The notes under the pieces are model-generated. The model searched no databases. It saw only the letters and a program-made list of their open reading frames with translations, and had not been told where the DNA came from. From the NCBI GenBank assembly GCA_022376925.1, contig JAIOJX010000032.1:118211979-118275978 (forward strand): a stretch of 64,000 nucleotides of DNA, written 5' to 3'. The DNA is from Tragulus kanchil (Eukaryota; Chordata; Mammalia; Artiodactyla; Tragulidae). Positions 1-64,000 of the stretch are shown here, one piece after another. The first letter of the stretch is position 1. Each line of letters starts with the position of its first letter. A program made the position numbers and the translations under genes.

Positions 1-430
1 GTATTATTTCTAACAGGGAAAACTGGACACAATCTAAATCTCCTATAACAGGGGACTGGTTAAATAACTTATGGTCTCTTCATGTGATTGAATATCTTAT
101 AGCCTTTAAAATAATATTTTGGAGACTATTTCACATCGTGAAGAAATCTTCCAAGAGATTGTTAAAAAAACAGACCCATGCTTCAATTAATAAATAAATA
201 AATTTAAAATAAAAAATGGTAAACCAACAAAAGTCTACTGTATAGCCAAAAAATAAATAGAATACAATAAAGTAAAACATGTTTTTAAAAAGCATACCCA
301 ATCCTAACCGTAAAAATATTTGTATGCACAGCATAAAATTAGAAGGAAACATACAAAAACCTTTCAGGGTCATTTCTGATAATTAGATTTATAGGTGATA
401 TTTATTACTTAAAGCTATCTGACCTTTTCA
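1..430 (+). mobile_element. Old L1-like 3' fragment (tentative)
   Basis: The opening AT-rich stretch resembles the 3' part of ancient mammalian L1 elements: a 'ggggactggttaaataa' phrase is followed by AT-rich tail sequence. No open frame of note. The assignment is by remembered family resemblance and is only tentative. Confidence 0.35.
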
Positions 431-450
431 AATTTCATACAATAAACAGT

Positions 451-715
451 GGGTTGTTTTTTTTTTTTTGCCTCTAAGTCATCATTTATTTTCATCCATC
501 TTTATTCTTTGGCATCTGTGGGCCTCCCATTGCAGTGGCCTCTCTGGTTGCTGAGCACTGGCTCTGGGCACATGCACTCCAGAGCGCTGGCTCGTAACTG
601 GACATACCAGCCCAGCCACTCTGTGGCACGTGGGATCTTCCCGGACCAGGGATCAAACTGGTGCCCCTTGCACTGCAAGGCAGACTCTCTACCCACTGGA
701 CCATGAGGGAAGCCC
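451..715 (-). mobile_element. CHR-type tRNA-Glu-derived SINE
   Basis: Reverse-oriented SINE. It starts with a poly-T (reverse poly-A) tail and ends with the reverse complement of the 'gggcttccctggtgg' tRNA-like head. It is flanked by the 10-bp target-site duplication aataaacagt at 441-450 and 716-725. The internal 'ctccagagcgctggctcgtaa' type segment marks the same subfamily as seven other sites in the window. Confidence 0.85.
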
Positions 716-1489
716 AATAAACAGTTTTTATAATGAGGAATAAAGTTCAAGTGATATTTGGAATACATAGGGATTCGACTTCTACGTTCAGGGGTAGTTA
801 GGTAAAAAGGTGAATGTGAGAGAGGAAAATCAGAGGTGGAGAAAAACATGGTGGACCTCGACAAGATTGGAGGAGAATGGAAGGGAGAGCTTCTCCCTTT
901 GTGTGAGCTCATCCCCCTCCACTGAGCTACACTTGGGAATCAGCTTACATGGTTTAATGCGAGTAAGTTTATGGCTTAAGGTAAAAATGGTTTTGAACAG
1001 GAGATAGGTCCTGAGAGATGGAGATCCTTGAAGAAGGTCCCTGGTGATGAGAGGCTGCCCAGTTATTACCTCCACTTGCACCTGCAGAGTGAGGTCAGAG
1101 GAGGTGTGGGTGACAGACTTCTGCCCGCCCAGATCTCCTTTCCCAATGATGAGCTTTTGTATTTGTCCTAAATTTCTTTTCTTCTACACTTTGGACCCAT
1201 ATATTTATCTTTTACCCACATACCTACTCTTCTGCAGCCCAAGTGAAGAGAAAATAGACTCAAAGTAGTTTTGAATTTTCACTTTTGCCATTTACTGCCA
1301 TGATTCTGAATTGTTTATCTGTAAAATAAAAAGAGGTTTATTGTAATAATATTTCATTCTGTGAAGTTCTGAAAATATGTTTTCTCCTCCCTTCCCCTTT
1401 CCTCAAGTATTTCCCCATCACACACACACCCTCCCCCAGCATCAGCACCAACCTGCAGCAGCTAAGAATGACCCAGAGAAACAGATAAA
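716..1489. other. Intergenic, no gene seen
   Basis: Mixed-composition DNA without a convincing coding frame or recognised repeat. Short ORFs on both strands overlap each other and have no family resemblance. Confidence 0.5.
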
Positions 1490-2520
1490 AATAGAAAGCA
1501 ACAGAAGCGGAGAGAATGATAGAAAAAGACAGAGAGGCCCCAGAAAGGAGGAAGAGACACAAACACACAGAGGACTGGGGCATACACACGGAGAGAGACA
1601 GACAGGTGCTGGGCATGCAACTACATCAACAGGAGGAGAATGAAGGGCCAAGCAGAAAGAAGAAGGCAGGAGCATGTTTCTTCTTCTCTTTGTGTAAGAA
1701 GAAGACAAAAAACTAGAGGAAAGAGGTATAGAGACATGAAGACCCAATGAGACAGTCAGAAAGACAAAGCATGGTGAAAACACAGAAGGAAAAAGAGGCA
1801 AGAAGGGAGAGGACAGAGAGGGATGCTGGAGATGCCGGGAAGGTGGGCTGTGAGCCAGGACTTGAGAATGGGGCACCGGAAGGCTGAGCAGGGGTGACTG
1901 GAGCAGCAAAGAGCCAACAAACATCAGCCAGAGAGAGAGACAGGCAATTGACAGGGCAAGTAAGGCCAGTCTCCTGGGGAGAGAAAAGGGCTGAAGAGAG
2001 ACCAAGAGCAAGAAAATGGTGGGGCTGTAGATAAGGGAGAGCTGGTCAGAGGGGTGGAGGCAGAGGGAGCCAGGTGAGGGATATTTGCTGACAGTGGTAG
2101 ACGGGTGGCAGAGAACTGGGTTCCAGTGGGAGAAGTGTGGCAAGGGCAGATCCTTGTGAGTCACACGGGCAGGTGTAAGTGAAAGAGAGGAGTAGAGAGG
2201 CAGAGTGGCTGGAGGCAATCACACTGCAGGCAAATGCAGGGGTAGAGCAATCAATAAACAGACATCAAGAGGAAAGAAAGGCACAGAGTGAGCTGAAGAC
2301 CCAGTCAGAACACCAGAGCTAGGAGGAGGCAGAGAAACACAGATTCAACAAACAGAAACAGAGTCTGAAAGAGCCAGATGGAGAAGGATAGAGAGTAAGA
2401 AAGGGGAGAGGCAGAGATACAGACAGTAACAGACCCAGAAACAGAGAAAGGAATGGATGGACACAGACAGAGAGAGAGGCAGAGCCAGCCATGGACACAC
2501 TCACACAGACGTGGGGAGAG
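1490..2520 (+). repeat. Purine-rich (GA/GACA) degenerate tract
   Basis: About 1 kb in which the + strand is strongly enriched in A and G, with recurring gagaga, agacag and acagag words. The asymmetry gives long Ser/Leu/Pro-rich minus-strand frames of low complexity (for example 1442-2218) that are not credible genes. It looks like a decayed simple repeat. Confidence 0.6.
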
Positions 2521-3919
2521 AGACCAAGGTGAGCAGAACTGGGGACTGGGTGGGGCTCCTACCTGAGCTCCCAGCAAGGCTGGGCATGGGGTGCAGCCAG
2601 CAGGCTGGCTTGCTCCTCAGAATAATTTTGGGCACTGCTGTCCTGAGCTTATAGCTCTGCTGGGAAGGAGGTTGTGGGCAGAGCTTCCTCAGACTCAGAG
2701 GGCCACTCTTGAGTGGCACGTGACCCCAGGGCTCTAGTCAGGAGCTAAGTTCCTGCAGCCCCTTCCTGCCAAGTAGGAAGCACCAGGGTCCCTATTCAGG
2801 AGCATCCCATAGGAGTTTAGTACTACATGGGAAGAAAAGAAACTTCAAGCTCCATTCTTCCCAAGCATGAGAAGGTCACCTGCTCATACACATCCCATGG
2901 GGACTGGAGTTAATTTGATTCTTGGCCCAGTTTTTCCCCATAGGAGCCAGACTGGGGCTTGGGATGAAAGCTGGAAGCCACACAGGGGAGAGGCTGATGT
3001 GAGTGGAGACTGAGAACCTGACTTCTGGGAAAGGCGGGCTCCTTAGGCAGGAGCACTGGGCTCATTCCAGCCCTGAGTGCACCCTGCACTCCCCAGATGA
3101 AGTCTCTTCTTTCCCCTCCTTACTGACCACTCGAATTCTTCCTCCTGGGTGAGTCTCTCTCCTGCTGCCCATCATCCTGGTCCTGACCCTAGTGTGGAGG
3201 TCACAGCAGTGCTGACTGAGCCACAGAGGCCTCTTCCTCCACTGGAGGGGACCTTACAGTTTGGTGACTTCAGCCCCCTCTGAGAACCTCAGGACTAAAG
3301 GTCTGTGCCTGACTTTCCCCAGCAGCCTCCTCACACCCATGGAGGGCTATTCCTTTCCCACACTCTCCTGGCCCAGCCTGGAGCTCCTCACCCAGGTGAC
3401 CCACCTCAAGCAACCAGGGTTTCCAGTCTGAGATTCATTTCCCTTCTCAAATGGCAGGGCCTGGAGTCAACCAGCAGGCTGTGTGGGTGATAAGCAATCC
3501 CATAGCTGCCACAGCTGGCTTTCTATCCTGCAGCTCGGACATAGTTCCCCTTCCTTCAGAGTCCTTACTAGCTCTTATCCAGGGAATTGAGCGTCTGCTC
3601 CTCAGTCCAGCTACCAAAATCCTTCCTGCGCTGAATCTTGTTCACCTCCCAGACTCCCCTCTGGCATCACAGTGAGATCATTGACATGTATTCATCTAAG
3701 AAAAACCATAAGGAAAGACTCATAAGTTCATTAAGAATTTGATTCATTCAAAGTCGTTATTCTTTTCTGTCATCAAAAATTGAAAAGAATACTTCTCATC
3801 AGTGAAAGCAAATGAACATGGGAAAATATCAAAACCTAATCAACTAAATAAATCAATAGACAGAAGAATGCATACAGTATCACTCAATTTTAAAGCTCAT
3901 GGAAACAAATAACAAAATT
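2521..3919. other. Unique intergenic DNA, no gene seen
   Basis: Relatively GC-rich, apparently non-repetitive sequence. No long open frame, RNA gene or recognised mobile element was found. Short ORFs here lack family similarity. Confidence 0.5.
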
Positions 3920-3939
3920 AAGAAGTGTGCTATGTTTCT

Positions 3940-5767
3940 CAAAAGAACTGTACACAGAAAATTACAAGACACTCATGTGAGAAATTAAAGAAGACTTAAA
4001 CAGATGGAGAGATATTCCATGTTCCTGGATCGGAAGAATCAATATTGTGAAAATGAACGTACTACCAAAGATCATCTACAGATTCAATGCAATACCTATT
4101 CAACTACCATTGACATTTTTCACAGAACTAGACCAAACAATAACACAGTTCATATGGAAACACAAAAGACCTCGAATAGCCAAAACAATCCTGAGAAAGA
4201 AAAACGGAGCTGGAGGAATCCGCCTCCCTAACTTCAGACTTGACTACAAAGCAGCAGTCATCAAGACAGTATGGTACTGGCACAAAAACAGAACTATAGA
4301 TCGATGGAACAAGATCGAGAACCCAGAGATAAACCCATGCACCTATGGGTACCTTATTTTTGACAAAGGAGGCGAAACTATAAAATGGGACAAAGATAGC
4401 CTCTTCAACAAGTGGTGCTGGGAAAATTGGACAGCTACATGCAAAAAAATGAAGTTGGAACATTCTCTGACACCATATACAAAGATCAACTCAAAATGGA
4501 TTAAAGACCTAAATGTAAGACCAGAAACCATCAAACTCTTAGAGGAGAATATAGGCAAAACCCTCAGGGACATCAATCAAAGCAAGATCTTCCCTGACCC
4601 ACCTACTAAAATAGCAGAACTGAAAAGAAAAGTGAACACGTGGGGCCTCATGAAACTTAAAAGCTTTTGTACAGCCAAAAGAAATTACAAAGAAGCTGAA
4701 CAGGCAGCCCACAGAGTGGGAGAAAATCATAGCAAATGAAATAACAGACAAAAAATTAATCTTCAAAATCTACAAGCAACTCAGACAACTCAGCACAGGA
4801 AAAACAAACAACCCAATCAAAAAATGGGAAAAAGATCTTAAAAGACGCCTCTCCAAAGAGGACATACAGATGGCCCAAAAGCACATGAAACGATGCTCAA
4901 CCTCGCTTATCATTAGAGAAATGCAAATTAAAACCACAATGAGATACCACCTCACACCCGTCAGAATGGCCATCATCCACAAATCAACAGACAATAAATG
5001 CTGGAGAGGGTGCGGAGAAAAGGGAACCCTCTTGCATTGCTAGTGGGAATGTAAACTGATACAACCTCTATGGAAGACAATATGGAGATTCCTTTAAAAA
5101 CTAAAAATAGAAGCACCCTATGACCCAGAAATCCCACTATTAGGCCTATATTCTGATGAAATCAAAAATGAAAGAGGCACCTGTACCTCAATGTTCATTG
5201 CAGCTCTCTATACAATAGCCAGAACATGGAAGCAACCTAGATGTCCATCAACGAATGAATGGATACAGAAGCTCTGGTACATATATACAATGGAATACTA
5301 CTCAACTGTTAAAAGAAATGCAGAAGACTCAGTCCTAATGAGGTGGCTAGCTTTAGAACCTATCATAAAAAGTGAAGTAAGTCAAAGAGAAAGACAAGTA
5401 CAGTATACTAACTCATATATATGGGATCTAGTAAGATGGTCATGATAACACATGCAGTGAACTCATGGAAAAACAGAGAATAGACATAAGGACATTGTGG
5501 AGACCGAACAGTGAGAGGGAGGCATAGAGGAAGTAACATCAAAACCTATACTGGCACGTGTGGAAAAGCTAGCTATGGTCATTGTGCTAAGGGAATAGAG
5601 TACCTACAATCACTTGGGGCGATGGTCTGGAGGGGTGGGAGGGGGGGAACTGGCTGCGGGGAGGGTCCAGGGATATGCATATGAATGATCTGGGAACATA
5701 CATGTTGGTGAACAACAAAACTCTGTAAAATCTTTAAAATAAAGAATAATAATAATAATTTTAAAAA
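3940..5767 (+). mobile_element. 5'-truncated L1 LINE with 20-bp TSD
   Basis: 3' portion of a ruminant L1. The frame at 4047-4739 encodes the C-terminal part of ORF2 downstream of the reverse-transcriptase core, recognisable by phrases such as '[15 protein letters not shown]' and '[21 protein letters not shown]'. After a stop near 4737, ORF2-like sequence continues in other frames to 5445 ('WNTIARTWKQP'-like region and 'YYSTVKRNA'), followed by a 3' UTR ending in an AATAAAG-type signal and an A/AAT-rich tail. The 20-bp repeat aagaagtgtgctatgtttct at 3920-3939 and 5768-5787 marks both ends, so insertion was by target-primed reverse transcription with 5' truncation. It has no 5' UTR, ORF1, endonuclease or RT core and cannot be autonomous. 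Confidence 0.92.
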
Positions 5768-7212
5768 AAGAAGTGTGCTATGTTTCTTAAAAATATTCAT
5801 AAAGAGAATTTAAAAAATTTTATACCCTGAATTGTTAACTGTAGTTATCTACATGTCTAAGGTAATGGGTGTTTGTTTGTGTCTATCCTAAAATGTTAAG
5901 AATAAAGATAAATTAATTTTGCAATAAAGAAAACAAGTAATAAACTGAGAGATATTTTCAATGCATGTAACAAAGAACGATATCCAACATATAATAAATG
6001 ACAAATTAGAAAAGGTAAACAATATCTCATATTCATTGAATACTTTACTTTTTTATGATAATGTACATGCAAATTAAAACCACAATGAGATACCACCTCA
6101 CACCCGTCAGAATGGCCATCATCCACAAATCAACAGACAATAAATGCTGGAGAGGGTGCGGAGAAAAGGGAACCCTCTTGCATTGCTAGTGGGAATGTAA
6201 ACTGATACAACCTCTATGGAAGACAATATGGAGATTCCTTTAAAAACTAAAAATAGAAGCACCCTATGACCCAGAAATCCCACTATTAGGCCTATATTCT
6301 GATGAAATCAAAAATGAAAGAGGCACCTGTACCTCAATGTTCATTGCAGCTCTCTATACAATAGCCAGAACATGGAAGCAACCTAGATGTCCATCAACGA
6401 ATGAATGGATACAGAAGCTCTGGTACATATATACAATGGAATACTACTCAACTGTTAAAAGAAATGCAGAAGACTCAGTCCTAATGAGGTGGCTAGCTTT
6501 AGAACCTATCATAAAAAGTGAAGTAAGTCAAAGAGAAAGACAAGTACAGTATACTAACTCATATATATGGGATCTAGTAAGATGGTCATGATAACACATG
6601 CAGTGAACTCATGGAAAAACAGAGAATAGACATAAGGACATTGTGGAGACCGAACAGTGAGAGGGAGGCATAGAGGAAGTAACATCAAAACCTATACTGG
6701 CACGTGTGGAAAAGCTAGCTATGGTCATTGTGCTAAGGGAATAGAGTACCTACAATCACTTGGGGCGATGGTCTGGAGGGGTGGGAGGGGGGGAACTGGC
6801 TGCGGGGAGGGTCCAGGGATATGCATATGAATGATCTGGGAACATACATGTTGGTGAACAACAAAACTCTGTAAAATCTTTAAAATAAAGAATAATAATA
6901 ATAATTTTAAAAAAAGAAGTGTGCTATGTTTCTTAAAAATATTCATAAAGAGAATTTAAAAAATTTTATACCCTGAATTGTTAACTGTAGTTATCTACAT
7001 GTCTAAGGTAATGGGTGTTTGTTTGTGTCTATCCTAAAATGTTAAGAATAAAGATAAATTAATTTTGCAATAAAGAAAACAAGTAATAAACTGAGAGATA
7101 TTTTCAATGCATGTAACAAAGAACGATATCCAACATATAATAAATGACAAATTAGAAAAGGTAAACAATATCTCATATTCATTGAATACTTTACTATTTA
7201 TTTATTATGATA
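4921..7212 (+). repeat. Tandem direct duplication D1, unit ~1146 bp
   Basis: Copy A 4921-6066 and copy B 6067-7212 are near-identical. The unit starts inside the L1 tail and includes the L1 3' TSD and about 280 bp of flank. The last ~15 bases of copy A are a garbled version of the end of copy B (about 7195-7212). Confidence 0.95.
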
Positions 7213-7229
7213 AATGCTTACATGTATTA

Positions 7230-7400
7230 TTTCATTTAATCCTTCTAACACCCCTCTGAGATCAATAGTATATTCTTCCCATTAACAGATGAGGAAACTG
7301 AGACTCACGGAAGTTAGGTAACTTGCCCGTCACCGCTGAGTTAGTGAATCATTAGCTGAGGCTAGAATATAGAAGTCTGACTCCAGGACTGACTTCACTA
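7230..7400 (-). mobile_element. MIR SINE
   Basis: Contains the reverse-orientation MIR core 'cagatgaggaaactgagactc' followed by diverged 'gttaggtaacttgcc'. An ancient mammalian SINE fossil with no coding potential. Confidence 0.8.
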
Positions 7401-7510
7401 CACAATACTACCAACAATCTTATGAAAAGATGTTAAATTCACCAGCAATGAGAGCACAATGAATAAAACAGGAAACTATGCCGCCACTGTCTATCTATGA
7501 GATAGAAATT

Positions 7511-7581
7511 TTAGAGTGAGAGAGAGATAGACATTATCAAGTGTTGATTTTAGAGTGAGAGAGATAGACATTATCAAGTTG
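7511..7581 (+). repeat. Short tandem duplication (~37 bp x2)
   Basis: The phrase 'ttttagagtgagaga...tagacattatcaag' occurs twice in direct succession; the copies differ by a GA unit. Slippage-type local repeat. Confidence 0.8.
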
Positions 7582-7589
7582 TAGATTGG

Positions 7590-8140
7590 TATAGTTACTT
7601 AGCAGAGTAATTTGGGAGCATCTAGTAAATTTGAACGTTCTAAACTGCCGCATGCACTGCTATCCATAAGTCCTGGAAAAAATACTTATATACGGAGAAA
7701 TTTCTAAAACATTGTGGCAAAATAGTTAGAATAGTGAAAAATTGAAAATAAGCAAATATTCAACAATAATTAGATAGGTGAAATGTGGTACATTAAAAAG
7801 CTTGTTAAAAGAGAAAGAGTTAAGCCTATAGGTATTCAGTAGATAGATGTCAGAAACATGATGCTGAGTTAAATATTTTCAGTGGTATTGATTTCCTGAT
7901 ATCTTTATAAAATTTTAAGTTCATACAAAAACAATTGTATGTATTGTTTTTGGGTACAATTACATGCAAGGGAAAGCATGCTGAATTGACATCAATATAA
8001 TGATAGTGGTAGATTCAGAGGAATTGGAAATAACCAAAGAGCAATTCAACTTTATAATTATTTAGTCTTCTTTTTAAAGAAAAAAAAAGACAAACCAAAT
8101 ATGGTAAAATATTAAAAAAATGTTTTGACTATACTCTTTT
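7590..8140 (+). mobile_element. Probable old L1-like fragment
   Basis: AT-rich sequence with phrases reminiscent of L1 3' regions ('aaatgtggtacatt'). No coding frame. The family is assigned by resemblance only. Confidence 0.3.
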
Positions 8141-8151
8141 AGTGAGATTTA

Positions 8152-8424
8152 GGGCTTCCCTGGTGGTCCAATGGTTGAAGAGTCTGCCCTGTGGTGCAGG
8201 GGGCACCAGTTCGATCCCTGGCCTGGGAGGATACAAGGTGCTGTGGAGCGGCTGCATGGGTATGTCCAATTGCAAGTCTATGCTCTGGAGCACATGCACC
8301 CAGAAGATGGTGCTCTGCAGTGAGAGAGGCCACTGCAGTGGGAGGCCCACACATTCCAAAGAGTAAAAGATGGACGATAATACATATTAAAACAAAAGAG
8401 TCATGATGGGGAAAAGAAAAAGAA
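8152..8424 (+). mobile_element. CHR-type SINE with 11-bp TSD
   Basis: Begins with the tRNA-like head 'gggcttccctggtggtcc' and contains an RNA polymerase III B-box-like 'ggttcgatccc'-type motif. It carries the same subfamily middle region as the element at 451-715. It ends in an A-rich tail. agtgagattta at 8141-8151 and 8425-8435 is the target-site duplication. Confidence 0.88.
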
Positions 8425-9007
8425 AGTGAGATTTAAAACGTAAAACCAGGTAAGAGTCAGTTTCACAACCTGGTCTGCCAGGTTATTAGCCATACTGTTC
8501 CACAGATGTGTCTAAAATAATTCTAGCTCAGATTTTATAAGCACCAAGTACAAAAAGCAATGCTAATATTACTTGTGAGTGCCTGTCAGACAAGACTGTT
8601 TCTGAATAATCTGTCTACTTTTTATGTCATCTTCACCACCCAATTCTTCACACTGTAGAAAGTATGCATGTTGAATGTCTGGCTATGATTATATTGAACT
8701 GATAAAATTTTACAGAGGTGAGGCAAGAACCCAGGAAAACCAATAAAACAATTGTCTTGGACCATAAGGACATGCTTGTTGTAATAGAAATCCTTTGCCT
8801 TCAATACTCAACTGAGTCCGTGGGCAGTGGCAGCTGAAAATTTTTAAGCCATTGGGGAGAAGTTCAGTGTAAGAGCGGCTTCACTCTTTCTGGATAATTT
8901 ATAGACATAGAAAGATTCAGACTGTTCTGAATTGATGTACTTTAATGGTACCATATGAGCCCCATCAAGTCAGCCCATGATTCTGGACAACTCTGAAACA
9001 TCCTGGA

Positions 9008-9376
9008 TCATTGAGCTGTCCCTCTGTGGCCAGGTACTTTCACAAAGGCCCTATTTACATCCTTATACTAGAGACTATAGATGAGTGGGTTGAGGAAGGC
9101 AGAGATGACATTGTAGAAAAGGGCCAGCTTTTTGTCCATTTCTGGGTCATACAAGGACCCAGGCCTCATGTACATGAGCATGACTAGTCTGTAGAACATG
9201 GTAACCACAGCGATGTGGGAAGCAGTCATGAAGAACTTGAGTCTCCCCTGGAGTGAACGGATGCTTAAGATGGAGGCAAAAATGCGAACACAAGAAACCA
9301 GGGAGAAACCTAAGATGAGGTCCCAGGAGTCGTTGAAGGATGTGTCTACACAAGCCAATGTCAAGTCTTTAACCAC
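9008..9376 (-). pseudogene. Olfactory receptor pseudogene, C-terminal third (copy 1)
   Basis: Minus-strand frame resembling family-2 ORs from just before TM5 to the C-terminus. It starts with 'DLTLACVDTSFND' (compare LKLACADTSLND in the intact ORs), then has a TM6 start 'TASHIAVVTMF' and TM7 'KKLALFYNVISAFLNPLIYSL'. The codon after YSL is TAG where intact paralogues have Arg of SLRNKDV. Frame-compatible 'YKDVNRAFVKVPG' follows to a second stop at 9008-9010. The conserved KAxSTC motif is degraded to KFFMTA, and TM1-TM4 are absent upstream. It is therefore a 5'-truncated non-functional OR, inverted relative to the three intact genes. Confidence 0.9.
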
Positions 9377-10114
9377 TAGCTGCCTGGACCCTCGCTAGCC
9401 CCACACTCTCCTTCACCATAACCCAGTGTCAGCTCATTGGCTTTACAGGCCCTAACCACATTCCAAAGAGTAAAAGATGGACGATAATACATATTAAAAC
9501 AAAAGAGTCATGATGGGGAAAAGAAAAAGAAAGTGAGATTTAAAACGTAAAACCAGGTAAGAGTCAGTTTCACAACCTGGTCTGCCAGGTTATTAGCCAT
9601 ACTGTTCCACAGATGTGTCTAAAATAATTCTAGCTCAGATTTTATAAGCACCAAGTACAAAAAGCAATGCTAATATTACTTGTGAGTGCCTGTCAGACAA
9701 GACTGTTTCTGAATAATCTGTCTACTTTTTATGTCATCTTCACCACCCAATTCTTCACACTGTAGAAAGTATGCATGTTGAATGTCTGGCTATGATTATA
9801 TTGAACTGATAAAATTTTACAGAGGTGAGGCAAGAACCCAGGAAAACCAATAAAACAATTGTCTTGGACCATAAGGACATGCTTGTTGTAATAGAAATCC
9901 TTTGCCTTCAATACTCAACTGAGTCCGTGGGCAGTGGCAGCTGAAAATTTTTAAGCCATTGGGGAGAAGTTCAGTGTAAGAGCGGCTTCACTCTTTCTGG
10001 ATAATTTATAGACATAGAAAGATTCAGACTGTTCTGAATTGATGTACTTTAATGGTACCATATGAGCCCCATCAAGTCAGCCCATGATTCTGGACAACTC
10101 TGAAACATCCTGGA

Positions 10115-10483
10115 TCATTGAGCTGTCCCTCTGTGGCCAGGTACTTTCACAAAGGCCCTATTTACATCCTTATACTAGAGACTATAGATGAGTGGGTTGA
10201 GGAAGGCAGAGATGACATTGTAGAAAAGGGCCAGCTTTTTGTCCATTTCTGGGTCATACAAGGACCCAGGCCTCATGTACATGAGCATGACTAGTCTGTA
10301 GAACATGGTAACCACAGCGATGTGGGAAGCAGTCATGAAGAACTTGAGTCTCCCCTGGAGTGAACGGATGCTTAAGATGGAGGCAAAAATGCGAACACAA
10401 GAAACCAGGGAGAAACCTAAGATGAGGTCCCAGGAGTCGTTGAAGGATGTGTCTACACAAGCCAATGTCAAGTCTTTAACCAC
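10115..10483 (-). pseudogene. Olfactory receptor pseudogene, C-terminal third (copy 2)
   Basis: Second copy of the 9008-9376 pseudogene inside duplication D2, identical at the protein level including the premature TAG after YSL. Upstream of the OR homology the frame runs on to 10612 through sequence that does not look like OR ('ECGAKRGSRQLV'). It probably represents the same genomic locus as copy 1. Confidence 0.9.
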
Positions 10484-10999
10484 TAGCTGCCTGGACCCTC
10501 GCTTAGCCCCACACTCTCCTTCACCATAACCCAGTGTCAGCTCATTGGCTTTACTGCTCAGACATTTGGTTTGGCAGCAGTATTTCTTTCTTAAAGGACT
10601 GGCAGAATTCACAAATAAATCTACCTAGGTCTAGAGTTTTCTCTGTGAAAAGATTTTGCTCAACATTCAATTAAAAAATAGATTTATGACTATTTACATC
10701 TTATATAAATATTCTTATATCTTTTCAAATGAGCTTTGGTAGTTAATACTTTTCAATGAATTTGGTCGTTTTATCTAAGTTTTCTAATTTTCGGAATAAA
10801 ATTCTTCATAATATTCCTTTATTAGTCTTTTAGCATCCCCTTATCTCTGGTGTTTCCTCACACACATGCACTGATCAGCCCTTATCTGAAGACTGGAGAG
10901 GGGTCTTCTGCAGACTTCAGGGCTCCCTCTCTGCACAGCTTTCCTGCCCTAGTGCTCTGCTCTGAGGTCTAGCCACCTGACCTCTGTCTTAGTCAGTTG

Positions 11000-11100
11000 A
11001 AACTGCTATAACAGAATTTCCCACAGACTGGGTGGCTTAAAAAACAAGTACTTATTTCTCACAGTTCTGGAAACTGCAAGTTGGAGATCAGGGTAATATG
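11000..11100. mobile_element. Ancient interspersed repeat (unassigned)
   Basis: The phrase 'gaaactgctataacag ... cacagactgggtggctt ... tctcacagttctgg' is a widely dispersed ancient mammalian repeat motif. I do not assign the family. A second copy lies at about 12100-12200 within D3. Confidence 0.5.
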
Positions 11101-11462
11101 CTTTTGAAAGGTAGAATACTTAATTCACTAGAATTTGCCTAGACCTACCAGGAAACCTAGCTAAAAGTCATTCAGATATACAAGAATTAATTTTTTCATA
11201 TGAGAAGAAGTCTTGAGGTAAGCAGCTTCGTGTATTAATTCACAGATGGATATGGAAATGAAAGGGCCCCTGCAATTTTTTGAGAATTTTCCTCAGGGTC
11301 TCAAGACAGGTGCCCATTTTCACATATGACATCTTGTTCGTGGTGAGAGAAAAGAGGTTTGAGGGAAGGGGTTTGTATCACAGTCACTCTAGTCCCTTTT
11401 GTAGGAAATCATTTCACTAACATTCATAAGCTGAGTTCCTCTCAAGTCTTCCTGGAGTGCGA

Positions 11463-11583
11463 AACGGATGCTTAAGATGGAGGCAAAAATGCGAACACAA
11501 GAAACCAGGGAGAAACCTAAGATGAGGTCCCAGGAGTCGTTGAAGGATGTGTCTACACAAGCCAATGTCAAGTCTTTAACCAC
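11463..11583 (-). pseudogene. Olfactory receptor pseudogene, short third copy
   Basis: Only the TM5 region ('LTLACVDTSFNDSWDLILGFSLVSCVRIFASILSIR') remains. It is cut at the D3 junction and fused to unrelated sequence. It is a by-product of the D3 duplication, not an independent pseudogene. Confidence 0.9.
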
Positions 11584-12562
11584 TAGCTGCCTGGACCCTC
11601 GCTAGCCCCACTCTCTCCCTCACCACATCCCAGTGTCAGCTCATTGGCTTTACTGCTCAGACATTTGGTTTGGCAGCAGTATTTCTTTCTTAAAGGACTG
11701 GCAGAATTCACAAATAAATCTACCTAGGTCTAGAGTTTTCTCTGTGAAAAGATTTTGCTCAACATTCAATTAAAAAATAGATTTATGACTATTTACATCT
11801 TATATAAATATTCTTATATCTTTTCAAATGAGCTTTGGTAGTTAATACTTTTCAATGAATTTGGTCGTTTTATCTAAGTTTTCTAATTTTCGGAATAAAA
11901 TTCTTCATAATATTCCTTTATTAGTCTTTTAGCATCCCCTTATCTCTGGTGTTTCCTCACACACATGCACTGATCAGCCCTTATCTGAAGACTGGAGAGG
12001 GGTCTTCTGCAGACTTCAGGGCTCCCTCTCTGCACAGCTTTCCTGCCCTAGTGCTCTGCTCTGAGGTCTAGCCACCTGACCTCTGTCTTAGTCAGTTGAA
12101 ACTGCTATAACAGAATTTCCCACAGACTGGGTGGCTTAAAAAACAAGTACTTATTTCTCACAGTTCTGGAAACTGCAAGTTGGAGATCAGGGTAATATGC
12201 TTTTGAAAGGTAGAATACTTAATTCACTAGAATTTGCCTAGACCTACCAGGAAACCTAGCTAAAAGTCATTCAGATATACAAGAATTAATTTTTTCATAT
12301 GAGAAGAAGTCTTGAGGTAAGCAGCTTCGTGTATTAATTCACAGATGGATATGGAAATGAAAGGGCCCCTGCAATTTTTTGAGAATTTTCCTCAGGGTCT
12401 CAAGACAGGTGCCCATTTTCACATATGACATCTTGTTCGTGGTGAGAGAAAAGAGGTTTGAGGGAAGGGGTTTGTATCACAGTCACTCTAGTCCCTTTTT
12501 GTAGGAAATCATTTCACTAACATTCATAAGCTGAGTTCCTCTCAAGTCTTCCTGGAGTGGAC

Positions 12563-13199
12563 CAGGTTACGTGGCTACCCACACTGTGAAAAGGGGAACA
12601 GGAAATGAAGCCGTCATTTGGGCTTGAACTGTTCATGATGTGTTTACTGCCCTGAACAAGGGTTGTCAGCAAAAGCAAGGTTCTCTCAGCAAAGAAGGGG
12701 GAAATGAGTAGTCATTCAGCTCATGTCTGCCACAGTAAATTTGCATGTAAAGCGTGATATCGCCGAGGTGAAAAAAAAGTCTACTGTCATGTAAGGATAG
12801 GACAAAATTTGAGAAATATCCACAAATCATAAAATTTTCTTAGTCATGTGGCAGGAACTACAGGGTATTTTCTTTCTACCTTCTTATGCCTATGAATTTT
12901 TCTTGGTGAACACAGTCAGTATTGTAACTCAGAAACCTGGGTAAGGCTCCCTCTGGGGTTATCTTGGGTGTGAAGAAATTTACAAGGGAAGGACCTCCAG
13001 ATGGAGAATCAGGATTCTCTATTCCCCACTCAGCCTCCACCACTTTGCAGCTCAGGCATAGACCTTCGGAAACAACTCAGGGACCCAGGAACGCCTGGAG
13101 TCCAACTTGGGAGTAGGGGTGTTAGAAAAGTTGAAGGAGAGGCCGCCAGCGAGAGAGTTGGGTGGTCCTGGCACCCACCCTAAGGAGACTGTGGTGGAA
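12563..13199. other. Intergenic, no gene seen
   Basis: Apparently single-copy sequence between D3 and the MIR elements. No supported coding region, RNA gene or recent mobile element. Confidence 0.5.
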
Positions 13200-13405
13200 G
13201 CCCTTAACAATCAGGCAGACCTAGATTGGGATCTTAGCTGCCTTGAACAGCTGTTTGACCTTGGAGATGTCCTTTCCTAGCTCTAAGCTTTAGTGTCCTC
13301 ATCTATAAAGTGGAAATAATGTATTTCTTGTCCAGAGTACTTGGAGGACTTAGTGGAATGATGCCTCTGAAGTGCTGAGTTCACAAAAGGTGTTCAATAA
13401 ATGTT
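13200..13405 (+). mobile_element. MIR SINE
   Basis: Forward MIR: diverged 'cagctgtttgaccttgg', 'cctcatctataaagtgg' and the typical 3' end 'gttcaataaatgttgg'. Confidence 0.85.
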
Positions 13406-13629
13406 GGTCCCTTTCCCCTCTTCCTTGTCTACCCCCAGGAGACCACTTATCCTGCAGAAGCCCCGGAAGAGCCTGCTGCCCTCAAACACTGCTGCTCTTG
13501 AGTTTAGAGTGAATTAAGCAACCACTTCCCACTCCATGGAGTGGGACTCTGTCCTTCCCCACCTGAGAGGCTGTGTGGCTCCCTGCCTCTGGTCTGGCTT
13601 GTGCTGGATCATAACAGTGCGTTCAGGGC

Positions 13630-13800
13630 TGGTTAGGAGCACAGTTTGTGGTCAGACAAAACTGCATTCAGAATGCCAACTCCGCACAGACTGCTTAATT
13701 CTCTGAGTCTCCACTTCTGTATCTGTAATAATGTAATAATGCTGCCTGAGTTTAGTATGTATCAAATGCCTGGCCCATAATCACTACGTAACATGAAGAA
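13630..13800 (+). mobile_element. MIR SINE
   Basis: Forward MIR with 'ctgagtctccacttctgtatctgtaa'-type core and a 'tgcctggcccataatcac' 3' segment. More degraded than the copy at 13200. Confidence 0.75.
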
Positions 13801-14510
13801 ATCCAACAGGCAGTCCTGTTACGCTGTAGGGAACAAAACTCCATTTCACAGAGAGGAAGCTAAATGACGGCCTGGTCAGAGTGACTGCATCTGTCTGACG
13901 ACAAATCCCTGGGCCTTCTGTGCATCAGATACTTCCCCAGAGGTTGTCCATGGGAGCCCTTAGCTGCTGAGTGGAAGGGTGGGGCCATCCCTGTGCTGCC
14001 AGTGAGAAGTCTGCTGGAGCTGCTGCCTGACATTTAGATGTGTGAGCTGGGAGTAGGGATCATCTTAAGAAGAATGAGCGGGATCAGGGCCTGAGAGTTT
14101 ATCAAGGGGAGGAGAATGACCCAGACAGTACGCACTTACCCTCATAAGGAGAGGTAAGACAGGTAAGTCTCCCTCACTGAATGCAGACTTGAGACTCAAG
14201 AGGACTGAGAAAAGGTGGGAGAGTGGAGGGGCAGACTTTGAGGCAGATGGGTGCTTTAGAGAACCCATCACTGAGGTCATTACAGAGCAGTACTGTGTTT
14301 TAGCTCAATATGAGAAAGTATTTTATGAAGGATAGAGTCAAGGCTAACTAAGCTGCCTTGAGAGTTAATAAGCCTGCTGTCCCTGAGAGCATGTGAACAG
14401 AAGTTGGAGCATCCTTTGTCCGGGAAGCTGCAGAGAAGATGTGTGCCCTGGTAGGGCAAGACTGCCTCCAGCACCAAGGTTTGACGACTCTCTGAAGCTG
14501 CCCAAAATAG
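13801..14510. other. Intergenic, no gene seen
   Basis: Single-copy sequence up to the start of D4. Short ORFs on both strands have no recognisable family. Confidence 0.5.
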
Positions 14511-16682
14511 ATCTGTGAGGTGTCACTGAGGACTCAGGGAGAGATCTGACACATGGAGTACATTAATGCAAGAGCTTGCTTGTTCAGGACTTGGACCCAG
14601 CACTACCCTGAGCTCAGCATCAGCCACAAGCAGACTCAAGCCCCTTCTAGACACAGGGCCTGAGGAGGACTGGGTGAGCCCTCCTTGACTGGGAGATGAA
14701 GACCAGGGCTGGGTCAGGGTCACACTCTGAAGGCAGCATCTGCCTGTAATGTCTGGGGAGGCTGAATGTTTCTGGCATCTATGCAAGGTGTGCCCTGGCA
14801 GGAGTGGGTAGGTGAAGGAAGCAACTGCCCCAGTCTTCCTGCCAGGGGCTCCTGAGGGCCACCACTGCTCCCTGGGGCCAGGCTCCATGGGCTCTCTGAC
14901 CCATGAATTCTGTTCTCAGTTTTCAGTCTTTTTCAGTCTAGTGATACTGCTCAACTCTTTCTCCTCTTCCCACACCAAGAGATTCAGAACACTTGATGCC
15001 AACTCTCCCAATCTTCCTCCTTCCACTGATTTGTGCTCTGATTTTCCCCAGGGAACGCATGACCTCTAGACACAAGTAATTTTCTCTGCATCTCTGAGGA
15101 ACAGGAACAAAAAGAGTTGGGCTAGGGAGAATGTCTGTATTTTTTTCCTTTCTCTTCTTTTTCATGGCTTCTCAATAACTCCTGGCCTATAGATCATTCA
15201 ATAGGCACTTACCGGGTCTTACCATGTGTCAGGCTCTGTATTAAGTAATGAAGTTACTGTGGGAAACAATAAAATTATGCATGATGAAGTCAAGCTTCTC
15301 ATCGGGGGATATGTCTGACCTACAGTGCTTCCAAATTATCTTAGGCTTGCCTGTAGTTAAGACAGAACCCAGAGAGCTCTCCGGCTGGCAGCTTGACATT
15401 CTGGGTCTTAGTCTTTGTGACAAAATCCCACTGTGACTTGGGATACATCTCCTTTTATGTCTCCCCTCTGCACCTGATATCTCAGGCCTCTGTGATGCTC
15501 TGTTTCAATCCTTGCAGCATCTAGAGATCTCTCTAAAGAGTCTGATCTGCCTTGGAGTCTGGTGAACAGAACTGAGCCTAGCTTTAAGGAACCCAAATCT
15601 GTGAGGTGTCACTGAGGACTCAGGGAGAGATCTGACACATGGAGTACATTAATGCAAGAGCTTGCTTGTTCAGGACTTGGACCCAGCACTACCCTGAGCT
15701 CAGCATCAGCCACAAGCAGACTCAAGCCCCTTCTAGACACAGGGCCTGAGGAGGACTGGGTGAGCCCTCCTTGACTGGGAGATGAAGACCAGGGCTGGGT
15801 CAGGGTCACACTCTGAAGGCAGCATCTGCCTGTAATGTCTGGGGAGGCTGAATGTTTCTGGCATCTATGCAAGGTGTGCCCTGGCAGGAGTGGGTAGGTG
15901 AAGGAAGCAACTGCCCCAGTTTTCCCTGCCAGGGGCTCCTGAGGGCCACCACTGCTCCCTGGGGCCAGGCTCCATGGGCTCTCTGACCCATGAATTCTGT
16001 TCTCAGTTTTCAGTCTTTTTCAGTCTAGTGATACTGCTCAACTCTTTCTCCTCTTCCCACACCAAGAGATTCAGAACACTTGATGCCAACTCTCCCAATC
16101 TTCCTCCTTCCACTGATTTGTGCTCTGATTTTCCCCAGGGAACGCATGACCTCTAGACACAAGTAATTTTCTCTGCATCTCTGAGGAACAGGAACAAAAA
16201 GAGTTGGGCTAGGGAGAATGTCTGTATTTTTTTCCTTTCTCTTCTTTTTCATGGCTTCTCAATAACTCCTGGCCTATAGATCATTCAATAGGCACTTACC
16301 GGGTCTTACCATGTGTCAGGCTCTGTATTAAGTAATGAAGTTACTGTGGGAAACAATAAAATTATGCATGATGAAGTCAAGCTTCTCATCGGGGGATATG
16401 TCTGACCTACAGTGCTTCCAAATTATCTTAGGCTTGCCTGTAGTTAAGACAGAACCCAGAGAGCTCTCCGGCTGGCAGCTTGACATTCTGGGTCTTAGTC
16501 TTTGTGACAAAATCCCACTGTGACTTGGGATACATCTCCTTTTTATGTCTCCTCTCTGCACCTGATATCTCAGGCCTCTGTGATGCTCTGTTTCAATCCT
16601 TGCAGCATCTAGAGATCTCTCTAAAGAGTCTGATCTGCCTTGGAGTCTGGTGAACAGAACTGAGCCTAGCTTTAAGGAGTGA
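14511..16682 (+). repeat. Tandem direct duplication D4, unit ~1086 bp
   Basis: Copy A 14511-15596 and copy B 15597-16682. The unit is mostly non-repetitive DNA. Differences are few, for example 'cttcctgcc' versus 'tttccctgcc' and a T-run length change near 16541. 'cccaaa' occurs both before copy A and at the junction. Confidence 0.95.
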
Positions 16683-18534
16683 AACCAGAGTATTCGTCTG
16701 CCTTTCCTAGACTTTTCTTGTAGGCAAGGGAGTTACCAAAAGATTGAACCGGGGGAGGCAGTACACAATCAGGGTTTTGTTTTTAAAAGGGTATTCTGAA
16801 GGCCAGGGCAGAGAAAAAGGGCTGTCCAGGATCCAGATGGAGGACTGAGATGAAGCCCAGGTGAGAGAAAGATACTCAGTGTCTGAACCTAACAGTGGCA
16901 GTGGGATTGGAGAGGGGTGAATGGGAGTGAGAGGCATTTTGGAGGAGGCAGAAATGGGACCGGGGAAGATAGGATGTAGGAGGATAGGAAAAGAGGGTAG
17001 GGTCCCAAGGTTCTGATTGGTATATCTACATTGATCCTAGAGATGTCATTTATTCCTCTGTGTATGTATTTGAATGTGTATGCACATCTATATTCATATA
17101 GCCATATAATTAAATAAAGTCCAATGCAAGATTCTTTGCTCTCACGAATTCTTTGTGATATTCTTTGCTCTCCCGCCCCCTTGAAAATCAAGAGATTCAC
17201 CAAAAAACATTTCAACAAATTGAGGATTTGAGATAAGTTCTGAGTGACTATGGTTTTTCTTTTCTTTTTTTAAATATTTATTATTTATTTATTTTGGGCG
17301 GGGGTCGGGTTGGAAGGGAGGGGAGCAGGCGGGCCACTTCTATTGGTCTTTCATTTCTCTGTTTTCATCCGTCTTTGTTCTTTGGCTCCTGTGGGCCTCC
17401 CATCACAGTGGCCTCTTTTGTGGCTCCTGTCAGTTAAGACTGTGGGAAACAATAAAATTATGCATGATGAAGTCAAGCTTCTCATCGGGGGATATGTCTG
17501 ACCTACAGTGCTTCCAAATTATCTTAGGCTTGCCTGTAGTTAAGACAGAACCCAGAGAGCTCTCCGGCTGGCAGCTTGACATTCTGGGTCTTAGTCTTTG
17601 TGACAAAATCCCACTGTGACTTGGGATACATCTCCTTTTTATGTCTCCTCTCTGCACCTGATATCTCAGGCCTCTGTGATGCTCTGTTTCAATCCTTGCA
17701 GCATCTAGAGATCTCTCTAAAGAGTCTGATCTGCCTTGGAGTCTGGTGAACAGAACTGAGCCTAGCTTTAAGGAGTGAAACCAGAGTATTCGTCTGCCTT
17801 TCCTAGACTTTTCTTGTAGGCAAGGGAGTTACCAAAAGATTGAACCGGGGGAGGCAGTACACAATCAGGGTTTTGTTTTTAAAAGGGTATTCTGAAGGCC
17901 AGGGCAGAGAAAAAGGGCTGTCCAGGATCCAGATGGAGGACTGAGATGAAGCCCAGGTGAGAGAAAGATACTCAGTGTCTGAACCTAACAGTGGCAGTGG
18001 GATTGGAGAGGGGTGAATGGGAGTGAGAGGCATTTTGGAGGAGGCAGAAATGGGACCGGGGAAGATAGGATGTAGGAGGATAGGAAAAGAGGGTAGGGTC
18101 CCAAGGTTCTGATTGGTATATCTACATTGATCCTAGAGATGTCATTTATTCCTCTGTGTATGTATTTGAATGTGTATGCACATCTATATTCATATAGCCA
18201 TATAATTAAATAAAGTCCAATGCAAGATTCTTTGCTCTCACGAATTCTTTGTGATATTCTTTGCTCTCCCGCCCCCTTGAAAATCAAGAGATTCACCAAA
18301 AAACATTTCAACAAATTGAGGATTTGAGATAAGTTCTGAGTGACTATGGTTTTTCTTTTCTTTTTTTAAATATTTATTATTTATTTATTTTGGGGGAGGG
18401 GCAGGTTGGGGAGGGAGGGGGGTGGGCGGGCCACTTCTATTGGTCTTTCATTTCTCTATTTTCATACGTCTTTGTTCTTTGGCTCCTGTGGGCCTCCCAT
18501 CGCAGTGGCCTCTGTTGTCGCAGAGCACCGGCTC
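16343..18534 (+). repeat. Tandem direct duplication D5, unit ~1096 bp
   Basis: Copy A 16343-17438 and copy B 17439-18534. Its start lies inside D4 copy B, so the block at 15257, 16343 and 17439 occurs three times. Copy A ends within a truncated CHR-type SINE; differences concentrate in that G-rich SINE portion. Confidence 0.95.
17265..17430 (-). mobile_element. CHR-type SINE, truncated copy
   Basis: Reverse SINE tail (TTTATT-rich) and body, cut after 'gtggcctcttttgtggctcc' at the D5 junction, so the tRNA-like head is missing. It corresponds to the 18358-18684 element. Confidence 0.85.
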
Positions 18535-18684
18535 CGGGCGCATGTGCTCCAGAGCTCCGGCTCAGTAATTGGACATATCGGTCCAGCAGCTCTGCAGCAC
18601 GTGGGATCTTCCCAGGCCAAGGATTGAACCGGCGCCCCTTGCACTGCAAGGTGGTGTCCTTATCTACTGGACCACCAGGGAAGC
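18358..18684 (-). mobile_element. CHR-type SINE, full length
   Basis: Complete reverse SINE from the A/T-rich tail to the reversed head 'ccaccagggaagcc'. ctatggtttttct is present on both flanks (about 18345-18358 and 18688-18700), giving the target-site duplication. Confidence 0.88.
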
Positions 18685-18759
18685 CTGGCTATGGTTTTTC
18701 TACCCAAGAGAAATCTTATTGCTGCTGAAGAATGAGGGAGATTCAGTTTCTCCCCTATA

Positions 18760-18890
18760 TATCCTCTCTGAGCCTCAGAGTTCCCATTGGTAAGATGAAG
18801 GTAATAATCCCCATCCTTTACTTGTCAGAGTCATCATGAGACTCAGAGAGAAAACGAATGTCAAAGTATATCATAAGGTATTGTATTATA
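18760..18890 (+). mobile_element. MIR-like fragment
   Basis: 'ctctgagcctcagagttcccattggtaagatg' followed by 'gtaataatcccc' resembles the forward MIR core. A second copy lies at about 19852-19980 within D6. Confidence 0.6.
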
Positions 18891-19339
18891 TTGCCTAAAT
18901 GTTGAATTATATACTTTGGCTCAAATGTAAGCACACAGGCCAGGCTCACATGGTAGATAATGATATTGCCCTTAGTTCTCCCTCACATGGGATTTCTGAT
19001 TCCTATTCCTTAGAGTCAGGCAATTTTTTTTCCCCAAGAAAAATGTCTTACCCCCAGAAGAATCAGGGAAAGAGTGATGGGGACCCAGGGAGTCAAGGCG
19101 CTCAAGTTTCTGATTCAAGATGGGCTATAGACTGTTCATTCATTTTGCCCTCAACCTGCCCTCATGGTTCAGCAAGGTTAAACACTTTTCAACACCAGAC
19201 TCAAACAGCAAACCCATTCATTGACTATATGTGAAAACTGAAAAGTTAGAAATGGCAACAAATCTCCTTACTCTTAACCGCAAGAGAGAATATTCTTGCA
19301 TGTTTGGAATTCTTCTAAGGAAGAATGTGGCTTGTAAGG

Positions 19340-19470
19340 TAGATATTTTTATTCCCATTTTACAGTTGAGGAAACTGAGGCCTAGAAAGTAAGCTAACAA
19401 CCCAAGGTCACATAGCAAGTAAAGCCAAAGCCAGGATTCAATTAGAAATTCCTGTTTCCACCCTGTTGTG
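19340..19470 (-). mobile_element. MIR SINE (three copies via D6/D7)
   Basis: Reverse MIR core 'ttacagttgaggaaactgagg' and 'aaggtcacatagcaagtaaa'. The same sequence recurs at about 20432-20562 and 21554-21684 because it lies in the overlap of D6 and D7. Confidence 0.85.
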
Positions 19471-19517
19471 TGGTTTCTCTCCTTCAAGACCACGTTCCCC
19501 AAACACATAATACTTTA

Positions 19518-19774
19518 GCGGGTCACTTCTATTGGTCTTTCATTTATCTATTTTCATCCGTCTTTGTTCTTTGGCCCGTGTGGGCCTCCCATCACTGTGG
19601 CCTCTGTCGTCGCAGAGCACCGGCTCTGGGCGCATGCGCTCCAGAGCTCCGGCTCGGTGATTGGACACATCGGTCCAGCCGCTCCGATGCACGTGGGATC
19701 TTCCCAGGCCAAGGATTGAACCGGCGCCCCTTGCACTGCAAGGTGGTGTCCTTACCTACTGGAACACCAGGGAA
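19518..19774 (-). mobile_element. CHR-type SINE, second version
   Basis: SINE at the start of D6 copy B, without its A-rich tail. It differs from the 18426-18684 version by about 7 percent, although the downstream flank is the same, which is unexpected for a simple duplicate. Confidence 0.88.
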
Positions 19775-20815
19775 GCCTGGCTATGGTTTTTCTACCCAAG
19801 AGAAATCTTATTGCTGCTGAAGAATGAGGGAGATTCAGTTTCTCCTATATATCCTCTCTGAGCCTCAGAGTTCCCATTGGTAAGATGAAGGTAATAATCC
19901 CCATCCTTTACTTGTCAGAGTCATCATGAGACTCAGAGAGAAAACGAATGTCAAAGTATATCATAAGGTATTGTATTATATTGCCTAAATGTTGAATTAT
20001 ATACTTTGGCTCAAATGTAAGCACACAGGCCAGGCTCACATGGTAGATAATGATATTGCCCTTAGTTCTCCCTCACATGGGATTTCTGATTCCTATTCCT
20101 TAGAGTCAGGCAATTTTTTTTCCCCAAGAAAAATGTCTTACCCCCAGAAGAATCAGGGAAAGAGTGATGGGGACCCAGGGAGTCAAGGCGCTCAAGTTTC
20201 TGATTCAAGATGGGCTATAGACTGTTCATTCATTTTGCCCTCAACCTGCCCTCATGGTTCAGCAAGGTTAAACACTTTTCAACACCAGACTCAAACAGCA
20301 AACCCATTCATTGACTATATGTGAAAACTGAAAAGTTAGAAATGGCAACAAATCTCCTTACTCTTAACCGCAAGAGAGAATATTCTTGCATGTTTGGAAT
20401 TCTTCTAAGGAAGAATGTGGCTTGTAAGGTAGATATTTTTATTCCCATTTTACAGTTGAGGAAACTGAGGCCTAGAAAGTAAGCTAACAACCCAAGGTCA
20501 CATAGCAAGTAAAGCCAAAGCCAGGATTCAATTAGAAATTCCTGTTTCCACCCTGTTGTGTGGTTTCTCTCCCTTCAAGACCACGTTCCCCAAACACATA
20601 ATACTTTATGTGCCATCCTGCGGGCACAATGTAACCTACAAAGGCTCTATGGTAAAAGGTAGGGATTTAATAAGAATAATTACCTGCCCAGTTACTGGAT
20701 AATGTCTGTAAAGGTCTTGGAAAAGGACCTAGCATATGGGAGTTTCCAACTGTGTGCAGTCCTTAGACAAAAGTCAAGAAACCATCCGATGTAGTGAATG
20801 TAGACATGGGTTCTT

Positions 20816-21187
20816 CTTCTTCTTTTTTTTTCAATTCTTTTTTTTAAAGGTTTCACAGAGTTTTGTTGTTCACAGACATGTATGTTCCCAGATCAGTCAT
20901 ATGCACATCCCTGGTCCCCACCCCACCAGTTCCCCCCATCTCATCCCTCCAGACCATCGCCCCAAGCCATTGTGAGCACTCCTATTCCCTTAGCACAATG
21001 ACAATAGCTATCTTTTCCACACATGACAGCATAGGTTTCCATGTTACTCCCTCCATGCCTCCCCCTCCCTATTTCTTCCCCACAATGTCCATATGCCTAT
21101 TCTCTGTCTGTTTTTCCATGAGTTCACTGCGTGTGTTATCAAGACCATCCTACTGGATTCCATATATATGTGTTAGTATACTGTATT
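20816..21187 (-). mobile_element. 5'-truncated L1 3' end, reverse (copy 1)
   Basis: Reverse complement of the L1 3' UTR seen at 5440-5760, including the segment around 'acagagttttgttgttcac'. tagacatgggttctt at 20801-20815 and 21188-21202 is the target-site duplication. Non-coding. Confidence 0.9.
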
Positions 21188-21934
21188 TAGACATGGGTTC
21201 TTGTGAAGACTCATTCATGTTATCTGAAGGAAAACAAGAGGATTGGGGAACACGTAGGTTGAGCCAGATAAATTGGTGCCAGGAGAAGAAATAATACTGA
21301 CAGCATCAGTATTCTCCCATTCCCTATGTACTGATGGTACACTTGACACCTCTTCAGTGATGCTGACCTCTTCTTGTTCTCCATGAAGAAATGAAGGTTC
21401 TGGAAGGTTAAGTTTAGGAAGAGCTGAGTCAGTAAGAAGCTAAAAGATGGAATGAAATACTGGCTTTTGCAGGGAGAAGAAACAGAAGATAGGTGTCTGG
21501 GAGAGTCAAGTAAGAAGTACTTCTCGAGATGTTACGATGTGGCTTGTAAGGTAGATATTTTTATTCCCATTTTACAGTTGAGGAAACTGAGGCCTAGAAA
21601 GTAAGCTAACAACCCAAGGTCACATAGCAAGTAAAGCCAAAGCCAGGATTCAATTAGAAATTCCTGTTTCCACCCTGTTGTGTGGTTTCTCTCCTTCAAG
21701 ACCACGTTCCCCAAACACATAATACTTTATGTGCCATCCTCGGGCACAATGTAACCTACAAAGGCTCTATGGTAAAGGTAGGGATTTAATAAGAATAATT
21801 ACCTGCCCAGTTACTGGATAATGTCTGTAAAGGTCTTGGAAAAGGACCTAGCATATGGGAGTTTCCAACTGTGTGCAGTCCTTAGACAAAAGTCAAGAAA
21901 CCATCCGATGTAGTGAATGTAGACATGGGTTCTT

Positions 21935-22306
21935 CTTCTTCTTTTTTTTTCAATTCTTTTTTTTAAAGGTTTCACAGAGTTTTGTTGTTCACAGACATGT
22001 ATGTTCCCAGATCAGTCATATGCACATCCCTGGTCCCCACCCCACCAGTTCCCCCCATCTCATCCCTCCAGACCATCGCCCCAAGCCATTGTGAGCACTC
22101 CTATTCCCTTAGCACAATGACAATAGCTATCTTTTCCACACATGACAGCATAGGTTTCCATGTTACTCCCTCCATGCCTCCCCCTCCCTATTTCTTCCCC
22201 ACAATGTCCATATGCCTATTCTCTGTCTGTTTTTCCATGAGTTCACTGCGTGTGTTATCAAGACCATCCTACTGGATTCCATATATATGTGTTAGTATAC
22301 TGTATT
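21935..22306 (-). mobile_element. 5'-truncated L1 3' end, reverse (copy 2)
   Basis: Second copy of the 20816-21187 element inside D7, with the same flanking repeat tagacatgggttctt. Not an independent insertion. Confidence 0.9.
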
Positions 22307-22789
22307 TAGACATGGGTTCTTGTGAAGACTCATTCATGTTATCTGAAGGAAAACAAGAGGATTGGGGAACACGTAGGTTGAGCCAGATAAATTGGTGCCA
22401 GGAGAAGAAATAATACTGACAGCATCAGTATTCTCCCATTCCCTATGTACTGATGGTACACTTGACACCTCTTCAGTGATGCTGACCTCTTCTTGTTCTC
22501 CATGAAGAAATGAAGGTTCTGGAAGGTTAAGTTTAGGAAGAGCTGAGTCAGTAAGAAGCTAAAAGATGGAATGAAATACTGGCTTTTGCAGGGGAGAAGA
22601 AACAGAAGATAGGTGTCTGGGAGAGTGAACACTGATTGTGAGTACTGAATATGATGAAGTACTTCTCGAGATGTTCACTTGTGCAGCTTGGACCTGAGTG
22701 TCAGTCCCTATATATGGAGAACCACTCAGAAATGCAAAGAACATTTATTATGTATCTATCATATTAGGCTTTCTGTATGATGCTTTTCA

Positions 22790-22975
22790 TGACAAAATAT
22801 CATTCAATCTTTGAAACAAATTTGTAACAAAGAGGCAATTATTCTCATTTTGTACTCAAGGATGTAGTCTCAGAGAGTTTGGGGGCAAGGTAAAGGGCTT
22901 TCCCAAGCTCATTCACTTAGTAAACCATAAATCTGGGACTTGGAACTCTGTGTGCCTTTTAATACACCATGACTT
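22790..22975 (-). mobile_element. MIR SINE
   Basis: Degraded reverse MIR: 'ttattctcattttgtactcaagga ... ctcagagag ... ggaactctgtgtgcc' pattern in the region upstream of the OR. A further MIR-like scrap is at about 23195-23270. Confidence 0.6.
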
Positions 22976-23481
22976 GTGATGAAATGGGTAGGTAGTCAGA
23001 GAGCTGTCCTGGCTTGGAGTAATCTGATGGTATAATTAAAGTAGAAAATAAGTTGATGTCATCAATAAAAGCAAGTTGTTTCTTCTCACTGTGATCTGCC
23101 AAACTGTGTAGAGTCTATAGGATAGTATTTCTCTCTAAACAGCTGACTGCCTTACTAAGGAGAAGAGGTTGCTAAGGGGAGGCAGAGATAACCTCCCCAG
23201 TGTTTTCATTTCATAGCCAAGGAAACTGTGGCTGAGATGAGTGATCGCTGGTGGGTCTGAAGCAGAGCTGGGCCAGATGTGGAAGCCTTTTGCTCTTCAT
23301 AAATTTCTTGAAAGTGGCGGTAGTGAGCAGGGGAAGTAAAAATAATCTGTCATGCTATGGGTGACCAGGGTTTTCATTATAACTGGTCACTGGCCACTAC
23401 CCTAACCCCATCAGCAACACTTATCCTGGTGCATAGTTCAGCTAAGTCTTCTGTCTAAATTGATGTCTTTCTTTTTCATTT

Positions 23482-23483
23482 AG
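23482..23483 (+). other. Putative 3' splice site before OR coding exon
   Basis: A pyrimidine-rich run (gtctttctttttcattt) ends in AG 12 nt before the ATG. OR genes commonly splice a non-coding 5' exon onto a single coding exon. The copied site is at 24559-24560. Confidence 0.5.
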
Positions 23484-23495
23484 AAGAAGAACACA

Positions 23496-24434
23496 ATGCA
23501 AGAGCCTAACCAGTCCTCTGTGGCTGAATTCATCCTCCTGGGCTTCTCCTTCAGTCCCATGACCACTCCTCTGTTCTTCTCAGCCTTCCTGACAACCTAC
23601 CTATTGATCATTCTGGGCAATGGCTTTATCATCATCCTCATCTTCCTGGACTCCCGCCTCCACACACCCATGTACTTCTTCATTGTCACCCTTTCCATGT
23701 TAGATTTGGGCTATACCACCACAACTATGCCCCAGATGTTGGCACATCTGGCCAGTCAGAAGAAGACCATCTCTTTTGCCAGCTGTGTGGCCCAAATGTA
23801 CATTTTCTTGGTACTAGGCATCACTGAGTCCTGGCTCTTTGCCATCATGTCCATAGACAGGTATGTGGCCATCTGTCACCCACTCAGGTACAAGGTCATC
23901 ATGAGCCCATGGCTGTGTGGGGTAATGGTCTTATTCTGTGGACTCTGGGGTATCATCTCTGCTCTTGTCTATACTGTTTTTGCCATGCGTCTGCCCTACT
24001 GTGGTCCCAACAAGATCAACCACTTCTTCTGTGAACTCCCCGCTATCTTAAAGCTGGCTTGTGCAGACACCTCAGTCAATGACCAGGTAGACTTCATTCT
24101 TGGATTTAGTGTCATCCTGGTTCCACTTTCCCTCATCCTTGTCATTTACATCAACATCATAATTGCCGTCTTGAGGATTCGTTCAGCCCAGGGGCGGCTG
24201 AAGGCCTGCTCCACCTGTGCCTCACACATCACTGTGGTCACCATGTTCTGTGTGCCAGCCATGGTCATGTATATGAAGCCTGGCTCAGAGGCCTCCCCAG
24301 AAGAGGACAAGAAGCTTGCCCTGTTCTACAATGTCATCTCTGCCTTCCTCAACCCCATCATCTACAGCCTTAGGAACAAAGATGTGAAGAGGGCTTTCCT
24401 CAAGGTGACGGGCTGGGCCAGGGCCCCAGAATGA
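23496..24434 (+). CDS. Olfactory receptor, family 2-like (OR-A)
   Basis: Intact 312-residue class II odorant receptor, a plasma-membrane GPCR expected to couple to Golf in olfactory cilia. Visible marks: N-terminal glycosylation site N5-Q-S; TM1 GN at 41-42; LHTPMY at 55-60; C97 and C179 for the conserved loop disulfide; MSIDRYVAIC at 118-127 (family norm MAYDRYVAIC, so A and Y are replaced by S and I); KACSTCASH at 236-244; NPIIYSLRN at 286-294. The short C-terminal tail ends GWARAPE. The usual SY of TM5 is IY at 217-218. Length is typical. The start is the first Met before the NQSSVAEFILLGF segment and lies 12 nt after a splice-acceptor-like AG. It is most like the genes at 45.4 and 60.8 kb. 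An identical copy follows at 24573. The exact ligand and orthologue cannot be told. Confidence 0.96.
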   Translation: MQEPNQSSVAEFILLGFSFSPMTTPLFFSAFLTTYLLIILGNGFIIILIFLDSRLHTPMYFFIVTLSMLDLGYTTTTMPQMLAHLASQKKTISFASCVAQMYIFLVLGITESWLFAIMSIDRYVAICHPLRYKVIMSPWLCGVMVLFCGLWGIISALVYTVFAMRLPYCGPNKINHFFCELPAILKLACADTSVNDQVDFILGFSVILVPLSLILVIYINIIIAVLRIRSAQGRLKACSTCASHITVVTMFCVPAMVMYMKPGSEASPEEDKKLALFYNVISAFLNPIIYSLRNKDVKRAFLKVTGWARAPE

Positions 24435-24572
24435 GGCTGTGAAAGAGGAGCTGGGGTATCAGAGGAACAAGACTCATGATATACAGTCAATGCCCTAAAT
24501 GCTCATTCACATGACCCAGGAACAGCCCCCCCAAAATTGATGTCTTTCTTTTTCATTTAGAAGAAGAACACA

Positions 24573-25511
24573 ATGCAAGAGCCTAACCAGTCCTCTGTGG
24601 CTGAATTCATCCTCCTGGGCTTCTCCTTCAGTCCCATGACCACTCCTCTGTTCTTCTCAGCCTTCCTGACAACCTACCTATTGATCATTCTGGGCAATGG
24701 CTTTATCATCATCCTCATCTTCCTGGACTCCCGCCTCCACACACCCATGTACTTCTTCATTGTCACCCTTTCCATGTTAGATTTGGGCTATACCACCACA
24801 ACTATGCCCCAGATGTTGGCACATCTGGCCAGTCAGAAGAAGACCATCTCTTTTGCCAGCTGTGTGGCCCAAATGTACATTTTCTTGGTACTAGGCATCA
24901 CTGAGTCCTGGCTCTTTGCCATCATGTCCATAGACAGGTATGTGGCCATCTGTCACCCACTCAGGTACAAGGTCATCATGAGCCCATGGCTGTGTGGGGT
25001 AATGGTCTTATTCTGTGGACTCTGGGGTATCATCTCTGCTCTTGTCTATACTGTTTTTGCCATGCGTCTGCCCTACTGTGGTCCCAACAAGATCAACCAC
25101 TTCTTCTGTGAACTCCCCGCTATCTTAAAGCTGGCTTGTGCAGACACCTCAGTCAATGACCAGGTAGACTTCATTCTTGGATTTAGTGTCATCCTGGTTC
25201 CACTTTCCCTCATCCTTGTCATTTACATCAACATCATAATTGCCGTCTTGAGGATTCGTTCAGCCCAGGGGCGGCTGAAGGCCTGCTCCACCTGTGCCTC
25301 ACACATCACTGTGGTCACCATGTTCTGTGTGCCAGCCATGGTCATGTATATGAAGCCTGGCTCAGAGGCCTCCCCAGAAGAGGACAAGAAGCTTGCCCTG
25401 TTCTACAATGTCATCTCTGCCTTCCTCAACCCCATCATCTACAGCCTTAGGAACAAAGATGTGAAGAGGGCTTTCCTCAAGGTGACGGGCTGGGCCAGGG
25501 CCCCAGAATGA
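24573..25511 (+). CDS. Olfactory receptor, second copy of OR-A
   Basis: Encodes the same 312 residues as the gene at 23496 with no amino-acid difference. It has only 138 bp between the first stop codon and this ATG, and the same 5' flank restarting ~40 bp upstream. OR paralogues normally diverge and lie several kb apart, so this is either a very recent tandem duplicate or, more likely given the 18 similar duplications of unrelated content in the window, the same gene represented twice. All receptor motifs are intact, so it would be functional if real. It would share no separate promoter region with upstream exons except through OR-A. Confidence 0.9.
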   Translation: MQEPNQSSVAEFILLGFSFSPMTTPLFFSAFLTTYLLIILGNGFIIILIFLDSRLHTPMYFFIVTLSMLDLGYTTTTMPQMLAHLASQKKTISFASCVAQMYIFLVLGITESWLFAIMSIDRYVAICHPLRYKVIMSPWLCGVMVLFCGLWGIISALVYTVFAMRLPYCGPNKINHFFCELPAILKLACADTSVNDQVDFILGFSVILVPLSLILVIYINIIIAVLRIRSAQGRLKACSTCASHITVVTMFCVPAMVMYMKPGSEASPEEDKKLALFYNVISAFLNPIIYSLRNKDVKRAFLKVTGWARAPE

Positions 25512-26019
25512 GGCTGTGAAAGAGGAGCTGGGGTATCAGAGGAACAAGACTCATGATATACAGTCAATGCCCTAAATGCTCATTCACATGACCCAGCAGC
25601 ACCAGTACACCTGCCTCACTTCTCAGCCCACAATCTCAACTTTATTCAGGCCCTTGGGGGACAGACTTACCATGAAATGCTTTCCAGGCATATCAGTCTT
25701 TTTATTTTTGCTTTGTTTTAGTCTCAGTGGTTAATAGAAGAAGGGTGTTTGAGCCATTAAAATCTTTGATTGAGATAGAGGAATGGGCTTTGGGGAATGC
25801 CCTGTGGCTAAATCTTCAGAAAGGTTGGTTACCTTCTGGAAAAGGAACTCATAGAATTTGATCAGCTGAAGAGAAGGGCAGGGACACTGACATCACAGAT
25901 TTGCCCTCCAAGGGAGGAGGAAGGAGCCAATGCCATTGCAGTGATTTGCAGGCCATTGTGTGCTTGTTTCAGAAGTGCAGACTGGAGACAAGTTGGGGTG
26001 GCTGAGGCCAGGTGTGATC

Positions 26020-26445
26020 TGGCCCCACTGACCTTCCCAGACTCACCTCAGGTCACTCTACTCCTCTTTCTCTCATTTGAAGTAAACTGGATTTCTTGAA
26101 TGTGTCATGTTCTTTCCCATTTCAGGCCTTCTACATAGGCTATTTCCTCTCTCCTCACCTTTAACCCCACCCCTATTATGCCATTGATTTCCTGTCAGAT
26201 CTTAACTTAAACTGCAGCTCTTCAAAGAAGCTTTTCCTGTAACTACCAGAGTGAGTTAGCCTTCCAAAACACACTATACCTCTCATAATAACAAAAGCAC
26301 ATGGTTCTGAGTTCTCTATTAGACAGCAAATTCCATGAGGCAGGGATCATGATTATCCAGTTGAGCACTATATCCCTAGGATCTAGCCCATGCTATTTAC
26401 CTACTAACTTTCAGTAGATATTTTATGAGTAAAGGAGTAAACAGT
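26020..26445 (+). mobile_element. L2-like LINE fossil (copy 1)
   Basis: Carries an L2-type 3' pattern: 'cttttcctgtaactacc', then 'gcaaattccatgaggcagggatcatg', then 'agtagatattttatgagta'. Second copy at about 27149-27574. Confidence 0.65.
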
Positions 26446-26454
26446 GGCACCATT

Positions 26455-26640
26455 TGTGTGCCAGCCATGGTCATGTATATGAAGCCTGGCTCAGAGGCCT
26501 CCCCAGAAGAGGACAAGAAGCTTGCCCTGTTCTACAATGTCATCTCTGCCTTCCTCAACCCCATCATCTACAGCCTTAGGAACAAAGATGTGAAGAGGGC
26601 TTTCCTCAAGGTGACGGGCTGGGCCAGGGCCCCAGAATGA
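26455..26640 (+). pseudogene. OR 3' fragment (third copy of OR-A end)
   Basis: Encodes only the last ~61 residues of OR-A (from CVPAMVMYMKPG through GWARAPE), identical in sequence. It is preceded by unrelated in-frame residues 'MSKGVNSGTI'. Cut by the D9 junction, it has no TM1-TM5 and is non-functional. Confidence 0.93.
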
Positions 26641-27672
26641 GGCTGTGAAAGAGGAGCTGGGGTATCAGAGGAACAAGACTCATGATATACAGTCAATGCC
26701 CTAAATGCTCATTCACATGACCCAGCAGCACCAGTACACCTGCCTCACTTCTCAGCCCACAATCTCAACTTTATTCAGGCCCTTGGGGGACAGACTTACC
26801 ATGAAATGCTTTCCAGGCATATCAGTCTTTTTATTTTTGCTTTGTTTTAGTCTCAGTGGTTAATAGAAGAAGGGTGTTTGAGCCATTAAAATCTTTGATT
26901 GAGATAGAGGAATGGGCTTTGGGGAATGCCCTGTGGCTAAATCTTCAGAAAGGTTGGTTACCTTCTGGAAAAGGAACTCATAGAATTTGATCAGCTGAAG
27001 AGAAGGGCAGGGACACTGACATCACAGATTTGCCCTCCAAGGGAGGAGGAAGGAGCCAATGCCATTGCAGTGATTTGCAGGCCATTGTGTGCTTGTTTCA
27101 GAAGTGCAGACTGGAGACAAGTTGGGGTGGCTGAGGCCAGGTGTGATCTGGCCCCACTGACCTTCCCAGACTCACCTCAGGTCACTCTACTCCTCTTTCT
27201 CTCATTTGAAGTAAACTGGATTTCTTGAATGTGTCATGTTCTTTCCCATTTCAGGCCTTCTACATAGGCTATTTCCTCTCTCCTCACCTTTAACCCCACC
27301 CCTATTATGCCATTGATTTCCTGTCAGATCTTAACTTAAACTGCAGCTCTTCAAAGAAGCTTTTCCTGTAACTACCAGAGTGAGTTAGCCTTCCAAAACA
27401 CACTATACCTCTCATAATAACAAAAGCACATGGTTCTGAGTTCTCTATTAGACAGCAAATTCCATGAGGCAGGGATCATGATTATCCAGTTGAGCACTAT
27501 ATCCCTAGGATCTAGCCCATGCTATTTACCTACTAACTTTCAGTAGATATTTTATGAGTAAAGGAGTAAACACTCTACCCAAATGTACAGAGAAAGAAGA
27601 TGAAGCCAGTGAGTGGAAGAGCTGATGGATTCAAACTGACAAAACATAAGAAATACCGGCAGATCCAATAAG

Positions 27673-28095
27673 TGTGTGTGTGTGCACACTCAGTCATGTC
27701 CAACTCTTTGTGACCCCATGTAGACCACCCAGCTCCTCTGTCTGTGGAATTCTCCAGATAAGAATGGAAAGGAGATAAAAAGGATTACGTCTTGTTCAGC
27801 TATGAGAATTCTAAAGGTGAAAGTCATTCGGTCATGTCCGACTCTTTGTGACCCATCAATGAGCCATGGAATTCTCCAGGCAAGAATGCTGGAGTGGGTA
27901 GCCTTTCCCTTCTCCAGGGAATCTTCCCAACACAGGTATCCCACACTGCAGGTGGACTCTTTACCATCTGAACCACTAGAGAAGCCTAGGAGTACTGGAG
28001 TGGGTAGCCTATCACTTCTCCAAGGGATCTTCCTGACCCAGGAATTGAACTGGGTCACCTACAATGCAGGCAGATTCTTTACCAGATGAGCTACA
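27673..28095 (-). mobile_element. Compound Bov-tA SINE remnants
   Basis: Two or three adjacent reverse Bov-tA pieces: 'gtccaactctttgtgacccc' near 27700, a longer copy from about 27820 ('catgtccgactctttgtgac' to 'accactagagaagcc'), then a repeated head 'gaattgaactgggtcacc' to 28095. A GT run (about 27673) precedes them. Confidence 0.85.
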
Positions 28096-28423
28096 AACAC
28101 ATAGAAAAATTGTTTTGATTTTATTAATGAATATGAATTGTATCATTTTCACCACCAAACTAGCAAAGTTTAGAAAAATGATGATACCCATGCTGGGAAG
28201 TATACAATAAGACTTATATTCATGCTTGTTGGTAAAAAAAAAATATCATTGGTTCTACCTTTTCAGAGCAGAAAGGTAGTGCCTTCCACAGAGAAGTAGC
28301 TCAATGTATCTGTTAAATTAGGAATTATGGCTGTGTTTATTAAAAATTTATGTGTCAACAAAGTTTTAAGAATTTTACATATATTAATGTACTTAGTAAA
28401 AATATCAGATGGAAGATCTCTTG

Positions 28424-28632
28424 AGTGTGTTAGTTGCACAGCCATGTCAAACTCTTTGTGACCCCATGGACTGTAGATCACCAGATTCCTCTGTCCATGG
28501 AATTCTCCAGGCAAGCATACTGGAGTGGGTAACCATTCCCTTGTCCAGGGAATCTTCCCTATCCAGGGATCGAACCTGGGTCTCTCACATTGCAGGAAGA
28601 TTCTTTACCATCTGAGCTACCAAGGAAGCCCA
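28424..28632 (-). mobile_element. Bov-tA SINE
   Basis: Full reverse Bov-tA: 'actctttgtgaccccatgga', 'aattctccaggcaagcatac', 'gatcgaacctgggtc' (reversed B box) and 'gagctaccaaggaagccc'. Confidence 0.93.
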
Positions 28633-28961
28633 TCATGTAGAAGGCATATAATAATTGTGTCATGAACCTTTGCAATGTTGTTATGCTTGGATCCAGAAAT
28701 CTCACCTCTAGGGCTTTGCCTTAGTGTTACTGATTTCGCTGACCAAGAAGATGGCAGATCAATGCCTCAAAAGAACTGTCTTACCTGGGCCTTTCATACA
28801 TTAGAATTGGGGAGAGGTAAGGAAACAAAGTAAAAAGGCCATTTATCTTATAAATATCTCCAAGAATGGTAAACCTCAGGTAGGGGATGTGTTCATTTTT
28901 TTCCCTCCTACCATCTACAGGTGGACAAAGTTCTAATCAAAGGCACTTAAGTTTAACTGTC
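28633..28961. other. Intergenic, no gene seen
   Basis: Apparently unique sequence between the Bov-tA and duplication D10. No coding frame or recognised repeat. Confidence 0.5.
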
Positions 28962-29133
28962 AGGCAGAGGGGCCATTATGTATGATTATAATAACAAAAG
29001 CAATGAAAAGTAAATTAAAGAAACAGTTCCAACAGGGAGTCAGAACTGGCTTTTCCCTGCAACACTAAGAACAAAATCAGAAACACAGACCAAGTTTTAT
29101 GTTCTAATATGTTCATCAAAGAATTATTGCAGG

Positions 29134-29562
29134 ACTTCCCTGGTGTCCCAATGGTTAAGAATCTGCCTTCCAATTCAGGGGGTGTGGGTTCCATCCCTGG
29201 TCATGGAACTAAGATCCTATGTGTGCATGTTAAGTTGCTTCAGTCGTGTCCCACTCTTTGCAACTCTATGGTCACATGTGCCAGCCTCCTCTGTCTATGG
29301 GATTCTCCAGGCAAGAATACTAGAGGGGTTTGCCATGCTCTCCTCCAGGATATCTTCCCAATCAAGGGATCAAATCCTTGTTTCTCATGTTTCCTGCATT
29401 GGCAAGCAGGTTCTTTACCACTAGCACCACTGGGGAAACCCAGATCCCACATACCAGGGAGAAACTGAGCCTGTGTGCCTCAACTCTAGAGAAATTGAGC
29501 TCCACAACAAAATATCCCAAATGCCATAATGAAGATCCTGCACATCATAACTAAAACTCAAA
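29134..29562 (+). mobile_element. CHR SINE with nested Bov-tA (copy 1)
   Basis: A forward CHR SINE starts at 'gacttccctggtgtcccaatgg' and is interrupted at 'aagatcc' by a reverse Bov-tA (about 29221-29442). It then resumes with 'agatcccacataccagggag'. The repeated agatcc on both sides is the insertion duplication. Second copy 30219-30647. Confidence 0.88.
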
Positions 29563-29599
29563 ATGGCCAAAAATAAATAATAGAATAACATTTTAAAGA

Positions 29600-29945
29600 A
29601 TTATTAGAAACAGCTACAAATATGATATGTCAACTTTATGAAATACTATGCAACCAATACTATCTATTATATTTAAAGCAATCTTTAATTACATTGAAAA
29701 ATATGATATAACACTAGGTGAGAAAACTAAAGATATAAAATTATATGTATAAAGTTAATTCAATTTTTAAAATTATGCGTACATGCATTTTTAAAAACTG
29801 CAAGAGTATACATTAACATGTTAACATTGGCTCTCTCTGGGTAGTGAGATAACCAGTGATTTTTATTTTTGGTCATATTTTCTCTACTTTCTAAAATGTA
29901 TACAGTCAGTACATATTGTCTTTATAGAAGAAAGAAATAAAGATG
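29600..29945 (+). mobile_element. Old L1-like 3' end (copy 1)
   Basis: AT-rich sequence with 'gtgatttttatttttgg ... tctactttctaaaatg' and an A-rich end, typical of degraded L1 3' ends. Second copy about 30685-31031. Confidence 0.5.
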
Positions 29946-31131
29946 TCTTGAGAAATATCTGTTGCTAAAGAAAACAGAGTGAGCCATGATGTTGGCATCT
30001 TTTATTCATTCATCAAACATTCAATGATGCATTGCACATTAATGCTAGGCAGAGGGGCCATTATGTATGATTATAATAACAAAAGCAATGAAAAGTAAAT
30101 TAAAGAAACAGTTCCAACAGGGAGTCAGAACTGGCTTTTCCCTGCAACACTAAGAACAAAATCAGAAACACAGACCAAGTTTTATGTTCTAATATGTTCA
30201 TCAAAGAATTATTGCAGGACTTCCCTGGTGTCCCAATGGTTAAGAATCTGCCTTCCAATTCAGGGGGTGTGGGTTCCATCCCTGGTCATGGAACTAAGAT
30301 CCTATGTGTGCATGTTAAGTTGCTTCAGTCGTGTCCCACTCTTTGCAACTCTATGGTCACATGTGCCAGCCTCCTCTGTCTATGGGATTCTCCAGGCAAG
30401 AATACTAGAGGGGTTTGCCATGCTCTCCTCCAGGATATCTTCCCAATCAAGGGATCAAATCCTTGTTTCTCATGTTTCCTGCATTGGCAAGCAGGTTCTT
30501 TACCACTAGCACCACTGGGGAAACCCAGATCCCACATACCAGGGAGAAACTGAGCCTGTGTGCCTCAACTCTAGAGAAATTGAGCTCCACAACAAAATAT
30601 CCCAAATGCCATAATGAAGATCCTGCACATCATAACTAAAACTCAAAATGGCCAAAAATAAATAATAGAATAACATTTTAAAGAATTATTAGAAACAGCT
30701 ACAAATATGATATGTCAACTTTATGAAATACTATGCAACCAATACTATCTATTATATTTAAAGCAATCTTTAATTACATTGAAAAATATGATATAACACT
30801 AGGTGAGAAAACTAAAGATATAAAATTATATGTATAAAGTTAATTCAATTTTTAAAATTATGCGTACATGCATTTTTAAAAACTGCAAGAGTATACATTA
30901 ACATGTTAACATTGGCTCTCTCTGGGTAGTGAGATAACCAGTGATTTTTATTTTTGGTCATATTTTTCTCTACTTTCTAAAATGTATACAGTCAGTACAT
31001 ATTGTCTTTATAGAAGAAAGAAATAAAGATGTCTTGAGAAATATCTGTTGCTAAAGAAAACAGAGTGAGCCATGATGTTGGCATCTTTTATTCATTCATC
31101 AAACATTCAATGATGCTTACTGGCATTGCAC

Positions 31132-31680
31132 ATCAGGCCTAATGCTAGGCTCTGTGAATAATAATAATAAATAATCCAAGTCTTAGTTTGGTGGGGAAGA
31201 GACACACACTAAGACAAGGATGCTATAAGGTGTTGCTGGAAACACATTCAGAACTCTGAAGGAGTGGCAAGGAGATGGTCCAGACTCCACAGAAGAGGTC
31301 ATGGTTCTGCTGGGTCTTCAAAGAATGAGTAGAAGTTTGATGTTTAAAGTAAAGGGCAGGGAACAGAGGCTAGGGTGTTCTGGAAGAGGAGACAAGATGC
31401 TGGAAGCCTAGAGACAGGGAGGTTTTGGAGAATGGGCGTGGTGGCCAGAACACAGGTCCAGGGAGGGGAGAGTCGATGCTATTAAAGGGCTGGCACACTG
31501 TGTGGAAGAAATTAGATTTTTTTTTCTCATCCCTAAGCAAGTATTGTTCAAGGACTGTTATCTGGCACTCTGGTCCTAAGAAACATTTTGTAATGAAAAG
31601 ATTTCTTCTTCAAATAGGCTTAAAAACACTGTTCTCCTTTCATGCTTCACATAGTAGTATAGTAAAGACTCTGAGAATTC
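31132..31680. other. Intergenic, no gene seen
   Basis: Starts with a 'gtgaataataataataaataat' low-complexity patch, then unique sequence. The short frame at 31425-31730 has no OR or other family motif. Confidence 0.5.
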
Positions 31681-31908
31681 TGGTTGTTGTTGTTCTGTTG
31701 CTCTGTCTTGTCCAACTCTTTGCCATTTAATGAACTGTAGCACTCCAGACTCCTCTGTCCTTCACTCTTTCCTGGTGTTTGCTCAAACTCATGTCTATTG
31801 AGTCAGTGATACCATCCAGCCATCACATCTTCTATTGTCCCCTTCTCTTCCTCCCTTCAATCTTTCCCAGCATCAGGGTCTTTTCCAATGAGTTGGATCT
31901 TTGCATCT
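31681..31908 (-). mobile_element. BovB/Bov-A 3' end, reverse
   Basis: Begins with the reversed (AAC)n-type tail 'ttgttgttgttctg' and contains 'ccaactctttgcc', 'gagtcagtgataccatccagcc' and 'ttcccagcatcagggtcttttccaatgag'. This is the shared 3' region of BovB and its dependent Bov-A SINE. It lies head-to-head with the plus-strand BovB that follows. Confidence 0.88.
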
Positions 31909-32056
31909 ATTTTTATTTGGATATCCAATAAGCATGTTAAAATTAGCATTTTCTAAAATCCAACCTCTAGTCCCCATAAACCTGCTCTTCTCACAGTCAT
32001 TTCTTAGCTCAGTTAATGGCAGTTTCATTCTTTGATGTGGTTACAGTGAAAAAATA
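31909..32056 (-). mobile_element. Ancient repeat, inverted relative to 41935-42100
   Basis: Reverse complement of the sequence around 41935-42100, including 'ggatatccaataagcatgtt' here against 'atatgcttattggatgtcc' there, and 'agttaatggca' against 'tgccattaact'. Old, family not assigned. Confidence 0.7.
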
Positions 32057-34175
32057 ACTCTGAATTTTCTCTTTATCCTACACCCAATACGTCAGCAAAT
32101 AGTGCTGATTTCCTTCAACAGATATACTCTCCCAAAGTGGTGGAAGACCAACAATATCTTCTAGAACTAACACCAAAAAGGTGTCCTTTTCATCATAGGG
32201 GATTGGAATGCGTAAGTAGGAAGTTAAGTGATACCCAGAATAACAGGCAAGTTTGGCCTTGGAGTACAAAATGAAGCAGGGCAAACTAACAGAGTTTTGT
32301 CAACAGAACATGTTCGTGTTGGCAAACACCATTTTCCAACAACCCAAGAGATGATTCTGTACATGGACGTCACTAAATGGTCAATACCAAAATCAGGTTG
32401 ATTATGTTCTTTGCAGCCAAAGATGGATAAGCTCTATAAAGTCAGCAAAAACAAAACCTGAAGCAGATTTGGCTCAGATTCATGAGCTCCTTCTTGCAAA
32501 ATTCAGGGTTAAATTAAAGAAAGTACAGGAAACCCCTTACAATTATACAGTGGAGGTGATGAGTAGATTCAAGGGATTAGATCTGATAGACAGAGTGCCT
32601 GAAGACCTGTGAACAGAATTTCATAACACTGTACAGGGGGCAATGACCAAAACTATCCCAAAGGGAAAAACAAAATGCAAGAAAGCAAACTGGTTGCCTG
32701 AGGAAGCTTTACAAATAGTTGAGGAAAGAAGAGAAATAAAAGGCAAAGGAAGAAGGAAGAGATATTACCCAACTGAATGCATAGTTCAAGAGAATAGCAA
32801 GGAGAGATAAGAAAGTCCTAAAGGAACAATGAAAATAAATAGAGGATAACAATAGAATGGAAGAGACTAGAGAGCTCTTCAAGAAAACCGGACATATCAA
32901 GTGAACATTTCATGCAAGGATAAGCATCATAAAGGACAGAAATGATAAGGACCTAACAGAAGCAGATAAGATTAAGAAATGGTGACAGGAATACTCAGAA
33001 GAACTATACAAAAAGGGTCTTAATGACACAGACAACCATGATGGTGTAGTCACTCACCTAGAGCCAGACATCCTGGAGTGTGAAGTCAAGTGGGCCTTAG
33101 GAGGCATTACTACAAATAACTCTGAATTTTCTCTTTATCCTACACCCAATACGTCAGCAAATAGTGCTGATTTCCTTCAACAGATATACTCTCCCAAAGT
33201 GGTGGAAGACCTACAAGATCTTCTAGAACTAACACCAAAAACGGTATCCTTTTCATCACAGAGGATTGGAATGCAAAAGTAGATGGTCAAGAGATACTCA
33301 GAATGACAGGCAAGTTTGGCCTTGGAGTACAAAATGAAGCAGGGCAAACTAACAGAGTTTTGTCAACAGAACATGTTCGTGTTGGCAAACACCATTTTCC
33401 AACAACCCAAGAGATGATTCTGTACATGGACGTCACTAAATGGTCAATACCAAAATCAGGTTGATTATGTTCTTTGCAGCCAAAGATGGATAAGCTCTAT
33501 AAAGTCAGCAAAAACAAAACCTGAAGCAGATTTGGCTCAGATTCATGAGCTCCTTCTTGCAAAATTCAGGGTTAAATTAAAGAAAGTACAGGAAACCCCT
33601 TACAATTATACAGTGGAGGTGATGAGTAGATTCAAGGGATTAGATCTGATAGACAGAGTGCCTGAAGACCTGTGAACAGAATTTCATAACACTGTACAGG
33701 GGGCAATGACCAAAACTATCCCAAAGGGAAAAACAAAATGCAAGAAAGCAAACTGGTTGCCTGAGGAAGCTTTACAAATAGTTGAGGAAAGAAGAGAAAT
33801 AAAAGGCAAAGGAAGAAGGAAGAGATATTACCCAACTGAATGCATAGTTCAAGAGAATAGCAAGGAGAGATAAGAAAGTCCTAAAGGAACAATGAAAATA
33901 AATAGAGGATAACAATAGAATGGAAGAGACTAGAGAGCTCTTCAAGAAAACCGGACATATCAAGTGAACATTTCATGCAAGGATAAGCATCATAAAGGAC
34001 AGAAATGATAAGGACCTAACAGAAGCAGATAAGATTAAGAAATGGTGACAGGAATACTCAGAAGAACTATACAAAAAGGGTCTTAATGACACAGACAACC
34101 ATGATGGTGTAGTCACTCACCTAGAGCCAGACATCCTGGAGTGTGAAGTCAAGTGGGCCTTAGGAGGCATTACTA
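32052..34175 (+). repeat. Tandem direct duplication D11, unit ~1062 bp
   Basis: Copy A 32052-33113 and copy B 33114-34175, inside BovB, with aaataa shared at the breakpoint. Copies are nearly identical except for ~16 differences in 32140-32265 versus 33203-33328. Confidence 0.95.
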
Positions 34176-36650
34176 CAAATAAAGCTATAGGAGGTGATGG
34201 AATCCCAGCTGAGTTATTCCAAATCCTAAAAGATGATGCTATTAAAGGGTTGCACTCAATATGCCAACAAATTTGGAAAACTCAGTAGTGGACACAGGCC
34301 TGGAAAATGTCAGTTTTCATTCCAATCCCAAAGGAGGGCAGTGCCAAAGAATGTCCAAAATACCATACAATTGCACTTGTTTCGCATATTAACAAAGTAT
34401 TGCTCAAAATCCTTTAAGTTAGGCTTCAACAGTATGCGAACCAAGAAATTCCAAATGAACAAGCTGGATTTAGAAAAGACAGAGGAACCAGAGATTAAGT
34501 TGCCAACATCTGTTGGATCATGGAAAAAGCAAAGGAGGTTCAGAAAAACATCTACTTCTGTGTCATTGACTATGCAAAACCTTTGACTGGGTGGATCACA
34601 ACAAACTATGGAAAATCCTTAAAGAGATGGGAATACCAGACCACCTTACCTGTCTCTTGAGAAACATGAATGCAGTTTAAGAAGCAATAGTTAAAACTGG
34701 ACATGGAACAATGGACTGGTTCCAAATTGGGAAAGGAGTACACCAAGGCTGTAAATTGTCACCCTGTGTATTTAACCTATATGCAGAGCATATTGTGCAA
34801 AATGCTGGGCTGGATGAAGCACAAAGCTGGAATCAAGATTGTGGGGGGAAATATCAATAACTTCAGACAGGCAGATGATACCACTTGAATGGCAGAAAGT
34901 GGAACTAAAGAGCCTCCTGAAGAAGGTGAAAAAGAAGAGTGAAAAAGTTGGCTTGAAACTCAACATTAGACTCTTCTCCTTGAAAGGAAAGCTCTGACAA
35001 ATCTAGACAGCATACTAAAAAGCAGAGGCATCACTGTTGACAAGGGTCTGTATAGTCAAAGTTATGGTTCTTCCAGTAGTCATGTATGGATGGCAAAGAT
35101 GCTAGAGTTAAAACCGGACATATCAAGTGAACATTTCATGCAAGGATAAGCATCATAAAAGACCTAACAGAAGCAGATAAGATTAAGAAATGGTGACAGG
35201 AATACTCAGAAGAACTATACAAAAAGGGTCTTAATGACACAGACAACCATGATGGTGTAGTCACTCACCTAGAGCCAGACATCCTGGAGTGTGAAGTCAA
35301 GTGGGCCTTAGGAGGCATTACTACAAATAAAGCTATAGGAGGTGATGGAATCCCAGCTGAGTTATTCCAAATCCTAAAAGATGATGCTATTAAAGGGTTG
35401 CACTCAATATGCCAACAAATTTGGAAAACTCAGTAGTGGACACAGGCCTGGAAAATGTCAGTTTTCATTCCAATCCCAAAGGAGGGCAGTGCCAAAGAAT
35501 GTCCAAAATACCATACAATTGCACTTGTTTCGCATATTAACAAAGTATTGCTCAAAATCCTTTAAGTTAGGCTTCAACAGTATGCGAACCAAGAAATTCC
35601 AAATGAACAAGCTGGATTTAGAAAAGACAGAGGAACCAGAGATTAAGTTGCCAACATCTGTTGGATCATGGAAAAAGCAAAGGAGGTTCAGAAAAACATC
35701 TACTTCTGTGTCATTGACTATGCAAAACCTTTGACTGGGTGGATCACAACAAACTATGGAAAATCCTTAAAGAGATGGGAATACCAGACCACCTTACCTG
35801 TCTCTTGAGAAACATGAATGCAGTTTAAGAAGCAATAGTTAAAACTGGACATGGAACAATGGACTGGTTCCAAATTGGGAAAGGAGTACACCAAGGCTGT
35901 AAATTGTCACCCTGTGTATTTAACCTATATGCAGAGCATATTGTGCAAAATGCTGGGCTGGATGAAGCACAAAGCTGGAATCAAGATTGTGGGGGGAAAT
36001 ATCAATAACTTCAGACAGGCAGATGATACCACTTGAATGGCAGAAAGTGGAACTAAAGAGCCTCCTGAAGAAGGTGAAAAAGAAGAGTGAAAAAGTTGGC
36101 TTGAAACTCAACATTAGACTCTTCTCCTTGAAAGGAAAGCTCTGACAAATCTAGACAGCATACTAAAAAGCAGAGGCATCACTGTTGACAAGGGTCTGTA
36201 TAGTCAAAGTTATGGTTCTTCCAGTAGTCATGTATGGATGCAAGTGTTCATAAAGAAGGTGGAGCTCTGAAAAACTGATGTTTCCAAATTATGTGCTGAA
36301 GAAGACTCTTGAGAGTCCCTTGGACAGCAAGGAAATCAAACCAGTCTATCTTAAAGGAAATCAACCTGAATATTCATTGGAAGGACTGTTGCTGAAGCTG
36401 AAGCTCCACTACTTTGGCCACCTGATGTGAAGAGCCTACTCATTGGGAAAGACCCTGGTACTGGGAAAGATCGAAGCCAAAAGGAGAAAGGAGCATCAGA
36501 GGATGAGATGGTTAGATAGCATCACTGACTCACTGGACATGAATCTGAGCAAACTCTAGGAGACAGTGGCAGATGGATGAGTCTGGTAAGTTTCAGTCCA
36601 TGGAGTCACAGAGTTGGATATGTCTTAATGACTGAACAACCCCAACAAAG
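32058..36650 (+). pseudogene. Decayed BovB (RTE) LINE, endonuclease/reverse-transcriptase remnant
   Basis: Long plus-strand BovB with recognisable segments in order. First the endonuclease end ('CNPKWISSIKSAKTKPEADLAQIHELLLAKF'-type sequence near 32410-32510), then the linker, then reverse transcriptase: the 'catggaaaaagcaaa...gactatgcaaaacctttgac' block at about 34520-34590 and the Ala-Asp-Asp codons of the catalytic box at 34871-34879 (Gln replaces the usual Tyr before Ala). A 3' end at 36240-36640 closes the element. Frames are broken throughout: in the FD motif region a base is lost ('gcaaaacctttgac'), there are in-frame stops, and ~150 bp seems missing after 34970. Duplications D11 and D12 inflate its length. 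It cannot encode an active protein. Confidence 0.9.
33947..36240 (+). repeat. Tandem direct duplication D12, unit ~1148-1163 bp
   Basis: Copy A 33947-35109 and copy B 35110-36240. Copy B has a 15-bp deletion near 35157 (aaaggacagaaatgataag region). Copy A ends with 17 bases ('gcaaagatgctagagtt') absent from copy B. Confidence 0.95.
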
Positions 36651-37356
36651 GCAGATATAGAAATGAGAAGAAGCAAAGACAGGCTTGTCTTTAGTGGGAT
36701 ATACCAGTAACTGGACGGGTGGGACAACATGACAGAATGGGTTCAGGATACCTGGTTCTCAATCCTCATGACTTTCCACAGCTATTTCTGACACTAAGCC
36801 TTAGTCTCTTCACCTCTGAAATGGACATTTTGGAAGGCAATAGCCAAGAACTGTCCAGTTCTGACATTCTTTTTCTATGAAGGGCCTAAGTAAAGTTCAA
36901 ATAAGACCAGCAGAGCAGCTAAAACTTGGGTCCTGGCACTAGCCCCCTAGCTGCACTTGTCTAGCATGCCCTGACATGAAGGCCTGAATTAAGGGACCAA
37001 ATTCCATGACTCTTCTGTAGTTTTAGTTGCCCCCAAATCTTAGGATTCCTTTGGGATGCATGCAGCCCTTCTTTATCTATCCAGATTTCTCCCTCCTTGC
37101 TTAATCTTCTCCTGAAGAATGGTATCCCTTAGGATTAAGAAGCTCCTGAAGTGACATCAGGATCTATTTGATTGCACCCTTAGGGAGTTTTTGATCTCCT
37201 GTACCCATGGGCCTCATTAATACACCAACTATGTATTTCCCAGGGAGCTGCTGAGATGTGACACCTTCTGGAAGTAGCTAAAACAGGACTCCCTTATAGA
37301 CCAGATATGGATATTGGGTCTACCTAAGACAGTTGTGGGACAATGGTGTGCTCTGG
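36651..37356. other. Intergenic, no gene seen
   Basis: Unique-looking sequence after BovB. 36760-36880 has a weak MIR-like flavour ('acactaagccttagtctcttcacctctgaaatgg'). Confidence 0.45.
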
Positions 37357-37709
37357 ACCTGGGTTGAGGATGGAAGGACAGGTAATGGCCATGGAAGGGA
37401 AAACCAGAAGCCCAGGAAGGGTACTTCTACCAGATTACTGTCCACCACCACCCTGACAGAGTCCCTGGCAGAGGGCACAGAAGCAGTAGAGCCCAGTGAA
37501 GAGCGGTCTTTGGAGAAAGATCTGGGTTGTGTTCTTTAGTACTGTGCAACATCAGGAGAGCCACCTTGTTTCCCAATTTCCTTTTTTCTAAAAATTCATA
37601 ATTTTTGAAAAAGACTTGTTATGGGATAAGATACAACTACTAATCACTACTCATTCTAGAACACTAACTATTCTGCAGGCATAGGGTTTAGCCTTTTAAC
37701 CTGTGCTGT

Positions 37710-37870
37710 CTCAGTTAATCATTAGGATAATCCTTTGAGATAAGTAGTATCAATATCACAGGTTTCTAGAAGAGGATATAGACAGACACAATTTAGACAA
37801 CTCTCCCAAGGTCACTCTACTAATCAGTGATGGAGTCAGTACTCAAACCCAAGTCTGATTCTAGTGCCAT
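37710..37870 (-). mobile_element. MIR SINE (copy 1)
   Basis: Reverse MIR: 'gaagaggatatagacagac', 'cccaaggtcactctactaatcagtg' and 'aacccaagtctgattctagtgcc'. Second copy about 38812-38972. A short Bov-tA-like scrap ('cagttgctcagtcatgagcaac') follows. Confidence 0.75.
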
Positions 37871-38248
37871 GTGTACTGCGCTCAGTTGCTCAGTCATGAG
37901 CAACTCTTGGGACCCCATGACCTCTAAGGCCATACTCTTAATCATTTTCTTATCTTGGATATAAACTACTGGGCCCACAATAAGCACTTAATGGGTTCTG
38001 TCTCTGCCTCATCCTCTACCTAATGACATGTCTAGTTGCACAGACTAAGACTGGAAGAGAAGCACATTTGAGGAAGGTAATATAAGTACTGCTTATGTGT
38101 TCTTAATTTCATTTTTCCTGTTTTCCTTATAATTTTGTTCAATTCAGTTACCAAATTGTTAAGAGGATTTTGGTTATTCTGGGCGTGGATTACCCAGGTA
38201 GATGTTACCGAGAAAGATGTCGAAAATAATTTTGAAATAGAAAGTGAT

Positions 38249-38458
38249 TTGCAGGGATCTTCCGCAGAAAGGGAAGGCAGCGGGATTGCCCCGCCAAACC
38301 GGGAGATCTCGGAAAGAGATGGGCCTTGCTGCCGTGCCCCCTCCAGCCCGCTGGTGCATGCCAGGGACAATCAGACACGGCAGGGGTTCTGTCAGAGCAG
38401 TTCCGGTTTATTAGAGTAAACTAAAAGTTTTATAGGCAAACGAAGGGGTTTGCAAGGA
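38249..38458 (-). mobile_element. Solo LTR, partial copy
   Basis: First part (in + orientation) of the LTR described at 39351, cut at the D13 junction. A piece of the same insertion. Confidence 0.82.
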
Positions 38459-39350
38459 ACCTGGGTTGAGGATGGAAGGACAGGTAATGGCCATGGAAGG
38501 GAAAACCAGAAGCCCAGGAAGGGTACTTCTACCAGATTACTGTCCACCACCACCCTGACAGAGTCCCTGGCAGAGGGCACAGAAGCAGTAGAGCCCAGTG
38601 AAGAGCGGTCTTTGGAGAAAGATCTGGGTTGTGTTCTTTAGTACTGTGCAACATCAGGAGAGCCACCTTGTTTCCCAATTTCCTTTTTTCTAAAAATTCA
38701 TAATTTTTGAAAAAGACTTGTTATGGGATAAGATACAACTACTAATCACTACTCATTCTAGAACACTAACTATTCTGCAGGCATAGGGTTTAGCCTTTTA
38801 ACCTGTGCTGTCTCAGTTAATCATTAGGATAATCCTTTGAGATAAGTAGTATCAATATCACAGGTTTCTAGAAGAGGATATAGACAGACACAATTTAGAC
38901 AACTCTCCCAAGGTCACTCTACTAATCAGTGATGGAGTCAGTACTCAAACCCAAGTCTGATTCTAGTGCCATGTGTACTGCGCTCAGTTGCTCAGTCATG
39001 AGCAACTCTTGGGACCCCATGACCTCTAAGGCCATACTCTTAATCATTTTCTTATCTTGGATATAAACTACTGGGCCCACAATAAGCACTTAATGGGTTC
39101 TGTCTCTGCCTCATCCTCTACCTAATGACATGTCTAGTTGCACAGACTAAGACTGGAAGAGAAGCACATTTGAGGAAGGTAATATAAGTACTGCTTATGT
39201 GTTCTTAATTTCATTTTTCCTGTTTTCCTTATAATTTTGTTCAATTCAGTTACCAAATTGTTAAGAGGATTTTGGTTATTCTGGGCGTGGATTACCCAGG
39301 TAGATGTTACCGAGAAAGATGTCGAAAATAATTTTGAAATAGAAAGTGAT

Positions 39351-39809
39351 TTGCAGGGATCTTCCGCAGAAAGGGAAGGCAGCGGGATTGCCCCCGGCCA
39401 AACCGGGAGATCTCGGAAAGAGATGGGCCTTGCTGCCGTGCCCCCTCCAGCCCGCTGGTGCATGCCAGGGACAATCAGACACGGCAGGGGTTCTGTCAGA
39501 GCAGTTCCGGTTTATTAGAGTAAACTAACAGTTTTTATAGGCAAACGAAGGGGGGTTTGCAAGGAACTTCCTATAGTTATACCAATCAAGCTAAAAGTCG
39601 AGCAATCCCGTATCTACATTGCAATAGGAACTCACGGTGAGCCTGCATTGCCCAGAGCGGGGAAACCAGGAGGATCAATCAGAAGTTTTGACAATGGATC
39701 TTAGATCATGCCCTGTCTCTTCCTGTAGGCATCCTTTTAGCACCAACTGCAAATATGTGCGTAAGCTTCCTTATGCTTGCAAAAGCCCTCTTTCCTTCAG
39801 GGCCCCACA
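39351..39809 (-). mobile_element. Solo endogenous-retrovirus LTR (copy 1)
   Basis: About 459-bp element on the minus strand. It starts tgtggggccctg (+ end at 39809) and has an AATAAA polyadenylation signal in 'ctctaataaaccgg' (+ about 39510) with GC-rich downstream U5-like sequence. It ends ...ccctgca. (a)gtgat at 39345-39350 and 39810-39814 flanks it as a 5-6 bp target duplication. No internal retroviral genes adjoin it, so it is a solo LTR left by recombination. The class is not certain; the TSD length and TGTGGGG start suggest a class II-type LTR. Confidence 0.78.
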
Positions 39810-40239
39810 GTGATGGAAACCATCAAACTGGAAATCAGTTCATTCTTGAAACAAGTTCAGTCTTACACCATTGGCATAAGTTCATAAAGTCATTAAGCTG
39901 ACATTTATTAGCCTTTACCCATACCCTGTGCTAAGAACTGGAGATAGAAAGGTAAAATATGGTTTTCCATTTTTAAGGAATCCTACAAATTGGTGTATGT
40001 ATGGGTATAGGAACTAATAAAAGCATATTAAAGTTGTTATCACAGCCCAAGGGAAGAAGAAGTTATGGTGGGACTCACAGCATACTTCCATAATTAGAAC
40101 TTTACCACTAAGAGGAAAACAGGGGAGGACATTTCACCTGGAGAGTAATTTAATATTAGTAGTAACAATAATTGATGCTTCTCGCTATAGTGTCATATAT
40201 ACTTAAAATGTCATTTGATCTTCACAAAACCTTCAAGTT

Positions 40240-40330
40240 ATATGTTATTATCCCAGTTTTACAGATGATGAAATGGATTTAAATGAGATTAATGACTTTC
40301 TCTGGGTTGCGCTGTTGGTAAGTGGTAGAG
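40240..40330 (-). mobile_element. MIR SINE (copy 1)
   Basis: 'ttatcccagttttacagatgatgaaa' then 'gttggtaagtggtagag' is the reverse MIR core. Second copy 41455-41545. Confidence 0.8.
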
Positions 40331-40565
40331 CTCTACCTAATGACATGTCTAGTTGCACAGACTAAGACTGGAAGAGAAGCACATTTGAGGAAGGTAATAT
40401 AAGTACTGCTTATGTGTTCTTAATTTCATTTTTCCTGTTTTCCTTATAATTTTGTTCAATTCAGTTACCAAATTGTTAAGAGGATTTTGGTTATTCTGGG
40501 CGTGGATTACCCAGGTAGATGTTACCGAGAAAGATGTCGAAAATAATTTTGAAATAGAAAGTGAT

Positions 40566-41024
40566 TTGCAGGGATCTTCCGCAGAAAGGGAAGGCAGCGG
40601 GATTGCCCCCGGCCAAACCGGGAGATCTCGGAAAGAGATGGGCCTTGCTGCCGTGCCCCCTCCAGCCCGCTGGTGCATGCCAGGGACAATCAGACACGGC
40701 AGGGGTTCTGTCAGAGCAGTTCCGGTTTATTAGAGTAAACTAACAGTTTTTATAGGCAAACGAAGGGGGGTTTGCAAGGAACTTCCTATAGTTATACCAA
40801 TCAAGCTAAAAGTCGAGCAATCCCGTATCTACATTGCAATAGGAACTCACGGTGAGCCTGCATTGCCCAGAGCGGGGAAACCAGGAGGATCAATCAGAAG
40901 TTTTGACAATGGATCTTAGATCATGCCCTGTCTCTTCCTGTAGGCATCCTTTTAGCACCAACTGCAAATATGTGCGTAAGCTTCCTTATGCTTGCAAAAG
41001 CCCTCTTTCCTTCAGGGCCCCACA
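40566..41024 (-). mobile_element. Solo endogenous-retrovirus LTR (copy 2)
   Basis: Second complete copy of the 39351-39809 LTR with the same flanks, produced by D14. Not a separate insertion. Confidence 0.8.
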
Positions 41025-41934
41025 GTGATGGAAACCATCAAACTGGAAATCAGTTCATTCTTGAAACAAGTTCAGTCTTACACCATTGGCATAAGTTCAT
41101 AAAGTCATTAAGCTGACATTTATTAGCCTTTACCCATACCCTGTGCTAAGAACTGGAGATAGAAAGGTAAAATATGGTTTTCCATTTTTAAGGAATCCTA
41201 CAAATTGGTGTATGTATGGGTATAGGAACTAATAAAAGCATATTAAAGTTGTTATCACAGCCCAAGGGAAGAAGAAGTTATGGTGGGACTCACAGCATAC
41301 TTCCATAATTAGAACTTTACCACTAAGAGGAAAACAGGGGAGGACATTTCACCTGGAGAGTAATTTAATATTAGTAGTAACAATAATTGATGCTTCTCGC
41401 TATAGTGTCATATATACTTAAAATGTCATTTGATCTTCACAAAACCTTCAAGTTATATGTTATTATCCCAGTTTTACAGATGATGAAATGGATTTAAATG
41501 AGATTAATGACTTTCTCTGGGTTGCGCTGTTGGTAAGTGGTAGAGCTGGACACAAACCAAATATGACTCCAGCAAAAATAAGACACTTAGAAACCTTTAG
41601 TTATTTTTTGAAATTTTACATTATGATTGACTAATACAGTATTCTCATTTTCTTTCAGGTTGCCTTGATTCTCGTTATTAACATAGAATTTTGTTTTGAC
41701 TCTAGATTCTGAGGTTGGGTACATAGTGAGAAGCCACTCTTAAAATTAGAGATTCTCTGAATCTTGGTGTCATTGAGCTTTATAATCTTAGGATGTTTAT
41801 AGCAAAATTGACTTTTAACGTCCCTTTTCTGATCATCCTGTAGATGATGAGAAGTGATTTTTTTTTTTAAGGAATATATGTTTTAAAGGGAACCAGCAGT
41901 ATTTGCTGATGTTTTGCATGTGGGGTATGGGAGA

Positions 41935-42100
41935 AAGAGACGGTTCAGAGTTGTTTTTTACTGTAACCACAAAACAATCGAATTGCCATTAACTGAGCTG
42001 AGAATGACTGAGAAGAGTAGGTTTATGGGGACTGGAAGTGGATTTTAGAAAATGTTAATTTTAATATGCTTATTGGATGTCCAAATAAAAATAGATGTTA
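41935..42100 (+). mobile_element. Ancient repeat (copy 1), unassigned family
   Basis: Contains 'gccattaactgagctgagaatgactgagaagag' and 'gcttattggatgtccaaat', shared in inverted orientation with 31909-32056. Second copy 43034-43199. Related-looking sequence occurs at about 51950-52310. Confidence 0.65.
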
Positions 42101-42183
42101 GCTAGGCAACTGAATATGAATGAATTAAGAGAAGAGGTCCAAGATGGAGGCTAAGTTCAGATCAATCAGCCTAGAAAATAATT

Positions 42184-42370
42184 TGCACAGTCATGTCCAA
42201 CTCTTTGTGACCCCATGGACTGTAGCTCCCCAGGCTCATCTGTCCATGGGATTCTCCAGGCAAGAATAATGGAGTGGGTAGTGTATCCCTTCTCCAGAGG
42301 ATCTTCCAGACCCAGGTATTGCACCAGGGTCTCCTGCATTGCAGACGATTCTTTACTAGCTGAGTTACAG
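42184..42370 (-). mobile_element. Bov-tA SINE (copy 1)
   Basis: Reverse Bov-tA from 'gcacagtcatgtccaactc' to 'tactagctgagttacagg'. Second copy 43283-43469 through D15. Confidence 0.9.
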
Positions 42371-42376
42371 GAGTAT

Positions 42377-42688
42377 TTAAAGCCTAGGTCATATGGTTAA
42401 TTAGAGTGAGGATTCCAATTCATATCCTGCTAACTCCCATACTCCTGCAGACAGCCTCTAATGTGAGTATTAATATCATTTTAAAGCCTAGGTCATATGG
42501 TTAATTAGAGTGAGGATTCCAATTCATATCCTGCTAACTCCCATACTCCTGCAGACAGCCTCTAATGTGAGTATTAATATCATTTTAAAGCCTAGGTCAT
42601 ATAGTTAATTAGAGTGAGAATTCCAATTCATATCCTGCTAACTCCCATACTCCTGCAGACAGCCTCTAATGTGAGTATTAATATCATT
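42377..42688 (+). repeat. 104-bp tandem repeat, 3 units
   Basis: Units start at 42377, 42481 and 42585 with 'ttaaagcctaggtcatat'. Unit 3 differs by tatggtt to tatagtt and gaggatt to gagaatt. Repeated again at 43476-43787 because of D15. Confidence 0.97.
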
Positions 42689-44027
42689 TTTTCTCATCAT
42701 CCAAGCCTGAGTTTTGTCCATGGCCTTGTGTGCTATTATTTTAACACAAACTGGCAGCTATTGGCCTGTCAGTATTTCAAATGTTGAACTTCTGATCCAA
42801 AGTTTTGAAATTATCTATGAAAAACACCTGATCATTTGCAATACAATGCAATATGCACCATCTGCCCTCTAAAAGTGTTTATAATCTTAGGATGTTTATA
42901 GCAAAATTGACTTTTAACGTCCCTTTTCTGATCATCCTGTAGATGATGAGAAGTGATTTTTTTTTTTAAGGAATATATGTTTTAAAGGGAACCAGCAGTA
43001 TTTGCTGATGTTTTGCATGTGGGGTATGGGAGAAAGAGACGGTTCAGAGTTGTTTTTTACTGTAACCACAAAACAATCGAATTGCCATTAACTGAGCTGA
43101 GAATGACTGAGAAGAGTAGGTTTATGGGGACTGGAAGTGGATTTTAGAAAATGTTAATTTTAATATGCTTATTGGATGTCCAAATAAAAATAGATGTTAG
43201 CTAGGCAACTGAATATGAATGAATTAAGAGAAGAGGTCCAAGATGGAGGCTAAGTTCAGATCAATCAGCCTAGAAAATAATTTGCACAGTCATGTCCAAC
43301 TCTTTGTGACCCCATGGACTGTAGCTCCCCAGGCTCATCTGTCCATGGGATTCTCCAGGCAAGAATAATGGAGTGGGTAGTGTATCCCTTCTCCAGAGGA
43401 TCTTCCAGACCCAGGTATTGCACCAGGGTCTCCTGCATTGCAGACGATTCTTTACTAGCTGAGTTACAGGAGTATTTAAAGCCTAGGTCATATGGTTAAT
43501 TAGAGTGAGGATTCCAATTCATATCCTGCTAACTCCCATACTCCTGCAGACAGCCTCTAATGTGAGTATTAATATCATTTTAAAGCCTAGGTCATATGGT
43601 TAATTAGAGTGAGGATTCCAATTCATATCCTGCTAACTCCCATACTCCTGCAGACAGCCTCTAATGTGAGTATTAATATCATTTTAAAGCCTAGGTCATA
43701 TAGTTAATTAGAGTGAGAATTCCAATTCATATCCTGCTAACTCCCATACTCCTGCAGACAGCCTCTAATGTGAGTATTAATATCATTTTTTCTCATCATC
43801 CAAGCCTGAGTTTTGTCCATGGCCTTGTGTGCTATTATTTTAACACAAACTGGCAGCTATTGGCCTGTCAGTATTTCAAATGTTGAACTTCTGATCCAAA
43901 GTTTTGAAATTATCTATGAAAAACACCTGATCATTTGCAATACAATGCAATATGCACTTTCTGCCCTCTAAAAGTGTTGATACACAGGTTAGTTTTCTCT
44001 CTCAATGTCACCTAAAGCAAGCCTATT

Positions 44028-44250
44028 TCCTGTCTGTGTGTGCTAAGTCACTCAGTCGTGTCTGACTCTTTGCAATCCCATGGACTGAAGCTCTCCAGGC
44101 TCCTCTGTCCATGGGACTTTCCAGACAGGCATACTGGAATGGGTTGCCGTGCTCTCCTCCGGGGGAATCTTCCTGACCCAGAGATTAAACCTGGGTCTCC
44201 TGCACTGCAGGCAGATTGTTTACCAGTCTGAGGCACCAGGAAAGCCTGCT
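44028..44250 (-). mobile_element. Bov-tA SINE
   Basis: Reverse Bov-tA: 'gtcactcagtcgtgtctgac', 'ggcatactggaatgggttgcc', 'gcactgcaggcagattg' and a degraded head 'gcaccaggaaagcc'. Confidence 0.93.
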
Positions 44251-44284
44251 AAACCCTGCATGAAGTTGGTGTGAAAGACACATT

Positions 44285-44460
44285 TGGGACTTGGAGTTTG
44301 AGTCCTGGCTCCATTATTTACTCTCTCCAACCTTGGATAGATGATTTTATGAAAAGCATGTAGTGATACTGACCTCACGGAGTTGTGGTGATAATCAAAT
44401 GAGATCAAAACATTATTTGAGATCTGGAAAAGGTGCATACCCAGCAATAACTGTTCTGTT
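44285..44460 (+). mobile_element. MIR SINE
   Basis: 'gagtttgagtcctggctccattatttact' and 'gatactgacctcacggagttgtggtgataatcaaatgag' match the forward MIR pattern. Confidence 0.82.
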
Positions 44461-45318
44461 GCAAAAGAACTAAAAGAAAAGGACTGATAAGTATCGTTCT
44501 GTTGTCCAGGTCTGCCAAAATAAGATCTAGGATTGAGTTCAAATCACACTGAAGATCCATTCTCACTCACTATTCAACTCTCTCCTGTGACCAACATGGC
44601 TGTGGAAGAGTCCTCACTCGTTTTCAAGAAAAGCTTCCAGACACATAGGCACCTATTTCCCAGGTAAATATGCTTCATTTGCTTGAGAAATGCCAGGAGC
44701 ACAGGCATGTTCTCTAGGTTTCAATTCTTGAATCTCTGACTGTCTACGTCAATTTGCCTTTATAATTGTAACGACTGCAGGTAAGGCTGGAATGGTGGGA
44801 ACAAGGGAATAAAAACTCTAAGGGAAATATTTCTTTTCCCAAAAAGCTTCTTTGAAACCCCCCCCCTTTTCTAAAAATTTATGGTATGTGGGTTTTCAAA
44901 GGTACAACATCAGAGAGGAAGACACAGGCAAGAAGCAAGGGGTTTTGTTTGTTTCGCATTTACACTACCGTTGGGAGCACCTGTTTATCTTGACATTTAA
45001 AAGAATGACTTCAGGAACTGTAGAGTGCTCTACAATTTACTGGTTTACTGTAAAACATTTTATATTTTCCTAGTCTCCTTACTTTAGTTTATGGGATGTG
45101 CATATGTGTGTTCTTCAAAATAAGATTTGTATCATGTACAGTTTCTTCCGTAGGGCCCTTGGAATTTTATTAAAGTTAATTACACAGATCAAAAACATTT
45201 CTAGAATCCCTACCAACTTCCTAGAGCAATGTTAAGCCAATTTGGATAGAATGTTCTCTGGCATGGAGATGTATGTCTTGGTTTGATTGCTTAGTTCTGA
45301 AACGCCTTCAGTCCCTGC
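44461..45318. other. Upstream region of OR-B, no gene seen
   Basis: Single-copy sequence. A poly-C run lies near 44858. This may hold the OR-B upstream exon and promoter, but I cannot define them. No coding frame with a recognisable family. Confidence 0.4.
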
Positions 45319-45320
45319 AG
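45319..45320 (+). other. Putative 3' splice site before OR-B
   Basis: 'cttcagtccctgcag' ends in CAG 52 nt before the ATG of OR-B, a plausible acceptor for a non-coding upstream exon. Confidence 0.4.
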
Positions 45321-45372
45321 CTGTAGATCTTACGTGACATTCTCTCCCTGAGACTGCAAGGCATTTAGGAAT

Positions 45373-46347
45373 ATGTCCTCTTCTTACCCCAGAAGGAAGG
45401 CCACCCATACCCGAGGTTGGAAAAATCACAGCTCTGTAACTGAGTTTATCCTCCTGGGCTTCTCCAGAAATCCCAGAACCAACTGGATCCTTTTCTTCCT
45501 CTTCCTCTTCCTTTACTTGTTTACAGTCCTGGGTAATGGACTCATTGTGACCTTGATCAGAGAAGATGCACGCCTCCACACCCCCATGTACTTCTTCCTC
45601 AGCATCCTCTCTCTACTGGATCTCAGCTATGCTACCACCACAGTGCCCCAGATGTTGATCCATCTAATAAGCAAGAATAAAACTATCTCTTATGCTGGAT
45701 GTGTAGTCCAGATGTACATTTTCCTGACCTTAGGCATTACTGAGACCTGGATTTTTGCAGCCATGGCCTATGACAGATATGTTGCCATATGCTACCCACT
45801 CCATTATGGAGTCAAGATGAGCCAAGCCCTGTGTGTACTCCTGGCAGTCAGCTCTGCCCTTTGTGGTCTCACCTGTGCCCTAGTCTACACAGTCTTTGCC
45901 ATGAATCTGCCTTACTGTGGCCCCAATGAGATCAATCACTTTTTTTGTGAAATTCCTGCTGTCTTGAAGTTGGCTTGTGCAGATACATCCCTCAATGACC
46001 AAGTGGACTTTATCTTGGGCTTCATCTTACTCCTGATTCCACTGTCTCTCATCCTGGCCTCATATATTCGTATCTTCATTGCTATTTTAAAGATTCACTC
46101 CACCCAAGGTCGAATCAAGGCCTTCTCTACCTGTGCCTCACACATCACTGTGGTCATCATGTTTTGTATTCCATGCATGGTCATGTATATGAGGCCTGGT
46201 TCTGAAGCCTCCCCAGAGGACGACAAGAAACTGGCCCTATTCTACAATGTCATTTCTGCCTTCCTCAACCCCATCATCTACAGCCTCCGGAACAAGGATG
46301 TGAAGAGGGCTTTCCTCAAGTTGGTTAGAATGAGTGAGGACACTTAG
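45373..46347 (+). CDS. Olfactory receptor, family 2-like (OR-B)
   Basis: Intact 324-residue odorant GPCR. Marks: N18-H-S glycosylation site, LHTPMY at 68-73, disulfide cysteine C110, MAYDRYVAIC at 131-140 (canonical), KAFSTCASH at 249-257, NPIIYSLRN at 299-307. The C-terminal tail is RAFLKLVRMSEDT, differing from the GW(A/S)R(A/T)PE ending of the other two. The N-terminus (MSSSYPRRKATHTRGW) is 10-13 residues longer than in those two paralogues and is basic. The start used is the only in-frame Met before NHSSVTEF, so either the extension is real or a start supplied from an upstream exon is used. TM2 is preceded by LIREDARLHT where the neighbours have LDSRLHT. It is not duplicated by a ~1.1-kb block. 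Confidence 0.95.
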   Translation: MSSSYPRRKATHTRGWKNHSSVTEFILLGFSRNPRTNWILFFLFLFLYLFTVLGNGLIVTLIREDARLHTPMYFFLSILSLLDLSYATTTVPQMLIHLISKNKTISYAGCVVQMYIFLTLGITETWIFAAMAYDRYVAICYPLHYGVKMSQALCVLLAVSSALCGLTCALVYTVFAMNLPYCGPNEINHFFCEIPAVLKLACADTSLNDQVDFILGFILLLIPLSLILASYIRIFIAILKIHSTQGRIKAFSTCASHITVVIMFCIPCMVMYMRPGSEASPEDDKKLALFYNVISAFLNPIIYSLRNKDVKRAFLKLVRMSEDT

Positions 46348-46689
46348 TAGATCGTGGACTCGGACTGTCTGTGGTGCCTCTGATCTCTGTGTATACATCC
46401 ACACTTTCAATGAAATCACTGGACTGAAGCAGGAACCCAGGATAGGGAAGATACCTATAAAGAAAACACACATTTGCATTTAATTAGGCCATTGGAAACA
46501 TCAGTAAAGAAAGAACTATGTTCGAGGATTAAATACTTCACTGACTTTCTGTGGCTTTGGGAAAAGTCAACCCATTTCTCCAAGATTTAATTGTTATTAT
46601 CTGTACAAGGTATTTTAGAATGTTCCTTGGGTCTAAATAATAACTACTTTTATTGATTGCATTCCACGTAACAGTCATTGTCTAAGTAC
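46348..46689. other. 3' flank of OR-B, no gene seen
   Basis: Unique downstream sequence with no clear polyadenylation cluster or gene. Leads into the SINE pair. Confidence 0.4.
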
Positions 46690-46966
46690 TTTAATTTTTT
46701 TTTAAACTTTGGCCTCTTTTATCGTTCTTTTATTTATTTGTTTTCATCCATCTTTATTCTTTGGTTTGTGTGGGCCTCCTATTGCAGTGGCCTCTCTCGT
46801 TGCAGAGCACCAGCTCCAGGTGCATGTGCTCCAGAGTGCTGGCTCACGATTGGACACACCGGTCCAGCCACTCCATGGCACGTGGGATCTTCCTGGGCCA
46901 GGGGTCAAATCGGTGCCCCTTGCACTACAAGGCAGACTCTTTACCCATTGGACCACCAGAGAAGCC
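46690..46966 (-). mobile_element. CHR-type SINE
   Basis: Reverse SINE of the same subfamily as 451-715: 'gcacgtgggatcttcctgg', 'gcccct tgcactacaaggc', then 'ggaccaccagagaagccc'. It is followed directly by a T-run and a second SINE. Confidence 0.9.
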
Positions 46967-46989
46967 CTCTTTTTTTTTTTTTTAATAGA

Positions 46990-47315
46990 CATTCTCTTTT
47001 TAAAAATTATTTTATTTATTTATTTATTTTTGGCTATTCTAGATTTTCATTGCTGCCACAGGCTCTTTAGTTGCAGGTAATGGGGCCTACTCTCTAGTTG
47101 AGGTGAGCAGGTTTCCTGTTGCGGTGACTTCTCCTGTTGTGGCACATGGGCTCAATAGCTGCGGCTCTGAGGCTCTAAAGCAGAGGCTCAATAGTTGTGA
47201 CTGATGGGCTTAGTTGCTCTGCAGCAGGTGGCATCTTCCCAGATCAGGGATCGAACCTGTGTCTCCTGCATTGGCAGGTGAACTCTTTACCACTAAACTA
47301 CCAAGGAAGCCCTAT
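46990..47315 (-). mobile_element. CHR-2-like SINE
   Basis: Reverse SINE with TTTA-rich tail, 'gctgccacaggctctttagttgcagg', three degenerate 'ggctcaatagttgtg' units, 'gatcagggatcgaacc' and head 'ctaccaaggaagccc'. A truncated copy at 48187-48424 arises from D16. Confidence 0.9.
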
Positions 47316-47344
47316 TTTAATTCTTATAACAACTCCAGAGGTAG

Positions 47345-47500
47345 GTATTATTATTCTCTTCATACAGACAAAAAAAAAAAAAAAAAAAAACCTGAGGCAC
47401 AAGATTAATAAGTTGCTGAACACCATCCAACAAGAAAGTAACACAATTGAGATTTGAATCCAGGTTCCAGGGCCCAAGCTCTGGTCTATTGTATGATACC
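47345..47500 (-). mobile_element. MIR SINE with internal A21 run
   Basis: 'ttattctcttcatacagac', then A x21 (47370-47390), then 'cctgaggcacaagattaa' and 'gaatccaggttccaggg' fit a reverse MIR whose 'gaggaaa' core has been replaced by poly-A. Second copy 48454-48609. Confidence 0.6.
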
Positions 47501-47509
47501 AAATCTCAA

Positions 47510-48186
47510 GTAGTCAGTAGAGATTTTTGAGAGTCAACTGAGATAGTCAACTGAGATGGAATACTATTAAGGAAAATTGAAAATATACAGGATTATGATT
47601 CTAAGTCACAACTACAGGGTAAGATCCATGAAGTAGGAGCTCTATTGACTACTTCAAATTTTCCTCACCAGCACTTCATAGCCTAAGCAACTAGCAGTGG
47701 AATAGTAACTTCTCAATAAGTCCTTGTTGAGTGACTTCCTAGTCCTTCTCCATCACTGGCCTGCCCACCTCCCCAGTTCTTCTTTTAGCTCTTCTTTCAT
47801 GGAGCCTTCTCTTATTTCCATTGTACACCACTCCCCCACCATGGCTTCCAGCAATCCAGACTTTTATTTACAAATACAGCATCTTTGTGCCAGTTGCCAC
47901 GACTGACTTATCCTTAAATTTCCTCTGCCACCAGAGAGAACAAATGTAAGAGCTCTGGACTTTAGTCTTGACTTAATTTGTTGAGATCTTGGGAAAACCA
48001 ACTAATCTGTCTGGAAATTAGGCCCCCTCTGTAAAATGGAGTCTGATATGGAGATAATGACTGTAGCAGACTCTGGCTATACCATAACATTATGTTTAAG
48101 CTCAAGTAGGAATAGGCTTTAAAGCATAAATAATTGTATAAATTATTATTAGAGAGTATTATTAGAGCCTTCAAAATCAGATACCT
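47510..48186. other. Intergenic, L2-like traces
   Basis: No gene. Segment 47640-47900 ('acttcctagtccttctcc ... ttctttcatggagccttctc') has L2-like phrases. Its second copy is in 48749-49010. Confidence 0.4.
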
Positions 48187-49295
48187 TAATGGGGCCTACT
48201 CTCTAGTTGAGGTGAGCAGGTTTCCTGTTGCGGTGACTTCTCCTGTTGTGGCACATGGGCTCAATAGCTGCGGCTCTGAGGCTCTAAAGCAGAGGCTCAA
48301 TAGTTGTGACTGATGGGCTTAGTTGCTCTGCAGCAGGTGGCATCTTCCCAGATCAGGGATCGAACCTGTGTCTCCTGCATTGGCAGGTGAACTCTTTACC
48401 ACTAAACTACCAAGGAAGCCCTATTTTAATTCTTATAACAACTCCAGAGGTAGGTATTATTATTCTCTTCATACAGACAAAAAAAAAAAAAAAAAAAAAC
48501 CTGAGGCACAAGATTAATAAGTTGCTGAACACCATCCAACAAGAAAGTAACACAATTGAGATTTGAATCCAGGTTCCAGGGCCCAAGCTCTGGTCTATTG
48601 TATGATACCAAATCTCAAGTAGTCAGTAGAGATTTTTGAGAGTCAACTGAGATAGTCAACTGAGATGGAATACTATTAAGGAAAATTGAAAATATACAGG
48701 ATTATGATTCTAAGTCACAACTACAGGGTAAGATCCATGAAGTAGGAGCTCTATTGACTACTTCAAATTTTCCTCACCAGCACTTCATAGCCTAAGCAAC
48801 TAGCAGTGGAATAGTAACTTCTCAATAAGTCCTTGTTGAGTGACTTCCTAGTCCTTCTCCATCACTGGCCTGCCCACCTCCCCAGTTCTTCTTTTAGCTC
48901 TTCTTTCATGGAGCCTTCTCTTATTTCCATTGTACACCACTCCCCCACCATGGCTTCCAGCAATCCAGACTTTTATTTACAAATACAGCATCTTTGTGCC
49001 AGTTGCCACGACTGACTTATCCTTAAATTTCCTCTGCCACCAGAGAGAACAAATGTAAGAGCTCTGGACTTTAGTCTTGACTTAATTTGTTGAGATCTTG
49101 GGAAAACCAACTAATCTGTCTGGAAATTAGGCCCCCTCTGTAAAATGGAGTCTGATATGGAGATAATGACTGTAGCAGACTCTGGCTATACCATAACATT
49201 ATGTTTAAGCTCAAGTAGGAATAGGCTTTAAAGCATAAATAATTGTATAAATTATTATTAGAGAGTATTATTAGAGCCTTCAAAATCAGATACCT

Positions 49296-50060
49296 TAGAA
49301 AATAGTAATTAAGTTTTTAACAGTAGCCTGTATTTATCAACTACAATGTTACTATCAGGCTTATTGTGAGGTCAGAATATATGGGCTGGATACTAGTGAT
49401 GGTAACTGAATGCATGTACAGAGTCATACCTTCAGCACACACACACACACCTCAAAATTAGTGAGACACAATCACATCAGTGCTGCATTAACCAGGAACT
49501 AAACTAATGCTATCAAAATGAATTCAAATTTCTGTCAGTCTGGGGTCAGAAAAATATTAAATTGCTTTGCAAAAGACAATGCAAGATAAAAGTTATAAAT
49601 CAGCTGCTCTCTACATGTCTGATAGGATTCAATTATCAAAATATTCTAATTGTACTTAGCTACTTAGAAGCAAATTTTATTCATAAGCCAAGGATTATCT
49701 GTATGTTGAGAAAACACAAAAGACTGCTTAATGCTCACGGTGCACTTTACTCATTAGTGATGTTCTCCAGGATATAAATCTAGGGGAGCTGACAGCCTAG
49801 GAAACTCTTAGACTCCCCAAGTATTAAGGGAATATGGGTCCTAAGAGTGATATGGATGGAATTGTGAGAAGGGAAGAGCCTGCTGTAGTCCCAGGGTTTC
49901 CTGCCTGAAGGCCATAGCCTTGAAGAAGGGAAGCCCTGGGGGGAAGAGGAGCCTTGATTTTCTGGAGAAAAATAATGAAATTGTCAGAAAGACATTCTGA
50001 TGGTGTTTCCTGGAGGCTTATTAAGAAAATTGCTCCTAGACCATTAGAAAGGGTATGTGA
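49296..50060. other. Intergenic, no gene seen
   Basis: AT-rich unique sequence with a short (CA)n run at 49437-49452. No recognised gene. Confidence 0.5.
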
Positions 50061-50064
50061 AGGG

Positions 50065-50190
50065 ACTTCCCTGGAAGTCCAGTGGTTAAGATTCCATGTT
50101 TCTAATGCATGGGATACGAATTTGATTCCCTGATTGGGGAACTGAAGTCCCACATGTTGCACAACATGGCCAATCAATCAATCAATGAAA
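50065..50190 (+). mobile_element. CHR-1-like SINE
   Basis: 'gacttccctggaagtccagtggttaag' head, 'gaatttgattccctgattgg' B-box region, 'cccacatgttgcacaacatggcc' end and a (caat)n tail. Confidence 0.88.
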
Positions 50191-50299
50191 AGGAAGGGCA
50201 TGTGAGGGTCACCTGCTGAAACTACTGGGGCTTATTTCTTAGTGTTCTCAGGGCAGTAGAAATCCACAGCAGACCCACCTAATCCATCCCCCCTCCACC

Positions 50300-50470
50300 A
50301 CCACCAACATGATCCCTGACTCTGGCCAGTTCTGTCACCCCAAGTCTTTGCATAGGCTATACCTGGACTGCCCCTCTCTTCACACTTGCCTTCTATCTCC
50401 TTACTTATTTATCAAGGCCTCATATGAGTCTCTTCTCAGGAAATTTTCTAACTACTTTCATCTGGGATAA
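50300..50470 (+). mobile_element. L2-like LINE fossil
   Basis: 'cccaagtctttgcataggctatacctggactgcccc' and 'tcaaggcctcatatgagtctcttctcagg' follow the L2 ORF/3' pattern. Non-coding today. Confidence 0.6.
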
Positions 50471-50596
50471 AAGTTTTCTCTTCTCCTAAAAATCAGCACC
50501 ACCAACTAAGCACTCAGAGAGATCTTAAAAGGTTCAACTCTCAGCTTGTCCTTGAGCCCTTTAGACAACGAGAACTAACGCGTCAGATGTATTTGG

Positions 50597-50817
50597 AAGT
50601 GAAAGTGAAAGTGTTAGTCACTCAGTCATGTCTGACTTTTTGCAAGTCCATGGACTGTAACCCACAGGCTCCGCTGTCCTTGGAATTCTCCAGGTATGAA
50701 TATGGAAGTGGGTTGCCATTCCCTTCTCCAGGGGGTCTCCCCCACCCATGGATCGACTCCAGATCTCCTGCATTGCAGGCAGATTTTTTTACTGTTTGAG
50801 CCACCATGGAAGCCCAT
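50597..50817 (-). mobile_element. Bov-tA SINE
   Basis: Reverse Bov-tA: 'gtgttagtcactcagtcatg', 'gggttgccattcccttctcc', 'tcctgcattgcaggcag' and 'gccaccatggaagccc'. Confidence 0.93.
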
Positions 50818-51265
50818 ATTTGCATAAAGCTGTTTCAAATATATATGGCTATGAATACCCTTTTCTCTCTTTCATGATTTGGAGAAAAACAAAAAACCCA
50901 AAGCAAAACTGAGTGAACTGGAAATATAAGGAAATTTCCTTGCTCTGACCAAACAAAAAACACTACACAAAAATCTCCGACTAACATCACAAAATGATAA
51001 AAGACTAAATGCTTTCCCTCCTAAAATCAGTACCAAAATAAGGATACTTGATCTCAACGCTCCTATTCAAAACAGTAGTGTAATCCCCAGTCAGTAGAAT
51101 AAAGCTAGAAAGAGAATACAGGGAAGGAAGAAGTGAAATTCTGTCTATTTGCAGATAACCTAATTGTCTATGTGAAAAATCAAGGATTCTACATAAAAAC
51201 TTCTTTAAGTAATTAATTAGTTTACCAATGTTACAGAATACAGAATGAATACATAAGAATCAATT
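50818..51265. other. Intergenic, possible L1-like remnant
   Basis: AT-rich. Phrases such as 'acaaaaatctccgactaacatcac' and 'ttctgtctatttgcagataacc' resemble degraded L1 ORF2 sequence. No gene. Confidence 0.35.
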
Positions 51266-51269
51266 TGGG

Positions 51270-51520
51270 GGCTTCCCTGGTGGTCCAGTGGGTAAAGAGT
51301 CCACCTTGCAGTGCAAGGGGCACTGGTTCGATCTCTGGCACAGGAAGATCCCACATGCCACAGAGCAACTGGACCAGTGTGTCCACTTACGAGCCAGTGT
51401 TCTGGAGCACATGCACCTAGAGCTGGTGGTCTGCAATGAGAAAGGCTACTGCAATGGGAGGCCCACACAAGCTGAAGAATAAAGATGGATGAAAAATAAA
51501 TAGATAATAAATCAATAAAA
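51270..51520 (+). mobile_element. CHR-type SINE
   Basis: Forward copy: head 'ggcttccctggtggtccagtgg', 'ggttcgatctc', 'gatcccacatgcc', subfamily core 'ttacgagccagtgttctgg' and tail 'gaataaagatggatgaaa' followed by AAATA repeats. Flanked by 'aagaatcaatttg' / 'aagaatcaatttt', the likely target duplication. Confidence 0.92.
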
Positions 51521-51604
51521 AGAGGCCCCCCCTAAAAGAATCAATTTTGTACATCTGTCAATGAACAATTGATAACTAGAATTAAATACATAATATTATT
51601 TGTG

Positions 51605-51815
51605 ATGGACTTACCAGGTGGCTCACTAGTAAAGAATCCACCTGCCAAAGCAGGAGCCATTGTAGACATGGAGTTTGATCCCTAGAGGAGAAAATGCAAC
51701 CCAATCCAGTATTCTTGCCTGGAGAGCTCCATGGGCAGAGGAGCCTGGTGGGTTACAGTGCATGGGGGTCACCAAGAGTCAGACAAGACTGAATGACTGA
51801 GCACATGTGCACATT
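51605..51815 (+). mobile_element. Bov-tA SINE
   Basis: Forward Bov-tA: 'ggtggctcactagtaaagaatcc', 'cccaatccagtattcttgcctgg' and 'agtcagacaagactgaatgactgagc'. Confidence 0.93.
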
Positions 51816-51949
51816 ATTTATAACTGCATAAAAATGAAATTCTTTGGTATAAATGAATAAGACATGACTTATCATGCCCTTCAAAATAGTGTAAAGAGGG
51901 TAGATTTTACAGTAATCGAGATATAAGAGGCATGGCATCATCCATTAAA

Positions 51950-52310
51950 GAACCATGGCATTAGATTTATCTCTGGAATGATCACTCTGGCTCTCATGCG
52001 GAGACTAAAGTGGAGGAGAAGGGTACCAGCTGCTGCACTCATTCAGACAGGAACTGATGCGAAACTAACTATTAAATAAGAGAGTAATGGTTGAACATGA
52101 GAGGTCTGTATTAGACAAGAGGTCTTTATGAGGTAGACTCTAAGGATCTAGATCCTTCATTAGGAAATTAGATAGAGGAGTCAAGGATGAATCCCAGGTC
52201 TGGCTGGTCAAATAGACGATGGTATCATTCACTGAGATTGGGAACAGGGGAGTGGGGAATTTGGGGAGGGAAGGTCAGGAGGACAGATGATGAGTTTATT
52301 TGGACTAAAG
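51950..52310 (+). mobile_element. Ancient interspersed repeat (unassigned)
   Basis: 'atgatcactctggctctcatg', 'gaggagtcaaggatgaatccc' and 'ggtcaggaggacagatgatgagttt' are the style of an old, widespread mammalian repeat related to 41935-42100. Family not assigned. Confidence 0.5.
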
Positions 52311-52589
52311 GTGCTCGTAGAATTCCTCTTATCTGTTGAATTGATGAGTTTAGCACTCAAGGGAAATCTCTAACAATAGGAATCTGAGTGTCCTGAGCAC
52401 TTCTGTAGAAACCTAAGGCATTGGAGGAGATGGGATCGCCCAGAGGGAATATACGAAAAGAGAAAAGAACTACAAACAGAATTCTGTCCAATACTACAGG
52501 TATCTCATCCAATACTGCACCATCAGTTAAGTGACAGAACCAAGGTTTGATCACAGGTCTTCTGACTTTTCAGGGCTTTGCTCCTATGT

Positions 52590-52700
52590 TGGAAAAGGAA
52601 ATGACAACCCACTCCAGTCTTCTTGCCTTGAGAATCCCATGGCAGAGGAACCTGGCAGGCTACTGTCCATGGGATCACAAGAGTTGGACAAAACTTAGAA
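52590..52700 (+). mobile_element. Bov-tA SINE 3' part (copy 1)
   Basis: 'ggaaatgacaacccactccag' through 'gatcacaagagttggac'. The head is missing. Second copy 53666-53776. Confidence 0.88.
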
Positions 52701-52839
52701 ACTAATCACCATTATCCCCAGGTGTAATATTTATCAGCTGTTGATTCTGAGCCAGGGTCCATAAAGGATCTCTTGGGGCATATGCCCTTCTCTACAGGAA
52801 GTTAGATCTGTGGTGTTTTTTGTTGTTGTTTTTTGTTTT

Positions 52840-53108
52840 ATTTTTAAATTTTGGGCTCTTTTATTGGTTCTTCATTTATTTATTTTCATCCATCTAAATT
52901 CTTTCGTTTGTGTGGGCCTCCCATCACAGTGGCCTCTGTGGCCACAGAACACCGGCTCTGGGCACATGCGCTCCAGAGTGCTGGCTCGTAATTGGACACA
53001 CCAGTCCAGCTGCTCCGCTGCATATGGGATCTTCCCGTGCCAGGGTTTGAACCAGCGCCCCTTGCATTATAAGCAGACTCTTTACCCACTGGACCACCAG
53101 GCAAGCCC
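52840..53108 (-). mobile_element. CHR-type SINE (copy 1)
   Basis: Reverse SINE of the 451-715 subfamily, ending in 'ggaccaccaggcaagccc'. Second copy about 53915-54178. The long minus-strand frames here are antisense SINE translation, not genes. Confidence 0.9.
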
Positions 53109-54256
53109 AAGTTACAGAGATTTTGAGGCTCTAAGATGCCTGAATATAATGCAGGCCAGTACCCAGCCAGGTGTGATGGAGACAGAGTCCTGAGTGGGGG
53201 ATGAGTGCTGAGTGTAGCCCTTTCCTGTCCCCCATACCCCCCACCAAAACCATGGACTTTATGGTCCATGGAAACCTTTCCTGGCTTGCCTGCCCAGCTG
53301 CTCTCCTGGTATTTCTCAGTCCGTGCACTTGCTCTAATTGATGTTCCTATACCTAGCCCTTCAGACTGTGAAGCTAGTAGGGAGAGGCCTGTGGAGAATT
53401 CCTCTTATCTGTTGAATTGATGAGTTTAGCACTCAAGGGAAATCTCTAACAATAGGAATCTGAGTGTCCTGAGCACTTCTGTAGAAACCTAAGGCATTGG
53501 AGGAGATGGGATCGCCCAGAGGGAATATACGAAAAGAGAAAAGAACTACAAACAGAATTCTGTCCAATACTACAGGTATCTCATCCAATACTGCACCATC
53601 AGTTAAGTGACAGAACCAAGGTTTGATCACAGGTCTTCTGACTTTTCAGGGCTTTGCTCCTATGTTGGAAAAGGAAATGACAACCCACTCCAGTCTTCTT
53701 GCCTTGAGAATCCCATGGCAGAGGAACCTGGCAGGCTACTGTCCATGGGATCACAAGAGTTGGACAAAACTTAGAAACTAATCACCATTATCCCCAGGTG
53801 TAATATTTATCAGCTGTTGATTCTGAGCCAGGGTCCATAAAGGATCTCTTGGGGCATATGCCCTTCTCTACAGGAAGTTAGATCTGTGGTGTTGTTGTTT
53901 TTTGTTTTATTTTTAAATTTTGGGCTCTTTTATTGGTTCTTCATTTATTTATTTTCATCCATCTAAATTCTTTCGTTTGTGTGGGCCTCCCATCACAGTG
54001 GCCTCTGTGGCCACAGAACACCGGCTCTGGGCACATGCGCTCCAGAGTGCTGGCTCGTAATTGGACACACCAGTCCAGCTGCTCCGCTGCATATGGGATC
54101 TTCCCGTGCCAGGGTTTGAACCAGCGCCCCTTGCATTATAAGCAGACTCTTTACCCACTGGACCACCAGGCAAGCCCAAGTTACAGAGATTTTGAGGCTC
54201 TAAGATGCCTGAATATAATGCAGGCCAGTACCCAGCCAGGTGTGATGGAGACAGAG

Positions 54257-56708
54257 TCCTGAGTGGGGGATGAGTGCTGAGTGTAGCCCTTTCCTGTCCC
54301 CCATACCCCCCACCAAAACCATGGACTTTATGGTCCATGGAAACCTTTCCTGGCTTGCCTGCCCAGCTGCTCTCCTGGTATTTCTCAGTCCGTGCACTTG
54401 CTCTAATTGATGTTCCTATACCTAGCCCTTCAGACTGTGAAGCATAGTAGGGAGAGGCCTGTGGAGAACACGAAGTATTGGGATGGTATGACCAAGGACT
54501 TGAGTGTTTGGCCTTGAGCACCACATTGGGAGGGTGAAAAGTGAGCTTGAGGCTTGGGAGGGCTGCTGTGGGGCCTGGAGAACCTCTCAGAGGCTCATTA
54601 AAAAAGCTGTCTGATTTGTTCTCCCTGAGGAGGGTCAGGAGCAGAATACAGAAGGAGGAGAAGAATAAAAGAGAACCCAGCAGGCCCCAGCACATCCCTC
54701 CCTGAACACCCAGGTAAGGAGAGGAGGGCCAGAGGCAGGGGCCTGAACCACACTGCTCCACTCCTGGGCAAGCTGAGCTCCTCATATGTCTGACTGAGCG
54801 CCTGCCTGCCTCCACCTCCTTTCATCCACATTAGGCACTCCAGGGCTGTTGCCTGATCTCTCTTCTCCTCTGTTCACTGATTTCTCTGTACAGTGATCTA
54901 TGTATCTCTTTGCCTTTCTCTTTCCTTCTTTATTTGTTTTCTGGAAGAGTTCTTCAGCAGAGGGAGAGAAAAGTGGAAGGACATAAAGGCTGTTGCTCTT
55001 GGAACTGAGGCATTTGACTCTCCTCTGAAGCCCACTGAGGATACAGGACAAGACACTGGTAAGGATAGATAAAGGTATTGAGGACAAGCTATAGATGTTG
55101 GAACCTAGAATGAGGCATTAGAAGTGGGAAGAGCCGTGACGCACTCATTTGGGAAGGGGAGAGATGCAACTGCTTTTAAACGAGGTATTGGTATCCTAGC
55201 ATTCCTGTCTGGTACTGCCTTAGGCCAGGCCTTGGGATGGATGGAAAGGAAGCTCGTAGTAGGATTGGAGCTCCCCATTCATTTGCTTCTAGTCCCTCTG
55301 CTCTTTCTTCAATTCTGCACCATATTCTGGTCACTGAGTATGCAGCAAACACTAGGAGTGGGATACTTACTGAAAGGCTACTACAGTGGTCCAGGCGTCA
55401 GGCATCAGCTCCAGATGAAGCTGAAAGAAGGAGAGCACAGGAGCCTGGCAAAGTTCAGTTATAACTCTTTCAGGTGAGGGAATCCTGAGTGGGGGATGAG
55501 TGCTGAGTGTAGCCCTTTCCTGTCCCCCATACCCCCCACCAAAACCATGGACTTTATGGTCCATGGAAACCTTTCCTGGCTTGCCTGCCCAGCTGCTCTC
55601 CTGGTATTTCTCAGTCCGTGCACTTGCTCTAATTGATGTTCCTATACCTAGCCCTTCAGACTGTGAAGCATAGTAGGGAGAGGCCTGTGGAGAACACGAA
55701 GTATTGGGATGGTATGACCAAGGACTTGAGTGTTTGGCCTTGAGCACCACATTGGGAGGGTGAAAAGTGAGCTTGAGGCTTGGGAGGGCTGCTGTGGGGC
55801 CTGGAGAACCTCTCAGAGGCTCATTAAAAAAGCTGTCTGATTTGTTCTCCCTGAGGAGGGTCAGGAGCAGAATACAGAAGGAGGAGAAGAATAAAAGAGA
55901 ACCCAGCAGGCCCCCAGCACATCCCTCCCTGAACACCCAGGTAAGGAGAGGAGGGCCAGAGGCAGGGGCCTGAACCACACTGCTCCACTCCTGGGCAAGC
56001 TGAGCTCCTCATATGTCTGACTGAGCGCCTGCCTGCCTCCACCTCCTTTCATCCACATTAGGCACTCCAGGGCTGTTGCCTGATCTCTCTTCTCCTCTGT
56101 TCACTGATTTCTCTGTACAGTGATCTATGTATCTCTTTGCCTTTCTCTTTCCTTCTTTATTTGTTTTCTGGAAGAGTTCTTCAGCAGAGGGAGAGAAAAG
56201 TGGAAGGACATAAAGGCTGTTGCTCTTGGAACTGAGGCATTTGACTCTCCTCTGAAGCCCACTGAGGATACAGGACAAGACACTGGTAAGGATAGATAAA
56301 GGTATTGAGGACAAGCTATAGATGTTGGAACCTAGAATGAGGCATTAGAAGTGGGAAGAGCCGTGACGCACTCATTTGGGAAGGGGAGAGATGCAACTGC
56401 TTTTAAACGAGGTATTGGTATCCTAGCATTCCTGTCTGGTACTGCCTTAGGCCAGGCCTTGGGATGGATGGAAAGGAAGCTCGTAGTAGGATTGGAGCTC
56501 CCCATTCATTTGCTTCTAGTCCCTCTGCTCTTTCTTCAATTCTGCACCATATTCTGGTCACTGAGTATGCAGCAAACACTAGGAGTGGGATACTTACTGA
56601 AAGGCTACTACAGTGGTCCAGGCGTCAGGCATCAGCTCCAGATGAAGCTGAAAGAAGGAGAGCACAGGAGCCTGGCAAAGTTCAGTTATAACTCTTTCAG
56701 ATAGAGTG
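54257..56708 (+). repeat. Tandem direct duplication D18, unit ~1226 bp
   Basis: Copy A 54257-55482 and copy B 55483-56708. One C insertion (ggcccc versus ggccccc near 55912) is the main difference. The 54257-54470 block is present three times through overlap with D17. Confidence 0.95.
54480..55480. other. Non-repetitive content of D18, no gene seen
   Basis: GC-moderate unique sequence. The plus frame at 55124-55477 (117 codons) and the minus frames have no family I recognise and are duplicated only because of D18. The segment near 55380 ('acagtggtccaggc') resembles an ancient repeat. Confidence 0.45.
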
Positions 56709-57479
56709 GACCGGAGACCCTCCCACCTCGCCAGCAAGAGTGGTCACAGTGACCCTTTGCTTGATCCTTTCATGGAATCAGCAAGTTCACTACCTCCCAG
56801 GTCAGTTGATCCTGTGAACTGGCCCCACTAATGTAAGTGGATTATACTTATAAGTATAATGGTTATACTGGAACTTACCTCCTGAGTGTAATTCACAAGT
56901 GCACTTTTTGGGACCACCTGGAACAAGTTTCACTCATCTTCCACATGAAAGCCCTTCAGAGAGTTGGTCTTCAACTTGCAGAATTCCCCTTTGCTTTCAC
57001 TCTGCAGGGCAATCATCCCCATTTGCCTCAACTCCTCCTCACATCTTGTTGTTTTCATACTTTTCTTTATAACCCCTTTCAACTTACTTTTCCTCCCCTT
57101 AAAATGTGGCCCCAGAAGTGAGAAAGTTGACCTTGCATGTGGTCTGGCTACTACGGACACAGCTGTGTGATACCTCCTATGATCTGATAGCATCCTTTCT
57201 CAGTTTTGTCACCTTGCAATGACTTTCTAGAAACATTCTTGCATTGATCCACTTTCAGTCTTCAGGTATTTCTCAGCTGTACTTGCTGTGCCTGGCTTTT
57301 TGAGTACAAGAGAGGGACAGGGGATTTTACATTTGTGCTGTAGCATTTCTTTTGGTTGGCATCTGCTTGTTGTTCTATCCAGCTGAGACTTGAAATTGAT
57401 TTGCAACCGCCTGATCAGATCTTCCTCACCATCTGCACAAGATGTGAAGAAAGAACCTGTGAGACTGACTGGTCCGTGG
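56709..57479. other. Intergenic, no gene seen
   Basis: Unique sequence. Includes the perfect 20-bp palindrome attatacttataagtataat at 56841-56860. No coding gene recognised. Confidence 0.5.
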
Positions 57480-57550
57480 GAAGGGGATCTTGAATTTTAT
57501 GGTGGTCACAGTTAGATGTCAGACATGACTGAATGTCCAAGCATGCACGT
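57480..57550 (+). mobile_element. Bov-tA 3' scrap
   Basis: 'atgtcagacatgactgaatg' followed by a purine-pyrimidine tail leading into (CA)n is the end of a Bov-tA element, a common origin of ruminant CA microsatellites. Confidence 0.7.
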
Positions 57551-57551
57551 G

Positions 57552-57601
<50 letters not shown>
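57551..57601 (+). repeat. (CA)n microsatellite
   Basis: About 51 bases of alternating C-A preceded by (GC)n-like 'gtgcgcgcgc'. Likely polymorphic, and grown from the Bov-tA tail. Confidence 0.97.
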
Positions 57602-57604
<3 letters not shown>

Positions 57605-57605
<1 letters not shown>

Positions 57606-58950
57606 TAGATGATCTGTATCCTCCTCATTTGTTCATCCTCCCCTTTGTTTCTACTCTTACTAAAACTGCATCTCATGACGTGTGCTCTTGGTTCTGCTGC
57701 TGCCTGCTTCCTCAGGGGCCATGCAGTATCACCTCTCTCCCTCTCTTTTGGATTTCCCCCAGTGTAACACACAATCTAAACTCTCTTCTGCCTTAAGAAA
57801 ATGACACTCTCTCCACCTTATGTCCCAATCTTAGATATCTCCTCATCTCACTCCTTCTCTTTATAGCCAAGTTCACGCCTCATAGCCCACAGATATCTGA
57901 TTTCTGTCTTCATTGCTCCATGGAAATTTCTCACATCAAAGCTGCTGATAACTCCTACATTGCATGTTTGAGCAGTTTTCATACCTCTTGCTCTCTGTAT
58001 AGCCTTTAGCATCTATGTACTCTTGGAGGTGGTGGCTTCCTGAACTTACACTGTCAGGCTCTCCTGGCTCTCTGGATGACCTTGTCCAAGCCCATCTCTT
58101 CTCCTGCTGATCTCTCCAGCACTCCTCCTCCAAGATTACATTTTTGAAGCCTCTATGCTTTCTTTGAGCTATCACTGTGAGTTCTCATCCATCCTGTGCC
58201 TTAATTAACTTTAAATGTTTGATCTTCTGCTTAGGTCTCTTTCCTGAGCTCCAAGGCAATCTAATTCTCTGATGGTCAGATCCTCAAGGATACTCAATGT
58301 TTCAAACTCTCTATGTCTATAATAGAATTAGTTATTACCTTATGGCCATTTTCTGCCCCACCCAAAAAACTCTTTCACTTCCACCTGTCTTGTAATGATA
58401 TTACTGTCAACTTAGATATCCAAGTCTGAAACCTCAAGCTCATCCTTGTTTGCTCTCTCCTCCTCACCTTCTGTATCTCTCAGATACCAAGTTCTGTTTA
58501 TTCAGTTTCCTACATCTCTCTTTAATCTTCCTTCTCTTCTTTACTGTTTGGGATGTTGCCCTTCTTAGTTTTCTCCATATCCCTCAACTCCAATACCTTC
58601 TCCTAACCTCCCCCCAAATAGTGGTATTTCTAAAATCTAGGCCTCTGTGAACCACTTCCCTGCTTAAAACTCATCTGATACTTTCCATGGCCTAAATGAT
58701 CAAGTCCATGCTCATTATCAAGGTATATAGTATCTTTTATTTCTATCCTGTGCAAATCAACCTGCCCTCAGATCTTATCGCATGCATTCCCTGGTTGCAC
58801 AAAGCTCCCTCTTCATTTGATCTTTTGTACCTGCTACTCCATTTGCTTGCAAAACTCTTCCTTGAGTTCTTTGCTTAGCTAATTTCTATTTATCTTTTAA
58901 GATTCTTATCATGTGCCCACTTCTTAGAGATAGACTTGGAGAAGCCTAGT
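57605..58950 (+). mobile_element. L2-like LINE fossil
   Basis: Pyrimidine-rich sequence with L2-style phrases in order: 'cttaggtctctttcctgagctcc', 'ccacttccctgcttaaaactc', 'ctttccatggcctaaatgatc' and 'tgcttgcaaaactcttcc'. Frames are broken. The family call is by pattern only. Confidence 0.55.
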
Positions 58951-59074
58951 TTCCAAAGGCTAGTCCAGGAGCTCATTTAATGGGTCCCCATGATCCCCTA
59001 TACTTCCTCTGGTCACTTGAGTACTATTTGTTGTTTATTTATCTCCTTCCTATACATGCCTTTTGAAGACAGAG

Positions 59075-59432
59075 AATTTTTAATAAAACTTTAATTTATT
59101 TATTTGGTTCTTCCAGGCTTTCACTGCTTCCACAGGCTCTTCTTTAGTTGCAGGGAGTGGGGGCTACTCTCTAGTTGAGGTAAGCAGGCTTCTTGTTGCA
59201 GTGACTTCCCTCTTTGTAGAACTCAGGCTCTAGGGCACATGGGCTTCAGTAGTTGTGACACATGGGCTCAATAGTTGTGGCTCTGCCGCTCTAGAGCACA
59301 GGCTCAACAGTTGTGGCTCATGGGCTTAGCTGTTTGACAACATGTGGCATCTTCCCAGATCAGGGATCGAACTTGTGTCTCCTGCATTGGCGGGTAAACT
59401 CTTTACCACTGAGCTACCAGGCAAGCCCGAGG
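59075..59432 (-). mobile_element. CHR-2-like SINE
   Basis: Reverse element like that at 46990: 'gctagttgagg'-type core, repeated 'ggctcaatagttgtgg' units, 'gatcagggatcgaac' and head 'gagctaccaggcaagccc'. It interrupts an L2-like 3' end: 'gaagacagagaatttttaat' before and 'gagggcagagatttttat' after. Confidence 0.88.
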
Positions 59433-59620
59433 GCAGAGATTTTTATTTCTGTATCCCTAGTACTTAGCACAGAGCGTGGATGGCCAGCCCATATTTTTGT
59501 CAGAGTGCTAAATACATTGGAATGTGGTTTGTGTCTTTATTCTTCTATTTCTCCAGAAAGACTGTAAGCTTCTTGAGGATTAGGAATATACCATGCTTGT
59601 TCTCATCTCTCAGTTTTTGT
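59433..59620 (+). mobile_element. L2-like 3' fragments
   Basis: 'gagggcagagatttttatttctgtatccctagtacttagcacag' and 'agactgtaagcttcttgagg' are L2 3'-end signatures. Confidence 0.6.
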
Positions 59621-59759
59621 TTACCATTTGATGAAAGACACCAGGAAGATAAATCGATTGGAATGAACCTTACTGATCTTCTGCTCTGTCCTAGTGACAG
59701 TGCTGTGTGTGCCATGCATATCATATGTTACGTCTCACAGGATCTGTTCCTGTTCCTGG

Positions 59760-59895
59760 TGGATATGATGGAGATTTTACAAAGAAGGAAATGAGGCTCA
59801 AGGAGATTAAATGACTTGAAGAGGGCCACAGACGAAGTACCAAGACCTGAAAGCCAGTCTTCTGACTCCAAATCCCATGCTCCTCCACTAGAACA
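59760..59895 (-). mobile_element. MIR SINE
   Basis: Reverse MIR: 'ttttacaaagaaggaaatgagg', 'gagggccacagacgaagtacc' and 'tcttctgactccaaatccc'. Confidence 0.82.
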
Positions 59896-60782
59896 TGCCA
59901 CCTCCTCTGGAGCCACACACAACAAATCAGCTCTAACTTCTGAAATATAAACTAAACTCTGGAGCTCCCTGCCTATCATAAATCTTGACCCTTGAAAAGA
60001 AAGAGACCCCAAAGTATAGATTACCATTGGGAGGGCTTTTCCCATTAGGCAGAAAGAGTCAGAGACACCAAAGCTGACTTCAAGGCAAAATGACAGCTAT
60101 TATTCAGCCTTAATTATAGCTTTTGAGTAGGGCAGAAAGACTCTTCTTTTCAGTTATGAGCAAGACCAGGAAGAGGCAGAGTGGTGAGGAACTTCATCTG
60201 AAATAAAATCAGATATGAGGAAGTTTCCAGAGACCCCAAAAATTGAATAAACACATACCTGGGTAAAAGTTTCTAAAAACTTTGAATGTTTCTGGAGCTG
60301 TATGTCTTGCCTATATTTCTGACTTGCCCTGCCTATGTATCTGTAGTGATCAAACTTGAAAACACCAAAGGAAAGAGTTTTGAGTGACTGTTTTTGGACA
60401 GGAGAGAGGAGAAAGTTTCAAATCTTCATCATCACACTGTACACCAAGACTAGAGCAGAAGAACCTCAAGCAACGTGCTGTGTGAAGGTGGCCCCTGAAG
60501 CACAAGAAAGCTGGTGGACTTGCTAGGGCTGGTAGAGGGAACAACATGAGAACTTGGAGATTTGGGTAAAAGAATCACATCTGAGAAATAGAAAATGTCA
60601 TAAAGTGTTCCCTTCCCTTCCCTCCACTAATTTAGTGTCAACCTAGGTCGATTTCAATCAATGACCTGCTATTACTACCAAGTAGTATCTAAGTAACCAC
60701 TGACTTCGCCAACAACTAGACAATCATGGTAATTGACATGCATCCTAAGCTGGGTCATTAGTTGGTTCATTTCTGTCTCTGC
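59896..60782. other. Upstream region of OR-C, no gene seen
   Basis: Unique sequence that should contain the OR-C promoter and possible non-coding exon; I cannot place them. No coding frame of note. Confidence 0.4.
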
Positions 60783-60784
60783 AG
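60783..60784 (+). other. Putative 3' splice site before OR-C
   Basis: 'ttcatttctgtctctgcag' is a strong acceptor consensus ending 10 nt before the ATG. Confidence 0.65.
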
Positions 60785-60794
60785 TTAAAGGAGA

Positions 60795-61742
60795 ATGCAG
60801 GACTTTCCCTGGGAGAACCAGAGCTCTGTGTCTGAGTTCATCCTTCTGGGATTCTCCAGGGATTCCCAAATTAATACGATCCTCTTCAACATCTTCCTCT
60901 TCCTCTACCTCTCTACACTTGTGGGCAACGGACTCATTGTCACCTTAATCTACCTGGACTCCCGCCTCCACACGCCCATGTACTTCTTCCTCAGTGTCCT
61001 CTCCATGCTGGACGTGAGCTATGTCACCACCACTGTGCCCCAGATGTTGGTGCATCTGGTCTGTCAGAAGAAAACTATCTCTTATGTTGGGTGTGTGGCC
61101 CAGATGTACCTCTTTCTGGTGTTGGGCATCACCGAGGGCTGGCTGTTCTCTGTCATGGCCTATGATAGGTATGTGGCCATCTGCTACCCACTTAGGTACA
61201 AGGTTCTCATGAGCCCACAGCTGTGTGGGGCAATGGTGGTCTTTTGTGGACTGTGGGGGGTCAGCTGCTCCTTAGTCTACACTGTCTTCACTATGCGCCT
61301 ACCCTACTGTGGCCCAAATGAGATCAATCACTTCTTCTGTGAGGTCCCTGCTGTTCTGAAGCTGGCCTGTGCAGACACATCCCTCAATGACAGGGTAGAT
61401 TTCATCCTGGGTTTCATCCTTCTTCTAGTACCCCTTTCCTTCATTCTGGCCTCTTATATCCGCATCTTTGCCACCATATTGAGAATTCAGTCAGCCCAGG
61501 GACGATTCAAGGCCTTCTCCACCTGTGCCTCCCACATCACTGTGGTCACCATGTTCTGTGGACCTGCCATGTTTATGTACATGAACCCTGGGGCCAATGC
61601 CTCCCCAGAGCGGGACAAGAAACTGGCCCTGTTCTACAACGTCATCTCTGCCTTTCTCAACCCCATCATCTACAGCCTCAGAAACAAAGACGTAAAGAGG
61701 GCTTTCCTCAAGGTAACAGGCTGGAGCAGGACCCCTGAATGA
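60795..61742 (+). CDS. Olfactory receptor, family 2-like (OR-C)
   Basis: Intact 315-residue class II odorant GPCR. Marks: N8-Q-S glycosylation site, LHTPMY at 58-63, C100 for the conserved disulfide, canonical MAYDRYVAIC at 121-130, SY in TM5, KAFSTCASH at 239-247, NPIIYSLRN at 289-297. An extra N-x-S sequon (NAS) lies in the third extracellular loop (PGANASPERDKK). The tail RAFLKVTGWSRTPE closely matches the tail of OR-A, pointing to a shared recent ancestor by tandem duplication. The start is the first Met, 10 nt after a good splice acceptor. It is not covered by a ~1.1-kb duplication, so its single-copy state is trustworthy here. Ligand unknown. Confidence 0.97.
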   Translation: MQDFPWENQSSVSEFILLGFSRDSQINTILFNIFLFLYLSTLVGNGLIVTLIYLDSRLHTPMYFFLSVLSMLDVSYVTTTVPQMLVHLVCQKKTISYVGCVAQMYLFLVLGITEGWLFSVMAYDRYVAICYPLRYKVLMSPQLCGAMVVFCGLWGVSCSLVYTVFTMRLPYCGPNEINHFFCEVPAVLKLACADTSLNDRVDFILGFILLLVPLSFILASYIRIFATILRIQSAQGRFKAFSTCASHITVVTMFCGPAMFMYMNPGANASPERDKKLALFYNVISAFLNPIIYSLRNKDVKRAFLKVTGWSRTPE

Positions 61743-61806
61743 GGCTACTGGAACACAGAAGGCTACAACTCGACTAAAACCATAAGTTCTGTGGTCCTTC
61801 CACCCC

Positions 61807-64000
61807 GTTCTCTTCTGTCATCCAATGGGCAGGCAAGAATCACTGTCTGTTAGGGAAGATGATATGTGAAAAGTAGGTACCTGGGTAGAACATGATGATG
61901 GTTCCACTGGGCTATCCTCAAACATCAAGAGACTCAGATACAGACAACATGCCAGAGAAGGACCCATGTCTAACTCATTTCTGTTTCTCCAGGGCCAAGC
62001 AAAGAATCTAGCAAGTCCAAGTATCATTAACATTTGCTGGTTGAGTAAGTGGGCTTATGAGGACTTGTTACTGTTGTTCAGTTGTTCACTCATGCCCAAC
62101 TCTTTGCGACCCCGTGGACTATCACCCACAAGACTCCTCCTCTGTCAATGGGGATTCTCCAGACAAGAACACTGGAGTGGGTTGCCATGCCGTCTTCCAT
62201 GGGATCTTCCCTACCCAGGATAGAACCCAGGTCTCCTGCATTGCAGGTAGGTTCTTCACCATCACAGACACCAGTGAACTCCCTGTGATCCCATGGACTG
62301 GACTTAGTAAGTCAACTCTAGGTAGATGGGACAAGATGACTCATAGGACCCAGATCAATGACTTTATCTCAATCTAGAGCATGAATAGATCTAAAGAAAC
62401 ATAGTTTCAGGGTAAAGGAAAGATGACTTTAGGAATGGGATTCAAGGATTAGTGATTGTCCATCCAACATTTCTGTGGGGTGTCTCAGTACACAGATGAA
62501 ATGTCATCCAAAGCGAATTGTAGTGGGTTAGAGCTCATGCTTCACACCAAACCATCACTCTGTAAGATTACTGTGAGAAGTTAATGTAGATAATATTTTC
62601 AAAACAATGCTTGATACATTGCATGCTTTATGTAAACATTGCCATTCTTTTTAATATAATTGACTTCTTTTCCCTAACACCTCAATTAAAAAGCAAACAA
62701 CTCAGACCATTTCCACTCAGAAAGGAGTCATTCTACTCTCTGGAAGGGGATAGTTAACAATACAACTGAAAATGTTGGCATTTGTGTATGCCTCATTCTG
62801 GTGTGGATATAGTGAGTTTGGATCTGTCACCATGAACTTAAGAACTCTAAATCAGCAAGACTATAGCAAAATGGATATCAAACAAAGAGGTTGTGATTGC
62901 AAACATGCTCCTCAAAGCCATTGATATTCGCACAGGGTTCTCTTCTGTCATCCAATGGGCAGGCAAGAATCACTGTCTGTTAGGGAAGATGATATGTGAA
63001 AAGTAGGTACCTGGGTAGAACATGATGATGGTTCCACTGGGCTATCCTCAAACATCAAGAGACTCAGATACAGACAACATGCCAGAGAAGGACCCATGTC
63101 TAACTCATTTCTGTTTCTCCAGGGCCAAGCAAAGAATCTAGCAAGTCCAAGTATCATTAACATTTGCTGGTTGAGTAAGTGGGCTTATGAGGACTTGTTA
63201 CTGTTGTTCAGTTGTTCACTCATGCCCAACTCTTTGCGACCCCGTGGACTATCACCCACAAGACTCCTCCTCTGTCAATGGGGATTCTCCAGGCAAGAAT
63301 ACTGGAGTGGGTTGCCATGCCGTCTTCCATGGGATCTTCCCTACCCAGGGATAGAACCCAGGTCTCCTGCATTGCAGGTAGGTTCTTCACCATCACAGAC
63401 ACCAGTGAACTCCCTGTGATCCCATGGACTGGACTTAGTAAGTCAACTCTAGGTAGATGGGACAAGATGACTCATAGGACCCAGATCAATGACTTTATCT
63501 CAATCTAGAGCATGAATAGATCTAAAGAAACATAGTTTCAGGGTAAAGGAAAGATGACTTTAGGAATGGGATTCAAGGATTAGTGATTGTCCATCCAACA
63601 TTTCTGTGGGGTGTCTCAGTACACAGATGAAATGTCATCCAAAGCGAATTGTAGTGGGTTAGAGCTCATGCTTCACACCAAACCATCACTCTGTAAGATT
63701 ACTGTGAGAAGTTAATGTAGATAATATTTTCAAAACAATGCTTGATACATTGCATGCTTTATGTAAACATTGCCATTCTTTTTAATATAATTGACTTCTT
63801 TTCCCTAACACCTCAATTAAAAAGCAAACAACTCAGACCATTTCCACTCAGAAAGGAGTCATTCTACTCTCTGGAAGGGGATAGTTAACAATACAACTGA
63901 AAATGTTGGCATTTGTGTATGCCTCATTCTGGTGTGGATATAGTGAGTTTGGATCTGTCACCATGAACTTAAGAACTCTAAATCAGCAAGACTATAGCAA
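61807..64000 (+). repeat. Tandem direct duplication D19, unit ~1130 bp (runs off window)
   Basis: Copy A 61807-62936; copy B starts at 62937 and continues past the window end. Differences lie inside the Bov-tA portion (agacaagaacac versus aggcaagaatac; ccaggata versus ccagggata). gttc is shared at the breakpoint. Confidence 0.94.
62071..62285 (-). mobile_element. Bov-tA-type SINE (copy 1)
   Basis: Reverse element: 'gttgttcagttgttcactcatg', 'caactctttgcgaccccgtgg', 'gggttgccatgccgtcttcc' and 'tcctgcattgcaggtaggttc'. Second copy about 63201-63416. Confidence 0.9.

Follow-up and report, generated by a model that had tools for sequence, protein, structure and literature searches.

Nineteen fixed-length direct duplications in a mammalian contig, a probable assembly artefact of unmerged consensus blocks

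In a genome assembly, the sequence of a single locus can be written two times with no haplotype differences between the copies, as when an overlap is left unmerged, and this homotype false duplication, as outlined in the relevant passages of two papers (PMC8081667, PMC9516828), appears to be the closest known kind to the structure described here. In its boundary type, the duplication is about as long as a read and a gap lies between the copies after scaffolding, according to excerpts of PMC8081667. The same excerpts trace a FALCON homotype duplication in the hummingbird (Extended Data Fig. 6) to a bug in the assembler algorithm, as would likewise apply here, but the program is a different one and no chain of fixed-length units is described in them.

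The window analyzed is the whole 64-kb stretch of Tragulus kanchil DNA, and it contains 19 duplications in a row, without gaps and with a fixed length of ~1.1 kb. Its letters are A, C, G, and T only, and because there is not a single N, the chain does not belong to the boundary sub-type and seems to work like the wider homotype kind. The two copies probably represent one locus, and differences specific to a haplotype are absent, with units 5, 6, and 11 as the exception. From the sequence, we consider the window most likely to be an assembly artefact, in which overlapping consensus blocks were concatenated instead of merged, and not a product of biology (probability about 0.96).

Geometry of the chain

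All 19 junctions listed in the original prediction were recovered, with copy B starting at the first base past each of them, and copies A and B are identical at 98–100% of aligned bases. The units are as follows (junction; copy A; copy B), where OR denotes olfactory receptor.

Unit 1 (+): 6066; 4921–6066; 6067–7213; encloses the 3′ end of L1 ORF2
Unit 2 (+): 9456; 8350–9456; 9457–10554; OR pseudogene fragment inside, minus strand
Unit 3 (+): 11462; 10363–11462; 11463–12559; initial 201 bp in three copies
Unit 4 (+): 15596; 14511–15596; 15597–16678
Unit 5 (+): 17438; 16343–17438; 17439–18518; initial 340 bp in three copies
Unit 6 (+): 19517; 18426–19517; 19518–20608; initial 109 bp in three copies
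Unit 7 (+): 21536; 20415–21536; 21537–22626; initial 195 bp in three copies
Unit 8 (+): 24533; 23457–24533; 24534–25596; encloses a whole OR gene
Unit 9 (+): 26454; 25326–26454; 26455–27572; initial 285 bp in three copies
Unit 10 (+): 30046; 28962–30046; 30047–31116
Unit 11 (+): 33113; 32052–33113; 33114–34176; differences 98–190 from copy start
Unit 12 (+): 35109; 33947–35109; 35110–36240; initial 229 bp in three copies
Unit 13 (+): 38458; 37357–38458; 38459–39565
Unit 14 (+): 40330; 39116–40330; 40331–41545; initial 445 bp in three copies
Unit 15 (+): 42877; 41779–42877; 42878–43976
Unit 16 (+): 48186; 47078–48186; 48187–49295
Unit 17 (+): 53394; 52319–53394; 53395–54464; single 7-b indel mid-unit
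Unit 18 (+): 55482; 54257–55482; 55483–56700; initial 214 bp in three copies
Unit 19 (+): 62936; 61807–62936; 62937–64000; copy B clipped at the window end

Unit length, taken as the junction minus the start of copy A, ranges from 1062 to 1226 with a mean of 1117 and an sd of 44 (CV 4%, n = 19), and the tight clustering claimed for it holds, with 15 of the 19 units falling within 1076–1146. This length stays constant while GC runs from 0.36 to 0.50 and unit content varies from L1 to an OR gene. Bases shared to the left of the copy starts number zero at all 19 units, which we excluded as evidence because the copy starts were set by the onset of the match and the value carries no weight.

Across the 64-kb window there are 53 exact direct matches of at least 60 b. 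Thirty-two lie at unit offsets, all inside the 19 units; the three-copy stretches account for 9 more as two-step matches, and 12 come from one 104-bp minisatellite and its unit 15 copy, leaving 0 of 53 unaccounted for; a search of the window for exact inverted matches of at least 60 b returned none. The surplus sequence amounts to ~21.2 of the 64 kb, about one third.

Each unit had been said to be repeated exactly once, and this is so except at 8 of the 18 neighboring unit pairs, where the units overlap and 109–445 bp is therefore present in triplicate. The three-copy stretches coincide with the 8 blocks that are shorter than their two units; seven of them are present as exact matches, and the eighth (J5/6) is a 91% match. 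With the extra copies collapsed, 8 of the 18 junction spacings are short (657–987), the number first given, but the claim that none is below 0.75 kb fails for two, at 657 and 746. If junctions were placed uniformly, a minimum of at least 657 would have P = 0.0015, and 8 or more spacings within 650–1000, a band picked post hoc, would have P = 0.0002.

Overlapping blocks and candidate programs

We propose that 20 consecutive consensus blocks of a long-read mammalian assembly were written end to end, with each block ending in the same ~1.1 kb with which its successor begins. This shared ~1.1 kb would be a graph vertex over which the consensus of both neighbors was computed; the aligning and merging of this vertex would have failed or been skipped, so that every vertex is written two times. 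Two vertices with an overlap of a few hundred bases would leave their common part in triplicate. The animal's genome would then hold one copy per place, and the source data would be long reads. There are 18 complete blocks between junctions, and they span 1.8–7.5 kb with a minimum of 1842 b.

The program was probably a wtdbg/Redbean-type assembler that uses 1024-bp vertices and makes its consensus edge by edge. In such programs, adjacent edges share a vertex and are then joined, and the joint is normally merged; the wtdbg2 defaults are a 256-b bin, a 256-b allowed vertex overlap, and a step minimum of 768. The shared length is near the vertex size, exceeding 1024 b in 19 of 19 units whatever their content, and none of the 18 complete blocks falls below 1792 b, which is two vertices minus the 256-b overlap. 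Block steps reach at least 768 in 16 of 18 cases, the exceptions being the spacings of 657 and 746, and periodicity near 256 b is not significant (best period 272, P = 0.15, n = 18). The joints in the window would be unmerged, whereas these programs normally merge them. Redbean cuts reads into 1024-bp segments that are merged as vertices, as stated in an excerpt of PMC7730629, and a separate program, wtpoa-cns, computes the consensus, as stated in an excerpt of PMC9915519. Among the matches listed, titles and abstract starts contain no report of an unmerged-vertex failure, and the excerpts of a dog assembly made with wtdbg2 (PMC8228171) and of a sika deer assembly made with wtdbg 1.2.8 (PMC10372904) report no such failure.

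A different assembly step, such as gap filling, the joining of contigs during scaffolding, or a tool that polishes or chunks with overlaps of ~1.1 kb, is possible as the source, though we regard it as clearly less likely than the wtdbg/Redbean type. The sequence reveals overlapping blocks and not the program that wrote them, periodicity near 256 b lacks significance, and homotype duplications have been described as arising from overlap at the boundaries of contigs. Excerpts of PMC8081667, however, have scaffolding leave a gap between the copies, which the window lacks, and blocks of 1.8–7.5 kb seem rather small for contigs and uneven for chunks of fixed size.

Differences between copies concentrate at block ends

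Over the 19 units, copies A and B show 120 differences, of which the last fifth of the unit holds 69 and the 50–80% part holds 0 (per tenth: 13, 27, 5, 5, 1, 0, 0, 0, 13, 56). The differences come clustered and the figure of 120 therefore overstates their independence; counted as 31 clusters, they number 2, 3, 3, 2, 1, 0, 0, 0, 3, and 17 per tenth. When the last 70 b is set aside, 15 clusters are left, of which the middle third has 3 and the 0.4–0.8 part has 1 (P = 0.003 for this band, which was picked post hoc). Nineteen of the differences are homopolymer indels, and 15 of these are losses in the block-terminal copy: the last fifth of the unit contains 11, at 10 of which the block-end copy has the loss, and the first 0.4 contains 8, at 5 of which the block-start copy has it. 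With identical interiors and errors at block ends both clear, the earlier suggestion of ~1-kb blocks whose shared ends were concatenated is supported.

Homopolymer errors do not explain the substitution clusters of units 5, 6, and 11. Those of units 5 and 6 sit in a repeat with further copies in the window, where copy A of unit 5 is divergent over its final 140 b and the two copies of unit 6 are unlike over their first ~250 b; for the region of the unit 11 cluster, no further copy was found in the 64-kb window.

The 8 stretches present in triplicate have 72 differing columns, and the odd copy stands at a block end in 42 of them, at a block start in 26, and mid-block in 4; when adjacent columns are merged into 25 events, the corresponding counts are 12, 9, and 4. 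A block-terminal copy is thus odd in 68 of 72 columns and in 21 of 25 events, with the event count being the weaker of the two. By events, the test leans modestly toward error at block ends, since 4 of 25 have the mid-block copy as the odd one, as against a neutral third. The sole difference in the J6/7 stretch is mid-block, and in 2 of the 4 mid-block-odd events the mid-block copy retains a base that both terminal copies lack. In the three-copy part of unit 12, copy B is short of 14 + 1 b present in both of the others.

Real tandem duplication, by a process that acted very recently on 19 neighboring ~1.1-kb stretches, either in the germline or within the cells that were sampled, would account for copies that are adjacent, in direct orientation, and nearly identical, and sequential events would yield the identical three-copy arrangement, so that this arrangement alone does not exclude it. 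Genuine tandem duplications should also have identical ends up to the junction and differences spread over the unit, and neither was found. In 12 of 18 testable units (unit 19, clipped by the window end, was left out), the first copy has at least one difference in its final 17 b, at the block end, while the other 6 match cleanly to the junction as real duplication would have it; the differences sit at block ends and not throughout the units. With a unit length that ignores content and a mid-block copy that is so seldom odd, real duplication becomes very improbable.

Heterotype false duplication, a described assembly error in which an individual's two alleles are placed one after another (excerpts of PMC8081667 and PMC9516828), would fit substitution clusters confined to a few units (5, 6, and 11). 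Alleles should, however, give scattered single-base variants and no single fixed length, and against them stand the empty 50–80% part of all 19 units and the complete identity, with zero differences, of both copies in units 14 and 16; we hold this explanation to be highly improbable. A real process that measures ~1.1 kb and duplicates in place, recently and repeatedly, at unrelated sites along about 59 kb is extremely improbable; to our knowledge no mechanism produces fixed-length duplications at unrelated sites, and the concentration of differences at the ends would require a separate cause. Transposon insertion was rejected for the unrelated contents of the units, and a satellite array for the units being mutually unrelated.

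Gene content and consequences

The effect of the duplications on gene content is seen at one OR gene.

23496..24434, plus strand: intact olfactory receptor gene coding for 312 aa, the earlier one of an identical pair
24573..25511, plus strand: second copy of the gene, 100% identity over 939 nt
26455..26637, plus strand: third piece, the final 61 codons of the same gene as 23496..24434

The two identical genes exist because unit 8 encloses the whole gene, and the false 3′ fragment exists because copy B of unit 9 begins within it; an 86-aa frame at this third piece matches Pfam 7tm_4 below threshold (17 of 27 bits). Different OR genes in the window are 74–77% identical to one another, as against 100% for the duplicated pair, and the chain turns three different intact OR genes into four, plus three fragments. 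The content labels first given for OR and L1 stand, whereas that for BovB was not confirmed, with seven pieces of the suspected region matching no Pfam family. Two L1 pieces match L1 ORF2p chains in the PDB, and a Pfam search of the same two pieces gave no family. A search of viral contigs for relatives from outside the window, to serve as single-copy yardsticks for an L1 piece and a suspected BovB piece, returned none.

As biology, the chain of duplications has no importance, and its value is as a warning. Homotype false duplication can pass for gene gain, as excerpts of PMC8081667 and PMC9516828 point out, and the surplus third of the window and its false OR copies would lead to wrong results in gene counts, duplication surveys, and copy-number studies. 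Scanning for this signature, direct duplications of a fixed ~1.1 kb whose copies differ at block ends, takes no reads and might reveal the same fault in other assemblies.

Overlapping blocks and their spacing

The original prediction placed 19 junctions in the window, and at all 19 we find that the ~1.1 kb before the junction recurs after it in direct orientation. The units so doubled are 1062–1226 b long (mean 1117, SD 44, n = 19). The doubling itself is borne out, but the claim that each unit is repeated exactly once fails at eight places, where 109–445 b occur three times because the block there (the sequence between successive junctions) is shorter than its two units. Of the 53 exact direct matches of at least 60 b in the window, 32 sit at unit offsets, 9 are two-step matches within three-copy stretches, and the remaining 12 belong to a 104-b minisatellite and the copy of it in unit 15. 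No exact inverted match of at least 60 b occurs in the window, and no exact direct match of at least 60 b lies upstream of 4921.

The simplest description of the window is a chain of blocks (1–6066, 6067–9456, 9457–11462, and so on), each of which opens by repeating the final ~1.1 kb of its predecessor. The 18 blocks complete within the window are 1842–7454 b long. Removal of one copy per unit leaves about 42.8 kb and a surplus of about 21.2 kb, a figure that counts the 19th unit in full although the window end cuts it. After this collapse, the steps between successive unit starts are 657–6324 b, with 8 of 18 falling within 657–987 b. Among 200,000 simulations with uniform placement, a minimum step this large arose in 0.15%, and as many steps within 650–1000 b in 0.02%, this band having been picked after seeing the data.

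Differences between copies

If the units were real tandem duplications, any differences between their copies would fall at any point in the unit, and thus the distribution of differences separates artefact from biology. Counted by tenth of the unit, the 120 copy–copy differences number 13, 27, 5, 5, 1, 0, 0, 0, 13, and 56; they gather where the later block begins and where the earlier one ends. The same pattern is seen when they are grouped into 31 clusters (2, 3, 3, 2, 1, 0, 0, 0, 3, and 17). With clusters in the last 70 b left out, 15 remain, 3 of them in the middle third, and this thinner set still leans toward the unit ends. The block's last 17 b contain differences in 12 of 18 testable units and none in the other 6; the 19th unit, whose second copy is cut by the window end, was left out. 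Homopolymer indels (n = 19) point the same way: 11 lie in the last fifth, 10 of these being losses in the block-end copy, and 8 lie in the first 0.4 of the unit, 5 of these being losses in the block-start copy. Noisy long reads typically give homopolymer losses where a consensus thins out at its ends.

Where neighboring units overlap, three copies are present, and so the mid-block copy can be weighed against the two copies at block ends. In 72 differing columns the odd copy is the block-end one in 42, the block-start one in 26, and the middle one in 4. These columns are often not independent (a single gap in unit 12 accounts for 15 of them), and merging them into 25 events gives 12, 9, and 4, a modest excess of terminal odd copies. 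In the three-copy stretch shared by units 6 and 7 the sole difference is mid-block; there, and at one place in the stretch shared by units 2 and 3, a base is kept in the middle copy and absent from both terminal copies, which fits losses at block ends.

Clustered substitutions set apart unit 5 (12), unit 6 (19), and unit 11 (14). The unit 5 and 6 clusters sit in a repeat with other window copies at about 72–86% identity, and consensus or polishing with reads from those copies would explain them. The unit 11 copies (32140–32260 vs. 33202–33320) are ~12% different over ~120 b; no other copy of this piece was found in the window, and the one candidate explanation for its divergence is a fault of local consensus or polishing. 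Close to its beginning, the second copy of unit 12 is missing 14 + 1 b that both other copies have; the 14-b gap, in the stretch 35110–35175, is flanked by short direct repeats. Unit 17 has a 7-b indel at mid-unit.

We conclude, with a probability of about 0.96, that the duplications in the window are an assembly artefact.

Candidate program and known errors

The assembler wtdbg/Redbean works in 256-b bins and builds its consensus edge by edge; neighboring edges have a vertex in common and are afterwards aligned and joined, and the default allows vertices a 256-b overlap. Under this scheme overlaps should slightly exceed 1 kb and blocks should be at least 1792 b, and this is what we observe for 19 of 19 overlaps and 18 of 18 blocks. 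Steps should also be at least 768 b, as 16 of 18 are, and perhaps periodic near 256 b; periodicity near 256 b in the steps was not significant (best period 272, P = 0.15). A wtdbg-type program is a plausible and fairly probable cause. According to a passage in PMC9915519, a second program, wtpoa-cns, computes the Redbean-type consensus.

In homotype false duplication, as outlined in PMC8081667, sequence of the same locus is present twice, through under-collapsing or at a contig boundary, with one example due to a FALCON bug; false duplication errors creating false gene gains are the subject of PMC9516828. Unlike such cases, as far as the accounts in these two papers go, the window has no gap between copies and has a fixed unit length.

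Genes and repeats

3981–5442: fragmented, truncated L1 ORF2, collinear with residues 791–1264 of L1 ORF2p (PDB 8uw3 chain A)
9029–9364, minus strand: olfactory receptor pseudogene fragment, about 61–63% protein identity to the intact ones
10136–10471 and, partial, 11458–11571: repeats of this fragment made by duplicated units
23496, 45373, and 60795, same strand: three different intact olfactory receptor genes, 74–77% identical in DNA

The presence of L1 and olfactory receptor genes suggests mammalian DNA; the repeat names in the original prediction would suggest a ruminant. In block 1, the L1 piece at 3981 aligns to residues 791–1025 and that at 5098 to residues 1164–1264, spaced as expected, and the latter recurs at 6244–6588 within the copy made by junction 6066. 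This collinearity shows that the sequence at that junction follows its natural order once the extra copy is taken out of the window; L1 order by itself does not separate artefact from biology. A 104-bp minisatellite of about three copies (42376–42690) looks genuine, and it is shown twice (second 43475–43789) because it lies inside unit 15.

The duplication of unit 2 and of the first part of unit 3 multiplies the minus-strand pseudogene fragment. An entire olfactory receptor gene (Pfam 7tm_4) lies within unit 8; its two copies are identical over 939 nt, against 74–77% among the window's three different intact receptor genes. The second copy of unit 9 begins inside this unit 8 gene, giving a third piece of 61 codons. 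The intact genes at 23496, 45373, and 60795 form a small receptor cluster.
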